This document shows positions 1 through 42,405 of a DNA stretch of 42,405 nt, in pieces. The position numbers and the translations under genes were made by a program. The stretch comes from Candidatus Angelobacter sp. Gp1-AA117. GTDB taxonomy: Bacteria; Acidobacteriota; Terriglobia; Terriglobales; Acidobacteriaceae. The notes beneath the pieces were generated by a model that made no database searches, was not told the DNA's origin, and was given only the letters and a program-made list of their open reading frames with translations. The DNA is taken from positions 1-42,405 of the forward strand of contig QHVI01000081.1 of NCBI GenBank assembly GCA_003223515.1, given 5' to 3'. The number at the start of each line of letters is the position of its first letter. Within the stretch, counting starts at the first letter, position 1.

Positions 1-113
1 GCTTGGACTTAATCACCTTGCTTAGAAAAGAGATGGTGGAACACCCGGAACTCCTTCGTCCGCTGGGCATTGAGCTTACAGATCGCTCCCTAGCCGCTGC
101 CGCAGCGGCCTAA
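1..113 (+). CDS. C-terminal fragment of an unidentified protein
   Basis: An open frame enters from the left edge (first full codon at base 3) and stops at the TAA at 111-113. About 36 residues are visible, including RKEMVEHPELLRPLGIEL followed by an alanine-rich tail. The composition is protein-like (amphipathic helix, acidic/hydrophobic alternation). The gene starts outside the window and I do not recognise the family. It converges on the gene ending at 175, with a 9-bp hairpin between them. Confidence 0.45.
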   Translation, partial: LDLITLLRKEMVEHPELLRPLGIELTDRSLAAAAAA

Positions 114-130
114 AAATGTAGAAACTCCAG

Positions 131-151
131 ACCCAGGACTAAGTCCTGGGT
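131..151. terminator. Hairpin between convergent genes
   Basis: A perfect 9-bp inverted repeat (ACCCAGGAC / GTCCTGGGT) with a 3-nt loop lies between two convergent genes. There is no clear T-run on either side, so it may be a factor-assisted or bidirectional terminator, or only a short repeat. A similar hairpin (TGGGACT / AGTCCCA) lies near 42228-42243. Confidence 0.35.
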
Positions 152-174
152 GAGTGAGAGCAGGACGGGAATCT

Positions 175-657
175 TTATTTGGCGCGATTGAACATCAGCA
201 CGTCGCGCACCTGCTTACGGTCTGCGTCTTTGTACCAGATGATGTTCATGGTCTGGCCGTCTGCGGCCACCTGGCCGGTGAAGTAGCGGTGATCAGGATC
301 TGCGGGATCGACGATTTCGCCATCGACGCGTCTGCGGCCTAGATTCTGGCAGGTAATCTGCTTATTCCCGCCGATATCTTCCGGTGTACCGTCACATTTT
401 GCCGAATAACTTCCGGAAACGGTCTTGCCATTGGCCATGGTTCCATGCCAGGTGACTTTCACTTTATCGCCATCGCGCTGATAGCTGCGGGTCATGCTCG
501 CAAGGCGGTCTTCTTTGGCAACAAAGCGCGACTTGTGGCTCAGTGTCCAAGCGCCCAGAAATGGATCTTGTGAACTGGAGGAAGCACCTTTCTTCTGCGT
601 TGCACCGCTCCCAACGACCAAGCTGAAAACAACCAAAATCAACAGGCGATTGCGCAT
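175..657 (-). CDS. Small secreted protein, unknown function
   Basis: This encodes 160 aa. I chose the ATG at 657 because an AGGAG ribosome binding site lies just upstream (reverse complement of 661-675) and the protein then begins with a typical signal peptide, MRNRLLILVVFSLVVGSGA. An in-frame extension to 813 would put the signal peptide in the interior. The mature part (SSSSQDPFLGAWTLSHKSRF..., DGDKVKVTWHGTMANGKTVSG) reads as a small beta-rich periplasmic domain, with two cysteines flanking the central turn. Proteins of this style, with a 'F(L)GtW.ln..kS' opening, are common in acidobacterial genomes. I cannot assign a function. It is monocistronic and convergent with the partial gene at the left edge. 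Confidence 0.75.
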   Translation of the reverse strand: MRNRLLILVVFSLVVGSGATQKKGASSSSQDPFLGAWTLSHKSRFVAKEDRLASMTRSYQRDGDKVKVTWHGTMANGKTVSGSYSAKCDGTPEDIGGNKQITCQNLGRRRVDGEIVDPADPDHRYFTGQVAADGQTMNIIWYKDADRKQVRDVLMFNRAK

Positions 658-877
658 GGTTTCTCCTGAAGGTGACATTCTCGCATAGCGGAACGCTTTC
701 AACACACCGGAAAAGAAGTAACCAGAGGGCGGTATCGGGCAGGGGACACGCAGGGCGCGAGCGGCGCTGTTATACTCAATAAGCCTTGTCATTTCGTTGA
801 TTTGAGGCCCCATTCTGGCCCGAGCTGAAGTAACCGCTCGTCTTAAATTCTCATCTACTTAAGGGCAGGAGTTTGCA

Positions 878-1501
878 ATGAAGACGGCCATGATAGCAAT
901 GGCGCTGTTGTTGAGTTTATGCGTGAGGGCGCAGACCCCCACTGCCGCGTCCCAACCGCCAGCCGCCCCACCGGATATCAATACGGTTTTGGGCGACTTG
1001 CAGAGGATCGCAACGGCTACCAATGGCGATCTCAACAAGCTCCGCATCGATAAGTGGAAGACTGAAACCTCTGAAAAGCAGCAGATGCAGCAGGTGGCCG
1101 AATCCCTGCAACGGAATATCGCGAGCGCCATTCCCGGCCTGATCACTGAGGTGCAAAGTTCGCAGGGAAGCGTCTCCAAGACATTCAAGCTCTATCACAA
1201 TATCAACGTTGTTTATGAGTTCCTGAACTCGCTGGCGGAGGCTGCCGGGGCGTTTGGCAAGAAGGAAGAATACGAGCCTCTGGCTACCGATGCGAATGCC
1301 CTGGATAGCGTGAGGCAGAACCTTTCCAGCTACATCGAGCAGGCGGCAAATACCATGGAAAGCCGCACCCGGCCGGGAACCACTGCCGCGCAAAATTCCC
1401 AATCCACGCAAAAAGGCCCCAAAAAGATCGTGATTGACGATACGGCCCCCACGACCACGAAGAAGAAGGGAACCAGGAAGAAGACGGCGCCGCCCCAGTA
1501 G
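878..1501 (+). CDS. Secreted helical protein, unknown function
   Basis: This encodes 207 aa. The ATG at 878 follows a GGGCAGGAG-like binding site about 8 nt upstream. Residues 1-18 form a signal peptide (MKTAMIAMALLLSLCVRA), followed by a short Pro/Ala linker. Residues about 33-160 are rich in Gln, Asn, Glu and Leu with helical periodicity (INTVLGDLQRIATATNGDLN..., EKQQMQQVAESLQRNI). This suggests a periplasmic helical bundle. The C-terminus (about 170-207) is a Lys/Thr/Pro-rich tail with KKKGTRKK, probably disordered and possibly nucleic-acid- or cell-wall-binding. I do not recognise the family. The next gene is the sigma factor 290 bases downstream, so co-transcription is uncertain. Confidence 0.75.
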   Translation: MKTAMIAMALLLSLCVRAQTPTAASQPPAAPPDINTVLGDLQRIATATNGDLNKLRIDKWKTETSEKQQMQQVAESLQRNIASAIPGLITEVQSSQGSVSKTFKLYHNINVVYEFLNSLAEAAGAFGKKEEYEPLATDANALDSVRQNLSSYIEQAANTMESRTRPGTTAAQNSQSTQKGPKKIVIDDTAPTTTKKKGTRKKTAPPQ

Positions 1502-1653
1502 ATCAATCGGGGAATAGGGTCAGCAGAAGATTGCCATCATTGCCAAAATCGCCGGAATTGGAACCTTGGGTGATCCGACCGCCATTCATCGTAAGGCGAT
1601 ATTCTAAAATTCATATTCTCACCAATTAGGAACAATTTAAAGAAAATTTCTTA

Positions 1654-1681
1654 GGAACCTTTCTGCTCTGGATGGGGTCTA
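1654..1681 (+). promoter_or_regulatory. Candidate ECF-type promoter of the sigma operon
   Basis: GGAACCT at 1654-1660, a 16-nt spacer, and GTCTA at 1677-1681 match the classical RpoE/ECF layout (-35 GGAAC, -10 TCTA-like). The site is about 105 nt upstream of the ECF sigma start codon, so the gene probably activates itself. Other GGAAC copies at 1560 and 1629 lack a well-placed -10. Near the start codon, CCCCAA (1757-1762) and TTGGGG (1776-1781) can pair and would bury the GGGG ribosome-binding segment. Confidence 0.45.
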
Positions 1682-1788
1682 TATGCATGTAGGAGCCGCA
1701 AGACATTGTAGGAGAAGGGTTACTTACTGCGGTACTTACAAGGAAGGTTGTAGCGGCCCCAAATTCCTGATACTGTTGGGGTAACGCC

Positions 1789-2520
1789 ATGAGAAAAATG
1801 GCGGGAGTAGCAGCATTGGGCAATCTTGCCAGCGCAATTGCCGTCCGGGCCGAAGAAGCCTCTATTGTAGCTGAGCTGAAATCCGGTTCAGAGCAGGCCT
1901 ACGACTGGCTCATTGCACATTATCACCAGCCGATTTACAGCCTTGTGTACCGCATCCTGAGCAACCCAGCGGATGCGGCGGACACCACCCAGGAGGTGTT
2001 CCTCAAGGTATTCCGTGGAATGAAGCGTTTCAATGGTGAATCCAGCCTGAAGACCTGGCTGTATCGTATCGCCATTCATGAGGCTTCGAACCAGCGGCGC
2101 TGGTGGTTCCGTCATAAAAGCAAGGAAACTTCCATGGAGGCGCAGGAAGACGAAGACGGCAATTCGTTTGGCTTATGCCACACCCTGGTTGATCCGGGGG
2201 AATCACCGTTTGAACTGCTTGCGCATGAAGAGATCCGGGCCCGGGTCGAAGAGGAGTTAAGGCAGGTATCGGAGCCGTTCCGCACCGTGGTTCTGCTGCG
2301 GGACATTGAAGGATTGTCGTATGAAGAAGTGGCAGACGTCCTTCAGATTTCACTGGGGACAGTGAAGTCACGGCTCATTCGAGGACGCGAAGCCCTCAAG
2401 AAACGTTTGGAGGCTTTCGTCCAGCAACTGGGTTCTGAACTTGGTGGTGCGTCAGGGAATGCGCGGAAAGATCGCGCTGGTTCTCCTGATCGAACTGAAG
2501 TGGAGGCAGTAAAACAATGA
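1789..2520 (+). CDS. ECF-type RNA polymerase sigma factor (RpoE-like)
   Basis: This encodes 243 aa. It is an extracytoplasmic-function sigma-70 factor that directs RNA polymerase to stress promoters. Region 2 spans about residues 35-100 (AYDWLIAHYHQPIYSLVYRIL, then DAADTTQEVFLKVFRG and FNGESSLKTWLYRIAIHEASNQRR). Region 4 spans about 150-215 (FRTVVLLRDIEGLSYEEVADVL, then LGTVKSRLIRGREALKKRL, the -35-binding helix-turn-helix). A longer-than-usual N-terminus (MRKMAGVAALGNLASAIAVRAEEAS) suggests a later start could be used, but the ATG at 1789 sits after GGGG. A charged tail follows region 4. The stop overlaps the start of the anti-sigma gene (ATGA), so the two are translationally coupled. A GGAAC-N17-TCTA promoter upstream suggests autoregulation. 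Confidence 0.93.
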   Translation: MRKMAGVAALGNLASAIAVRAEEASIVAELKSGSEQAYDWLIAHYHQPIYSLVYRILSNPADAADTTQEVFLKVFRGMKRFNGESSLKTWLYRIAIHEASNQRRWWFRHKSKETSMEAQEDEDGNSFGLCHTLVDPGESPFELLAHEEIRARVEEELRQVSEPFRTVVLLRDIEGLSYEEVADVLQISLGTVKSRLIRGREALKKRLEAFVQQLGSELGGASGNARKDRAGSPDRTEVEAVKQ

Positions 2521-3179
2521 GATGTACAGAGGCACGGCCCCTGTTCCCGTTGTACCTGGATAGTGCTGTCACCGGCGTTGAAATGCACGCAATTTCCGAG
2601 CACATGAAAGGTTGCGGAGATTGCCTTACGGAATACAAGAAGCTGGAAAATACCCGGCTGCTGGTTTCACAACTCGGCCGCAGGCCGGTTCCACGCGACC
2701 TTGGGCTGAAGATCAAGCTGGCGCTCTCGCATGAACGATCACGCGACTGGCGCAGTGTGCTGCGCGCCTATGCTGTGCGGCTGGAAAACGTGATGAATGC
2801 ATTCACTGTCCCGGCGACGGCGGGGCTTCTCACCGCAGTGATCTTTTTCGGCACGCTGATCGGCTGTTTCCATCTGTCACAGTCCGGCGCTGATGATGTG
2901 GTTCCCGCAGGTCTCTCAAATTTTCCTGCACGATTGCAGACACCTATTGATGATTCAGGATTGAATGATCTGACGACGCCCCTGCTGGTGCAGGTGTTTG
3001 TGGATGCCAGCGGTAAGGTACAGAATTACGACATAGTCTCCGGGCCGGATAATGCGAGTGTCCGTTCAGAGTTGAACCGCAAATTGCTGTTTACCAACTT
3101 CTCTCCAGCATATGAATTTGGACAGCCGGTTGCCGGAACCACGATGATGTCATTCTTCAAAGTCAACGTAAGAGGCTAG
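2517..3179 (+). CDS. Zinc-finger anti-sigma factor with TonB-like C-terminal domain
   Basis: This encodes 220 aa. It is the membrane-bound partner that would hold the upstream ECF sigma factor inactive. The N-terminus carries a zf-HC2 (ZAS) motif: Cys3, then His29-x3-Cys33-x2-Cys36. A single transmembrane helix spans about residues 98-119 (PATAGLLTAVIFFGTLIGCF). The periplasmic part (about 152-218) reads as a TonB C-terminal fold: LLVQVFVDASGKVQNYDIVSG, then LLFTNFSPAYEFGQPVAGTT and a final beta strand. The fusion could let the protein sense an outer-membrane or periplasmic partner. It overlaps the sigma gene by 4 nt and is followed by an intrinsic terminator at 3200-3230. The role is inferred from domains and operon order. 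Confidence 0.88.
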   Translation: MRCTEARPLFPLYLDSAVTGVEMHAISEHMKGCGDCLTEYKKLENTRLLVSQLGRRPVPRDLGLKIKLALSHERSRDWRSVLRAYAVRLENVMNAFTVPATAGLLTAVIFFGTLIGCFHLSQSGADDVVPAGLSNFPARLQTPIDDSGLNDLTTPLLVQVFVDASGKVQNYDIVSGPDNASVRSELNRKLLFTNFSPAYEFGQPVAGTTMMSFFKVNVRG

Positions 3180-3199
3180 TCTCAGCTCTCTCTTCAACG

Positions 3200-3230
3200 G
3201 GTCAGCGTCGTGAGATGCTGGCCTTTTTGT
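3200..3230 (+). terminator. Intrinsic terminator of the sigma/anti-sigma operon
   Basis: A 10-bp stem pairs 3200-3209 (GGTCAGCGTC) with 3214-3223 (GATGCTGGCC), with two G-U pairs and a GTGA loop. CTTTTTGTTT follows. It lies 20 nt after the anti-sigma stop codon. Confidence 0.7.
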
Positions 3231-3231
3231 T

Positions 3232-3315
3232 TCATGTAATCATTGAATTTTCTGTTTTGATTGAGAGTCGCAGCAGGATATTGGTATCGACCAGATAACC
3301 AGGCTCATTTGCCAT
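3232..3315 (-). pseudogene. Truncated VapC-like PIN toxin remnant
   Basis: This frame encodes 27 aa, starting at an ATG that overlaps the antitoxin stop codon by 1 nt (TAATG). The peptide MANEPGYLVDTNILLRLSI contains the hallmark N-terminal PIN-domain strand with the first catalytic aspartate (YLVDTNILLR). A full VapC is about 130 residues. Here the frame stops after 27 residues, and what follows is the terminator and 3' end of the oppositely oriented anti-sigma gene. The remaining acidic residues of the active site are absent, so the toxin must be dead. The arrangement (antitoxin then toxin, overlapping) is the normal vapBC order. Confidence 0.65.
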
Positions 3316-3572
3316 TAATCATGGTCCCGGTAAAAGCTTTCCCGCTCAAAAGCCTCATCCGGCAATTGCGGAATGTTTTCCGAGTTGGCGGTCATAGCTT
3401 CGAAAAAAACCCGCATCTCTGCGGCAGTGGGTTGTCTTCTCTGAACCAGAGGTGTTGTGGAAATAGCCTCTTCTATCAAACTCTCAACATATATTTCAAC
3501 TTCCACACCACGAGCCTTGGCTTCTGCGGTCAATTTTGCTTCCACCTCAGGACGCAGTTCCAATTGAATCAT
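3315..3572 (-). CDS. Ribbon-helix-helix antitoxin-like protein (VapB type)
   Basis: This encodes 85 aa. The ATG at 3572 follows AGGGAGAACCCCA, a usable binding site. Residues 1-35 have the beta-strand/helix/helix pattern of ribbon-helix-helix antitoxins: MIQLELRPEVEAKLTAEAKARG, then VEIYVESLIEEAI. The remainder (about 45-85) is acidic and would be the toxin-wrapping tail (AEMRVFFEAMTANSENIPQLPDEAF). These proteins dimerise on their own promoter and neutralise a PIN-domain ribonuclease. The only toxin sequence present is the 27-residue VapC remnant immediately downstream. The antitoxin is therefore orphaned, yet its frame is intact, so it may be a recent loss or retained for regulation. Confidence 0.75.
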   Translation of the reverse strand: MIQLELRPEVEAKLTAEAKARGVEVEIYVESLIEEAISTTPLVQRRQPTAAEMRVFFEAMTANSENIPQLPDEAFERESFYRDHD

Positions 3573-3663
3573 TGGGGTTCTCCCTGAGCCCTATCATACA
3601 GCCAAACGGGATGAATTACAGAGCACAACTCATCCCAGTAGTCTTCCGCAAATAAATTTTAAT

Positions 3664-4272
3664 TCACCATGGGAAACGCCAATGGCACGATGGCTTTGAG
3701 AGAGTTTCTACTGCGGATTTGATTGGATCATCTGCAATTCTGCTTACCAGTCCCATTTGCAAGGCTCTTTTCGCTGACACTTTTTCGGCGAGGATGAACA
3801 TTTCCAGTGCCCGCGCTTTGCCGATCAGGCGTGGCAATCGTTGCGTGCCACCCCAGCCCGTCATCAGACCTAGAGCCGCGCCGCGATGTCCAAAGACAGC
3901 ATCAGGTGCGGCAATGCGGAAATCGCAGGCCAGAGCGAGGTCGAGTCCACCGCCCATACAGTAGCCCTGAACGGCGGCGATCACCGGCGCAGGGAAGAGG
4001 TCCACTGCGCGCATGAGATTTTGGCCAAGCTGCGCGAATTCAAAAGCAGCCGGGCCGGTGAGTTGGGCAATCTCATGCAAATCTGCACCGGCAGAGAAGA
4101 AATGCTCATTGCCGGTGATGATCAGCGGAAGTGCATCTTCTGCGAGCTTCTCAATCGCGGCTTTCCACGCGCATACACACGCACGGGAAAGCTTGTTGGT
4201 GTGGTCAGAAGAGACCAGCCGCAACAAGGTGTAGTTGGGCGTGCGGTGAAGTGCGTAGTACTCAATGGACAT
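3664..4272 (-). CDS. Enoyl-CoA hydratase/isomerase (crotonase) family protein, shortened
   Basis: This encodes 202 aa. Crotonase-fold signatures are clear: the first oxyanion-hole segment EHFFSAGADLHEI, the second GYCMGGGLDLALACDFRIA, and GTQRLPRLIGKARALEM. Family members are usually about 255-265 aa. This one ends with LSKPSCHWRFPW shortly after GLVSRI, so the C-terminal helices that complete the trimer are missing. The two glutamates of classical hydratases are replaced: Asp in GGGLD (E144 position) and Gly in FGHRG (E164 position). It may be an isomerase or a non-hydratase acyl-CoA enzyme, or a decaying gene. Only a weak ribosome binding site precedes the ATG. It stands alone, with the candidate small RNA transcribed divergently. 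Confidence 0.82.
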   Translation of the reverse strand: MSIEYYALHRTPNYTLLRLVSSDHTNKLSRACVCAWKAAIEKLAEDALPLIITGNEHFFSAGADLHEIAQLTGPAAFEFAQLGQNLMRAVDLFPAPVIAAVQGYCMGGGLDLALACDFRIAAPDAVFGHRGAALGLMTGWGGTQRLPRLIGKARALEMFILAEKVSAKRALQMGLVSRIADDPIKSAVETLSKPSCHWRFPW

Positions 4273-4390
4273 AAGGCACGAACTCTTATAAACGAGATTT
4301 ATGAGTTTCGCGAGGCCCTCGCCCTCACGAAGCAGGCTAAGGCCAAAAGCCTAATTAGGATTTTTAATTCGTTTCTAATATGTCTTTGAA

Positions 4391-4611
4391 GTTGCGGGTT
4401 CATTCTTTGAATCACTTCGACGGATTTGGGCCCGCAGCTATATACCCATCTGCCAGGTCAACTAGGCGACTTGGCAGAGCCGTCTATTGAGCAGCGGCAG
4501 TTCATTGCTCCCGGGGGGGTAGGTAGTGTCTCCGCTGCTCAGGTTTTCAGATGAGGCAGAAACAACCTGAATTATTTTTATGAGCGAGCTGAAGGGCTCG
4601 CTCATTGTTTT
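4391..4611 (+). ncRNA. Candidate structured small RNA, family not recognised
   Basis: This ORF-free block folds into consecutive stems when read on the plus strand. Stem A is 4391-4398 with 4431-4438. Stem B is 4449-4459 with 4468-4478 (11 bp, one G-U). Stem C is 4488-4497 with 4532-4541 (10 bp, perfect). Stem D is TCAGGTT (4539-4545) with AACCTGA (4564-4570), which shares three bases with stem C and so competes with it. A perfect 10-bp terminator hairpin (4580-4605) follows, with a T-run only on the plus-strand side. No coding gene on the plus strand precedes this terminator. A TAATAT at 4376-4381 is a plausible -10 box; no good -35 is seen. I checked it by eye against 6S, SRP, tmRNA and common riboswitches without a convincing match. 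Confidence 0.5.
4580..4611 (+). terminator. Intrinsic terminator of the candidate small RNA
   Basis: ATGAGCGAGC (4580-4589) and GCTCGCTCAT (4596-4605) pair perfectly around a 6-nt loop, and TGTTTTT follows on the plus strand. The minus-strand side of the hairpin is A-rich rather than T-rich, so it terminates plus-strand transcription. It may also mark the boundary with the convergent operon ending at 4636. Confidence 0.75.
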
Positions 4612-4635
4612 TCCACAGAACCTTTGCGGTTACAT

Positions 4636-5388
4636 TCATCCTTGCTGTTTCTCGATGATCGTCTGCAAATAGCTTTTCACATTGAGGCTGAGGCGGGAGT
4701 TGAGGAGAATTTCTTTCAGTTCTTTCACCGGCAGTTCGTTGGCAAACTGCAGGGCGCGGGCCAGAGGGGTATTTTCATTGGCCAGCAGGGCCAGCTTGAC
4801 TTCATTGCGCAAGGACCACTTCTCATGACGGCAGACGGTGGGCACCAGCAATTCGGTGCCTTGTTCTGAACACAGGGCCTTCACCAGCAGCGCCTCAGTC
4901 ATGTGTGGATTCGCCAAAGCCGCCTGCATAATACGTTCTTCTTTGTCGAGCAGCAGGGCTGCAGCTATCCGTCCGGAGCTTTGTTTGGCCAGGCTGGAGC
5001 GCTCGCCGGAAGAGATGGTGTTCAGGCGACCAATGAGCACCTCTTCGGCGGCTCGCTTGATGTCAGCAGCTACGGCAGGCAGAAGCGCGATCTGCATCAG
5101 TTCGAAGGTGTACAGATGGCGGATCACGGGAATGGCAACGTGGCGTGGCGTACGCGGGTGAGTCACGATGGCCAATCGCACCTTGCGGTATTTGGCCAGC
5201 GCGCTGTTTTTGTTGAGGGCTTCGAGAGCTTCGGTGGGCAGGTCACGCCGCGAGAGCAGGCCGAGGGCCAGATCTTCCGTAAGCCGATGGTCTGCAGCCA
5301 CGGCAATAAGATCGCCGGCAGAATGGGAATGAATCAGATGTTCAGGGAATTCGTCTGTTCTCTGCGGAGGCTGGGAGGGGCCGTTCAT
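4636..5388 (-). CDS. HEAT/LRV-like helical repeat protein
   Basis: This encodes 250 aa. The start is the ATG at 5388, whose ATGA overlaps the kinase stop; a longer in-frame extension to 5877 only reads the kinase gene out of frame. The sequence is almost entirely short helices with recurring small-residue turns: LLSRRDLPTEALEALNKNS, VTHPRTPRHVAIPVIRHL, ALANPHMTEALLVKALCS, LLANENTPLARALQFANE. This is the look of leucine-rich-variant/HEAT repeats that track 'cells decide, rows survive' solenoid proteins. It has no signal peptide and no catalytic motif. Such proteins usually act as scaffolds. Tight coupling to the sugar kinase suggests joint expression, but I cannot state a function. Confidence 0.75.
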   Translation of the reverse strand: MNGPSQPPQRTDEFPEHLIHSHSAGDLIAVAADHRLTEDLALGLLSRRDLPTEALEALNKNSALAKYRKVRLAIVTHPRTPRHVAIPVIRHLYTFELMQIALLPAVAADIKRAAEEVLIGRLNTISSGERSSLAKQSSGRIAAALLLDKEERIMQAALANPHMTEALLVKALCSEQGTELLVPTVCRHEKWSLRNEVKLALLANENTPLARALQFANELPVKELKEILLNSRLSLNVKSYLQTIIEKQQG

Positions 5389-6296
5389 TTCAATGTCCTC
5401 CGCTCTGAGGCAATGGCGAGAGCACCCATGACCGGACGCACCGAGGTAAAGCTGACGAGGGCTTTGGGATGCTCTGATTGCAGCGCATGCTGAAAGGCGC
5501 GCCGCATCACATTGGATCCCTGGAGCACCCCACCCACCATGGCCACGCGCACACTTGTTCCCGCGGGCCATAAGCGGGAGATTACCAAGCCTGCCTGTGC
5601 GGCCAATTCTTTGCCTGCACGTTCCATGATCTGATGTGCAGAAGTTTCGCCTCTTTCTGCGACTGCAGACACTGTGGCGGCCAGTTCCGCAAATTTTGGT
5701 ATTGAGCCAGAATTGGCAATCCTGATGACCTCTTCCGCACCGGAGACTCTCCACGTTTCTGTAATCGCAGAGAGCAATTCGTTGCTGCTTCTCCGGTCGA
5801 GCGTTCGCAGAGCCGAAGCGACGGCCTCTCTGCCGATCCAGAAAGCGGAGCCTTCGTCGGAGATCAGCGGCCCCCATCCTCCGGCGCGGGCGGTTGCGCC
5901 TTTCTCATTGCATCCATAAGCGAATGAGCCGGTGCCGGCATTGACCAGCACGCCGGGCATAAGGCCAAAGGCCGCGCGGTGGGCGATTGCCTGATCTCCC
6001 ATGACGATGATTTTTCCGGGAATGATTTCCTGGATGACGCTGCGCGCCCAGGCATCCACACCGGGAACCGAGGCCCCTGATATGCCAAGGCATACCTGCT
6101 GAATGTCAAAAGGCTTGAGGTGGGCCACTTCGCAGGACTGCATGATGACATCATGCAGGTTGCGGCTGGCCTGTTCTTCGCCCACACGAGCAATTTTGCA
6201 GGTCGGTCCCGTGGCCTGGCCCAGCAACTCCGCGCCGTTGCTGATGGCGCAATCGGTCTTGGTGCCTCCGGCGTCAATTCCCAGATACAACGGCAT
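5385..6296 (-). CDS. BadF/BadG-type ATPase, N-acetylglucosamine-kinase-like
   Basis: This encodes 303 aa, the usual length for NAGK-like ATPases of the ASKHA superfamily. The phosphate-1 loop is at residues 6-15 (GIDAGGTKTD). The ADENOSINE/phosphate-2 region is VLVNAGTGSFAYG, and GGWGPLISDEGSAFWIGREA is the conserved sugar-kinase segment that follows. The C-terminus has the VAMVGGVLQGSNV motif seen in this family. The likely reaction is ATP-dependent 6-phosphorylation of GlcNAc or a related amino sugar, for example in peptidoglycan recycling. It is the first gene of a two-gene operon and is divergent from a sodium:solute symporter 81 bases away, which could import the substrate. The substrate is inferred from the family only. 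Confidence 0.87.
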   Translation of the reverse strand: MPLYLGIDAGGTKTDCAISNGAELLGQATGPTCKIARVGEEQASRNLHDVIMQSCEVAHLKPFDIQQVCLGISGASVPGVDAWARSVIQEIIPGKIIVMGDQAIAHRAAFGLMPGVLVNAGTGSFAYGCNEKGATARAGGWGPLISDEGSAFWIGREAVASALRTLDRRSSNELLSAITETWRVSGAEEVIRIANSGSIPKFAELAATVSAVAERGETSAHQIMERAGKELAAQAGLVISRLWPAGTSVRVAMVGGVLQGSNVMRRAFQHALQSEHPKALVSFTSVRPVMGALAIASERRTLK

Positions 6297-6377
6297 GTGT
6301 TCTCATCATCCTTTAGCTTTTCTTTTGCACTGCCTTGCTTTTGTTGATACTAATTGGCCTTGCCATAGATTCCGCTC

Positions 6378-7814
6378 ATGCGCCTTCACGCCGTTGATCT
6401 CGTCATCATTGTTGCCTATCTGATTTGTATAACACTTTTTGGGCTGAGATTCCGAAAATCCCAGCGTTCACTCCGTGATTACTTCCTGGCTGACCGCAAC
6501 ATTCCGTGGTGGGCGATTGCGCTCTCCATTGTGGCCGCTGAGACCAGTACGCTTACGATCATCGGCACACCAGGTATTGCTTACGGTGGAAACTTTGGAT
6601 TCCTGCAGTTGATATTTGGTTATTTACTCGGCAGAGTCGTCATTTGCCTGATTTTTATCCCGCAGTATTTTCGCGGGGAGATGTTCACCGCTTACGAGCT
6701 CATTGACCGCCGCTTTGGCAAGGCGTTGCACCGGCTGACCGCGGGTGTTTTCCTGGTGGTGCGTGCGATCGCTGAAGGCGTGCGTGTATGGGCGATCTCC
6801 ATTGTCGTGCGCATTGCCCTGGGGACCAATGACATTCTTTCCGTCTCCATCATCCTGCTGCTCACGCTGATTTACACCTTTGAGGGAGGCATGGCGGCGG
6901 TGATCTGGACGGACGTGGTGCAGATGGTGATCTACGTCTCCGGGACAGTGATCGGATTTTTTACGCTCACGCATTTAGTGCCGGGAGGATGGCCGGCAAT
7001 TCACGCGGCGGCGGCACAGGCAGGGAAGCTGCAGGTATTTGATTTCTCCTTTACCTTTTTCAAAGCCTACACCTTCTGGGCAGGATTGATCGGAGGGATG
7101 TTCCTGACTACTGCCAGCCATGGCACAGACCAGCTTATGGTGCAGCGCCTGCTGGTGGCGCGCAACCAGCGCGAATCGAAGCTGGCGCTGCTGTCCAGCG
7201 GAGTGGTCATTCTCGCGCAGTTCACGCTCTTCCTGCTGGTGGGTGCAGGCCTGTGGATGTTTTACAAACTCTATCCGCCGCAAACCAGCTTTCCAACCTC
7301 TGACTGGGTGTTTCCCACGTTTATCGTGGAGCACATGCCCCGTGGAATCTCGGGGCTGCTGATCGCGGCCATTCTCGCGGCCGCCATGTCAAACCTCAGT
7401 GCCGCTCTGAATTCGCTCTCTTCCACCAGCATGATTGATTTCTACCTGCGAGCGAAGCCGGAAACTCCTGACCGCACGCGCATTCGACTTTCACGCGTGG
7501 CTACCATTATCTGGGGAGTGGTGCTGTTTGGACTGGCACTGGCTTCACGCCAGAGTCATGGGGTGCTGGAAACCGGACTGGGGCTGGCGGCGGTGGCTTA
7601 TGGTGGTCTGCTGGGTGTATTTCTTCTGGGGCTGCTCACACGCAGGGCGAGACAAATGGGCGCAATTGCAGGTATGCTCTGTGGACTGGCTCTGAACATT
7701 TACATCTGGCGATGGACGAAAATTCCGTTCACCTGGTATGTGACCGCGGGTGCGCTGACGACTTTTGCCATAGGATACCTTGCAAGCCTGGTGCAGAGAG
7801 ATGCAAGCAGCTAA
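6378..7814 (+). CDS. Sodium:solute symporter (SSS family)
   Basis: This encodes 478 aa, an inner-membrane Na+-coupled transporter with about 13 hydrophobic segments. Recognisable SSS features are the N-terminal LRDYFLADRNIPWWAIALS with AAETSTLTIIGTPG, the conserved GVRVWAISIV helix, TFEGGMAAVIWTDVVQMVIY (TM5), and AAAMSNLSAALNSLSS (TM8, sodium site). The substrate is not readable from sequence; the divergent NAGK-like kinase makes a sugar or amino sugar plausible, as in sialic-acid or glucose members. The stop codon lies inside the start of the next gene (14-nt overlap from 7801). No strong ribosome binding site is visible before the ATG at 6378. Confidence 0.92.
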   Translation: MRLHAVDLVIIVAYLICITLFGLRFRKSQRSLRDYFLADRNIPWWAIALSIVAAETSTLTIIGTPGIAYGGNFGFLQLIFGYLLGRVVICLIFIPQYFRGEMFTAYELIDRRFGKALHRLTAGVFLVVRAIAEGVRVWAISIVVRIALGTNDILSVSIILLLTLIYTFEGGMAAVIWTDVVQMVIYVSGTVIGFFTLTHLVPGGWPAIHAAAAQAGKLQVFDFSFTFFKAYTFWAGLIGGMFLTTASHGTDQLMVQRLLVARNQRESKLALLSSGVVILAQFTLFLLVGAGLWMFYKLYPPQTSFPTSDWVFPTFIVEHMPRGISGLLIAAILAAAMSNLSAALNSLSSTSMIDFYLRAKPETPDRTRIRLSRVATIIWGVVLFGLALASRQSHGVLETGLGLAAVAYGGLLGVFLLGLLTRRARQMGAIAGMLCGLALNIYIWRWTKIPFTWYVTAGALTTFAIGYLASLVQRDASS

Positions 7815-9210
7815 ACAATCTGGCGGCGCTGAACTGGTCCGCGACCTGAACGTATGGCACGCCATTGCGATTGTGGCGGGCACGATTATCGGCAGCGGCA
7901 TCTTTCGCGTACCCGGCGTAATGATGAAAGAGGTAGGCTCGGCCGGGCTGGTTTACCTGGTATGGATCGTCGGCGGCCTGCTCTCATTTTTTGGCGCGCT
8001 GACCTATGCAGAGCTGGGCGCGGTGAGACCGTGGGCCGGAGGCGAATACGTTTACATCCGTGACGCTTACGGGCCACTCCCGGGCTTTCTCTATGCCTGG
8101 ACGTGGTTCCTGATTGCCAAGCCTGCGTCTATTGCGACGATTACCACGGGCATGGTCGACGTGCTCAGCACCTTTCCCCGGCTGAGCTTTCTGAATACGT
8201 CTTTATTAGCGCTTCATCTTTTCAGCAGCAAGACTTTTGAAATTACTTACGGGCACCTGGTCGCCATCGCCGCCACGGTGCTGATCTCAGCCTTGAACTA
8301 TATCGGCATCAGGAAGGCTGGGGGATTTCAGCTTGTCTTTACAACGCTGAAAGTGGGAATGATCGCGGCCATCGTCCTGATAGGGTTTACGGCTTCATCC
8401 GGTGGATGGGGGAACTTCCACACGACCTTCATGGGGGCGCGAGGAGGCATGGCCGGATTCATGGCGGCGCTGGTGGCAGCCCTGTGGGCCTATGACGGAT
8501 GGAACGATCTCAACATGGTGAGCGGCGAGATCAGCAAACCGGAGCGGACGATTCCGGTCGCGCTGATTACCGGGGTTGCCATCGTTGGCGTGCTCTATAT
8601 CGGAATCAACGCGGCGGTGCAATACGTGATGCCCGCGAGTGCCATCGCGGCATCCAAGGTGCCTGCATCAGCAGCAACGGAAATTGTGCTCGGACACTGG
8701 GGTGCAGTGATCGTCTCCATTGGCATGGCACTTTCGATGCTGGTGACCTTGAATGGAACTATCATGAGCGGCGGGCGCGTGCCTTTTGCCGTGGCCCGTG
8801 ACGGGTATTTCTTCAAAGCTTTGGCAGAGGTTCATCCCCGATTTCATACCCCGGCGCTGGCGATTGTGGTGCAGGCCATTATGGCTATTCTTCTGCTGTT
8901 GGTGGGTGGGGCATTTCAACAATTATTTTCGCTGGCGATCTTCGCTGAATGGCTGTTCTACATGATTGCAGCGAGCACCATCTTTGTCTTCAGACATCGT
9001 GAGCCTGACATACCGCGTCCGTATCGCACATGGGGGTATCCGCTGGTACCTGCGCTCTTCATCCTGGCAGCGACGGTGCTGCTGTGTTACACCTTCGGGG
9101 GAGAAAATCTGCAGAACTCGGTGGCGGGGACGATTGTGATCCTGTTGGGAATTCCGGTGTTCTTTTACTTCAGGAAACAAATATTTACCACAGAGGCACG
9201 GAAGCACTGA
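7801..9210 (+). CDS. APC-family amino-acid permease
   Basis: This encodes 469 aa from the ATG at 7801; an in-frame TTG at 7780 would add seven residues. It is an amino acid/polyamine/organocation transporter of the LAT-like exchanger subgroup with about 12 transmembrane helices. Key motifs are TM1 IVAGTIIGSGIFRVPG (substrate-binding GSG), TM2-3 GALTYAELGAVRPWAGGEYVY, and the TM6 region VAALWAYDGWNDLNMVSGEI with KPERTIPVAL. It overlaps the symporter stop, so the two transporters are co-translated. Its last residues (TTEARKH) are encoded by the start of a dispersed intergenic repeat. The substrate is unknown; related bacterial exchangers move neutral amino acids such as Ser/Thr. Confidence 0.9.
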   Translation: MQAAKQSGGAELVRDLNVWHAIAIVAGTIIGSGIFRVPGVMMKEVGSAGLVYLVWIVGGLLSFFGALTYAELGAVRPWAGGEYVYIRDAYGPLPGFLYAWTWFLIAKPASIATITTGMVDVLSTFPRLSFLNTSLLALHLFSSKTFEITYGHLVAIAATVLISALNYIGIRKAGGFQLVFTTLKVGMIAAIVLIGFTASSGGWGNFHTTFMGARGGMAGFMAALVAALWAYDGWNDLNMVSGEISKPERTIPVALITGVAIVGVLYIGINAAVQYVMPASAIAASKVPASAATEIVLGHWGAVIVSIGMALSMLVTLNGTIMSGGRVPFAVARDGYFFKALAEVHPRFHTPALAIVVQAIMAILLLLVGGAFQQLFSLAIFAEWLFYMIAASTIFVFRHREPDIPRPYRTWGYPLVPALFILAATVLLCYTFGGENLQNSVAGTIVILLGIPVFFYFRKQIFTTEARKH

Positions 9211-9224
9211 GGACACGCAGAACC
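9188..9224. repeat. Dispersed ACCACAGAGG-type repeat
   Basis: ACCACAGAGGCACGGAAGC and a following CACTGAGGACACGCAG belong to a repeat style also seen at 11596-11720, 14963-14991, 17361-17503, 31633-31735 and 35721-35780. Here it overlaps the last codons of the permease gene and supplies its stop codon. Confidence 0.5.
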
Positions 9225-9227
9225 CAT

Positions 9228-10688
9228 TTATGCGGCGCTGGCGGGGCGCGACGGCCTCAATCTCTCATATATCTTCACGTATTCTTTGGCTGAAGCGGCC
9301 CAGGAGAAATCTTTGCTCATGCCGTTGATCATCAGCTTCTTCCAGGATGACTGGTCCTTGAATGCCTCTAAAGCTTCATGAATCGTCGAGAGCAATGAGC
9401 TGCCGGAATAGAGAGTGAACTTGAAGCCGGTTCCCTTTCCAGTGGCCGGGTCCCAATGCTCAATGGTGTCATCGAGTCCGCCGGTGGCGCGGACGACGGG
9501 CACCGTTCCGTATTTCAGGCTGTAAATCTGGTTCAGGCCGCAAGGCTCGTAGCGCGAAGGCATGAGAAACATGTCTGCGCCGGCCTCGATGCGGTGCGCG
9601 AGCGCATTATCATAGGCTACTTTGAGAGCGAATTTATCAGGGGATTGGCGGTTCAAGTTGCGGAAGAGGTCTTCGTATTCCTTGTCTCCGCTGCCGAGAA
9701 TGGTCACAACGATAGGCAAGCCCGCCAGATCGTCGGCAATTTCGGCGATCAGGTCAAAGCCCTTTTGGGTGGCAAAACGCGAAACGATGCCGATTACGGG
9801 CAGATCAACATTGGCATTTTCAATCCCAAACTGCTTCAGCAGATCACGCTTGCATTCTTTCTTGCCTGCAAGATTTTCGGGGGAATACGGCCTGGTGATG
9901 AATTTGTCTTTTTCCGGGCTCCACTCGTTGTAATCCACGCCGTTGAGAATGCCGGAGACGGTGTTCGCGCGTCCGCGCAGAACGCCTTCCAGGCCAAAGC
10001 CATATTCGGGCGTCTGGATCTCCTGACTGTATTTCCGGCTCACGGTGGTGATGTAATCTGAAAAGGCCAGCGCGCCTTTGAGGAAGTTGACCTTGCCCCA
10101 GAACTCCATTTTGTCCATGGTGAAGAGGTCCCAGGGAAGCATGAGCAGGGGCAGCGTGTCCGGAGGGAAGAGTCCCTGGTAGCCGATATTATGGATGGTG
10201 AAGACGGTGGCGGTGTTGCGGAAGATTGGGTCATCCAGGTAACTGGTGCGCAGCAGCACCGGCACCAGCGCCGATTGCCAGTCGTGGCAATGGAAGATAT
10301 CCGGTGGGCCGAGAATCTTTGAAGCCTCAAGCACAGCGCGGGAATACAGGGCGAAGCGCTCGGCGTTGTCAGGGTAATCGCCTGCGGAGGTGCCGTAAAG
10401 GGCGTCGCGGTCAAAGAACGGTGGATAGTCGATAAAGTAGAATTGCACTCCAGATTGTTTTCCCCCATCGAGCACGGAGCAGAAGCGGTACTGGTCGTCA
10501 AAAGGAATGGTCACGCTGCGCAGCAGGACTTTGGCATCGGTGAGCTTTGTCTGCCTGTATTTCGGCAGATAGACCGATACGTTGTGTCCAAGTTCGGCGA
10601 GCGCTTTGGGCAATGCGCCGACAACATCTGCCAGACCGCCAGTTTTCGAGTAGGGAACACATTCAGAAGCGGCAAAGACGATATTCAC
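9228..10688 (-). CDS. glgA: Glycogen synthase
   Basis: This encodes 486 aa from the GTG at 10688, chosen because GGAGG lies 5 nt upstream and the product then begins MNIVFAASECVPYSKTGGL, the standard GlgA N-terminus. It transfers glucose from ADP-glucose (or UDP-glucose) to the non-reducing end of alpha-1,4-glucan in the cytoplasm (GT5 family). The K-x-G-G nucleotide-sugar motif is at residues 15-18. The C-terminal Rossmann half carries GIVSRFATQKGFDL and the E-x7-E type region MPSRYEPCGLNQIYSLKYG. Length matches family norms. It is divergent from ksgA with a short intergenic gap. No other glycogen genes are in the window. Confidence 0.95.
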   Translation of the reverse strand: MNIVFAASECVPYSKTGGLADVVGALPKALAELGHNVSVYLPKYRQTKLTDAKVLLRSVTIPFDDQYRFCSVLDGGKQSGVQFYFIDYPPFFDRDALYGTSAGDYPDNAERFALYSRAVLEASKILGPPDIFHCHDWQSALVPVLLRTSYLDDPIFRNTATVFTIHNIGYQGLFPPDTLPLLMLPWDLFTMDKMEFWGKVNFLKGALAFSDYITTVSRKYSQEIQTPEYGFGLEGVLRGRANTVSGILNGVDYNEWSPEKDKFITRPYSPENLAGKKECKRDLLKQFGIENANVDLPVIGIVSRFATQKGFDLIAEIADDLAGLPIVVTILGSGDKEYEDLFRNLNRQSPDKFALKVAYDNALAHRIEAGADMFLMPSRYEPCGLNQIYSLKYGTVPVVRATGGLDDTIEHWDPATGKGTGFKFTLYSGSSLLSTIHEALEAFKDQSSWKKLMINGMSKDFSWAASAKEYVKIYERLRPSRPASAA

Positions 10689-10729
10689 CAGGCCTCCACG
10701 AGGAACCGACAACTTAAGAAAAAGTCTAA

Positions 10730-11587
10730 ATGGCGGAAAGAAGCATGGTCAATTTGCGAAGCCCGAAGAAAGCCAAGCTTGGACAGAATTTCCTGACCGA
10801 CCGCAAGGCTGCTGAAAGAATCGTAGATGCATTGGGCGATGTCTCCCAGTCACTGGTGGTGGAGGTCGGCCCCGGACGGGGTGCGCTCACCGATACTCTG
10901 GTGCAGCGGGCCGGACGTGTAATCGCCATCGAGTTCGACCGCATGCTGGCGACCGAGCTGCGATTCAAATACTCTCGCGAACCGAAGATGGAGGTGCTGG
11001 AAGGCGATGTACTCGCCATTGATTTCGGTACCGTGCTCAACCGCACGATTGGGCCGCTCAATGACCTGCGGCCCTTGAAACCGGAGCGCGCCCGCCTGCT
11101 CGGTAACCTGCCTTACTACATTACCTCAGACATTCTGCTGCACATCTTCAAGTTCCATGACCAGTTTGATTGGATTGTGATCATGGTGCAGCGCGAGGTG
11201 GCTGACCGCATTGCTGCGAAGCCCGGCACTCGCGATTATGGATTGCTCTCGGCTACGGCCCAGCTCTATACGCACGTGGAAAAGCTATTCACGCTGCCTC
11301 CGGGTGCATTTGCGCCGCCGCCGAAGGTGCATTCCAGCGTGCTGCGGATGAAGGTTGCGCCACGCTTCGATGAACTGGGTGTGGCGGCGGATGAGTTCAT
11401 TGAGTTCCTGAAGATGGCCTTTGCAATGAAGCGCAAGACGCTGCTGAATAACCTGAAGAAGCAATATGCCGAAGGTCAAATTCGTGCTGCGCTCAAGCAG
11501 GCAGGCGCGCGAGCGGATGTAAGGGCGGAGGCATTGTCGTTGGAAAAGAGTGCGGCGGTGTTCAGGGCGTTGCCAGGGATGCACTAA
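10730..11587 (+). CDS. ksgA: 16S rRNA (adenine1518/1519-N6)-dimethyltransferase KsgA
   Basis: This encodes 285 aa. It dimethylates two adjacent adenines near the 3' end of 16S rRNA during 30S maturation, using S-adenosylmethionine. The LGQNFLTD opening is at residues 17-24, SAM motif I EVGPGRGALT at 45-54, and the catalytic NLPYY at 126-130 followed by ITSDIL. PPGAFAPPPKVHSSVL and KRKTLLNNL are the conserved C-terminal segments. A second ATG at 10745 (MVNLRSPKKAKLGQNF) has a slightly better GGAAAG site, so the true N-terminus may be five residues shorter. A dispersed repeat begins right after the stop. Confidence 0.96.
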   Translation: MAERSMVNLRSPKKAKLGQNFLTDRKAAERIVDALGDVSQSLVVEVGPGRGALTDTLVQRAGRVIAIEFDRMLATELRFKYSREPKMEVLEGDVLAIDFGTVLNRTIGPLNDLRPLKPERARLLGNLPYYITSDILLHIFKFHDQFDWIVIMVQREVADRIAAKPGTRDYGLLSATAQLYTHVEKLFTLPPGAFAPPPKVHSSVLRMKVAPRFDELGVAADEFIEFLKMAFAMKRKTLLNNLKKQYAEGQIRAALKQAGARADVRAEALSLEKSAAVFRALPGMH

Positions 11588-11860
11588 AAACCTTTGCGAC
11601 ACAGCGTGGCGAGCCACCACCAAAACCTTTTACCGCAGAGGACGCAAAGGACGCAGAGGTAACAAAAGTAGTTGATGTGTATTGGATTTGGCGGTGTGTT
11701 GCTCCCTATGTACCGTATCCATCTTTCGCTGCGCGGGAGAATCCGTCGCAAGCAGAGAAGAATTCGAATGTTAGTAATACAGCGGAACGGAGTAAACGGA
11801 GGATGCAAAAGTTTCAGGAGCATGGTTGTACAAACTTCCTGCCCTGAAACCATTTCCTCC
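11588..11860. repeat. Intergenic repeat copy (about 120 bp) downstream of ksgA
   Basis: About 11596-11720 matches 31633-31740 closely. Both have ACAGCGTGGC, an AAACC/AAAGG-CTTT stretch, GCAGAGGACGC(A), then the conserved tail AACAAAAGTAGTTGATGTG, TTTGGCGGTGTGTTG and CCCTATG. The rest (11721-11860) holds no convincing gene or RNA. Confidence 0.6.
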
Positions 11861-12080
11861 GCACAGCCGAGGGCGGCTAATGTCACTTACTTTAGGGACA
11901 CCATGCTGTATCCCAATGAGAGATGTCATTCCGAACGCCCGTTAAGCTCACGCGCGTTTTCTTCAGCGCGTGAGTAGGGCGGAGGAATCTGCCCCGCTGC
12001 TGCCCGCCCGTGCGAAAATTCTTTTAAATTCATGCTCGAATGTGCAAAGTAAGTGACATTAGCCGAGGGCGGCTGTGCTA
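11861..12080 (+). mobile_element. MITE-like element, copy 1
   Basis: Perfect 17-bp terminal inverted repeats (CTAATGTCACTTACTTT at 11877-11893; reverse complement at 12046-12062) enclose a non-coding interior of about 150 bp. The interior contains a CTCACGCGC/GCGCGTGAG hairpin. The inverted repeats are flanked by the 10-bp direct repeat CCGAGGGCGG (11867-11876 and 12063-12072). Near-identical copies lie at 32204-32420 and 37890-38106 in the opposite orientation. A fourth element with the same ends but another interior is at 28794-28993. Confidence 0.75.
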
Positions 12081-12091
12081 CACGAGCTTCG

Positions 12092-13660
12092 TTATTTTTG
12101 GCGTTCGTGCGTAGGTGGCTCCGGTCTTGAGGCAGCGGGTGGCGCGGCTGCGGTCGGAGGTGCGGCCCGCATGGGCGCGGGTTCACTGCGAGGCGCCGGT
12201 GCCGGAGTTATAGGCATAGGCCTGGGTGCAGGAGATGGCGGTGGCGCTACGGTAGGCGCGGGGCCCGTTGATCTTGCGGGTGGCGCGTCGGCTCTGGGCT
12301 GCTGCATCGGCATCGGCGCTGGATGCACAGGGGGCATAGGACGGTCTGTCCTTGCGGGCGGTGCTCCCACAACTCCAGCACCGGGCTGAGTATCAGCAGG
12401 CGTCATTGGCTGGCGTTGCGGTTCTGGGCGCGGTGCGTCGTGAGCGTCTCTGTCATTGCTATTGCCGCCATGGTGTTCTCTATCCCCCGGACGGCCCACA
12501 GTACCAACAGTTCCGGTTGCCGGTGGCTGCACGTTTTCATCTCCGCTATTGCCGCCACGTCCGCCGATGTTGAAGGTACCCCGGCCCCGGCCTGCGCCAA
12601 CTACTCCAGCGCCGGGAACGCTGGTTCCGGGTGCTGTACCTGCTCTAATTCCTGCGGGTGGAGAGGGTACGCGGAATCCTGCTGGAGGATTCACGATGCG
12701 CGGTACCCGTACCCAGTTAGCGAAATTTCCGGGCTGCCACACCCAGCCATAGCCGCTGACGAACACCCAATGCCCATATCTGTAGGGCATCCAGCCCCAC
12801 GGATAGGCCGAAATCCAGGTGTATCCGAATGCGGGTGAATAGGTCCAATAACCGTTCATGAAGGGGTCCCAACCAAGATTTACGTTGTTGGGACGCCAGC
12901 AGTAGCCATAGCCGGGCACGTTGTAATACTGGCCATAGTAATTGAGGTCGCTTACGCCATACTGATACGGTGATCCGGTATAGCCGGCATTCGCGTACTT
13001 GCTGATATAGTCTTCGCGCTGGGCGCTCCAGTCATCCAACTCATCTTCCTGAGCGTCTTTTTGCAGATCATATCGACCGGCGTCGAGGACATCCTGCTGG
13101 AAAGTCTCATTCTTTTTGACTGCTATTTCTTGTCCGGTGTCCGGACTCTGAAGGGAAACTTCACCTTTCCAGACCACCACTTCCACAGGCTGGGAATTGC
13201 TGGAGGTCACGCGGAAACGCGACGTCCGCTTGACAGTAATAACCCGCTGGTGGGTCCGGACTGTAAACAGGCCATCGTCATTGTGGTGTGTGATGCGGAA
13301 TTCAGCTTCGCCCTGATCGAGATCGGCAGCGGTTACGGTTGCGCCGGAAGAGATCCGCGCCAATTCAGAGAAGGTGATCTGGCTATACGGGGCCATACGA
13401 ATGGTGCTGCCATCTTCAAACTGGATTTCAGCGTAGCCATCCTGCCCGGTGCGAATCTGATCGCGCTCGATTAAAGGTGTATTGAGAGTGGCGTTCTCGT
13501 AGCCAATGGAATCGGCACTCGCGCGCTGTACGTTACCTTCGATATAGCTGAGACGCACGATCCTGACATGGGATTCTTCCTGAGCGCGGCACAAAAGTGC
13601 AGGGCACAAGACCAGCAGTGCGAGCAAGCTGAACAGCCATCTCGAAGCGCGCATATTCAC
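12092..13660 (-). CDS. Secreted FecR-domain protein with Tyr/Trp-rich and Pro-rich regions
   Basis: This encodes 522 aa with a signal peptide (MNMRASRWLFSLLALLVLCPALLCRA). Residues about 55-190 form a FecR-like domain: TGQDGYAEIQFEDGSTIRMAPYSQ with repeated beta-strand segments and VWKGEVSL. Residues about 225-325 are a Tyr/Gly/Trp-rich block with YYNVPGYGYCWRP, GYWTYSPAFGYTWIS and GHWVFVSGYGWVW. This resembles the DUF6600-type region that follows FecR domains in Acidobacteria and Proteobacteria. Residues about 330-522 are low-complexity Pro/Ala/Gly/Arg with no fold. It has no transmembrane anchor, so unlike true FecR it is a secreted or periplasmic protein. The gene ends 11 bases from the MITE-like element. 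Confidence 0.85.
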   Translation of the reverse strand: MNMRASRWLFSLLALLVLCPALLCRAQEESHVRIVRLSYIEGNVQRASADSIGYENATLNTPLIERDQIRTGQDGYAEIQFEDGSTIRMAPYSQITFSELARISSGATVTAADLDQGEAEFRITHHNDDGLFTVRTHQRVITVKRTSRFRVTSSNSQPVEVVVWKGEVSLQSPDTGQEIAVKKNETFQQDVLDAGRYDLQKDAQEDELDDWSAQREDYISKYANAGYTGSPYQYGVSDLNYYGQYYNVPGYGYCWRPNNVNLGWDPFMNGYWTYSPAFGYTWISAYPWGWMPYRYGHWVFVSGYGWVWQPGNFANWVRVPRIVNPPAGFRVPSPPAGIRAGTAPGTSVPGAGVVGAGRGRGTFNIGGRGGNSGDENVQPPATGTVGTVGRPGDREHHGGNSNDRDAHDAPRPEPQRQPMTPADTQPGAGVVGAPPARTDRPMPPVHPAPMPMQQPRADAPPARSTGPAPTVAPPPSPAPRPMPITPAPAPRSEPAPMRAAPPTAAAPPAASRPEPPTHERQK

Positions 13661-13728
13661 TCCTTGGGCTTACCTATATTAGATGACCTTAGATTGCATT
13701 AAGCCACTATTTTTCGGGCTTTACGATT

Positions 13729-13755
13729 ATTAAGGCTCCTTTGCGCAGCCTTAAT
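13729..13755 (-). terminator. Hairpin overlapping the stop codon
   Basis: ATTAAGGCT (13729-13737) and AGCCTTAAT (13747-13755) form a perfect 9-bp stem that includes the stop codon of the gene ending at 13751. No T-run follows on the minus strand, so termination is uncertain. Confidence 0.3.
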
Positions 13756-14440
13756 CTTTGCTGGGGCCAGCCTGCGCGAGAAGGCGCCTGGCGCGCTCGC
13801 GCGCAACGTGGAGAACCGAGGTGTCATCAGCAATATTCTGCAAAACCGGGGCAATGATCTGCAGCTCAGCAAGGTCTTGGTTCTGGGCGAGATCTTCCAT
13901 ACCTTTCAATTCTTTTTCCAGCCCCAGCTTGTCAAAGCGCTTTTTGAACTTGAGCTTTTCTCCGAACTGAAGCGTGTTGGAAATGCCCTGAAAGAGCCGG
14001 GTCAGCTCCTGGATGGATTTGTTTTCTGACCAGTTGTAGGTGGTGGAGTTATCCCGCGTTGCATCCTGGTAATGCAGTGTTTTGGCGCCGGTGTTCGCAA
14101 TCCTGTGCTGCTTATAGTCGAACTGACCCTGAAAATAATTGAGCTCCTGCGCCAGGTTGAATATCCGGTCGCGGCTTGGCCCGGAGATAGTGAAATGCAG
14201 GTCGTACTCCGGATCGTCAGGCTCTGCTCCCGCCGCAGCCCGGGTCGGATTGCGGGAGACATAATGCGCAGCTCCCAATGCATCCACAGTGATGGTGTAG
14301 TTCTGGGGCGTAGCTGCTTCCCAGTAAAGATCAAAGGATAGAGTGGGTACGGGCGAGCTCTGCGACTGATTCTGGTACTGGGCCAGAAGCGCAGTCATGC
14401 CCAGCACGCAAAGAATGAAAACGCAGCGCCAGTATTTCAT
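13751..14440 (-). CDS. Secreted protein of unknown function downstream of ruvC
   Basis: This encodes 229 aa. A signal peptide occupies about residues 1-20 (MKYWRCVFILCVLGMTALLA). The mature part begins with a beta-rich region (VPTLSFDLYWEAATPQNYTITVDALGAAHYVS), then an alpha/beta section with DPEYDLHFTISGPSRDRIFNLAQELNYFQGQFD. The C-terminal half is strongly helical and charged (QFGEKLKFKKRFDKLGLEKELKGMEDL...). I recognise no catalytic motif. The start ATGA overlaps the ruvC stop, giving translational coupling although the protein is exported and RuvC is cytoplasmic. This may be only a compact gene order. Confidence 0.78.
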   Translation of the reverse strand: MKYWRCVFILCVLGMTALLAQYQNQSQSSPVPTLSFDLYWEAATPQNYTITVDALGAAHYVSRNPTRAAAGAEPDDPEYDLHFTISGPSRDRIFNLAQELNYFQGQFDYKQHRIANTGAKTLHYQDATRDNSTTYNWSENKSIQELTRLFQGISNTLQFGEKLKFKKRFDKLGLEKELKGMEDLAQNQDLAELQIIAPVLQNIADDTSVLHVARERARRLLAQAGPSKD

Positions 14441-14940
14441 GAGGGTGCAGTTTGATATCTGCTCAAAGTTGTAGCTGTATGGATATGACAGATGGCGATG
14501 GCCAGGGCGTCGGCAGCGTCAGTAGGTTCCGGGACTACGGGCAATTTCAGCAGGCGCATGACCATCTGCTGCACCTGATGTTTTTCCGCCCTGCCGTAGC
14601 CTACCACGGATGATTTGATGGAAAGCGGCGAGTACTCCGCAACTTCCAGCCCGCAGGATGAAGCTGCCAGCATGGCTACACCGCGCACCTGCCCCAGCTT
14701 GAGCGCCGACTTCACGTTCACCGCATAAAACACATCTTCAATGGCCACCATCCGTGGCTGGTGTTCGGCGATAATTGCAGTAAGCGACGAAAAAATCTGC
14801 TGGAGCTTCAAGGCCATGGGATCGCGTGGCTTCAGCTTGATAGCTCCGGCAGTGCAGCAGACCAGTTCGCGATTGGCCAGTTGCTCTACCACGCCGTAAC
14901 CGGTGTACACACTGCCGCAGTCGATACCCAGGACTCTCAT
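14437..14940 (-). CDS. ruvC: Holliday junction resolvase RuvC
   Basis: This encodes 167 aa from the ATG at 14940; a TTG two codons upstream is possible. RuvC resolves four-way junctions with the RuvAB helicase during recombinational repair. The RNase H-like active-site acids are visible: Asp7 (GIDCGS), Glu68 (VAIEDVF), Asp141 and Asp144 (TDAADALAIAICH). VNVKSALKLGQVRG and YSPLSIKSSVVGYGRAEKHQV are the conserved DNA-binding segments. Length matches the family. ruvA and ruvB are not in the window. The downstream gene overlaps by 4 nt. The upstream region is a short dispersed repeat. Confidence 0.95.
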   Translation of the reverse strand: MRVLGIDCGSVYTGYGVVEQLANRELVCCTAGAIKLKPRDPMALKLQQIFSSLTAIIAEHQPRMVAIEDVFYAVNVKSALKLGQVRGVAMLAASSCGLEVAEYSPLSIKSSVVGYGRAEKHQVQQMVMRLLKLPVVPEPTDAADALAIAICHIHTATTLSRYQTAPS

Positions 14941-14962
14941 TGGCAATCAGTTTAGCGCATTT

Positions 14963-14991
14963 CACCGCAAAGGACGCTAAGGACGCAAAGG
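14963..14991. repeat. Short dispersed repeat (GACGCWAAGG units)
   Basis: ACCGCAAAGGACGCTAAGG followed by ACGCAAAGG contains imperfect 10-bp tandem units of the same family as the unit at 11632-11660. It fills the gap between ruvC and the YbdD-like gene. Confidence 0.45.
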
Positions 14992-14992
14992 T

Positions 14993-15169
14993 TCAGCAGC
15001 AGCGAGGCTTTGTCGCCATGCTTGTTTCCCGTTCACGCTGAAATTGACGGTAGCTTTCTACTGAAGCCACGCTGTTGGTGCGCAGCAGGAAACGCTGGTA
15101 GGCGTTCTCGTCGAAGATTTCGCGCAACACGGCTAACAGAGTCTTGAAGAATTCGCGAAGCGTTCTCAT
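14993..15169 (-). CDS. YbdD/YjiX-family small protein (CstA partner)
   Basis: This encodes 58 aa from the ATG at 15169, which overlaps the cstA stop (ATGA). The sequence MRTLREFFKTLLAVLREIFDENAYQRFLLR followed by SVESYRQFQRERETS matches the DUF466/YbdD family. These proteins are about 65 aa and encoded next to CstA-type transporters, where they are needed for transport activity. It is basic and helical, with no transmembrane segment. It ends in KPRCC, inside or next to a short repeat. The in-frame extension upstream of 15169 is cstA read out of frame. Confidence 0.85.
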   Translation of the reverse strand: MRTLREFFKTLLAVLREIFDENAYQRFLLRTNSVASVESYRQFQRERETSMATKPRCC

Positions 15170-17238
15170 GCGGGCTCCTCCGTGGCATAGCGTGTGGAAA
15201 CAAAGGGTGCTTCTTTGATCTCGGCCTGCTTGCGTCCGGAGATCACGCTGATCCACTGCAAGGCTGACTCCACTACTACCACCGCTACCAGCACCAGCAG
15301 GAATCCGGCGACTACGGCATCGAGCCGGTCATTGAAGATTCTGCGGGGCAGATCTTTCATCTGGCCTGCGATCTGGTCTGCGGCAAGCGGATGCGAGTTT
15401 GCCAACTGGTTGGCATGGGCGAGCAAGCCTATAAGGGGATTGGAATGAAAAATCTTTTGCCAGGACGCGGTGAAGGTTACGGCCACGAGCCAGCAGAGCG
15501 GCAGCAGCGTGACCCACATGTAGCGCGCGCGTCCCATCTTCACAATGATGGTTGTGGCCACGCACAGAGCCACGGCCGCCAGCAACTGGTTACAGATGCC
15601 AAAGAGCGGCCAGAGAGAATTGATACCGCCCAGAGGGTCCTGAAGTCCCTGCCAGAGGAAGTAGCCCCATGCGGCAACGACCAGCGCGCTGGTCACAAGA
15701 ATGCTTGGATACCAACTGGTGCGGCCCATCGGTTCCCAGATATGGCCGAGCGCGTCCTGCACCATGAAGCGGCCGACACGTGTGCCGGCGTCGAGCACGG
15801 TAAGAATGAAAAGCACTTCAAACATGATGGCGAAGTGGTACCAGAGGGCTGTCACGGCGGAGCCGCCCAGGCTGGCGGAAAAAATTTTGGCCATGCCCAG
15901 CGCAAATGCAGGAGCGCCGCCGGTGCGGAAGAAGAGTGTCTTTTCGCCCACGGAGCTGGCCAGGTGATCCATCTCGTCAGAAGTGACCGGGAAGCCCCAA
16001 TTGGTGATGGTGACTACCGCTGCCTGAGGCGTCTGGCCAACCATGCCGGCGCCGCTGTTCACGGCGAAGTAAGCGCCGGGTTGAAGAGTGCAGGCGGCGA
16101 TTATGGCCATCACCCCGACGAGTGATTCGGCCATCATGGCCCCGTAGCCGACCATGCGGGTCTGTGGTTCGCGGGCAATCATCTTGGGCGTGGTGCCGCT
16201 GGAGATGAGCGAATGAAAGCCGCTGATGGCGCCACAGGCTACGGTGATAAAGGCAAATGGAAAGACGCTTCCGGCAAAGACCGGGCCGGTGCCATTGATG
16301 AAGCGGGTGAGGGCGGGCATCTGCAGGGTCGGACGGACCAGCACAATTCCCAAGGTCAGGATGACAATGGTGCCGAGTTTGACGAAGGTGCTCAGATAAT
16401 CACGCGGGGCGAGAAGGAGCCAGACAGGCAATGCGGAAGCTGCAAACCCGTAAAGAATGATCAGTGCTGCCAGCGTGGCGCCGCTGAGCGTAAAGATGTT
16501 TGCCAGGCTGGGGGACTGCGAAACCCATTGTCCGCCGAGGATGGCGAGCAGCACCAGAATGAAGCCGAGGATGGATGCTTCCAGCACCTTGCCCGGACGG
16601 AGATAGCGCAGATAAATCCCCATCAGTATTGCGATGGGAATGGTCATGCCCACGGTGAAGGCACCCCAGGGACTGGAGCGCAGCGCGTTGACAATGATGA
16701 GCGAAACTACCGCCAGCAGGATAATCAGGATGCTGATGACGGCGATAAATGCGACGGTTCCGGCAACCTTGCTGACCTCGTCGCGGGCCATCTGTCCGAG
16801 TGATTTGCCATCGCGGCGGACGGAAAACGCCAGGATGATGAAGTCCTGAACGCAGCCACCGAAGACCGCTCCGGCGAGAATCCAGAGCGTTCCCGGCAGA
16901 TAGCCGAATTGGGCGGCCAGCACCGGACCAACCAGCGGCCCGGGGCCGGCAATGGCGGCGAAGTGGTGGCCAAAGACATACCATTTGTTGGTGGGAATGA
17001 AATCGCGTCCGTTCTCAAGACGCTCGGCAGGAGTGGCGCGCAGGGAATCGAGGGTGAGCACTTTGGCCGCCAGAAACTTGCTGTAAAACCTGTAGCCCAG
17101 CGCATAGCTGCACAGGGCGGCAGCCACCAGCCACATGGCATTGATTGCCTCTCCGCGATGCCAGGCAATGGTGGCCAGCGAAAGCGCTCCTAAAGCCGCA
17201 ACGGCCATCCAGAGAAAGACTTTAGCCACACGTTTCAT
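15166..17238 (-). CDS. cstA: CstA-family carbon-starvation transporter (pyruvate/peptide)
   Basis: This encodes 690 aa from the ATG at 17238; a GTG three codons upstream also exists. It is a large inner-membrane carrier with more than 15 hydrophobic segments. The family signature is present: NGRDFIPTNKWYVFGHHFAAIAGPGPLVGPVLAAQFGY, in short pieces HHFAAIAGPGPLVGP. Others are GGCVQDFIILAFSVRRDGKSLG and the C-terminal GTRVGRFMVQDALGH. E. coli CstA and BtsT import pyruvate or peptides. This protein could do either; the sequence does not decide. The coupled downstream YbdD-like gene fits the usual cstA-ybdD pair. Upstream sequence contains only a weak ribosome binding site. Confidence 0.93.
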   Translation of the reverse strand: MKRVAKVFLWMAVAALGALSLATIAWHRGEAINAMWLVAAALCSYALGYRFYSKFLAAKVLTLDSLRATPAERLENGRDFIPTNKWYVFGHHFAAIAGPGPLVGPVLAAQFGYLPGTLWILAGAVFGGCVQDFIILAFSVRRDGKSLGQMARDEVSKVAGTVAFIAVISILIILLAVVSLIIVNALRSSPWGAFTVGMTIPIAILMGIYLRYLRPGKVLEASILGFILVLLAILGGQWVSQSPSLANIFTLSGATLAALIILYGFAASALPVWLLLAPRDYLSTFVKLGTIVILTLGIVLVRPTLQMPALTRFINGTGPVFAGSVFPFAFITVACGAISGFHSLISSGTTPKMIAREPQTRMVGYGAMMAESLVGVMAIIAACTLQPGAYFAVNSGAGMVGQTPQAAVVTITNWGFPVTSDEMDHLASSVGEKTLFFRTGGAPAFALGMAKIFSASLGGSAVTALWYHFAIMFEVLFILTVLDAGTRVGRFMVQDALGHIWEPMGRTSWYPSILVTSALVVAAWGYFLWQGLQDPLGGINSLWPLFGICNQLLAAVALCVATTIIVKMGRARYMWVTLLPLCWLVAVTFTASWQKIFHSNPLIGLLAHANQLANSHPLAADQIAGQMKDLPRRIFNDRLDAVVAGFLLVLVAVVVVESALQWISVISGRKQAEIKEAPFVSTRYATEEPA

Positions 17239-17247
17239 GATTAGCAC

Positions 17248-17585
17248 CTAGCCGTCAGCAACTAGCAATTAATTGTTTGCTGTAAGAGTCTACGAATTGC
17301 CATCACAGGTTTCAACCGGAGAAAGATATTTGCCGCTGATGAACGCCGCGCAGCCGAGCCACAACTAAAACCTTTAACCACAGCGCGGCAGGCCGCAACC
17401 AAACGGCAAAACCTTGGCAACACAGAGGAACAGAGTAAGCAGAGGCAATAAGAATTAAAACCTTAACCACGGAGACACGGAGAACACTGAGACACAGAGA
17501 AAAACTAAGAATCCGGCACGGTTGCGGCTAATCCTGGTTTGACTCCTGAGTTTCTGAATGCATCTAACCATTGAGAGGATCAATC
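17248..17585. repeat. Repeat-filled intergenic region upstream of the FN3-like gene
   Basis: This stretch has no gene. From about 17361 to 17503 it contains AACCACAGCGCGGCAGGCC, GCAACACAGAGGAACAGAG and AACCACGGAGACACGGAG units of the dispersed ACCACAGAGG-type repeat. The start side (17241-17275) has several TAGCA/CTAGC words resembling the GCTAA-type tracts at 28338-28408 and 38176-38213. A GAGAGGAT ribosome binding site precedes the gene at 17586. Confidence 0.45.
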
Positions 17586-18614
17586 ATGAAGAAGACCCTG
17601 GCCACAGGTTTGCTGATTGTTGTGATGGGCCTGTGGTGTGTCGCGCAGACCAGCACAAACGGGCAGGGAGATGGCTTGCAGATCACTCATGGTCCAGTTG
17701 TGGAAACCGTCTCCGATACAACGGCACAGATCGCATGGTCTACCAACGCAAGCTCAGGAACACTGCTGCGCTACGGCACCGATCCTAACCATCTTGACCA
17801 GAAGGCCGGCATGCCCTGGGGTGCGATTACTCATCGGGTAGAGTTGAAGAACCTGAAGCCGGGTGTCACTTATTATGCGCAAGCTGTCTCGGACCAGGGA
17901 AAGGGAAGCGGCGCAACCATCGAGTCGCAACAAATCTCGTTTCAAACCAAGGAGGCGAGAATGTCCACGGCCAGCGTTGCGGCCCCAAGCACTCCGCCGG
18001 TTACGCTGATGGCCGGGCCTATACCGCAACTGGTGAAAGATACTTCAGCGCAAATCTGGTGGCTGCCGAGTTCGATTGATCCTGCGGCCAAACTTATCTA
18101 TGGAAGCAATCCGGCGAATATGAATGTGCGTGTCCCGGCAACTCCTGAGAGCAACGGGAGCGGCAGCGAGGTGGCCCAACTGAGCAATTTGCAGCCGGAC
18201 ACGACCTATTCGTATCAGATTCTAGGACAGAACGGCGCTGTGATTGCCAGTGGACAATTCAAGACCGAAGCTGCGAACTACGCAGCCAATAAGAACCTGT
18301 GGATCACCAAAGGCCCGGTGCTGGAGATGATTGGCAGCAACAGCGTGGTAGTGGCCTGGTCTACAAATATGCGCTCCGGCAGCGCCGTGCATTATGGGAC
18401 TGATCCGAATGTTCTGAACCAAACGGCTAGCGCCTCGTGGGGACAAGAGACGCACAGGGTGACCATCAACACCCTGAAAGCCAACACCAAATATTATTTT
18501 CAGGTGGAGTCCACACCGGCACAGGGCACGAATACTCAGGCGCAAAGCCAGCCTGCACCGTTCCAGACGGTACCGGAGGGGCATGCGGCGATCAGGAACA
18601 TTCAGCCCAAGTAG
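17586..18614 (+). CDS. Secreted protein with three fibronectin-III-like domains
   Basis: This encodes 342 aa from the ATG at 17586, 8 nt after GAGAGGAT. A signal peptide (MKKTLATGLLIVVMGLWCVA) is followed by three beta-sandwich repeats. Domain 1 is about residues 35-120 (ITHGPVVETVSDTTAQIAWST, then VELKNLKPGVTYYAQAV). Domain 2 is about 135-225 (MAGPIPQLVKDTSAQIWW..., LQPDTTYSYQIL). Domain 3 is about 238-325 (ITKGPVLEMIGSNSVVVAWST, then LKANTKYYFQVES). Domains 1 and 3 share RYGTDPNHL/HYGTDPNVL and are probably an internal duplication. This layout resembles the N-terminal domain of purple acid phosphatases without the metal-binding catalytic part. No enzyme activity is visible; a binding or adhesion role is a guess. 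Confidence 0.85.
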   Translation: MKKTLATGLLIVVMGLWCVAQTSTNGQGDGLQITHGPVVETVSDTTAQIAWSTNASSGTLLRYGTDPNHLDQKAGMPWGAITHRVELKNLKPGVTYYAQAVSDQGKGSGATIESQQISFQTKEARMSTASVAAPSTPPVTLMAGPIPQLVKDTSAQIWWLPSSIDPAAKLIYGSNPANMNVRVPATPESNGSGSEVAQLSNLQPDTTYSYQILGQNGAVIASGQFKTEAANYAANKNLWITKGPVLEMIGSNSVVVAWSTNMRSGSAVHYGTDPNVLNQTASASWGQETHRVTINTLKANTKYYFQVESTPAQGTNTQAQSQPAPFQTVPEGHAAIRNIQPK

Positions 18615-18704
18615 CGCGCAGCCGGACACATTCTCGTCAACCCTGAGACTCAGGCCAGCTTAAACAGTTTATGATTACCGCTATGGGCGCACAGGACGCC
18701 AAGG

Positions 18705-18735
18705 AATCTACGCGAATCATTTGTGATTCGTAGAT
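18705..18735. repeat. Inverted repeat between convergent genes
   Basis: ATCTACGCGAATCA and TGATTCGTAGAT can pair across a TTTG loop with one bulged base. It lies between two convergent genes. It has no T-run and may be a bidirectional terminator or a repeat. Confidence 0.3.
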
Positions 18736-18859
18736 CCAGTCATTGGATGAGCTGAACTGTCCCAATCCGATCAGCGTTCATCAGCGCTATCAGCGGCACG
18801 AACGTCTCAGCCAGATAGCATTCAAGGTTCACACGAATGATTACGGGCTGAGTGCTGAA

Positions 18860-19048
18860 TCAGGCCGAGCGTCTCTCCATGCGGCGGAGGGACATTTGCA
18901 GTTCGCGTTCGAGCTGTAGCCGGTCTTGCTGATCGAATTCATTTACATCCCGCCAGCGCTGGATGATTGTTCCGAAGATGTAACCTACGGGCAGGCAGAC
19001 AATCGCGGTAATTCCCATCATGAGCAATTCGTGTGAATCTGAGCTCAC
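18860..19048 (-). CDS. Small single-pass membrane protein
   Basis: This encodes 62 aa. The GTG at 19048 follows AGGAGGAATCG, an excellent ribosome binding site, which decides the start. One hydrophobic helix lies at residues 9-30 (LMMGITAIVCLPVGYIFGTIIQ). A charged helical tail follows (RWRDVNEFDQQDRLQLERELQMSLRRMERRSA) and would face the cytoplasm. I do not recognise the family. It stands alone, with the Mpo1-like gene about 120 bases upstream in the same direction. Confidence 0.7.
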   Translation of the reverse strand: MSSDSHELLMMGITAIVCLPVGYIFGTIIQRWRDVNEFDQQDRLQLERELQMSLRRMERRSA

Positions 19049-19166
19049 CGATTCCTCCTGGAACTCCTAAATTTACGGGAACGACGTGGCGCGCATCTGA
19101 AAAAGATTCAAGCAGTGTACCTGCGGGTTGCTTGTCACGAACAAAAACACAATTTGGGAGCAGTAA

Positions 19167-19514
19167 CTATAGTGGTTCCCCGGTTTGAGCGGGAAGTTGT
19201 GCCAGACGGTCCTCCAGCCGTCCCGTCAGCATGAGCCATACCATGCGGAAGTCACTGATGAAGGACCAGAATGGATGGCCGAAAGAGGCGGGCTTATTGC
19301 CTTCGATGAGGAAGTGTCCAGTCCAGGCGAAACCGTAGGCAACCACCGGCCAAGCCAGCGCATAGAGAGGATGGCCGATGACGAGGGGAACGATGACGGT
19401 CAGCAAGCCGAGGCTGGTGCCAATGGCATGCAGCCGGCGGTTGGCCGGTTGGCTGTGTTCCTGAAGGTAAAAGTTGAAGAACTCTTCGTAGCTGACGAAG
19501 TTTTTAGCCGGCAA
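19167..19514 (-). CDS. Mpo1/DUF962-family membrane protein
   Basis: This encodes 115 aa. The family pattern is clear: FVSYEEFFNFYLQEHSQPANRRLHAIGTSLG with His20 and His29. Two or three hydrophobic segments follow (LLTVIVPLVIGHPLYALAWPVVAYGFAW), then GHFLIEGNKPASFGHPFWSFISDFRM. Yeast Mpo1 is an Fe(II)-dependent dioxygenase that alpha-oxidises 2-hydroxy fatty acids, and its conserved histidines are kept here. The bacterial members are otherwise uncharacterised, so fatty-acid oxidation is an inference. It is the upstream member of a same-strand pair with the small membrane protein. Confidence 0.85.
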   Translation of the reverse strand: MPAKNFVSYEEFFNFYLQEHSQPANRRLHAIGTSLGLLTVIVPLVIGHPLYALAWPVVAYGFAWTGHFLIEGNKPASFGHPFWSFISDFRMVWLMLTGRLEDRLAQLPAQTGEPL

Positions 19515-19754
19515 GGTCTCCCCCGAGAATGCAACAGCTTACTTAGTGTCTCATACCTATATCCGCCGGGTACAACCCACCCGGGTTCCTTGATAACCAA
19601 GTGAGTTGTGGGGGAAGATAGAAGTGCGAAGAGATTGCATTCATTCAAATGAACCAAATGCACAGGTCCTTCCGCTTCGCTACGCCCAGCATTCAGGATA
19701 ACGAGAATTCAGGAGCGTTGGGCAGCAAAAGACCAGGAACGGGGAAAGCGCGAG

Positions 19755-20843
19755 ATGAAAATTGGAATCCTTACCGGCGGGGGCGATTGCCCCGGATTGA
19801 ACGCAGTGATTCGGGCGGTTGTTCGCAAAGGCATTTTTCATTACAACGACCAGTTTGTCGGGTTTCTGGAGGGCTGGCGCGGCGTGCAGGAAAACATGAT
19901 GCGTCCGCTCGACATGGAAGCAGTGGCCGGGATTCTGCCCCGTGGCGGAACGATTCTGCGTTCGTCACGCACTAACCCGGCCAAGAAAGAGCGCGGCCTG
20001 GAGCAATGCATCGAGAACCTGAACAACAATGGTATAGAGGCGCTGGTGGTGCTGGGCGGCGATGACACGCAGTCGGTTTCGCAAAAACTGTTTGAAGGCG
20101 GCGTGAAGGTGGTCGCCGTGCCCAAGACCATCGATAACGATCTGAGCGGAACGGACTTCTGCTTCGGCTTCGATACGGCGGTAATGATCGCTACTGAAGC
20201 CATTGACCGCGTGCACACCACGGCTGAAGCGCATAACCGCGTGATCGTGGTGGAGGTCATGGGCCGTGATTCGGGCTGGATCGCCATTTACAGCGGCATT
20301 GCCGGGGGTGCGGACGTGATTCTGATTCCGGAGCGCCCGTTTGATATCGATGACGTGGCCGACGTGCTCAAGCATCGCCACGACCGTGGACGATTCTTCA
20401 GCGTGGTGGTTGTTGCCGAGGGAGCGAAGATGGCGCGCGGCACAGGCTCGGGATCTCTGGTCACGGAGACTGACCAGGTGGACGATTTCGGCCACGTTCG
20501 CCTGGGCGGTATCGGCAACATGCTGGCCCGCGAGATTGAGCAGCGCACCGGCTTTGAGACCCGGGCCGTGGTGCTGGGACACATCCAGCGCGGCGGTTCG
20601 CCCACCGCCTTTGACCGCATGCTGGCTACGCGCTACGGAGTGGGCGCCATCGACCTGGTCCACGAAGGCAAGTTCGGAAATATGGTGGTACTACGGGGCA
20701 ATGCAATTCAGTCCATTCCTATTATCGAAGCCATCTCGAAAACCAGCTATGTGAGCCAGGAACTGATTGACGTGGCTCTCAGCCTGCAGGATCGCCGGGG
20801 GGAAGAAAGAGGCGGCTTGAAAGCAGCGCCACATCAGCGTTAA
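19755..20843 (+). CDS. pfkA: 6-phosphofructokinase, PPi-type residues
   Basis: This encodes 362 aa. It phosphorylates fructose 6-phosphate at C1 in glycolysis. The N-terminal ILTGGGDCPGLNAVIR is the phosphoryl-donor loop. Two positions point to pyrophosphate rather than ATP as donor: GGDDT at residues 101-105 (ATP enzymes have GGDGS/T) and PKTIDND at 123-129 (ATP enzymes have PGTIDND). The sugar-binding MGRDSGW and GHIQRGGSP segments are intact. If PPi is used, the step is reversible and can serve gluconeogenesis; actinobacterial mixed types keep Lys124 with ATP, so the donor needs an assay. It stands alone. Confidence 0.93.
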   Translation: MKIGILTGGGDCPGLNAVIRAVVRKGIFHYNDQFVGFLEGWRGVQENMMRPLDMEAVAGILPRGGTILRSSRTNPAKKERGLEQCIENLNNNGIEALVVLGGDDTQSVSQKLFEGGVKVVAVPKTIDNDLSGTDFCFGFDTAVMIATEAIDRVHTTAEAHNRVIVVEVMGRDSGWIAIYSGIAGGADVILIPERPFDIDDVADVLKHRHDRGRFFSVVVVAEGAKMARGTGSGSLVTETDQVDDFGHVRLGGIGNMLAREIEQRTGFETRAVVLGHIQRGGSPTAFDRMLATRYGVGAIDLVHEGKFGNMVVLRGNAIQSIPIIEAISKTSYVSQELIDVALSLQDRRGEERGGLKAAPHQR

Positions 20844-21120
20844 AGGGCTTTCGTGGGCACTCATTTCCGAGGACTGAAGTCCACGGCTCCAACACATCAG
20901 GGAAAGTAGCAGGGCTTCAGCGATCTGCCACAATGCGTGCGCTGGAAGGCCGAAAATTTGGGATTCCTGCTACTCTCCTCGCCTGTTGAACGAATCGTCT
21001 TCATTGATCTTGCAATGAATATTTTTTCCGCAGATCGAAACTCACTTGCCGGCTACTTTGGCCGCGGTTTTTACGCCACCCCCGGCGGGAGCTGGTAACG
21101 CCTTAAAGATAAGCCATGTT

Positions 21121-22245
21121 TTACTTTAGTAACTTAGACAGACTGCTGTCGATAGGACCGGGGAGCACCTGCTCCATGGTGCACTGTTCCGGCGTTTTTT
21201 CCGGACGCCAGCGGAGGAACTTGGTGCCGTGGCGGAAGCGTCCGCCGGAAAAGTGGTCGTACTGCACCTCGCAAACCAGTTTGGGCTGGAGCGGAATCCA
21301 TTCGGTATTGCGGTCTTCGCGCGCCCAGCGACTGGGGCCTCCGGGAGCTTTGCCGGTAAAGCCTTCGCCACCCATGAGTGGCTTCAGGACTGATTTGAGT
21401 TTCTTGCGCGCCTCTCTGGTGAAGCTGGAACTGAAGCCGATGTGATCGAGTTGGCCTTCATGGTTGTACAAACCCAGCAGAAGCGAGCCGACCTCGCCAC
21501 CTTTTTGAGCCCAGCGGAAGCCGCCCACCACACAATCGGACGTGCGGATGCGCTTGATCTTCACCATGCCGGTGCGCTCGCCGGAGGTGTATTCGCAATC
21601 GAGCCGTTTGGCCACTACGCCGTCGAGACCGCTGGCGGCGCCCTGTTGAATCCAGCGCCGGGCGATGGAATAATCGGTGGTGGCCGGGGAGAATTTTACG
21701 CGCTCCGAGCCATCGAAAATTTTTGCAAACTCACGCAGAGCCATGCGGCGGCTGGAAAGCAGCTCGGAAACCAGAGATTTCGCTTTTTCATTGACCAGCA
21801 TGTCGAAGACCAGATAAGTGGCGGGAGTTTCCAGCGAAAGCTTTTTGATGCGACTGGCGGCAGGGTGAATGCGCTGCAGCAGGGCATTGAAATCCAGGTG
21901 GCTGTGGCTGGTGATGATGATTTCTCCATCGAGGACGAAGTTTCTTGCGGGCAGCGACCGAAGCGCGGCCACCAATTCAGGGAAGTAGCGGCCCAGCGGC
22001 TGCCCGGCTTTCGATTGCAGGACGATTTCCTTTGCATCCCGAAAGGCGAGACAGCGGAAGCCATCCCACTTGGGTTCGTAGAGCCATCCCGGCTCGTTGG
22101 GAATTTCGTTCACAGACCTGGCCTCCGCAGGGGGATAGGGCGGCTGAACAGGCAGCGTCAGCCTGGGAAATGATTGTTGAAGTTCTTCGGCGGGAACCGC
22201 TCCGGAGGTTACATCAGCTTTGGATTTACGCACAGAGGAAGGCAT
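21121..22245 (-). CDS. ATP-dependent DNA ligase, LigD/LigC-type
   Basis: This encodes 374 aa from the ATG at 22245. It seals nicks by forming a lysine-AMP intermediate. Motif I is EPKWDGFR with the catalytic Lys59. Motif III-like DGEII and motif V VKIKRIR follow, and the OB-fold C-terminus has FSSSFTREARKKL and GTKFLRWRPEKTPEQCT, which matches LigD ligase domains. There is no polymerase or phosphoesterase domain, and no ku gene in the window, so it is a stand-alone LigC-like enzyme. It probably works in repair rather than replication, which uses the NAD+-dependent LigA. Residues 1-50 are a poorly conserved Pro-rich lead. Confidence 0.93.
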   Translation of the reverse strand: MPSSVRKSKADVTSGAVPAEELQQSFPRLTLPVQPPYPPAEARSVNEIPNEPGWLYEPKWDGFRCLAFRDAKEIVLQSKAGQPLGRYFPELVAALRSLPARNFVLDGEIIITSHSHLDFNALLQRIHPAASRIKKLSLETPATYLVFDMLVNEKAKSLVSELLSSRRMALREFAKIFDGSERVKFSPATTDYSIARRWIQQGAASGLDGVVAKRLDCEYTSGERTGMVKIKRIRTSDCVVGGFRWAQKGGEVGSLLLGLYNHEGQLDHIGFSSSFTREARKKLKSVLKPLMGGEGFTGKAPGGPSRWAREDRNTEWIPLQPKLVCEVQYDHFSGGRFRHGTKFLRWRPEKTPEQCTMEQVLPGPIDSSLSKLLK

Positions 22246-22308
22246 AGCGGACGGCGGCTCAGAATAGTACGACGCGAATGCGAACAAATACTTTGCCTGC
22301 CCTCGCAA

Positions 22309-22560
22309 CTAAATGTGTTCGTAGATGAAACGTTTCTTATGGCCAGATCACTAACTAATAAATTATCAGGCAAATAGCAGGTCAGGACCTGGGATTCTTA
22401 CCCGAATTCGGTTAGAGAAGTGTATCGGGAACTTAACCGGTATCTGCCGAAATCAGAAATCTAAATTCTGTTTTATTCATTTTTTACTTTCCTGGATATC
22501 AGGAGTTGGGTAATATCTTAGTCCACTTTCCTGCCACATCTTCATAAGTACGGAGTCGCC
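22309..22560. other. AT-richer intergenic region, no gene seen
   Basis: About 250 bases between the divergent ligase and small-membrane-protein genes. It probably contains both promoters. I see no repeat, RNA fold or ORF that I can support. Confidence 0.4.
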
Positions 22561-22782
22561 ATGTATCGCCTACTTCACTCCGCCACGGGCCGGGTTGCGC
22601 TGGTAAAAGAACTTCCAGCCTTCCTGTGCGGATTAGCTATCGCAGAAATATTTTTCAAGTTCCACTCGTTTGGACTTGAAGCAGCTTCATTCCTGGTCGT
22701 GTGGTACGCGCTGGGGTTCCTTCGAGAGCTGCTATCACTAAAAGCGAAATCTCGTGTCGAAGGAGAAGTCCATGCGGGCTGA
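22561..22782 (+). CDS. Small membrane protein coupled to the Asp-box protein
   Basis: This encodes 73 aa with a basic start (MYRLLHSATGRVALVKELP) and one or two hydrophobic segments at about 20-55 (FLCGLAIAEIFFKF, AASFLVVWYALGFL). A charged tail follows. I do not recognise the family. Its stop codon lies 11 nt inside the next gene, whose AAGGAG binding site falls within this frame, so translation is probably coupled. It could anchor or deliver its partner, but nothing in the sequence proves this. Confidence 0.6.
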   Translation: MYRLLHSATGRVALVKELPAFLCGLAIAEIFFKFHSFGLEAASFLVVWYALGFLRELLSLKAKSRVEGEVHAG

Positions 22783-25210
22783 TGACGAAAAAGACCACTC
22801 ACCTCCCATAGAAAAACGCAGTGTACCCGCCGGGGGTGGCGCGGGCGCTGCCGCAGCTCCGGCCCTTGAGCATAGGGAAGCGGAACAACGACTGGCTATA
22901 GCCAGAGGGCCGCGCAAGAAAGTTGATGAAGGACCTCCCAAGCCAAGGCTTACAAGCCATAAGGTGCGCAGCCAGTGGTTTCAGGCGAGGGCTGCCTGGC
23001 CATACCGAGAGGCTTCTCCGTATGTCGTGGTCGAAGCACGGCAGCAGCTCCAAAAGCGTGCTGCTGCGGCAGCGGGAGTTGCAACACAACCCCCACCAGC
23101 TCCGGCGAGGGAAGGTGCCGCAACTGTGGCCTCTGGAACGCAAGCACATTCCCAGCCAGGGGCAAAGCTTGCTCCGCAGCAACAATGGCACTGCATTGGC
23201 CCGACAAATATTGGGGGACGCATGACCAGCATTATTGCCCACCCGCAACATCCCGACCGCATTTGGGCTGGGGCTGCCGGAGGAGGCGTTTGGGAGAGCT
23301 CTGACGCTGGCCATACCTGGAGTAGTACCTGGGACACGCAGACGCTTCTGAACATAGGTTCTCTGGCGATGGACCCGAAGAATCCAGAAGTCTTGTACTG
23401 TGGGACCGGTGAAGCCAACCTTTCCGCAGATTCGTATCCAGGTATCGGAGTCTATTGGTCCAGGAATGCGGGAAAGAAATGGGAACTGCTGGCCGATGCA
23501 AGGCAGGCGAGGTTGCCCAAACGTATCGGAGCGCTGGCTGTTGATCCATTCAATTCCAGGCGAATCTTTCTGGGAGGGGTGAATTCGGGAATTTTTGAAA
23601 ATCAAGATGACTTGGGCGGCCTCTATATATCTGAGGACCAGGGAAAAACCTGGCAGCGATTCAACTTCATTTCAGACAACAACTATCGCTGTCACTCCAT
23701 TGCTTTTCATCCAACCTGGGAAGGCTGGATGTACGCGACCTTCACCGAACAGGGAAATAAGAATGGCATCTGGAGAAGCACGGATGGCGGTCGTACCTGG
23801 GTGCAATTAACGAACGGTCTGCCTGAAAGCCCGCGCATCGGAAGAACCAGTCTGGCGTTGTGTGATTCAAAGCCGAATATGATTTATGCATTTGGCGCAG
23901 ATGAAGCCAGTGAATCACGCGATTTGGTTTTAGGAGTGTTCCGTTCGGATGACGGAGGGGACAATTGGCGCGAGATAAGCGGCAATTACTTCCTCTCTGA
24001 GAGACAAATGTCATATGGTAATGCTATCGCAGTCAGCCCAGACGACCCTGATTTCGTGGTTTGCGGTGGGGTGGATCTGCACCGGAGCCGGGATGGCGGA
24101 CGTACTTGGAGAAAGATCACATTCTGGAACAAAGAACGCGGTGATACGACGGGCAGAAATCCGGCACTGAAGCAAGATCCGCAATATGCGCATGCGGACC
24201 ATCATGCTTTGCTGATTCCGTCGCAGACACCTCACCGCATTTATTCCGCAAACGATGGAGGTGTCGATGTGAGCGATGACGGTGGAGATACATGGTCCAA
24301 TCGAAGCAACGGCTTGGCCGTCACAATGTACTACGACATTGATGTTTGCCAGAGCGATGAGCAGATATTCGGCGGCGGAGCGCAAGACAATGGGACCCTG
24401 ATCACGGATGATGGCAAAGCGGATGATCATCGGGAGATATTGGGAGGAGACGGAGGATGGATGGTGATCGATCCCGCGGAGCCTTCCCACCTACTTTGCT
24501 CCCATCAATTTATGGGAATTTACCGGTATAGACATGGCCAGGTCCAGGACATCTCCCCGCCCGCGGCCGAGAAGGACCTCATCTGGATGTGCAGAATCAC
24601 CATGGATCCATCTGATCCTGATCGCATTTACGTCGGTTCCAACCGCGTCTGGTTCACAGATGACGATGGCGATACATGGAAAGTGATCTCGCCGGACCTG
24701 GATGGCAGCCCAATTACGGCCCTCGAAGTTGCTCCGGCAGATTCCCAGCGGATTTATGTGGGAACAGAGAATGGTGGCATCTTTCGTTCCGTTAACGGAG
24801 GAGCGAACTGGAGTGCGAACATTGCAGGATCAACCTTACCTGCGAGAATCATCACTCAGATAGCTACAGATGCAATGGCAGCGGACACCCTCATCGTTAC
24901 AGTTGGACTGACTGATCATTCGCATGTGTTCCGTTCCGATAATGGCGGATTGATCTGGCGGGACATCGACCAAGGAAATCTGCCCAATGTTCCCCATCAA
25001 GTGGTTGTTGTTCGCCCCGACGATCCGAAGACTATCTTTGTAGGGAATGATCTGGGGGTGTTCGTAAGTGAGGATGACGGAACTTCATGGAATGATCTTT
25101 CACGGAATCTGCCACATGTGATGGTGATTGATCTGGTCTATCACCCACATGACCGGTCGCTTACAGCAGCAACTTATGGACGCAGCTTGTGGCGATTGAA
25201 AATTGAATAG
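22772..25210 (+). CDS. Eleven-Asp-box beta-propeller protein (BNR/sortilin-like)
   Basis: This encodes 812 aa from the ATG at 22772, preceded by AAGGAG 6 nt upstream. Residues about 1-130 are low-complexity, basic and Pro/Ala-rich, without a recognisable signal peptide. From about 135 onward there are eleven S/T-x-D/N-x-G-x-x-W Asp-box motifs (for example SSDAGHTW, SEDQGKTW, STDGGRTW, SRDGGRTW, SDDGGDTW, SVNGGANW, SDNGGLIW, SEDDGTSW). Segments such as IGRTSLALC and DPDRIYVGSNR recur between them. This is the ten-bladed, VPS10/xyloglucanase-like propeller fold, seen in sialidases, sortilins and photosystem assembly factors. No sialidase Arg triad is evident. It may be a binding scaffold; the enzyme class is unclear. 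Confidence 0.87.
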   Translation: MRADDEKDHSPPIEKRSVPAGGGAGAAAAPALEHREAEQRLAIARGPRKKVDEGPPKPRLTSHKVRSQWFQARAAWPYREASPYVVVEARQQLQKRAAAAAGVATQPPPAPAREGAATVASGTQAHSQPGAKLAPQQQWHCIGPTNIGGRMTSIIAHPQHPDRIWAGAAGGGVWESSDAGHTWSSTWDTQTLLNIGSLAMDPKNPEVLYCGTGEANLSADSYPGIGVYWSRNAGKKWELLADARQARLPKRIGALAVDPFNSRRIFLGGVNSGIFENQDDLGGLYISEDQGKTWQRFNFISDNNYRCHSIAFHPTWEGWMYATFTEQGNKNGIWRSTDGGRTWVQLTNGLPESPRIGRTSLALCDSKPNMIYAFGADEASESRDLVLGVFRSDDGGDNWREISGNYFLSERQMSYGNAIAVSPDDPDFVVCGGVDLHRSRDGGRTWRKITFWNKERGDTTGRNPALKQDPQYAHADHHALLIPSQTPHRIYSANDGGVDVSDDGGDTWSNRSNGLAVTMYYDIDVCQSDEQIFGGGAQDNGTLITDDGKADDHREILGGDGGWMVIDPAEPSHLLCSHQFMGIYRYRHGQVQDISPPAAEKDLIWMCRITMDPSDPDRIYVGSNRVWFTDDDGDTWKVISPDLDGSPITALEVAPADSQRIYVGTENGGIFRSVNGGANWSANIAGSTLPARIITQIATDAMAADTLIVTVGLTDHSHVFRSDNGGLIWRDIDQGNLPNVPHQVVVVRPDDPKTIFVGNDLGVFVSEDDGTSWNDLSRNLPHVMVIDLVYHPHDRSLTAATYGRSLWRLKIE

Positions 25211-25228
25211 AAGCCGCCTCTACAGGGT

Positions 25229-25792
25229 CTATCTGCCAGTCCGGCTACGGAACCAGCGGGTGCGCCCTGCTAGGTTGTCGGCTCCTTCTCCAATCTTCAC
25301 GTCCATGGAGACAATCTTTGCGCTTTCCGGCTTGCGGCTTACTTCAAACAATTTGAAGATTGTGCCGGCAATACGTATCACTCCGGCTTCAGCGAAAGAA
25401 CGGCCGGTTTTCAAGGTCCATGAAATGAGCACACCTGCTTTGTCTTCAGGGAGGGCAAAGAATGCAGGCCATGGCAACCCCATGCTGCCGCCGGCGACCT
25501 TAGTGAAGAGTGTCAATAGCTCAGGTTCATCAGCTATCGCGATCAACACTGCGCCTTCAACAGAGGGAATTGAGCAATCCACCTGAACTGTTGGTCCAAG
25601 CAGGCTCAAATCCCGCAACAGCGTAAACGGGACAAGAAAAGCCTCTGCCCTGCCGGCTTGAAGTCCCACTATATTTTCCCGGTCGGAGACGTCTTTCAGT
25701 CTATTCACCAGAACAGACAAAGGCGAGACCGTGAAACGTTCACCCACTTCAGGATTCGTGTTGATTCGACTCCAACTCACTGCACTTCCCAT
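25229..25792 (-). CDS. Hypothetical protein, possible chemotaxis/phosphatase-like fold
   Basis: This encodes 187 aa from the ATG at 25792. It begins MGSAVSWSRINTNPEVGERFTVSP and continues with hydrophobic and polar segments (LLGPTVQVDCSIPSVEGAVLIAIADEPELLTLFTK, SWTLKTGRSFAEAGVIRIAGTIFKLFEVSR). The GAVLIAIADEPELLTLFTKVAGG stretch has the flavour of CheC/CheX-type two-helix domains, but I would not rely on that. No ribosome binding site is obvious. It is convergent with the Asp-box gene with an 18-nt gap. The opposite-strand frame over the same bases reads as an unnatural composition, so this strand is preferred. Confidence 0.55.
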   Translation of the reverse strand: MGSAVSWSRINTNPEVGERFTVSPLSVLVNRLKDVSDRENIVGLQAGRAEAFLVPFTLLRDLSLLGPTVQVDCSIPSVEGAVLIAIADEPELLTLFTKVAGGSMGLPWPAFFALPEDKAGVLISWTLKTGRSFAEAGVIRIAGTIFKLFEVSRKPESAKIVSMDVKIGEGADNLAGRTRWFRSRTGR

Positions 25793-26113
25793 ACACTAGA
25801 CCTTCTGTCCAACTGCGGCGCTATCCCTAGGATACCACCTGAACTAGCACGAGAATAGTCTTTGCTTGTCAGGTTTGATGGCTGCACAGATGACTCTTGG
25901 TCATTACGAAAGTCCAGCAGCGCACAATCGTTAGAGATGGCAGGACAGAACCGGGTTGCTACGGGAATTCCTCTGAGCAAGGCCCCCGGGATCAGGAGCA
26001 ATCAAACAACTTCGCCAAGCGGTTGGGACCAGTATGGAGTGCAATTCATTCCAACGGCTACTCTGCACTTCGTCAATTTGCCCTTGTGTCCTTCTGGATG
26101 GGAGAATACCTTT
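25793..26113. other. Intergenic region with no supported feature
   Basis: About 320 bases between the hypothetical gene and the FKBP-type gene. There are some GATG/CAGG-rich words but no convincing ORF, RNA hairpin with T-run, or repeat. A GGGAGA ribosome binding site for the gene at 26114 is at its right end. Confidence 0.4.
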
Positions 26114-26932
26114 ATGCGAAAAACCACCACAATATTGGGATGTATCCTGGCCTTGAGCATGACGTTTGCCGTGGCCCAGGACACCACAAAGACTACGGCG
26201 CCGAAGACTTCTGCTACTAAAGGTCAGACTTCCACAAAGAAATCTCAGACTGGCTCCAGCACCAAGTCAGGCGACACCAAGAAGACCGGCCCATCTGCCA
26301 GTCAGCCGGCGGCGCTTACCAATCCGAAATCGAAACTGAGCTATGCCCTGGGCATGAACCTGGGATCCAACCTGCGGCTCCAGCAGATCGATGTTGACGC
26401 CAACATTTTGACGCAGGGGATCAAAGACGGGCTTTCCGGTGCCAAGACCCAGATGACCGATGAAGAAGCGCGCACTACGCTTGAGCAGTGGCAGACCGAT
26501 ATGCGCCAGCAGCGCCAGCAGAAGACGCAGCAGGAATCCGACGACCGGGGCACCCTGGTGAATGGCACCGAATTCGACAGTTCTTACAAGCGCGGTGAGC
26601 CCGCAACCTTTCCCGTAACCGGCGTAATCAAAGGCTGGACTGAGGCGCTGCAATTGATGCCGGTGGGATCAAAATGGCAGCTCTATATCCCTTCGGATCT
26701 GGCTTATGGGCCGCCGGGGCGCGGACCGATTCCTCCGAATTCCACGCTGATCTTTGATATCGAGTTGCTCTCCATCCAACCTCAGCAGCCCCAGACGCCG
26801 CCGTCCGCGCCTGCAGCTACCCCGCCGCCGGCTCAGCCACAAACGCAGCCGCAGCAGCAACCGCCTGCACAAGCACAACCGCCTGCGCCGCCGCCGGTTC
26901 AGCCGAAGACTCCTCCAGTTACACCGAAGTAA
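26114..26932 (+). CDS. Periplasmic FKBP-type peptidyl-prolyl isomerase with truncated FKBP fold
   Basis: This encodes 272 aa from the ATG at 26114 (GGGAG upstream). A signal peptide ([21 protein letters not shown]) precedes a Lys/Thr/Ser-rich linker (22-65). Residues 70-141 are an FKBP_N/Mip-type dimerisation helix region ([16 protein letters not shown]). The FKBP domain appears only from [17 protein letters not shown] to IELLSI (about 145-221). The preceding strand usually present, of the form GLQYKV...GxG..P...D.V.V.Y, is missing; QESDD runs straight into RGTLVNG. That removes the Tyr26 position and about 40-50 residues. A Pro/Gln-rich tail (222-272) follows. Isomerase activity is doubtful. 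A strong terminator follows the stop. Confidence 0.85.
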
Positions 26933-26942
26933 AAGCGCATTG

Positions 26943-26984
26943 AAAGCAGCCCGGCATTCGCGGAGTGCCGGGCTGCTTTGTTCT
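26943..26984 (+). terminator. Intrinsic terminator after the FKBP gene
   Basis: AAAGCAGCCCGGCA (26943-26956) pairs perfectly with TGCCGGGCTGCTTT (26966-26979). The 14-bp stem has a 9-nt loop and ends in TTTGTTC. Confidence 0.85.
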
Positions 26985-27099
26985 ATTTAGAGTTATCCGC
27001 GCATCCGGGGGCACCTCCACCCAGGCACGCGCAATCAAAACCGGCGCGTGTCTGGGGCCCGGCGGCTGCGCTCCGTATCATTTTCTTGTTAGTTGAGGT

Positions 27100-27615
27100 T
27101 TATGCTCGCAGGAGCGCGATGATCCGCTGCTCCAGCTTGTTGAAGTCTGTATAGCCGACATACTTTTCGCGGATGCGGCCGCGGCGATCGATCAGCAATG
27201 TAGTCGGCAGTCCGGGGAGACCACCGTAGGCGGAGAGCGTCTTCTGATCGGCAGGCACCACGGGATAATTCATTTTGAATTTCTGATAGAAGTTGCGCAG
27301 GTCGTCGCGGGCATCATCAACCGAGAATCCGATGGTCTGCAATCCCTGATTCTGGTATTTCTGCTGCAATTCGACAAAATGGGGCACTTCCTCATTGCAG
27401 GGCAGACACCATGCCGCCCAGAAACTTACCAGCAATACTCTGCCGTTGTAGTCTGAAGTGTGGACCGCGCGGCCATCTATATCAGTGAGAGAGAGCTGCG
27501 GAGCCGGGAGATTCGGCAAAGATACGGAGCGGCTCCGGTAATGATGACGGGCTGCATAGACGCCCGCAACAGCTACAGCCAATGCGAGCACCAGCCCGGC
27601 CTTGCGAATGGCCAC
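27100..27615 (-). CDS. TlpA-like thiol:disulfide oxidoreductase
   Basis: This encodes 171 aa. The N-terminal hydrophobic stretch (MAIRKAGLVLALAVAVAGVYA) is a signal peptide or anchor, so the protein is periplasmic or membrane-attached. The thioredoxin fold spans about 38-170, with active-site Cys70-Leu-Pro-Cys73 (FWAAWCLPCNEEVP) and a cis-Pro region (GLPGLPTTLLIDRRGRI). DDARDDLRNFY and NYPVVPADQ are typical of TlpA/ResA. It probably reduces disulfides, for instance for cytochrome c maturation or other exported thiol proteins. It lies 12 nt downstream of a rhodanese gene and is probably co-transcribed with it. Confidence 0.92.
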   Translation of the reverse strand: MAIRKAGLVLALAVAVAGVYAARHHYRSRSVSLPNLPAPQLSLTDIDGRAVHTSDYNGRVLLVSFWAAWCLPCNEEVPHFVELQQKYQNQGLQTIGFSVDDARDDLRNFYQKFKMNYPVVPADQKTLSAYGGLPGLPTTLLIDRRGRIREKYVGYTDFNKLEQRIIALLRA

Positions 27616-27627
27616 GGCGCTTATCCT

Positions 27628-28083
27628 TTATCCCTTGTCCACAGGATAGCCTTTGTCAGCCCAATCCGTGCCGAAGCTGGTGGGAAGATAGAGCACGCGC
27701 ACTTTGGAGAATCCCATCTTCTGCAATTCCTGGTACGCGGGGCGGATGTTAGGGCAGTGATCATAGGGGCAGCAGCCGCAATAGATCACCACCTGCTGGT
27801 CATGGGAGAGAGACGCGGTGCGCTCTTTCAATTTTTCGATGCCTTCCGGCCTGGCTGCAGGGCCCATCAATTCAGCGCCGCGAATATGGCCCTGGTTATA
27901 AAGGATGACTGGACCTACATAGAAGACTACCGGCTTCTGTCCGCTGCTGCTCTGTATGGCTTTGGCCAGTTCGTCCGCCTGGATACGAGGCAGATCGGCG
28001 TTGGGATTCGCCTGCTGGCCGGATGCCAGGAAAGCAATTGCCAGACACGCGAGTATCAGCGCGAATTTGATTTCAGGTTTCAT
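27628..28083 (-). CDS. Exported rhodanese-like protein
   Basis: This encodes 151 aa with a signal peptide (MKPEIKFALILACLAIAFLASG). The rhodanese fold covers about 35-145: IQADELAKAIQSSS, then FYVGPVILYNQGHIRGAELMGPA, then the active loop VVIYCGCCPYDHCPN (Cys102, Cys104/105 and Cys110). A Cys-rich loop of this kind departs from the simple CxxxxR loop, so it might bind a metal or take part in a disulfide relay instead of sulfur transfer. It is the first gene of a pair with the TlpA-like protein. A redox role in the periplasm is inferred from that pairing. Confidence 0.87.
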   Translation of the reverse strand: MKPEIKFALILACLAIAFLASGQQANPNADLPRIQADELAKAIQSSSGQKPVVFYVGPVILYNQGHIRGAELMGPAARPEGIEKLKERTASLSHDQQVVIYCGCCPYDHCPNIRPAYQELQKMGFSKVRVLYLPTSFGTDWADKGYPVDKG

Positions 28084-28412
28084 TCACGAACAGTATGGTA
28101 AGGCGGGAAAGGGTTTGTCAATGAAGAGAGTTCAGTCAACAGCTCAGATGTGACCATATTCGTTCAGGTTGTGAATCTGGTGGTGTTTGCCTGGCAGATG
28201 GATGCAAGTAGTTACAACCCATCTCATAAATGCGCCGAAATCCACCATCTGAAGCCCATTCATCTTTTTCGCTGTAACGCGGGCCTGAAAGCCCGCTCTT
28301 CCACCGATTGCGCTAAGCGCATTTATGCGATGGCTTCTAGTTAGTACTTAGCAAAAACCTGAATCCGCAGGCATTAAGCTAAGTGCTAACTACTAAGAAC
28401 TAAGTACTTGTG
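28084..28412. repeat. Intergenic region with hairpin repeats
   Basis: This has no gene I can support. GCGGGC (28279-28284) pairs with GCCCGC (28290-28295). A longer inverted repeat, GTTAGTACTTAGC (28340-28352) with GCTAAGTGCTAAC (28378-28390), has one mismatch. It sits beside the gene ending at 28413 and may act as its terminator. Confidence 0.45.
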
Positions 28413-28640
28413 TTACCTGCCAATGGAGTCAAAGGGCAGCATGCCGGAGTGGCGCATGAAAATCCAGAAGACCACCGATCCAATGGCTACAGTACTGATG
28501 AAGAATGAGATCAGCGCCACTACAAACACCGGCAGCAGGGGATTTTCCTGAAGTGGCTGGCGCTCCTCGGGAACCGTGGTGATGACTTCAAACTTCTGTG
28601 GCTTGGGAACAATTACTTTGGCGACAGTCGCGGTGCTCAT
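28413..28640 (-). CDS. Small single-pass membrane protein
   Basis: This encodes 75 aa from the ATG at 28640, preceded by GGAGG. The N-terminal half is soluble and basic (MSTATVAKVIVPKPQKFEVITTVPEER). One transmembrane segment spans about residues 35-62 (LLPVFVVALISFFISTVAIGSVVFWIFM), and a short tail ends in SIGR. I do not recognise it. It stands alone on its strand. Confidence 0.7.
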   Translation of the reverse strand: MSTATVAKVIVPKPQKFEVITTVPEERQPLQENPLLPVFVVALISFFISTVAIGSVVFWIFMRHSGMLPFDSIGR

Positions 28641-28748
28641 AGGGCCTCCGGAAATGAGGCTATCGCGAACGTCACGCCGGGACTGTGACGGCGGTCACAC
28701 CTGAGTGTGACGGATAACACTCAGTCCTTATGCCTTATTGGAGCGGGC

Positions 28749-28784
28749 ACATTTACCCATTTACCAAATTATCCATTTACCCAA
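28749..28784. repeat. ACCCATTTACC-type repeat, copy 1
   Basis: ATTTACCCATTTACC, AAATTATCC and ATTTACCC are variants of the units also present at 30892-30935 and 32129-32172. The MITE-like element starts 10 bases downstream. Confidence 0.5.
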
Positions 28785-28793
28785 TCGGTTCAG

Positions 28794-28993
28794 GGGCCGG
28801 GTGCCTAATGCCACTTACGTTGCGTGTAAAAGCCGTGTCGCCCCTAATGGGGCTTGGATCGTCGTTTGGTCTTAATTCCCGGCGCTTACGCGCCGGGCTA
28901 ACTTCTTTCGCCCGCGTTGCGGGCTATTTATTGAAAATCCTGAATTCCGGTCGGGTGTTCAGCTCTTAAGTAAGTAGCATTGGGCCGGGTGCC
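28794..28993 (+). mobile_element. MITE-like element, copy 4 (divergent interior)
   Basis: TAATGCCACTTAC (28806-28818) and GTAAGTAGCATT (28970-28981) are the same terminal inverted repeat as copies 1-3, with one mismatch. The flanks are a perfect 12-bp direct repeat, GGGCCGGGTGCC (28794-28805 and 28982-28993). The interior is unrelated to copies 1-3. It holds three hairpins: GCCCC-TAAT-GGGGC (28840-28853), CCCGGCGC-TTAC-GCGCCGGG (28878-28897) and GCCCGC-GTT-GCGGGC (28910-28924). There is no ORF. Confidence 0.65.
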
Positions 28994-29060
28994 GGCTGCT
29001 GAGTGCTCCTCAAGAATCTACTTTGCCCCGGAAAGATTCCTGTGATATTTTGCGCAGAGC

Positions 29061-29798
29061 ATGTCACTACTCAACCCTGATTCAACTCCTCAATTCAACA
29101 CTGCTGAGATACCCGGTCAAGCGGCCAGCGACCGTTGCAAAGGCTGCGGGCAGCCAATCACAGGCAGTTATTACCGCGTGGGTAGCCATCTGGCCTGCCC
29201 GAGTTGCGCGGAACGGCTCAAACGCGAAGGGCCGCAGGACAATCATGCAGCCTTCGTGCGCGGGCTGCTGTTTGGTATTGGCGGCGCAATCATCGGCTTG
29301 GTTATTTATGCCACATTCACCATTATGACTGGGCTTTACCTGGGCTATATCGCTCTGGCGGTGGGTTATATTGTCGCCAAAGCTGTCATGCTCGGATCGA
29401 AGGGAATTGGCGGCAGGCGGTACCAGATTGCAGCCGTGCTGTTGACGTATGCGGCCGTTTCCATGGCTGCCATACCGATTTATATTCATGCTGCTATGCA
29501 GCACAACGGAACTTCAGGATCGCAGGCGAAGCAGATAGCGCCAAATCAGCAGGACTCAGAGTCCGCGTCCAAAGCACAAGACCAGCAAGCGCCCAAGATG
29601 AATTTGGCTGCGGCCATTGGCTACCTTGCCCTTGTGGGGTTGGCCTCTCCATTTCTGGAACTACAAAATCCGGTCTTTGGAATCATCGGTCTTGTGATCT
29701 TGCTTGTCGGTATTCGTATTGCCTGGCGTATGACTGCCGGAACAAGCCAGTTGGAGATCTTCGGTCCGTATGAAGCTTCCAAATCTGCTTCGGCATAG
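29061..29798 (+). CDS. Zinc-ribbon multi-pass membrane protein
   Basis: This encodes 245 aa. A four-cysteine zinc ribbon is at Cys26-x2-Cys29 and Cys46-x2-Cys49 (DRCKGCGQPITGSYYRV, then CPSCAERLKREG). Four or five transmembrane segments follow: AFVRGLLFGIGGAIIGLVIY, TGLYLGYIALAVGYIVAK, YQIAAVLLTYAAVSMAAIPIY, LAAAIGYLALVGLASPFL and FGIIGLVILLVGIRIAWR. A polar loop (about 150-180) separates the third and fourth. The family is not characterised to my knowledge. The gene lies 31 bases before another zinc-ribbon membrane protein with a site-2 protease core, so the two are probably co-transcribed and may work together. Confidence 0.83.
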   Translation: MSLLNPDSTPQFNTAEIPGQAASDRCKGCGQPITGSYYRVGSHLACPSCAERLKREGPQDNHAAFVRGLLFGIGGAIIGLVIYATFTIMTGLYLGYIALAVGYIVAKAVMLGSKGIGGRRYQIAAVLLTYAAVSMAAIPIYIHAAMQHNGTSGSQAKQIAPNQQDSESASKAQDQQAPKMNLAAAIGYLALVGLASPFLELQNPVFGIIGLVILLVGIRIAWRMTAGTSQLEIFGPYEASKSASA

Positions 29799-29829
29799 CT
29801 GATACACTGGTTTCACGAGTATCTACGCT

Positions 29830-30825
29830 GTGTCGACCAGCAGTCCTGAACTGAGTCAATTCTGTAAGCGCTGTTCGCAGCCGCTGGCGCCGGGAGCTCT
29901 GGCGTGTGAGTACTGCCATGCCCTTGTGCACGCCGGCGACCTGGAGCGGTACGCAGCCCAGGCACGGGCGTTCGAAGCCAACGGGCAGATGCGCAACGCG
30001 CGCGAACGCTGGGCGGAAGCACTCGAATTTCTGCCTCCTGAGTCCAACCAGGCAGTTTGGATTCGCAGCCATATACGTGAGCTGGGAGCCACCATCGATG
30101 CCATGGAAGGGCATCCGGCAAAAAGCAACTGGGTAAAAAAACTGGGCCCGCTGGGTACCATCGCGCTGCTGCTGGCCAAAGGCCAGACCTTTCTACTGGC
30201 CATCTTCAAGCTGAAATTTCTGCTGAGCTTTGGCGCATTCATCGCCGTCTACTGGGGGCTTTTTGGCAAATGGTTTGGCATCGGCTTTGCCATCCTTATC
30301 CTGATCCATGAGATGGGCCACTTCATCGACATCAAGCGACGTGGGCTTCCTGCCGAGATGCCGGTATTTCTGCCGGGGCTGGGCGCTTATGTGCGCTGGA
30401 ATGCTCTCGGCATTCCGCTGACCACCCGCGCAGCAGTGAGTCTGGCAGGGCCCTTTGCCGGGATGATGGCAGCCGCTATCTGTGGACTGGCATGGGTCCA
30501 CACCGGTAATCAGTTGTGGGCGGCACTGGCACGCGCCAGCGCCTGGCTGAATGTGTTGAACCTCATTCCCGTCCTGATACTGGATGGAGGACAAGCCGCC
30601 TACGCTCTGAGTAAAGCAGAGCGTCTCACGGTACTGCTGGTGGCGGTTGTCCTGGGTGTTGCTACCCGTGAAGGCGTGTTCTTCTTTGTCGCTGCCGGGG
30701 CTGCGTGGCGACTGTTCACCAAAGACGCGCCTGCCCAACCTTCTCCACTGATGGCCACGTACTTCGTGGCGGTGCTGACAGGGTTGGGAATGGTGATATG
30801 GATGATGCCGGGGCACGGGTTCTGA
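29830..30825 (+). CDS. Site-2-protease-like M50 metalloprotease with N-terminal zinc ribbon
   Basis: This encodes 331 aa from the GTG at 29830. The N-terminus has a zinc ribbon (Cys12-x2-Cys15, Cys26-x2-Cys29) followed by a TPR-like helix pair (about 38-70, ARAFEANGQMRNARERWAEALEFLPP). The membrane core carries the M50 zinc motif HEMGH at residues 160-164 and the partner motif LNVLNLIPVLILDGGQ at about 241-255, whose Asp252 completes the site. FLPGLGAYVRW and AGPFAGMMAAAI are family segments. These enzymes cut transmembrane substrates such as anti-sigma factors. The zinc ribbon may recognise substrates. The ECF anti-sigma factor here is 27 kb away and is only one of many candidate targets. 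Confidence 0.9.
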   Translation: MSTSSPELSQFCKRCSQPLAPGALACEYCHALVHAGDLERYAAQARAFEANGQMRNARERWAEALEFLPPESNQAVWIRSHIRELGATIDAMEGHPAKSNWVKKLGPLGTIALLLAKGQTFLLAIFKLKFLLSFGAFIAVYWGLFGKWFGIGFAILILIHEMGHFIDIKRRGLPAEMPVFLPGLGAYVRWNALGIPLTTRAAVSLAGPFAGMMAAAICGLAWVHTGNQLWAALARASAWLNVLNLIPVLILDGGQAAYALSKAERLTVLLVAVVLGVATREGVFFFVAAGAAWRLFTKDAPAQPSPLMATYFVAVLTGLGMVIWMMPGHGF

Positions 30826-30891
30826 CGCGCCGATCAGTGGTTCGGTGAAACAAGGTTCATCTTGCTCGGTGTGCTATGCCATCTTTGGTAC

Positions 30892-30935
30892 ATGGGTAAA
30901 TTGGTGAATTACCAAATTACCCATTTACCAATTTC
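30892..30935. repeat. ACCCATTTACC-type repeat, copy 2 (inverted pair)
   Basis: ATGGGTAAATTGGT, GAATT and ACCAAATTACCCAT form a near-perfect inverted repeat of about 14 bp just upstream of the GNAT start codon, then ACCCATTTACC repeats the unit. The same words occur at 28749-28784 and 32129-32172. It could affect expression of the downstream gene. Confidence 0.55.
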
Positions 30936-30939
30936 TACC

Positions 30940-31629
30940 ATGCATCCTCTCGACACTCCGGTGTGGTCGGCCTTGACGACTTGTCAGGCTGATGTGGCTT
31001 TGGGAAGTCAAATTGCGCGGCGATTTCCTCCGCAAATGGCGGCGCATGGGGCATTGGCAGAACTCACGGCGGAGGCATATGAGGCGCTCAGCCGGATTTC
31101 GCTGGAGCCGGTGGGTCTATTTTTTCCTGGACCGCCGCAATTGCCTGCGGGCTGGATGATCACGCGGCACATCCGGATGTTCCAGATGGTTCATGAGCGC
31201 AAGCGTGTGCCGCAGATTCAGCTTGCACCCGAGGCGCGGATCGTCGAGCTGAGCGAGAATGACATTGCCGGGATGAGCGGGATTTATGCTCTCACCCGGC
31301 CGGGTCGCACCATTGCGCCACGCATCCAGCAGCTAGGCCCGTTTATGGGCGTGCGTATTGAAGGCAAGCTGATAGCCATGGGTGGTCTGCGGCTGCATGT
31401 CCCTGGATATCGTGAGATCACCACGGTGGCCACGCATCCTGACCACCTCAGCCGCGGATACGCAACTGCTCTGGTGGCTGCGCTCATGCAGCGCATCTAT
31501 GACGCTGGTGAGTCTCCGTTCCTGCATGTAAGGGACGACAACACCCGGGCCATGCAAATTTACGAGCGGCTGGGGTTTGCAAAGCGGATGCAGTTCGATT
31601 ATGGAGTGTGCAGGCAATGTTCCTTGTGA
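30940..31629 (+). CDS. GNAT-family N-acetyltransferase
   Basis: This encodes 229 aa from the ATG at 30940 (MHPLDTPVWSALTTCQ). An upstream in-frame start at 30862 would run through the inverted repeat and is less likely. The N-terminal half (about 10-110) is a variable substrate domain. The C-terminal acetyltransferase core shows MGVRIEGKLIAMGGL, then VATHPDHLSRGYATALVAALMQRI (acetyl-CoA pyrophosphate loop, motif A), then LHVRDDNTRAMQIYERLGF (motif B). This is the FR47-like subgroup. The acceptor is unknown. It is the last gene before a dispersed repeat. Confidence 0.88.
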   Translation: MHPLDTPVWSALTTCQADVALGSQIARRFPPQMAAHGALAELTAEAYEALSRISLEPVGLFFPGPPQLPAGWMITRHIRMFQMVHERKRVPQIQLAPEARIVELSENDIAGMSGIYALTRPGRTIAPRIQQLGPFMGVRIEGKLIAMGGLRLHVPGYREITTVATHPDHLSRGYATALVAALMQRIYDAGESPFLHVRDDNTRAMQIYERLGFAKRMQFDYGVCRQCSL

Positions 31630-31632
31630 ATT

Positions 31633-31735
31633 AACCACAGCGTGGCGGGCCACAACCAAAGGCTTTAACCGCAGAGGACGCAGAGGTAACAAAAGTAGTT
31701 GATGTGTATTGAATTTGGCGGTGTGTTGGGCCCTA
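31633..31735. repeat. Dispersed repeat copy (partner of 11596-11720)
   Basis: AACCACAGCGTGGCGGGCC, GCAGAGGACGCAGAGG, AACAAAAGTAGTTGATGTG and TTTGGCGGTGTGTTGG match the copy downstream of ksgA almost base for base. It begins 4 nt after the GNAT stop codon. Confidence 0.65.
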
Positions 31736-31740
31736 TGGAC

Positions 31741-31760
31741 CGCAGCCGAGAGTGGCTGCG
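31741..31760. repeat. Solitary REP-like palindrome (possible unoccupied target)
   Basis: CGCAGCCGAGAGTGGCTGCG is a near-perfect palindrome (CGCAGCC/GGCTGCG around GAGAGT). It is the same shape as the flanks of MITE copies 1-3, which read CGCAGCCGAGGGCGGCT to the left and CCGAGGGCGGCTGCG to the right. Confidence 0.5.
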
Positions 31761-31792
31761 CTCTATAAAGATCCTGGAGTATTCGCAAGTTT

Positions 31793-32137
31793 ATGTTTCC
31801 TCGTATTCGCGCCACCATTCTGAAAATTCCACGAGGTAAAGTTTCGACCTATGGAGCAGTCGCACGAGCCGCGGGGTTTCCGGGTGCGGCGCGGCAGGTG
31901 GTGTGGGCGCTGCACAAATCGCATGGTCTTCCATGGCACCGGGTGGTTGCAGCCGGCGGACGCATTGCGCTGCCGGGCGAAGCAGGCATGGAGCAGCGGT
32001 TCCGGCTGGAGAGCGAAGGTGTGCTTTTCAGCGGCAGCCGGGTGCGAATGAAAGAGCATGAATTTCAATTCAAGAGCGTGGCACGCGCTAAGACCAAATC
32101 AAAACAGTCGAATTCGCGCCGGAAGAAAATTGGGTAA
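31793..32137 (+). CDS. Alkyltransferase-like (ATL) DNA repair protein
   Basis: This encodes 114 aa. The AGT/MGMT DNA-binding fold is clear: FPRIRATILKIPRGKVSTYGAVARAAGFPGAARQVVWAL, in pieces RGKVSTYGAVARAAG and ARQVVWAL. At the active site the usual PCHRV reads PWHRV, with Trp48 in place of the methyl-accepting cysteine. This is the defining feature of ATL proteins, which bind O6-alkylguanine and hand the lesion to nucleotide excision repair instead of transferring the alkyl group. uvrC is 6 kb away. The basic tail (KTKSKQSNSRRKKIG) runs into a dispersed repeat that supplies the stop codon, so the native C-terminus may have been changed. Confidence 0.92.
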   Translation: MFPRIRATILKIPRGKVSTYGAVARAAGFPGAARQVVWALHKSHGLPWHRVVAAGGRIALPGEAGMEQRFRLESEGVLFSGSRVRMKEHEFQFKSVARAKTKSKQSNSRRKKIG

Positions 32138-32172
32138 ATGGGTAAGTTGGTAAATGGGCAAATGACCCATTG
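32129..32172. repeat. ACCCATTTACC-type repeat, copy 3
   Basis: TGGGTAAATGGGTAAG, TTGGTAAATGGGCAAATG and ACCCATT are units of the family at 28749 and 30892, on the opposite strand. It overlaps the last codon and stop of the ATL gene. Confidence 0.5.
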
Positions 32173-32203
32173 TTCCAGTTTTCTCCTCGCGCCGATTTTG
32201 CCG

Positions 32204-32420
32204 CGCAGCCGAGGACGGCTAATGTCACTTACTTTGCACATTCGAGCATGAATTTAAAAGAAAATTTTCGCATGGGCGGGCAGCAGCGGGGCAGATTCCT
32301 CCGCCCTACTCACGCGCTGAAGAAAACGCGCGTGAGCTTAACGGGCGTTCGGAATGACATCTCTCATTGGATACAGCATGGTGTCTCTAAAGTAAGTGGC
32401 ATTAGCCGAGGGCGGTCGCG
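32204..32420 (-). mobile_element. MITE-like element, copy 2
   Basis: CTAATGTCACTTACTTT (32219-32235) and AAAGTAAGTGGCATTAG (32389-32405) are the terminal inverted repeats, with one mismatch. They are flanked by CCGAGGACGG (32209-32218) and CCGAGGGCGG (32406-32415). The interior matches copy 1 in inverse orientation and copy 3 in the same orientation, with small indels in the A/T tract. Confidence 0.75.
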
Positions 32421-32449
32421 ATCCATCAAGAGCTTCTATTAATTCCACA

Positions 32450-35050
32450 TTACCGCGTTACTGTCACTTGTGATTTAAAGGTCGCACCGGACGTATCCCA
32501 GCCTTGGACGACAATGACGTGCGAGCCGCTGCTGATGGATTGAAAAGTATCTACTGATGCGCTTGAGGTCTTGTAGCGCAGTGAGCCGTCGATATAGACC
32601 TGCGTCGCAGCGATGGGATACCCGGAGCGCGACACTCCCTTGATCTCTACTGTCGACGAGACGAATCCCGCCGTTGGGCTGCTGATCGTAACGAATTGCG
32701 GCCGCACTGTCACGCTGGTGCTGGCGGTAGTGGACGCGCCCAGATTATCGGTAACCGTTGCTTTCACCGAATAGATGCCGGCGGTCTTGTATTGATGAGA
32801 GGCGCTGGCGGCGTTGGCGATCGTGCCGTCGCCAAAATCGATGCTGATACCGGTAATCGTGCCGTCAGGATCGCTGGAACCTGAGGTCGATGCAGTGATG
32901 GAGCCCCCGACCAGCAGCGAGGCCGCACTGGTAGAGACAACTGCAAGCGGCGGTTTGTTGGCCACCATATTTACGGTAAGAGATTGCATGAAGCTGTGCC
33001 CGGAGCTGTCCCAGCCTTTGATGATCAGGGTATGGGCGCCGCCTGCCAGGAGCACAGTGGTATTCAGCGTGGAGGCATTGACGCTGTAGGAAAGGGCGCC
33101 ATCGACATAAATCTGCATGGCGGTGATCATGTAACCGGAGCAACCGCCGGCCACCACCTGTACCGGCAAAGTGGTTGTAATGCCATCCGATGGGCTGCTG
33201 ACGATTACCTCCGGCGACTTCACGGTGATTGTGGATGAGGCGCTGGAGGAGGCACCGGCATTATCGGTCACGGTTGCTGTTACCGTGTATACGCCCGCAG
33301 TCGAGTAGGTATGCGAAGCGGTTGGTCCGGCGGCGCTGGAGCCATCGCCGAAATTGATGCTGGCGCCGGCAATGGCGCCGTCAGGATCAGAAGAGGCAGC
33401 GGTGCTGGCGGTGATGGTGGCCGGTCCATAAGCGACAGTGGAAGAGAGGGACAGGGCAGCGATGGGAGGCTGGTTGGGTGCGGTGACCACCACGGTAGCA
33501 CTCGTCGTCGACGTAGCGCCCAGATTATCTGTAACAGTGGCCGTTACGATATAGGTTCCAGCAGCGCTGTAGACGTGCGAGGCGCTGGAGGCGCTTATGC
33601 CGGCGCTGCCATCGCCGAAATTGATAACCGTGCCGGCAATGGTCCCGTCAGGGTCGCTTGATCCTGCGGCAGAAGCGACGACCGTGACAGGGGCGATGCC
33701 AGATGCCGGCGTAATACTCAGCGCGGCTACCGGAGGCAGGTTGGAGAGGGTAACCGGCACGCCTGCCGACATCTTGTTAGTGATGGAAGGCCTGCCCACG
33801 GCCTGCACGAATACGGTGTAGCTCCCGGAGTTCAGAGTGAACTGTGCCAGATCCATGGACGTGGCGCCGGCAGGAGCATCAGCCAGCCACATGAGGTTTT
33901 CGCCGTCCTGAGAGATGAAAACCCTGTAATGGTCGATGGTGTTGAGCTGACCGGTAATGCTCCAGGATGCCACGGTTCCGGTGACCGAGGCGGAGATGCT
34001 CACGCAATTATCGATTCCGCTTTCGATTTCCGTGCCTTCTTCGTAATCATTCCAGGTCACGATCTGGACGCCGATCATTTGTCTGAGGCTGGAGTAATAC
34101 TTGCCATTCTCGGCCATGGTCTGGAGCCAGGTTGCTCCACACTGCTGGCCGATGACGCGGTTGGCTGTCCATGCCGCCAGCGTGTCATTGAACCCTTTGT
34201 AAGAAGATTCGAGTGAGTAAGCAGGAATCAGAGAGATGGCGGTCTTATCGTAGTAGTCAAGATAGCCCAGCGCCATGGAATTTGTAGCGCTCACGGTTTC
34301 AGGGGCGACCCAGGAGAACCCACCGTTGCTCTGGGCATAACAGAAGCCGCCGGGATTGCGGAAGATAAACAGCGGATTGCCGGGCACTGAAGCGCGGACG
34401 CGGGTCCAATCGAGGGTGTAAGCTTCATGTCCGAAGAAGAAAACCACCGGCTGATTGTTGTAGCGCAGATAAGCTGGAGAGTTTTCGTAGGTGTTGTAAG
34501 CGTAGGTGAGGTCGTTGATGAGCGTCTGCGTCAGATCGCAGCCGGCCAGCGCGGCGCAGGCCTTGAGTGAGCCCGCATCATCCATGATGGCGAAGTTGAA
34601 GCCGGGATAAAGTTCGGCTTCGTGCATCAGTATCTGGCTCGATTGATCGTAGTAAACAAAATGAGTGTTGAAGGTACCCTGTCCAAACCAGTCGATGATT
34701 GCGCCATCGAGGCCACGGCTGATCATATCCACTACCTGTTTATGGACCTGTGCGGAAGTGTTGGAGGTGTAGCCGACAACCATGTGGTCGCCAAATCCGA
34801 ACCAGGGCAGGAAATTGGTGTACATCCTGGCGCTGGAGCCGGAGTATAGGAGGTTGCGAAGCGGCAGTTTGCTGACATTACCAGCGCCGGCGTTTCCGTT
34901 GCTTTGAGCTGCGAAGGTATCGGCGGCGCTGGTATTGTTGGAGGTCTCAGCAGTTAACGTGGTGGTTGCTTTGAAAGCCGTTCCGGCAAAAGCAGCCATG
35001 GAGCAAATTAAAATAAAGAACACCAGTCGGATCTGGTAGTGTCCCCGCAC
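32450..35050 (-). CDS. Secreted GH71/GH99-like glycosidase with PKD and Ig-like domains
   Basis: This encodes 866 aa from the GTG at 35050, preceded by GGGGAGG. A signal peptide (MRGHYQIRLVFFILICSMAAFAG) and Thr/Ser linker precede the catalytic-like domain, about residues 65-360: MYTNFLPWFGFG, MISRGLDGAIIDWFGQG, FFGHEAYTLDW and VQIVTWNDYEEGTEIES. These fit the TIM-barrel GH71/GH99 superfamily (alpha-1,3-glucan or mannan hydrolysis). The tail has three PKD domains (each with SSDPDG and FGDGS/T and VTATVTDN) and two Ig-like domains that share GYPIAATQVYIDG/GYMITAMQIYVDG. The order is PKD-PKD-Ig-PKD-Ig. The substrate is not established. It is transcribed alone, near MITE copy 2. Confidence 0.85.
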   Translation of the reverse strand: MRGHYQIRLVFFILICSMAAFAGTAFKATTTLTAETSNNTSAADTFAAQSNGNAGAGNVSKLPLRNLLYSGSSARMYTNFLPWFGFGDHMVVGYTSNTSAQVHKQVVDMISRGLDGAIIDWFGQGTFNTHFVYYDQSSQILMHEAELYPGFNFAIMDDAGSLKACAALAGCDLTQTLINDLTYAYNTYENSPAYLRYNNQPVVFFFGHEAYTLDWTRVRASVPGNPLFIFRNPGGFCYAQSNGGFSWVAPETVSATNSMALGYLDYYDKTAISLIPAYSLESSYKGFNDTLAAWTANRVIGQQCGATWLQTMAENGKYYSSLRQMIGVQIVTWNDYEEGTEIESGIDNCVSISASVTGTVASWSITGQLNTIDHYRVFISQDGENLMWLADAPAGATSMDLAQFTLNSGSYTVFVQAVGRPSITNKMSAGVPVTLSNLPPVAALSITPASGIAPVTVVASAAGSSDPDGTIAGTVINFGDGSAGISASSASHVYSAAGTYIVTATVTDNLGATSTTSATVVVTAPNQPPIAALSLSSTVAYGPATITASTAASSDPDGAIAGASINFGDGSSAAGPTASHTYSTAGVYTVTATVTDNAGASSSASSTITVKSPEVIVSSPSDGITTTLPVQVVAGGCSGYMITAMQIYVDGALSYSVNASTLNTTVLLAGGAHTLIIKGWDSSGHSFMQSLTVNMVANKPPLAVVSTSAASLLVGGSITASTSGSSDPDGTITGISIDFGDGTIANAASASHQYKTAGIYSVKATVTDNLGASTTASTSVTVRPQFVTISSPTAGFVSSTVEIKGVSRSGYPIAATQVYIDGSLRYKTSSASVDTFQSISSGSHVIVVQGWDTSGATFKSQVTVTR

Positions 35051-35449
35051 ACACGCCTCCCCATCGCACGCCGCTGGCGTGCGCGGCGTAACGTTTCAAT
35101 CGTTATATTTTTCGTACATCTGCTTCACTACCGTGATTGATCGGCGGAAGCAGTTTTTGCCTGACAGGAGGAATCCCTCACATCCGGCGGAAATTTCTTT
35201 GTTGCTTGATTTGCGGCATTCTAGGCATGGAGCGGCCTTAGCCGAATTAGGCAAAACCCCCGCTTGGGGCTAAGTTTTTCACCTATAAAAAGGTCTCTGG
35301 CCGGATCTAAGCGGCGTACTGGCGAATGGACATCTCCAGGTGTGTACCAACGGACAAGGAAAATGCATTATCAAAAAACAACTCAATGGCAGCATTTCGC
35401 TTCCAACAAAGGGGTTATTTCGGCCTCCGGGGACGGTTTTATCTTTACT
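35051..35449. other. Intergenic region with a leader-like terminator hairpin
   Basis: About 400 bases between divergent genes. GCACGCC-GCT-GGCGTGC is a hairpin near the left end. CTTAGCC (35237-35243) pairs with GGCTAAG (35268-35274), followed by TTTTT. No gene is supported; a leader or small RNA is possible (see the terminator entry). Confidence 0.4.
35237..35279 (+). terminator. Candidate intrinsic terminator/attenuator before the DHp-like gene
   Basis: A 7-bp stem CTTAGCC/GGCTAAG with an inner hairpin (ACCCC/GGGGC) is followed by five T residues at 35275-35279. No plus-strand gene lies upstream within the intergenic region, so it would end a short leader RNA. Confidence 0.4.
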
Positions 35450-35710
35450 ATGAGTGAGGAACAGCACATGGGTGCGCAACCGAAAATGGAAACAACAGCG
35501 AGAATTCCTGCGGAAATCAATACCAAGCTGCGGGCCCTGGCCCACGATTTGAGCAATTCCATTGAAACCATCATGCAAGCGTCCTATCTGCTGGCACAGA
35601 TGAAGCTTGATGAGAACGCTAAAAGATGGGCCGACCTGATCGATCAGGCCGGGCGTGATACAGCTCGTATCAACCGCGAAATCCGGGACATACTTCGGGC
35701 CAGTGCGTAA
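35450..35710 (+). CDS. Histidine-kinase DHp-like helix protein without kinase domain
   Basis: This encodes 86 aa from the ATG at 35450. An ATG at 35468 has a better spaced GAGGA site and would give 80 aa; one at 35364 is also possible. The core resembles a HisKA/DHp hairpin: LRALAHDLSNSIETIMQASYLLAQMKL, with His32 in the H-box, then ENAKRWADLIDQAGRDTARINREI. There is no ATP-binding HATPase domain, receiver or membrane segment, and the gene ends with ILRASA. It may be an adaptor like a phosphotransfer helix, or an old kinase fragment. A candidate attenuator precedes it. The function is unknown. Confidence 0.6.
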   Translation: MSEEQHMGAQPKMETTARIPAEINTKLRALAHDLSNSIETIMQASYLLAQMKLDENAKRWADLIDQAGRDTARINREIRDILRASA

Positions 35711-35806
35711 CATTTTTACCGCGGAGCCACAACCAAAAACCTTATCGCTGATGACACAGATGACGCTGATTCACACTGATCCATTGCAGTGAGGAAAGTG
35801 CATGCC
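35711..35806. repeat. Intergenic repeat (ACCGCGGAGCC / CGCTGATGACACAGATGACGC)
   Basis: ACCGCGGAGCCACAACC is a fragment of the ACCACAGCGTGGC family. CGCTGATGACACAGATGACGC repeats GATGACRC words also found near 18766-18800 and 37747-37780. Confidence 0.4.
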
Positions 35807-36559
35807 CTAAGCGGCGCGCAATCCGTAGGAGTGCGCGCGCAGAAAATCCTGAGCATTGCGGTAGCCTTCCAGGGTTCCCACATCCATATAGGTTTCGCCG
35901 CTGAATTTTCCTTTCACAATGTTTCCGGCGGTGATGAAGGCATTCAGCAGGTCGCCCAGATATTCATCGGCACGGTGACGGGCCTCCCACAGCAGTTTCA
36001 ACCGGTGGAATGATTCTCCGCGCGCGGTGACCGCACCCCAGATCCAGTGAGAACGGGCGTCCTTCTTCTTGACCTGTACTTCCTGCACATAACCCAGATC
36101 GTCACAGTTGACGGCGTCGAACACCGAAGGATTGGTGACCGGGAAGAGCACGAGATTGACATCCGCTTGAGTGAGATCGAGGGCCGGCAGGTAAGCATTC
36201 TCGGGGAACCAGATGGTGTCCGGCAGGCCGATCAGAACCTGGTCGTGATGGCGGGCAAAGGGTTCGGCGCGGAAAAGGGCATCGCAAAGTCCCTGGGGCT
36301 GCTGCTGCACTACGTAGAAGATTTCAGCGGCATAGTCACGCTCGGCGTAGTACTTCACAATGTCGGTCTTTTCGGCGGAGATGACCATGCATATCTGCCC
36401 GGCCCCGGCGGCGATCATTCTCTCAACCAGATACTCGGAGACTGCTTTGGGTCGCTCAATGCCATCGACCATGCGCGAGCCAACCGGCAGCAGTTCCTTG
36501 GAGCAGCCCAAGGGTTGAATGCGCTGTCCGGCCCCGGCGGCGGGAATAATTCCAATCAT
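35807..36559 (-). CDS. Nucleotidyltransferase, glucose-1-phosphate (thymidylyl/cytidylyl) transferase-like
   Basis: This encodes 250 aa. The start ATG overlaps the preceding glycosyltransferase stop (TGATG). The GT-A-type nucleotidyltransferase fold begins with GIIPAAGAGQRIQPLGCSKELLPVG, the nucleotide-binding loop. AVSEYLVERMIAAGAGQICMVIS and LIGLPDTIWFPENAY follow, the latter holding the metal-binding Asp. The C-terminal YMDVGTLEGYRNAQDFLR is a family signature. It would activate a sugar-1-phosphate with NTP to give an NDP-sugar. It is coupled to a CgeB-like glycosyltransferase, so the pair may make and transfer one sugar for a spore-coat-like or surface polymer. Confidence 0.9.
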   Translation of the reverse strand: MIGIIPAAGAGQRIQPLGCSKELLPVGSRMVDGIERPKAVSEYLVERMIAAGAGQICMVISAEKTDIVKYYAERDYAAEIFYVVQQQPQGLCDALFRAEPFARHHDQVLIGLPDTIWFPENAYLPALDLTQADVNLVLFPVTNPSVFDAVNCDDLGYVQEVQVKKKDARSHWIWGAVTARGESFHRLKLLWEARHRADEYLGDLLNAFITAGNIVKGKFSGETYMDVGTLEGYRNAQDFLRAHSYGLRAA

Positions 36560-37659
36560 CAGGCCACCTCACTTGTCTCAAGATCCGAGGGCGAGGCAGA
36601 GCGCGCCTCTTCAAAGTATTGCAGCAACTGTTTGGCGCGTACTGCACCGCTATGTTCTTCCAGGGTGCGCTCACGGGCATGCTGCGCCATCTGTGCCAGT
36701 TCATCATCAGTCATGCGCAGAGCCGCTTCCACATCTTCTGCACTGCTCACAACCCGCAAGTCCCGGTGCAGATCAAAAAAGTAATCCAGTGCTTCCCATG
36801 CGTCGGTGATCAGCGGTGTGCCGCAGGCAGCGGCCTCAAAGAAACGTCCGGAAGGGCACCAGCCATTGCGCGCCATCTCTGCCCGCGTGATGTTCAAGGT
36901 GAGCCGAGAGGATGAGTAGAACTCAGGATGCTGATGAGGCGAAACATGCTCGAGAATGCGGATATTGGCGGGCCATTGCCAGTCCCGGGGATACATTGAC
37001 CCTGCCAGCACCAATTGCCTGGCCGGATTGCGGCGCGCCGGTTCGAGAAATAATTCATTGACTTTAGTTTGACGGTCGGGAGCATACGTTCCCATGTAAC
37101 TCAGTTCGCAGGTGAATTCAGGCGATGGCCGGCAGCGCATATACACGTCAGGGTCTACGCATCCATAGAGTGGACGGGCCATGCGCGCTCCATAATCCCG
37201 CTCCAACTGCTGCAGAACTCTTCCGCCTGTAAACGAAAGCACCAGATCAAATCCAGGAAGCTGGTCACGCCGCAGATACTCCACGCCGGTATTTTCCATT
37301 TTGGCGAGCGTGATGGGAGTGTCCAGATCGTAGAAGACGCGCAGGGGGGCCGCCAGATCCAAAACATCAGCGGAGATGCGCTGGCCTTCCGGCAGGTAGC
37401 TGGCCGTCATCACCACGTCAGACTCGGCAGCAATGCGAAGGGCATTGTTCCTGACCTGTGCCCAGTCGTAGTACAACGTAAGATCGCAATAGTCACAGCT
37501 ATAGAAATCGCGCCGGGCGCTGTAATAAGGAACATCTTTTTCAAAGAAATGGACGGTGTGTCCCATGCGGTGCAGGGCGCGGATGATGGCGCGATAAGGT
37601 GTTGCGTGGCCGTTGCCCCAGGATGAGGAGATTGTCAGCCCAAAGATGGTGATCTTCAC
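36559..37659 (-). CDS. CgeB-like glycosyltransferase
   Basis: This encodes 366 aa from the GTG at 37659, with GGTGAGG just upstream. It starts with KITIFGLTISSSWGNGHATPYRAIIRALHRMGH, the N-terminal Rossmann region of the GT4-like CgeB/DUF3880 family. The acceptor half has VVMTASYLPEGQ and FYDLDTPITL. The donor half has LSYMGTYAPDRQTKVNEL and RFFEAAACGTPLITD, where the FEAAACG motif contacts the sugar nucleotide. In Bacillus, cgeB is a spore-maturation gene; in other bacteria these enzymes modify surface glycans. The gene overlaps the nucleotidyltransferase by 1 nt, so they are co-translated. Confidence 0.9.
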   Translation of the reverse strand: MKITIFGLTISSSWGNGHATPYRAIIRALHRMGHTVHFFEKDVPYYSARRDFYSCDYCDLTLYYDWAQVRNNALRIAAESDVVMTASYLPEGQRISADVLDLAAPLRVFYDLDTPITLAKMENTGVEYLRRDQLPGFDLVLSFTGGRVLQQLERDYGARMARPLYGCVDPDVYMRCRPSPEFTCELSYMGTYAPDRQTKVNELFLEPARRNPARQLVLAGSMYPRDWQWPANIRILEHVSPHQHPEFYSSSRLTLNITRAEMARNGWCPSGRFFEAAACGTPLITDAWEALDYFFDLHRDLRVVSSAEDVEAALRMTDDELAQMAQHARERTLEEHSGAVRAKQLLQYFEEARSASPSDLETSEVA

Positions 37660-37889
37660 GAGGCCTCACCGAATGGTCTGCAAAACTGGTTGTAGCGCTT
37701 CAACTGGAATGAGATGAACAGAGATGCTCTGCTGTTGCCGGAAAACCTTACCGCTGACCCAATGGATTTATGCTGAGCGATCCGGTGTGAGGAAACCAGT
37801 GCGTCAGGAAGCGTCAGCATGCGACACATGAGGCGCTGCCACGTGGAATGGCAGTGTTTGGTCACTGCGCTCGCGGTTGAGAGGCATCA
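37660..37889. other. Intergenic region, no gene seen
   Basis: About 230 bases upstream of the glycosyltransferase. It contains GCGCTGCCACGTGGAATGGC and repeats of GATGAAC words, but no convincing ORF or terminator. It runs into MITE copy 3. Confidence 0.4.
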
Positions 37890-38106
37890 GCGCAGCCGAG
37901 GGCGGCTCATGTCACATACTTTGCACATTCGAGCATGAATTTAAAAGAATTTTCGCACGGGCGGGCAGCAGCGGGGCAGCTTCCTCCGCCCTACTCACGC
38001 GCTGAAGAAAACGCGCGTGAGCTTAACGGGCGTTCGGAATGACATCTCTCATTGGGATACAGCATGGTGTCCCTAAAGTAAGTGGCATTAGCCGAGGGCG
38101 GCTGCG
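37890..38106 (-). mobile_element. MITE-like element, copy 3
   Basis: CTCATGTCACATACTTT (37906-37922) and AAAGTAAGTGGCATTAG (38075-38091) are the inverted repeats. They are flanked by CCGAGGGCGG at 37896-37905 and 38092-38101. The outer bases complete the palindrome CGCAGCCGAGGGCGGCT...GGCTGCG. The interior is nearly identical to copies 1 and 2. Confidence 0.75.
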
Positions 38107-38175
38107 GTACATAAGTTCTATCCTGAGATGAACTCTTATCTGCCGCACACATCAAGGCCAATAAACCGTCTAAGC

Positions 38176-38213
38176 CAAAGCTAACAGCTAAAAGCCAAAA
38201 GCTAAAAGCCAAG
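38176..38213. repeat. GCTAAAAGCC tandem-like tract at the uvrC 3' end
   Basis: AAAGCTAACAGCTAAAAGCC and AAAAGCTAAAAGCCAAGG are near-tandem 7-bp units. The tract supplies the uvrC stop codon (TTTTAG) in the reverse strand. Related words occur at 17241-17275 and 28338-28408. Confidence 0.5.
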
Positions 38214-40034
38214 GGCCGCTTTCTGGAAATGCTTCAGCAGGGCTTCGGTTTGAGGCTTGGTGAGGATGGCGTTCAGGGCGGCGGCGTCGGCTTCCTGGAC
38301 GGCGCGCACGCTGCCGAAATGCTGGAGCAGACGTTGCCGGGTGCGTTCGCCAATGCCGGGAATTTCCAGCAGTTCGGATTTGCGGTCGCGCATCTGGCGG
38401 CGCTTGCGGTGAAAAGTCACAGCAAAGCGGTGCGATTCATCGCGAATCATCTGTACGAGATGAAGCACGGGCGAATGGCGGTCAAGCACTACCGGGTCAT
38501 CTTCCTGCCCGTAGACATAGATGATCTCCTCTTTCTTGGCGATGGCGGCAAGCGGCTGGTTGGTGATCTCCAGCGATTCGAGGGCTTGAGCGGCCGCATG
38601 AAGCTGGCCCAGACCTCCGTCAATGAGCACCAGGCTGGGGAAGGGCTTGTTCTCGTCGCGCAGGCGCTTGTAACGGCGCTCCACTACCTCGCGCATGGAG
38701 GCAAAGTCGTCTACGCCCTGAACGGTGCGCACGATGAACTTGCGGTATTCAGATTTGTTCATCTTGCCGTCTTCCCACACCACCATCGACGCAACGGTTT
38801 CCGCGCCCTGAATGTGGGAAATGTCGAAACATTCAATGCGCTTAGGCAGATCGGGCAGGGTGAGCGCATCCTGCAGGTTTTCCTGGATGGCTTTGGCAGC
38901 CGGCTTCATCACGCGGAAGCGCTGATCGAAAGACTGCTTGGCATTCTGCGCTACCAGATCGATCAATGAACGTTTTTCGCCACGCTGAGGCACTTGAATT
39001 TCGACTTTGCCCTGGCGCTTCTCGCTCAGAAGTTCTTCCAGAGTGGGGCGGTCCTCGAAATCCACGGGCGCCAGCACAGTGCGAGGGACATATTGCTGAT
39101 CGATGTAAATCTGTTTCAGCAGGGCAGAAAAGAAGTCGCCGGTATTGAAGGGCTGGCCGGGTTCGCGGTCGGGCAGGTCTTCCCAGAAAAAATCGCGCCG
39201 GTCGAGAACCTTGCCTCCACGCATATGAAAGACGTTGACGGCCAGCATCTCGTTTTCGAAGTGGTAGCCGAATACGTCCACATCATCGCCCTCAACGGCC
39301 GCCATGCGCTGCTTCTCCCGGAGTTGCTCCACGGTAGAGAGCAGGTCGCGATAGCGGGCGGCACGCTCGTACTCCTGATTGCCGGCGGCCTGATCCATCC
39401 GCTGACGCAGGGAACGGGAGAGATCGGTCTGGCGTCCTTCGAGCAAGAGTTGAACGTCGCGGACGGCTTCCTGGTAAGCCTCAGGAGTGGTGAGGTCTTT
39501 CACGCACGGGCCAAGACAGCGCTTGATGTAGTACTGCAGGCAGGGCCGCGGATGATAGCGGGTGAGGTCCACTTTGCATGAAGGGATCAAAAAGCTGCGG
39601 TGGATCAGGTCAACGATGCGATGAGCCAGATTGCCGGGGAAGTATGGCCCGTAATACTCGCTGCCGTCCTTCTTGAAGCGCCGGGTGACATAGACACGGG
39701 GGAAGCGCTCGGCACGGGTCAGCTTAATGTAAGGATAGGTTTTGTCGTCGCGCAGCAGGATGTTGAAGCGGGGCTTCTTGAGTTTAATGAGGTTGTTTTC
39801 GAGTGCCAGCGCCTCTTTTTCATTGTCCACAACGATGTATTCGACATCCACGGCCTCACGCAGCAGGGAGCCAGTCTTGGCATTGGCCTCGCCTACACCT
39901 TCATTGAAGTAGGAGCGTACCCGGGCCCGCAGGCTCTTGGCCTTGCCCACATAGATGACCTCGCCTTCGGCGTTCTTGTACATGTACACGCCGGGCTGGG
40001 TGGGAAGGGTTCGGATTTTCTCGATCAGGTCCAT
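38202..40034 (-). CDS. uvrC: Excinuclease ABC subunit C
   Basis: This encodes 610 aa, the normal UvrC length. UvrC makes the two incisions on either side of a UvrB-bound lesion in nucleotide excision repair. The GIY-YIG nuclease is at residues about 12-50 (QPGVYMYKNAEGEVIYVGKAKSL). The Cys-rich RYHPRPCLQYYIKRCLGPCVK region is at about 155-180, the UvrB-interacting UVR motif near 195-235, and the RNase H-like C-terminal endonuclease contains RIECFDISHIQGAETVASMV. The tandem HhH end is LLEIPGIGERTRQRLLQHFGS. The last residues are encoded within a repeat tract. A nearby ATL protein could feed lesions to this system. Confidence 0.96.
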   Translation of the reverse strand: MDLIEKIRTLPTQPGVYMYKNAEGEVIYVGKAKSLRARVRSYFNEGVGEANAKTGSLLREAVDVEYIVVDNEKEALALENNLIKLKKPRFNILLRDDKTYPYIKLTRAERFPRVYVTRRFKKDGSEYYGPYFPGNLAHRIVDLIHRSFLIPSCKVDLTRYHPRPCLQYYIKRCLGPCVKDLTTPEAYQEAVRDVQLLLEGRQTDLSRSLRQRMDQAAGNQEYERAARYRDLLSTVEQLREKQRMAAVEGDDVDVFGYHFENEMLAVNVFHMRGGKVLDRRDFFWEDLPDREPGQPFNTGDFFSALLKQIYIDQQYVPRTVLAPVDFEDRPTLEELLSEKRQGKVEIQVPQRGEKRSLIDLVAQNAKQSFDQRFRVMKPAAKAIQENLQDALTLPDLPKRIECFDISHIQGAETVASMVVWEDGKMNKSEYRKFIVRTVQGVDDFASMREVVERRYKRLRDENKPFPSLVLIDGGLGQLHAAAQALESLEITNQPLAAIAKKEEIIYVYGQEDDPVVLDRHSPVLHLVQMIRDESHRFAVTFHRKRRQMRDRKSELLEIPGIGERTRQRLLQHFGSVRAVQEADAAALNAILTKPQTEALLKHFQKAALGF

Positions 40035-40440
40035 GGGTGAGGAGGCTTATTAGTTATTGAAGGTCGTGCAGCAGGCGATAGTCGCCCGCTTCGCTGGCTT
40101 GGATTTTCGTCCCTATTTGCCGTAACTGGCTTAGCGTTACCAGTATGTTGGCGCTGTTGCTGCCCAGCACCTCGGCAACTCCACTGGTTACCATGGTAAC
40201 AGGCGAAGTACGTAAAAATTTCTATTGTGGAGACGGCAGGGCAGCCGTGAGAGGCACCTACAGATTGGATAACCTATTGGCAGTAAAGGATTTAATTATT
40301 TAGTGCCGGCGCACGGGCAATGGCAAGCCGCTTGCTTTATGCCAAGGTGAGTAAATTAGCGGCACTGCTCCCCTAAGGTGCGCCAGTTTGTCGCAGGGGG
40401 AATGAAAACCAGCCGCTTGGGTCCCTAAGGAGCTTCTCCC
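40035..40440. other. Intergenic region with a perfect palindrome
   Basis: About 400 bases between divergent uvrC and the OmpA-family gene. It holds GTTACCATGGTAAC (see the regulatory entry), a nearby CGTTACCAG word, and an AAGGAG ribosome binding site before 40441. No ORF or RNA fold with a terminator is supported. Confidence 0.45.
40187..40200. promoter_or_regulatory. 14-bp perfect palindrome, candidate operator
   Basis: GTTACCATGGTAAC is an exact palindrome. The half-site GTTACCA is repeated in CGTTACCAG at about 40135, 52 bases away. Both lie in the uvrC/OmpA-gene intergenic region, which suggests a dimeric repressor site. No matching regulator gene is in the window. Confidence 0.4.
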
Positions 40441-41181
40441 ATGAACGTGAAATCCAGTCTTACCATCCTGGTGGCCGGTGCGGCCCTGATGTTCAATGCC
40501 GGTTGCGCCACCAAAAAATACGTACGGCAGCAGACACAGCCAATCATCGATAAGTCCAATGAACTTGATGCCTTAACGGCCAAGAACACCAATGCGATTA
40601 AAGACGTGGATGCCCGCGCACAGCAGGGTATTCAGGGCGTAAATGACAAGGCGTCTGCGGCCGACCAGAAAGCCACGGATGCCCGCACCCGCGCCGACCA
40701 GGCCCAGCAGGTTGCATCGGCAGCCGTGAGCCGCGCTGATACGCTAGCCAACCAAGTCGCCAACCTGGACAACTACCGTCCTGTGGTTGAGACCTCAGTT
40801 CATTTCGGATTCGATAAGGCTGACCTGACCAAGAATGCCAAAGGCGCCCTGGATCAGCTGGTTGCCGATGTCCCCAACACCAAGGGCTATATCGTGGTGG
40901 TGGAAGGCGGAACGGATTCGGTGGGTGATCCCAATTACAACTACAAGCTCAGCGAACGCCGGGCCGAAGCGGTTGTGCAGTACCTCTCTGAGAACAACAT
41001 TCCTGCTCACAAGATCTTCGTGATTGGGCTTGGTAAGGACAAGACCGTGGCCTCGAACAGATCAGCTTCAGGCCGCGCAAAGAACCGCCGCGTGGACGTT
41101 CGTTTGATGACGAATGTTGCCGCCGGAAATGAAAGCCAACAGTCTTCTGCGCTGACCACCGCTCCCAACCCGAGCCGGTAA
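40441..41181 (+). CDS. Pal-like OmpA-family lipoprotein
   Basis: This encodes 246 aa. The start follows AAGGAG. A lipoprotein signal ends in FNAGC (Cys22 would be lipidated), anchoring it in the outer membrane. Residues about 25-110 are a long Ala/Gln/Asp-rich coiled coil (KNTNAIKDVDARAQQGIQG..., KATDARTRADQAQQVASAAV). The OmpA-like peptidoglycan-binding domain spans about 118-225: VHFGFDKADLTKNAKGALDQL, VVVEGGTDSVGDPNYNYKLSERRAEAV and GLGKDKTVASNRSASGRAKNRRVDV. It links peptidoglycan to the outer membrane as Pal does. TolB and the Tol genes are not nearby. A clear terminator follows. Confidence 0.92.
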   Translation: MNVKSSLTILVAGAALMFNAGCATKKYVRQQTQPIIDKSNELDALTAKNTNAIKDVDARAQQGIQGVNDKASAADQKATDARTRADQAQQVASAAVSRADTLANQVANLDNYRPVVETSVHFGFDKADLTKNAKGALDQLVADVPNTKGYIVVVEGGTDSVGDPNYNYKLSERRAEAVVQYLSENNIPAHKIFVIGLGKDKTVASNRSASGRAKNRRVDVRLMTNVAAGNESQQSSALTTAPNPSR

Positions 41182-41214
41182 ATGTCTCTCCTCCCCCGAG
41201 GCATTGCGCAGGAT

Positions 41215-41246
41215 AAAGGCCGCCACCCGCTGGCGGCCTTTAATGT
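41215..41246 (+). terminator. Intrinsic terminator after the OmpA-family gene
   Basis: AAAGGCCGCCA (41215-41225) and TGGCGGCCTTT (41231-41241) form a perfect 11-bp stem with a CCCGC loop, then AATGTTT. Confidence 0.7.
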
Positions 41247-41362
41247 TTGTGCTTAAGTCCTGCGTGAGGCGAGGAGTTTTGTCGGAGAAGCATTGATCGG
41301 AAAATGAGAGTCGGGTCATCGGGGAAATCGGGTCAGCGAATCCCGAAATGTCCTGAGTTCGC

Positions 41363-41376
41363 TAGAATAGAGTGTA
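41363..41376 (+). promoter_or_regulatory. Candidate -10 box for a leaderless or short-leader transcript
   Basis: TAGAAT at 41363-41368 lies 8 nt before the ATG at 41376. A start site here would fall on or next to the start codon, giving a leaderless or near-leaderless mRNA. No Shine-Dalgarno sequence or good -35 is present. Confidence 0.3.
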
Positions 41377-42200
41377 TGAAGTTTGGCATTTATTTAACTT
41401 TTATCCTTCTTTTATCCGTGGTCGTAGCTGCTCAAGATAGAAACTCCCCTGACAATCAACCGCACATCACTCCTAAAAACATGCCCCCGCCAAAAGAGAA
41501 TGTGCCGCCTGATGTGGCGGCGGGCGAGGCGCCCGTGGGGGAGAGTTCCAGCAAGGATTCGCAGATCGATACGAACGCAAAGCGCACATCGAAGCCCGCG
41601 GATGACGCGAGTGAGCCTGACGACGTGCAGGAGATGCGTCCTTATGACCCACACAAGGCCGCCAAAGACGTAGAGGTAGGACAGTATTACCTCAAGCAGA
41701 AGAATTACCGCGCTGCGCTGGAACGGTTCAACGACGCATTGCTGTACAAGCCTAAAGATGCTGACGCCATCATCGGGCTGGCGCAGACCCAGGACAAGCT
41801 GGAATTATCAACTCCGGCTTACGGGAATTATCGTGCCTACCTGGAAATCCTCCCAAATGGGCCTTTGGCCAAACAGGCGCAGGAAGCCATCAAGCGGCTT
41901 GAGCCGACGGTGCAGGCGCAAAAAGAATCACCTGAGCTGGAACAGGTTCTGAAGGAAGGGCAGGATGCGCTGGCGCGGAATGATTTTGAAACCGCCTACG
42001 CCCGTTTTGCCAAGGCTTCACAGATGGCCCCAGACAATGCCATGGTCAATTTTCATCTCGCCGAGAGTTTGAAAGGAATGCAGCGGCTGGATGAAGCACG
42101 CCTGTTTTATCAGAAATCACTCGACCTGCAGCCCCATGGACCACAAGCCCGGGAAGCCAGGAGACAGATCTCGGAAATCAGAATGGTGCTGGGGAAGTGA
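41376..42200 (+). CDS. Secreted TPR-repeat protein
   Basis: This encodes 274 aa from the ATG at 41376; the frame extends upstream to 41304 but without a signal peptide start. The signal peptide is MKFGIYLTFILLLSVVVAA. A polar, Pro/Asp-rich linker spans about 20-90. Two TPR blocks follow: about 95-165 (VGQYYLKQKNYRAALERFNDALLYKPKDADAIIGLAQTQ) and about 185-265 (LKEGQDALARNDFETAYARFAKASQMAPDNAMVNFHLAESL, then FYQKSLDLQPHGPQ). TPR proteins of this kind are periplasmic scaffolds, for example for outer-membrane or polysaccharide machinery. It follows the OmpA-like gene after a terminator, so it has its own promoter. Confidence 0.85.
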   Translation: MKFGIYLTFILLLSVVVAAQDRNSPDNQPHITPKNMPPPKENVPPDVAAGEAPVGESSSKDSQIDTNAKRTSKPADDASEPDDVQEMRPYDPHKAAKDVEVGQYYLKQKNYRAALERFNDALLYKPKDADAIIGLAQTQDKLELSTPAYGNYRAYLEILPNGPLAKQAQEAIKRLEPTVQAQKESPELEQVLKEGQDALARNDFETAYARFAKASQMAPDNAMVNFHLAESLKGMQRLDEARLFYQKSLDLQPHGPQAREARRQISEIRMVLGK

Positions 42201-42248
42201 AGATTTTTACCACAGTCGGACATGGGACTTGAGTCCCACCCAGAAAAG

Positions 42249-42405
42249 ATGAAAATAGGTATGAGCGACTGCGTGGGCGAAAGCCGAATCTCTGTGGCGC
42301 CTGCAAGAGCCCGCACCGCAGTCTGGCTTGGACATCGCATCGTACCCGAAACTGTTGCTCCTCTCAGGAAGCACGCAGGGCAGACTGATCCTGATATCGA
42401 TGTCT
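42249..42405 (+). CDS. N-terminus of alanine dehydrogenase / transhydrogenase-alpha-like protein (partial)
   Basis: An ATG at 42249 opens a 52-codon frame running off the right edge without a stop. MKIGMSDCVGESRISVAP matches the start of AlaDH/PNT N-terminal domains (M-x-I-G-x...-G-E-x-R-[VI]-x-x-x-P). The part LGHRIVPETVAPLRKHAGQTDPDID follows the expected LGHxVVxE...AGxxDxDY pattern. Alanine dehydrogenase deaminates alanine; PntAA pumps hydride between NAD and NADP. The sequence cannot tell which. The ribosome binding site is weak. The match is by pattern only, so an alternative is an unrelated frame. Confidence 0.5.
   Translation, partial: MKIGMSDCVGESRISVAPARARTAVWLGHRIVPETVAPLRKHAGQTDPDIDV

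Follow-up and report, generated by a model that had tools for sequence, protein, structure and literature searches.

Insertion sequences of the IS4 family are defined by the transposase motifs Y(2)R(3)E(6)K and D(60-110)D(100-150)E, and the IS4 subgroup has the end signature -AATR--------WTW and target duplications of 10-13 bp, according to PMC2266710. The same paper gives variable duplications of 10-12 bp for the IS231 subgroup of this family (IS231A, Bacillus thuringiensis) (PMC2266710). Target-arm specificity has been published for the IS4 subgroup. The target of IS231A has symmetric arms. Insertion into REP palindromes is described in PMC1525189 for ISRm22 (subgroup IS4Sa) of Sinorhizobium meliloti, copies of which lie in REPs with insertion at the palindrome axis, and for IS1397, ISPsy8, ISPa11, ISPpu9, and ISPpu10 of the IS3 and IS110 families; that paper reports repeats of 2 bp at ISPpu9 and ISPpu10, and no repeats at ISPa11.

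We investigated short elements in a 42,405-nucleotide stretch of the soil bacterium Candidatus Angelobacter sp. Gp1-AA117 (contig QHVI01000081.1; hereafter, the window). These elements are very probably MITEs with IS4-subgroup ends, moved in trans by a DDE transposase into the centers of REP-like palindromes. The three elements of the original prediction were confirmed by direct reading of the sequence and extend, from CTAATG to CATTAG, over 11877-12062 (copy 1, 186 bp), 32219-32405 (copy 2, 187 bp), and 37906-38091 (copy 3, 186 bp). When bounded by TAATG and CATTA, copy 1 occupies 11878-12061 on the forward strand (184 bp) between two target-site duplications GCCGAGGGCGGC at 11866-11877 and 12062-12073. 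Copy 2 occupies 32220-32404 on the reverse strand (185 bp) between GCCGAGGACGGC (32208-32219) and GCCGAGGGCGGT (32405-32416), each with one change, and copy 3 occupies 37907-38090 on the reverse strand (184 bp), again between two GCCGAGGGCGGC duplications (37895-37906 and 38091-38102). The 17-bp terminal inverted repeats attributed to all three are perfect in copy 1 but imperfect in copies 2 and 3, the left end of copy 3 carrying two changes (CTCATGTCACATACTTT) and GGCATTAG standing at the right end of both copy 2 and copy 3. Similarly, the flank CCGAGGGCGG, described as present on both sides of each copy, is exact at five of the six flanks, the exception (CCGAGGACGG) being to the left of copy 2, and the outer arms CGCAG/CTGCG hold for copy 3 but not for copy 1 (CACAG/CTGTG) or for copy 2, in which the right arm is broken (GGTCGCG). 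Within the window, TAATGYCACTTAC occurred six times with at most one mismatch, compared with 0.05 expected, and none of 100 shuffles reached six. At the same tolerance, CCGAGGGCGG occurred at nine places (4.66 expected; nine was reached in 4 of 100 shuffles); the flank is unremarkable by itself in the window, and its weight comes from its placement at element ends.

The original prediction overlooked a fourth element, at 28806-28982 on the forward strand, whose ends are of the same kind; its right end is GTAAGTAGCATTG, and its 11-bp target-site duplications GGCCGGGTGCC lie at 28795-28805 and 28983-28993. It belongs to a separate MITE family (three copies, 176-177 bp) and contains a forward-strand match to the Rfam RNA family Acido-Lenti-1 (RF01687) at 28878-28925 (44.3 bits; gathering score, 37), and thus this RNA family is carried inside transposons in the host genome.

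In the host genome stretches examined, we found 74 elements with ends TAATGYCACTTAC, which by their bodies form three families with 54 (copy 1 among them), 17, and 3 members; these were counted from 77 end pairs after removal of three composites or alternative pairings. They have the features of MITEs, namely small size, terminal inverted repeats, many copies, target-site duplications, and no transposase gene, for which there is no space because the bodies are shorter than about 200 bp. Genome-wide, CTAATGTCACTTAC (at most one mismatch) occurred at 130 places versus 5 for its reversed control, and exact CCGAGGGCGG, element flanks included, at 161 versus 27. The abundance of the element in this host contrasts with a single occurrence of the exact TAATGYCACTTAC-type end pattern in eight other genomes of the genus.

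The center of one dispersed palindrome, GCAGCCGAGGGCGGCTGC, is occupied by 46 of the 74 elements, and others lie at different palindromes; the targets include the unrelated palindromes GGCTAAAGCC, GGCTCCAAGCC, and GGCACCCGGCC, and a weak one, ATCTATAGCC. The REP-type target is a short palindrome in many copies (hairpin z −3.9). Exact duplications of 10-13 bp flank 35 of the 74 elements; among the other 39, the two sides differ at one or two positions in 27 and at three or more in 12, the latter being compatible with recombination between copies. In the 46 main-palindrome insertions, left and right duplications differed at 23 positions, compared with 49.7 in shuffles (0 of 20000 reached 23), and a non-standard variant was common to both duplications in seven pairs (0.9 expected). 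The duplicated center is a true target-site duplication, its variants matching on both sides. Where exact duplications measured at least 9 bp (48 insertions), the best dyad, sought within the duplication and two bases on each side, was exactly central in 41.

The original prediction stated that the window holds no transposase, and indeed genome searches with PF01609 and PF01797 gave no match on its contig; Pfam as a whole was applied to 10 of the window frames. Four PF01609 matches occur in the host genome, and none belongs to an insertion sequence with TAATG ends: one is an ISAs1-type gene (L039), one is closest to IS1182 but under its cut-off (L042), neither being bounded by TAATG ends, one, of IS4_1 type, is a 264-aa frame whose ends are different (L040), and one is a remnant lacking TAATG ends (L041). 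Long end pairs (up to 7 kb) in the host stretches examined were only composites or pairings of neighboring MITEs, and most of four unpaired ends that differed in sequence proved to be worn ends of MITEs. The kind of gene that the original prediction proposed to look for, one for a transposase enclosed by ends starting TAATGTCACTTAC, was found not in the host but in G277, a genome of the same family and a related genus. G277 holds 12 elements with the same ends, four of 1433 bp and eight MITEs of 226 bp, and each 1433-bp insertion sequence contains a single open frame for a 442-aa IS4-family transposase. This protein matches PF01609 (2.4e-13) and NCBIfam transpos_IS4_1 (NF033592; 140.4 bits against a cut-off of 115); no solved structure matched it (best E, 0.27). 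By eye, its Y(2)R(3)E(6)K motif falls at Y305, R308, E312, and K319, and D128, D208, and E312 are candidate catalytic residues that would fit D(60-110)D(100-150)E, the choice of the D residues being provisional. The G277 ends, TAATGTCACTTACTTT, agree with the IS4 subgroup signature, and an insertion sequence of this type is the likely mobilizer or parent of the host elements. An exact 10-bp duplication flanks 11 of the 12 G277 elements, and palindrome centers are duplicated at 10; one element (L274) has the palindrome center in opposite orientations on its two sides, and another (L167) is outside REPs, at a weak palindrome. The G277 target palindrome and the main palindrome of the host differ in sequence.

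Orthologous sites were compared between G277 and a second relative, G316 (Terriglobus albidus), and at four of six loci G316 has one palindrome and no element. For copies 1 and 3 of the window, no empty sites were obtained from the regions compared, between ksgA and a FecR-domain gene (copy 1) and downstream of uvrC (copy 3); the orthologous regions in the genus are too diverged. Within 20 host stretches, 18 of 22 CCGAGGGCGG places, counted by eye, combine pairing arms with the absence of an element. The original reading, in which an element inserts into a palindrome and duplicates its center, is thus supported by the matching duplications, the palindromic targets, and the element-free orthologous sites. 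Neither constant outer flanks nor empty sites lacking the palindrome, which had been named as contrary outcomes, were seen.

Under this explanation, a DDE transposase acting in trans would excise the MITEs at TAATG...CATTA, presumably by a cut-and-paste route, and join them to the center of a REP-like palindrome, cutting both strands at an equivalent position in each arm. With both cuts at the same place in the arms, the center between them, which varies with the palindrome (10, 11, 12, or 13 bp), would be duplicated. As the host genome search gave no matching transposase, we infer the enzyme that moved the host copies: it was probably of the same kind as that of G277 and has presumably since been lost or is unassembled. 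REP palindromes are usually intergenic, and therefore an element with a preference for them can increase in number while doing genes little damage.

Duplications are 10, 11, 12, and 13 bp long if the element begins at TAATG; with CTAATG...CATTAG as the boundary, every duplication is 2 bp shorter (8-11 bp) and the variation is unchanged. We prefer the former because of loci L132, L033, and L045 and the analogy with IS4 of Escherichia coli, and CTAATG is the less likely start. In the few cases that are informative (only four odd-spaced ones), duplication length tracks palindrome spacing, which suggests that the cuts are measured from the arms. It is conceivable, though on balance doubtful, that the enzyme recognizes the target by its palindromic form, perhaps that of an extruded hairpin, and places both cuts by their distance from the arms, so that the target and not the enzyme alone sets the duplication length. 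With three-base arm ends, centers of 4, 5, 6, or 7 bases would then give 10, 11, 12, or 13 bp, respectively. If true, this would account for the variable duplications of the IS4 subgroup, and the series of lengths offers a way to test how the spacing of the two cuts is fixed by a DDE transposase.

Alternatively, the transposase may read a short sequence such as GGCTNNAGCC rather than palindrome structure, REPs being struck only as holders of that sequence, and we give this nearly even odds. Class-B targets fit GGCTNNAGCC, which is partly kept at three low-symmetry sites (L132, ATCTATAGCC; L167, GGCTATATCC; L176, GCTATAGCC), and, for one class-B site, folding of one strand by itself is no better than in shuffles (z −0.61). 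The target sequence of IS10, a member of the same family, is symmetric, an analogy that also favors this alternative. Conversely, the main host target, GCC-GAGGGC-GGC, differs in sequence and spacing and yet is cut at its arms, and duplication length varies with palindrome spacing in those four cases. Recognition of paired arms appears plausible.

It is highly improbable that palindrome half, body, and palindrome half form a single larger fixed repeat that is copied whole, like a BIME. Flanks are nearly alike over about 20 bp in many copies, but this is because the target itself is a repeat; across the genome, copies share the element and not the wider flanks, and matching variant palindromes stand on either side of a single element. 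Variants of the duplicated center thus recur on both sides of the same copy, the unrelated palindromes and the weak one are also used, and palindromes without an element occur in the host as do element-free orthologous sites in Terriglobus; we rejected a fixed repeat on the basis of the matching variant duplications and the element-free sites. The idea that the elements are REPIN-like units which the REP machinery (RAYT, Y1 transposase) spreads is almost certainly wrong: the host has five PF01797 matches and a RAYT-like Y1 transposase gene (L188) is flanked by class-B palindromes, but Y1 transposases are, to our knowledge, not expected to give 10-13-bp duplications, the main palindrome (at most one substitution) was not found within the surroundings of the five matches (up to 1.5 kb per side), and in G277 it is a DDE transposase gene that the same ends enclose.

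Insertion by an IS4-type transposase into palindrome centers, our preferred explanation, can be set beside known systems. IS4 of E. coli K-12 resembles the G277 element in its ends (TAATGCC...GGCATTA), length (1426 versus 1433 bp), and single 442-aa frame, and makes a 12-bp duplication; however, the transposases are only 27% identical over 401 columns, the K-12 duplication CAGAACCAAGAT is not palindromic, unlike the targets in the window, and the window elements, unlike E. coli IS4, lack a transposase. Related ends (AATGGCACT...) also occur in three more distant IS4-type relatives on Singulisphaera, Acidovorax, and Nostoc plasmids. The Acidovorax and Nostoc elements have 10-bp duplications, and that of Singulisphaera measures 9-13 bp according to where the boundary is placed. 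Palindromes are not obvious at the sites of these three relatives, and we therefore do not extend the palindrome preference to the whole IS4 subgroup. The IS231 subgroup shares variable duplications with the window elements but has CAT ends, and IS1397, ISPsy8, ISPa11, ISPpu9, and ISPpu10 differ in belonging to other transposase families. ISRm22 is similar to the window elements in being of the IS4 family and targeting a REP palindrome, whereas it is an autonomous insertion sequence of another subgroup, for which 6-bp direct repeats are reported (PMC1525189). REP targeting by an IS4-family element was thus already known, and the elements described here provide another well-supported case.

Read directly from TAATG to CATTA, the three MITE copies in the window span 11878–12061 (copy 1), 32220–32404 (copy 2) and 37907–38090 (copy 3), the latter two in reverse orientation to the first. 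The original prediction of three elements in two orientations was confirmed, and its claim of identical flanks at both sides of each held only in part: CCGAGGGCGG was exact at five of the six flanks, and the left flank of copy 2 carried one change. A fourth element at 28806–28982 has the same kind of ends, a different body and GGCCGGGTGCC on both sides. The end pattern occurred six times in the window (0.05 expected). CCGAGGGCGG with at most one mismatch occurred nine times against 4.66 expected, and this flank alone is unremarkable there because 4 of 100 shuffles reached the same count.

In the host genome (6.48 Mb, 206 contigs; the window is contig 99), CTAATGTCACTTAC with at most one mismatch was found at 130 places, compared with 5 for a reversed control, and TAATGYCACTTAC was exact at 99. 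A script paired 77 sets of ends in stretches fetched around the listed end places; three composite or alternative pairings were dropped, and the remaining 74 elements comprised MITE families of 54 (180–201 bp), 17 (187–195 bp) and 3 (176–177 bp) members by sequence. Eight further genomes of the genus together contained a single exact end pattern, and of the main MITE body only an inner stretch (mostly positions 49–109, 75–91% identity) was found, in five of them. In those five genomes this part, about positions 49–109 (GTCATTCCGA...GGAGGAATC), occurs as a dispersed repeat. Since the exact ends are nearly absent from these relatives, the MITE seems to have incorporated a repeat that was already dispersed, with the elements then multiplying within the host species.

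Exact target-site duplications bordered 35 of the 74 elements (12 bp, n = 28; 11 bp, n = 4; 10 bp, n = 2; 13 bp, n = 1). The most common duplicated centre was GCCGAGGGCGGC, inside GCAGCCGAGGGCGGCTGC; others were GCCGCCCCCCGGC (13 bp), GGCTCCAAGCC and GGCACCCGGCC (11 bp), and GGCTAAAGCC and ATCTATAGCC (10 bp). Two of the 11-bp cases (L044 and L054) look like 12-bp sites trimmed through a change at the element end. Among the 46 insertions with both flanks at most three changes from the main centre, left and right duplications differed at 23 positions in total, compared with a mean of 49.7 after the right copies were re-dealt, and none of 20,000 shuffles came as low. Variant centres, e.g., GCCAAGGGCGGG or GCCGGGGGCGGC, were present at both sides of one element. 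Variants are thus shared across single elements, as duplication of a pre-existing variant target demands, which bears out the predicted duplication of the palindrome centre on insertion. The other 39 elements had one (n = 19), two (n = 8) or at least three (n = 12) differences; some of these last 12 join halves of different palindromes, which would fit recombination between copies.

The palindromes also occur by themselves. In 20 stretches from the first 100 listed places, chosen for having no listed adjoining element end, 22 exact CCGAGGGCGG places were judged by eye: 18 had pairing arms on both sides (at one of them, L228, a permissive search for ends gave a hit, with no element visible), three had none and one was an element flank. 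The arms vary with compensation (GCGCAG/CTGCGC and GCACAG/CTGTGC). In 149 kb of host sequence sampled regardless of elements, we found one exact CCGAGGGCGG, three palindromes of a second class (class B, GGGCTNNAGCCC) and no element ends. A RAYT-like Y1 transposase gene (L188:1366–1899, 177-aa frame) lies between class-B palindromes, GGGCTTTAGCCCC and GGCTAAAGCC; this is likely a REP/RAYT pair of the host.

The original prediction also called for intact single palindromes at empty orthologous sites and for a transposase with matching ends. TAATGYCACTTACTT was found in 4 of 396 genomes of the phylum: the host (43 + 41), G277 (12 + 12) and G316, taken to be Terriglobus albidus DSM 26559 (6 + 5), both of the same family as the host, probably Acidobacteriaceae, but a different genus, and G380 (one place). 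The 12 G277 end pairs comprised four of 1433 bp and eight of 226 bp. Each 1433-bp element differs from the first copy at 0–15 bases and has a 442-aa open frame, whose protein matched PF01609 and, over the cut-off, NCBIfam transpos_IS4_1. The sought transposase is therefore found in G277, and this insertion sequence is likely of the type that mobilises the MITEs. Eleven of the 12 had an exact 10-bp duplication; ten of these lay in GGGCTNNAGCCC palindromes, and the other, L167 (GGCTATATCC), lay outside them. One full copy (L274, G277:C1:6090693–6092125) is flanked by GGCTGAAGCC and GGCTTCAGCC, one palindrome centre in opposite orientations, possibly marking an inversion between two copies. Of six G277 insertions checked against G316, four (pairs L166/L266, L168/L267, L170/L262 and L171/L265) aligned across the junction or on its two sides, and G316 there had a single palindrome and no element. 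That palindrome was identical to the one in G277 at L171 and differed from it by a missing base at L166, a changed base at L170 and an outer base at L168; flanks of L165/L263 and L169/L264 were not colinear. The empty-site expectation was thus borne out at four of six G277 loci, and no informative ortholog was found for window copies 1 and 3.

In the proposed mechanism, a transposase working in trans would excise the element, the ends would be joined to both palindrome strands at corresponding places, and the centre would be duplicated on repair. We examined 48 insertions with exact duplications of at least 9 bp (35 host, 11 G277 and two G316 pairs assembled from contig ends), seeking the best dyad inside the duplication plus two bases on each side. 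The duplication was exactly centred on it in 41, including L132, where the score was 0 and a true dyad is lacking. Seven cases were off-centre: the window's fourth element, the apparently trimmed L044 and L054, and L167, L273, L025 and L045. In L167, L273 and L045 a second dyad scored as well as the best one. Odd palindrome centres had odd duplications in L116 (13), L053 (11) and the two G316 pairs (11), which suggests, from four odd cases only, that the transposase cuts are measured from the palindrome arms. The main rival is that a simple sequence preference around GGCTNNAGCC sets the class-B target. Single strands of the main palindrome (−13.6 kcal/mol, z = −3.9) and the G277 palindrome (z = −4.15) folded distinctly, and a short class-B host site was not distinct from shuffles (z = −0.61).

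Acido-Lenti-1 RNA (Rfam RF01687) sits within the two smaller MITE families. The window's one match (28878–28925) lies inside the fourth element, and others lie inside elements of L048, L049, L051, L052, L053, L058, L116, L117, L120 and L121. In 16 host loci selected for elements, 12 of 14 matches fell in intact elements; the 149 kb sample, a small one, had none, and a genus relative (L212) had one, barely over the cut-off. An excerpt of PMC2864571 gives RF01687 as not cis-regulatory. In the host, this RNA family may owe its spread to transposons. In L058, where 7543–7729 lies beside 7741–7925, a different inverted-repeat element with CAATACTGTTCACT ends and Acido-Lenti-1 adjoins a TAATG MITE and shares one GGCTAAAGCC palindrome with it, as though a single REP had taken two insertions; CAATACTGTTCACT ends occurred in 3 of 290 loci, two overlapping each other.

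REP targeting by an IS4-family element is already known: ISRm22 sits in Sinorhizobium (S. meliloti) REPs with repeats of 6 bp (excerpt of PMC1525189). Excerpts of an IS4-family survey (PMC2266710) give the IS4 subgroup ends of -AATR--------WTW and duplications of 10–13 bp, and describe spectacular apparent insertion specificity in target arms for some members; its Figure 3 may hold a related pattern. No title listed in literature searches (IS4-family MITEs in palindromes, REP targeting, Terriglobus REPs, variable duplications at palindromes) named the present MITE or insertion sequence, and we therefore regard the element as new and its kind as known. IS4 of E. coli K-12 has the same outer bases as the G277 element, a duplication of 12 bp and a transposase also of 442 aa, 27% identical to that of G277.
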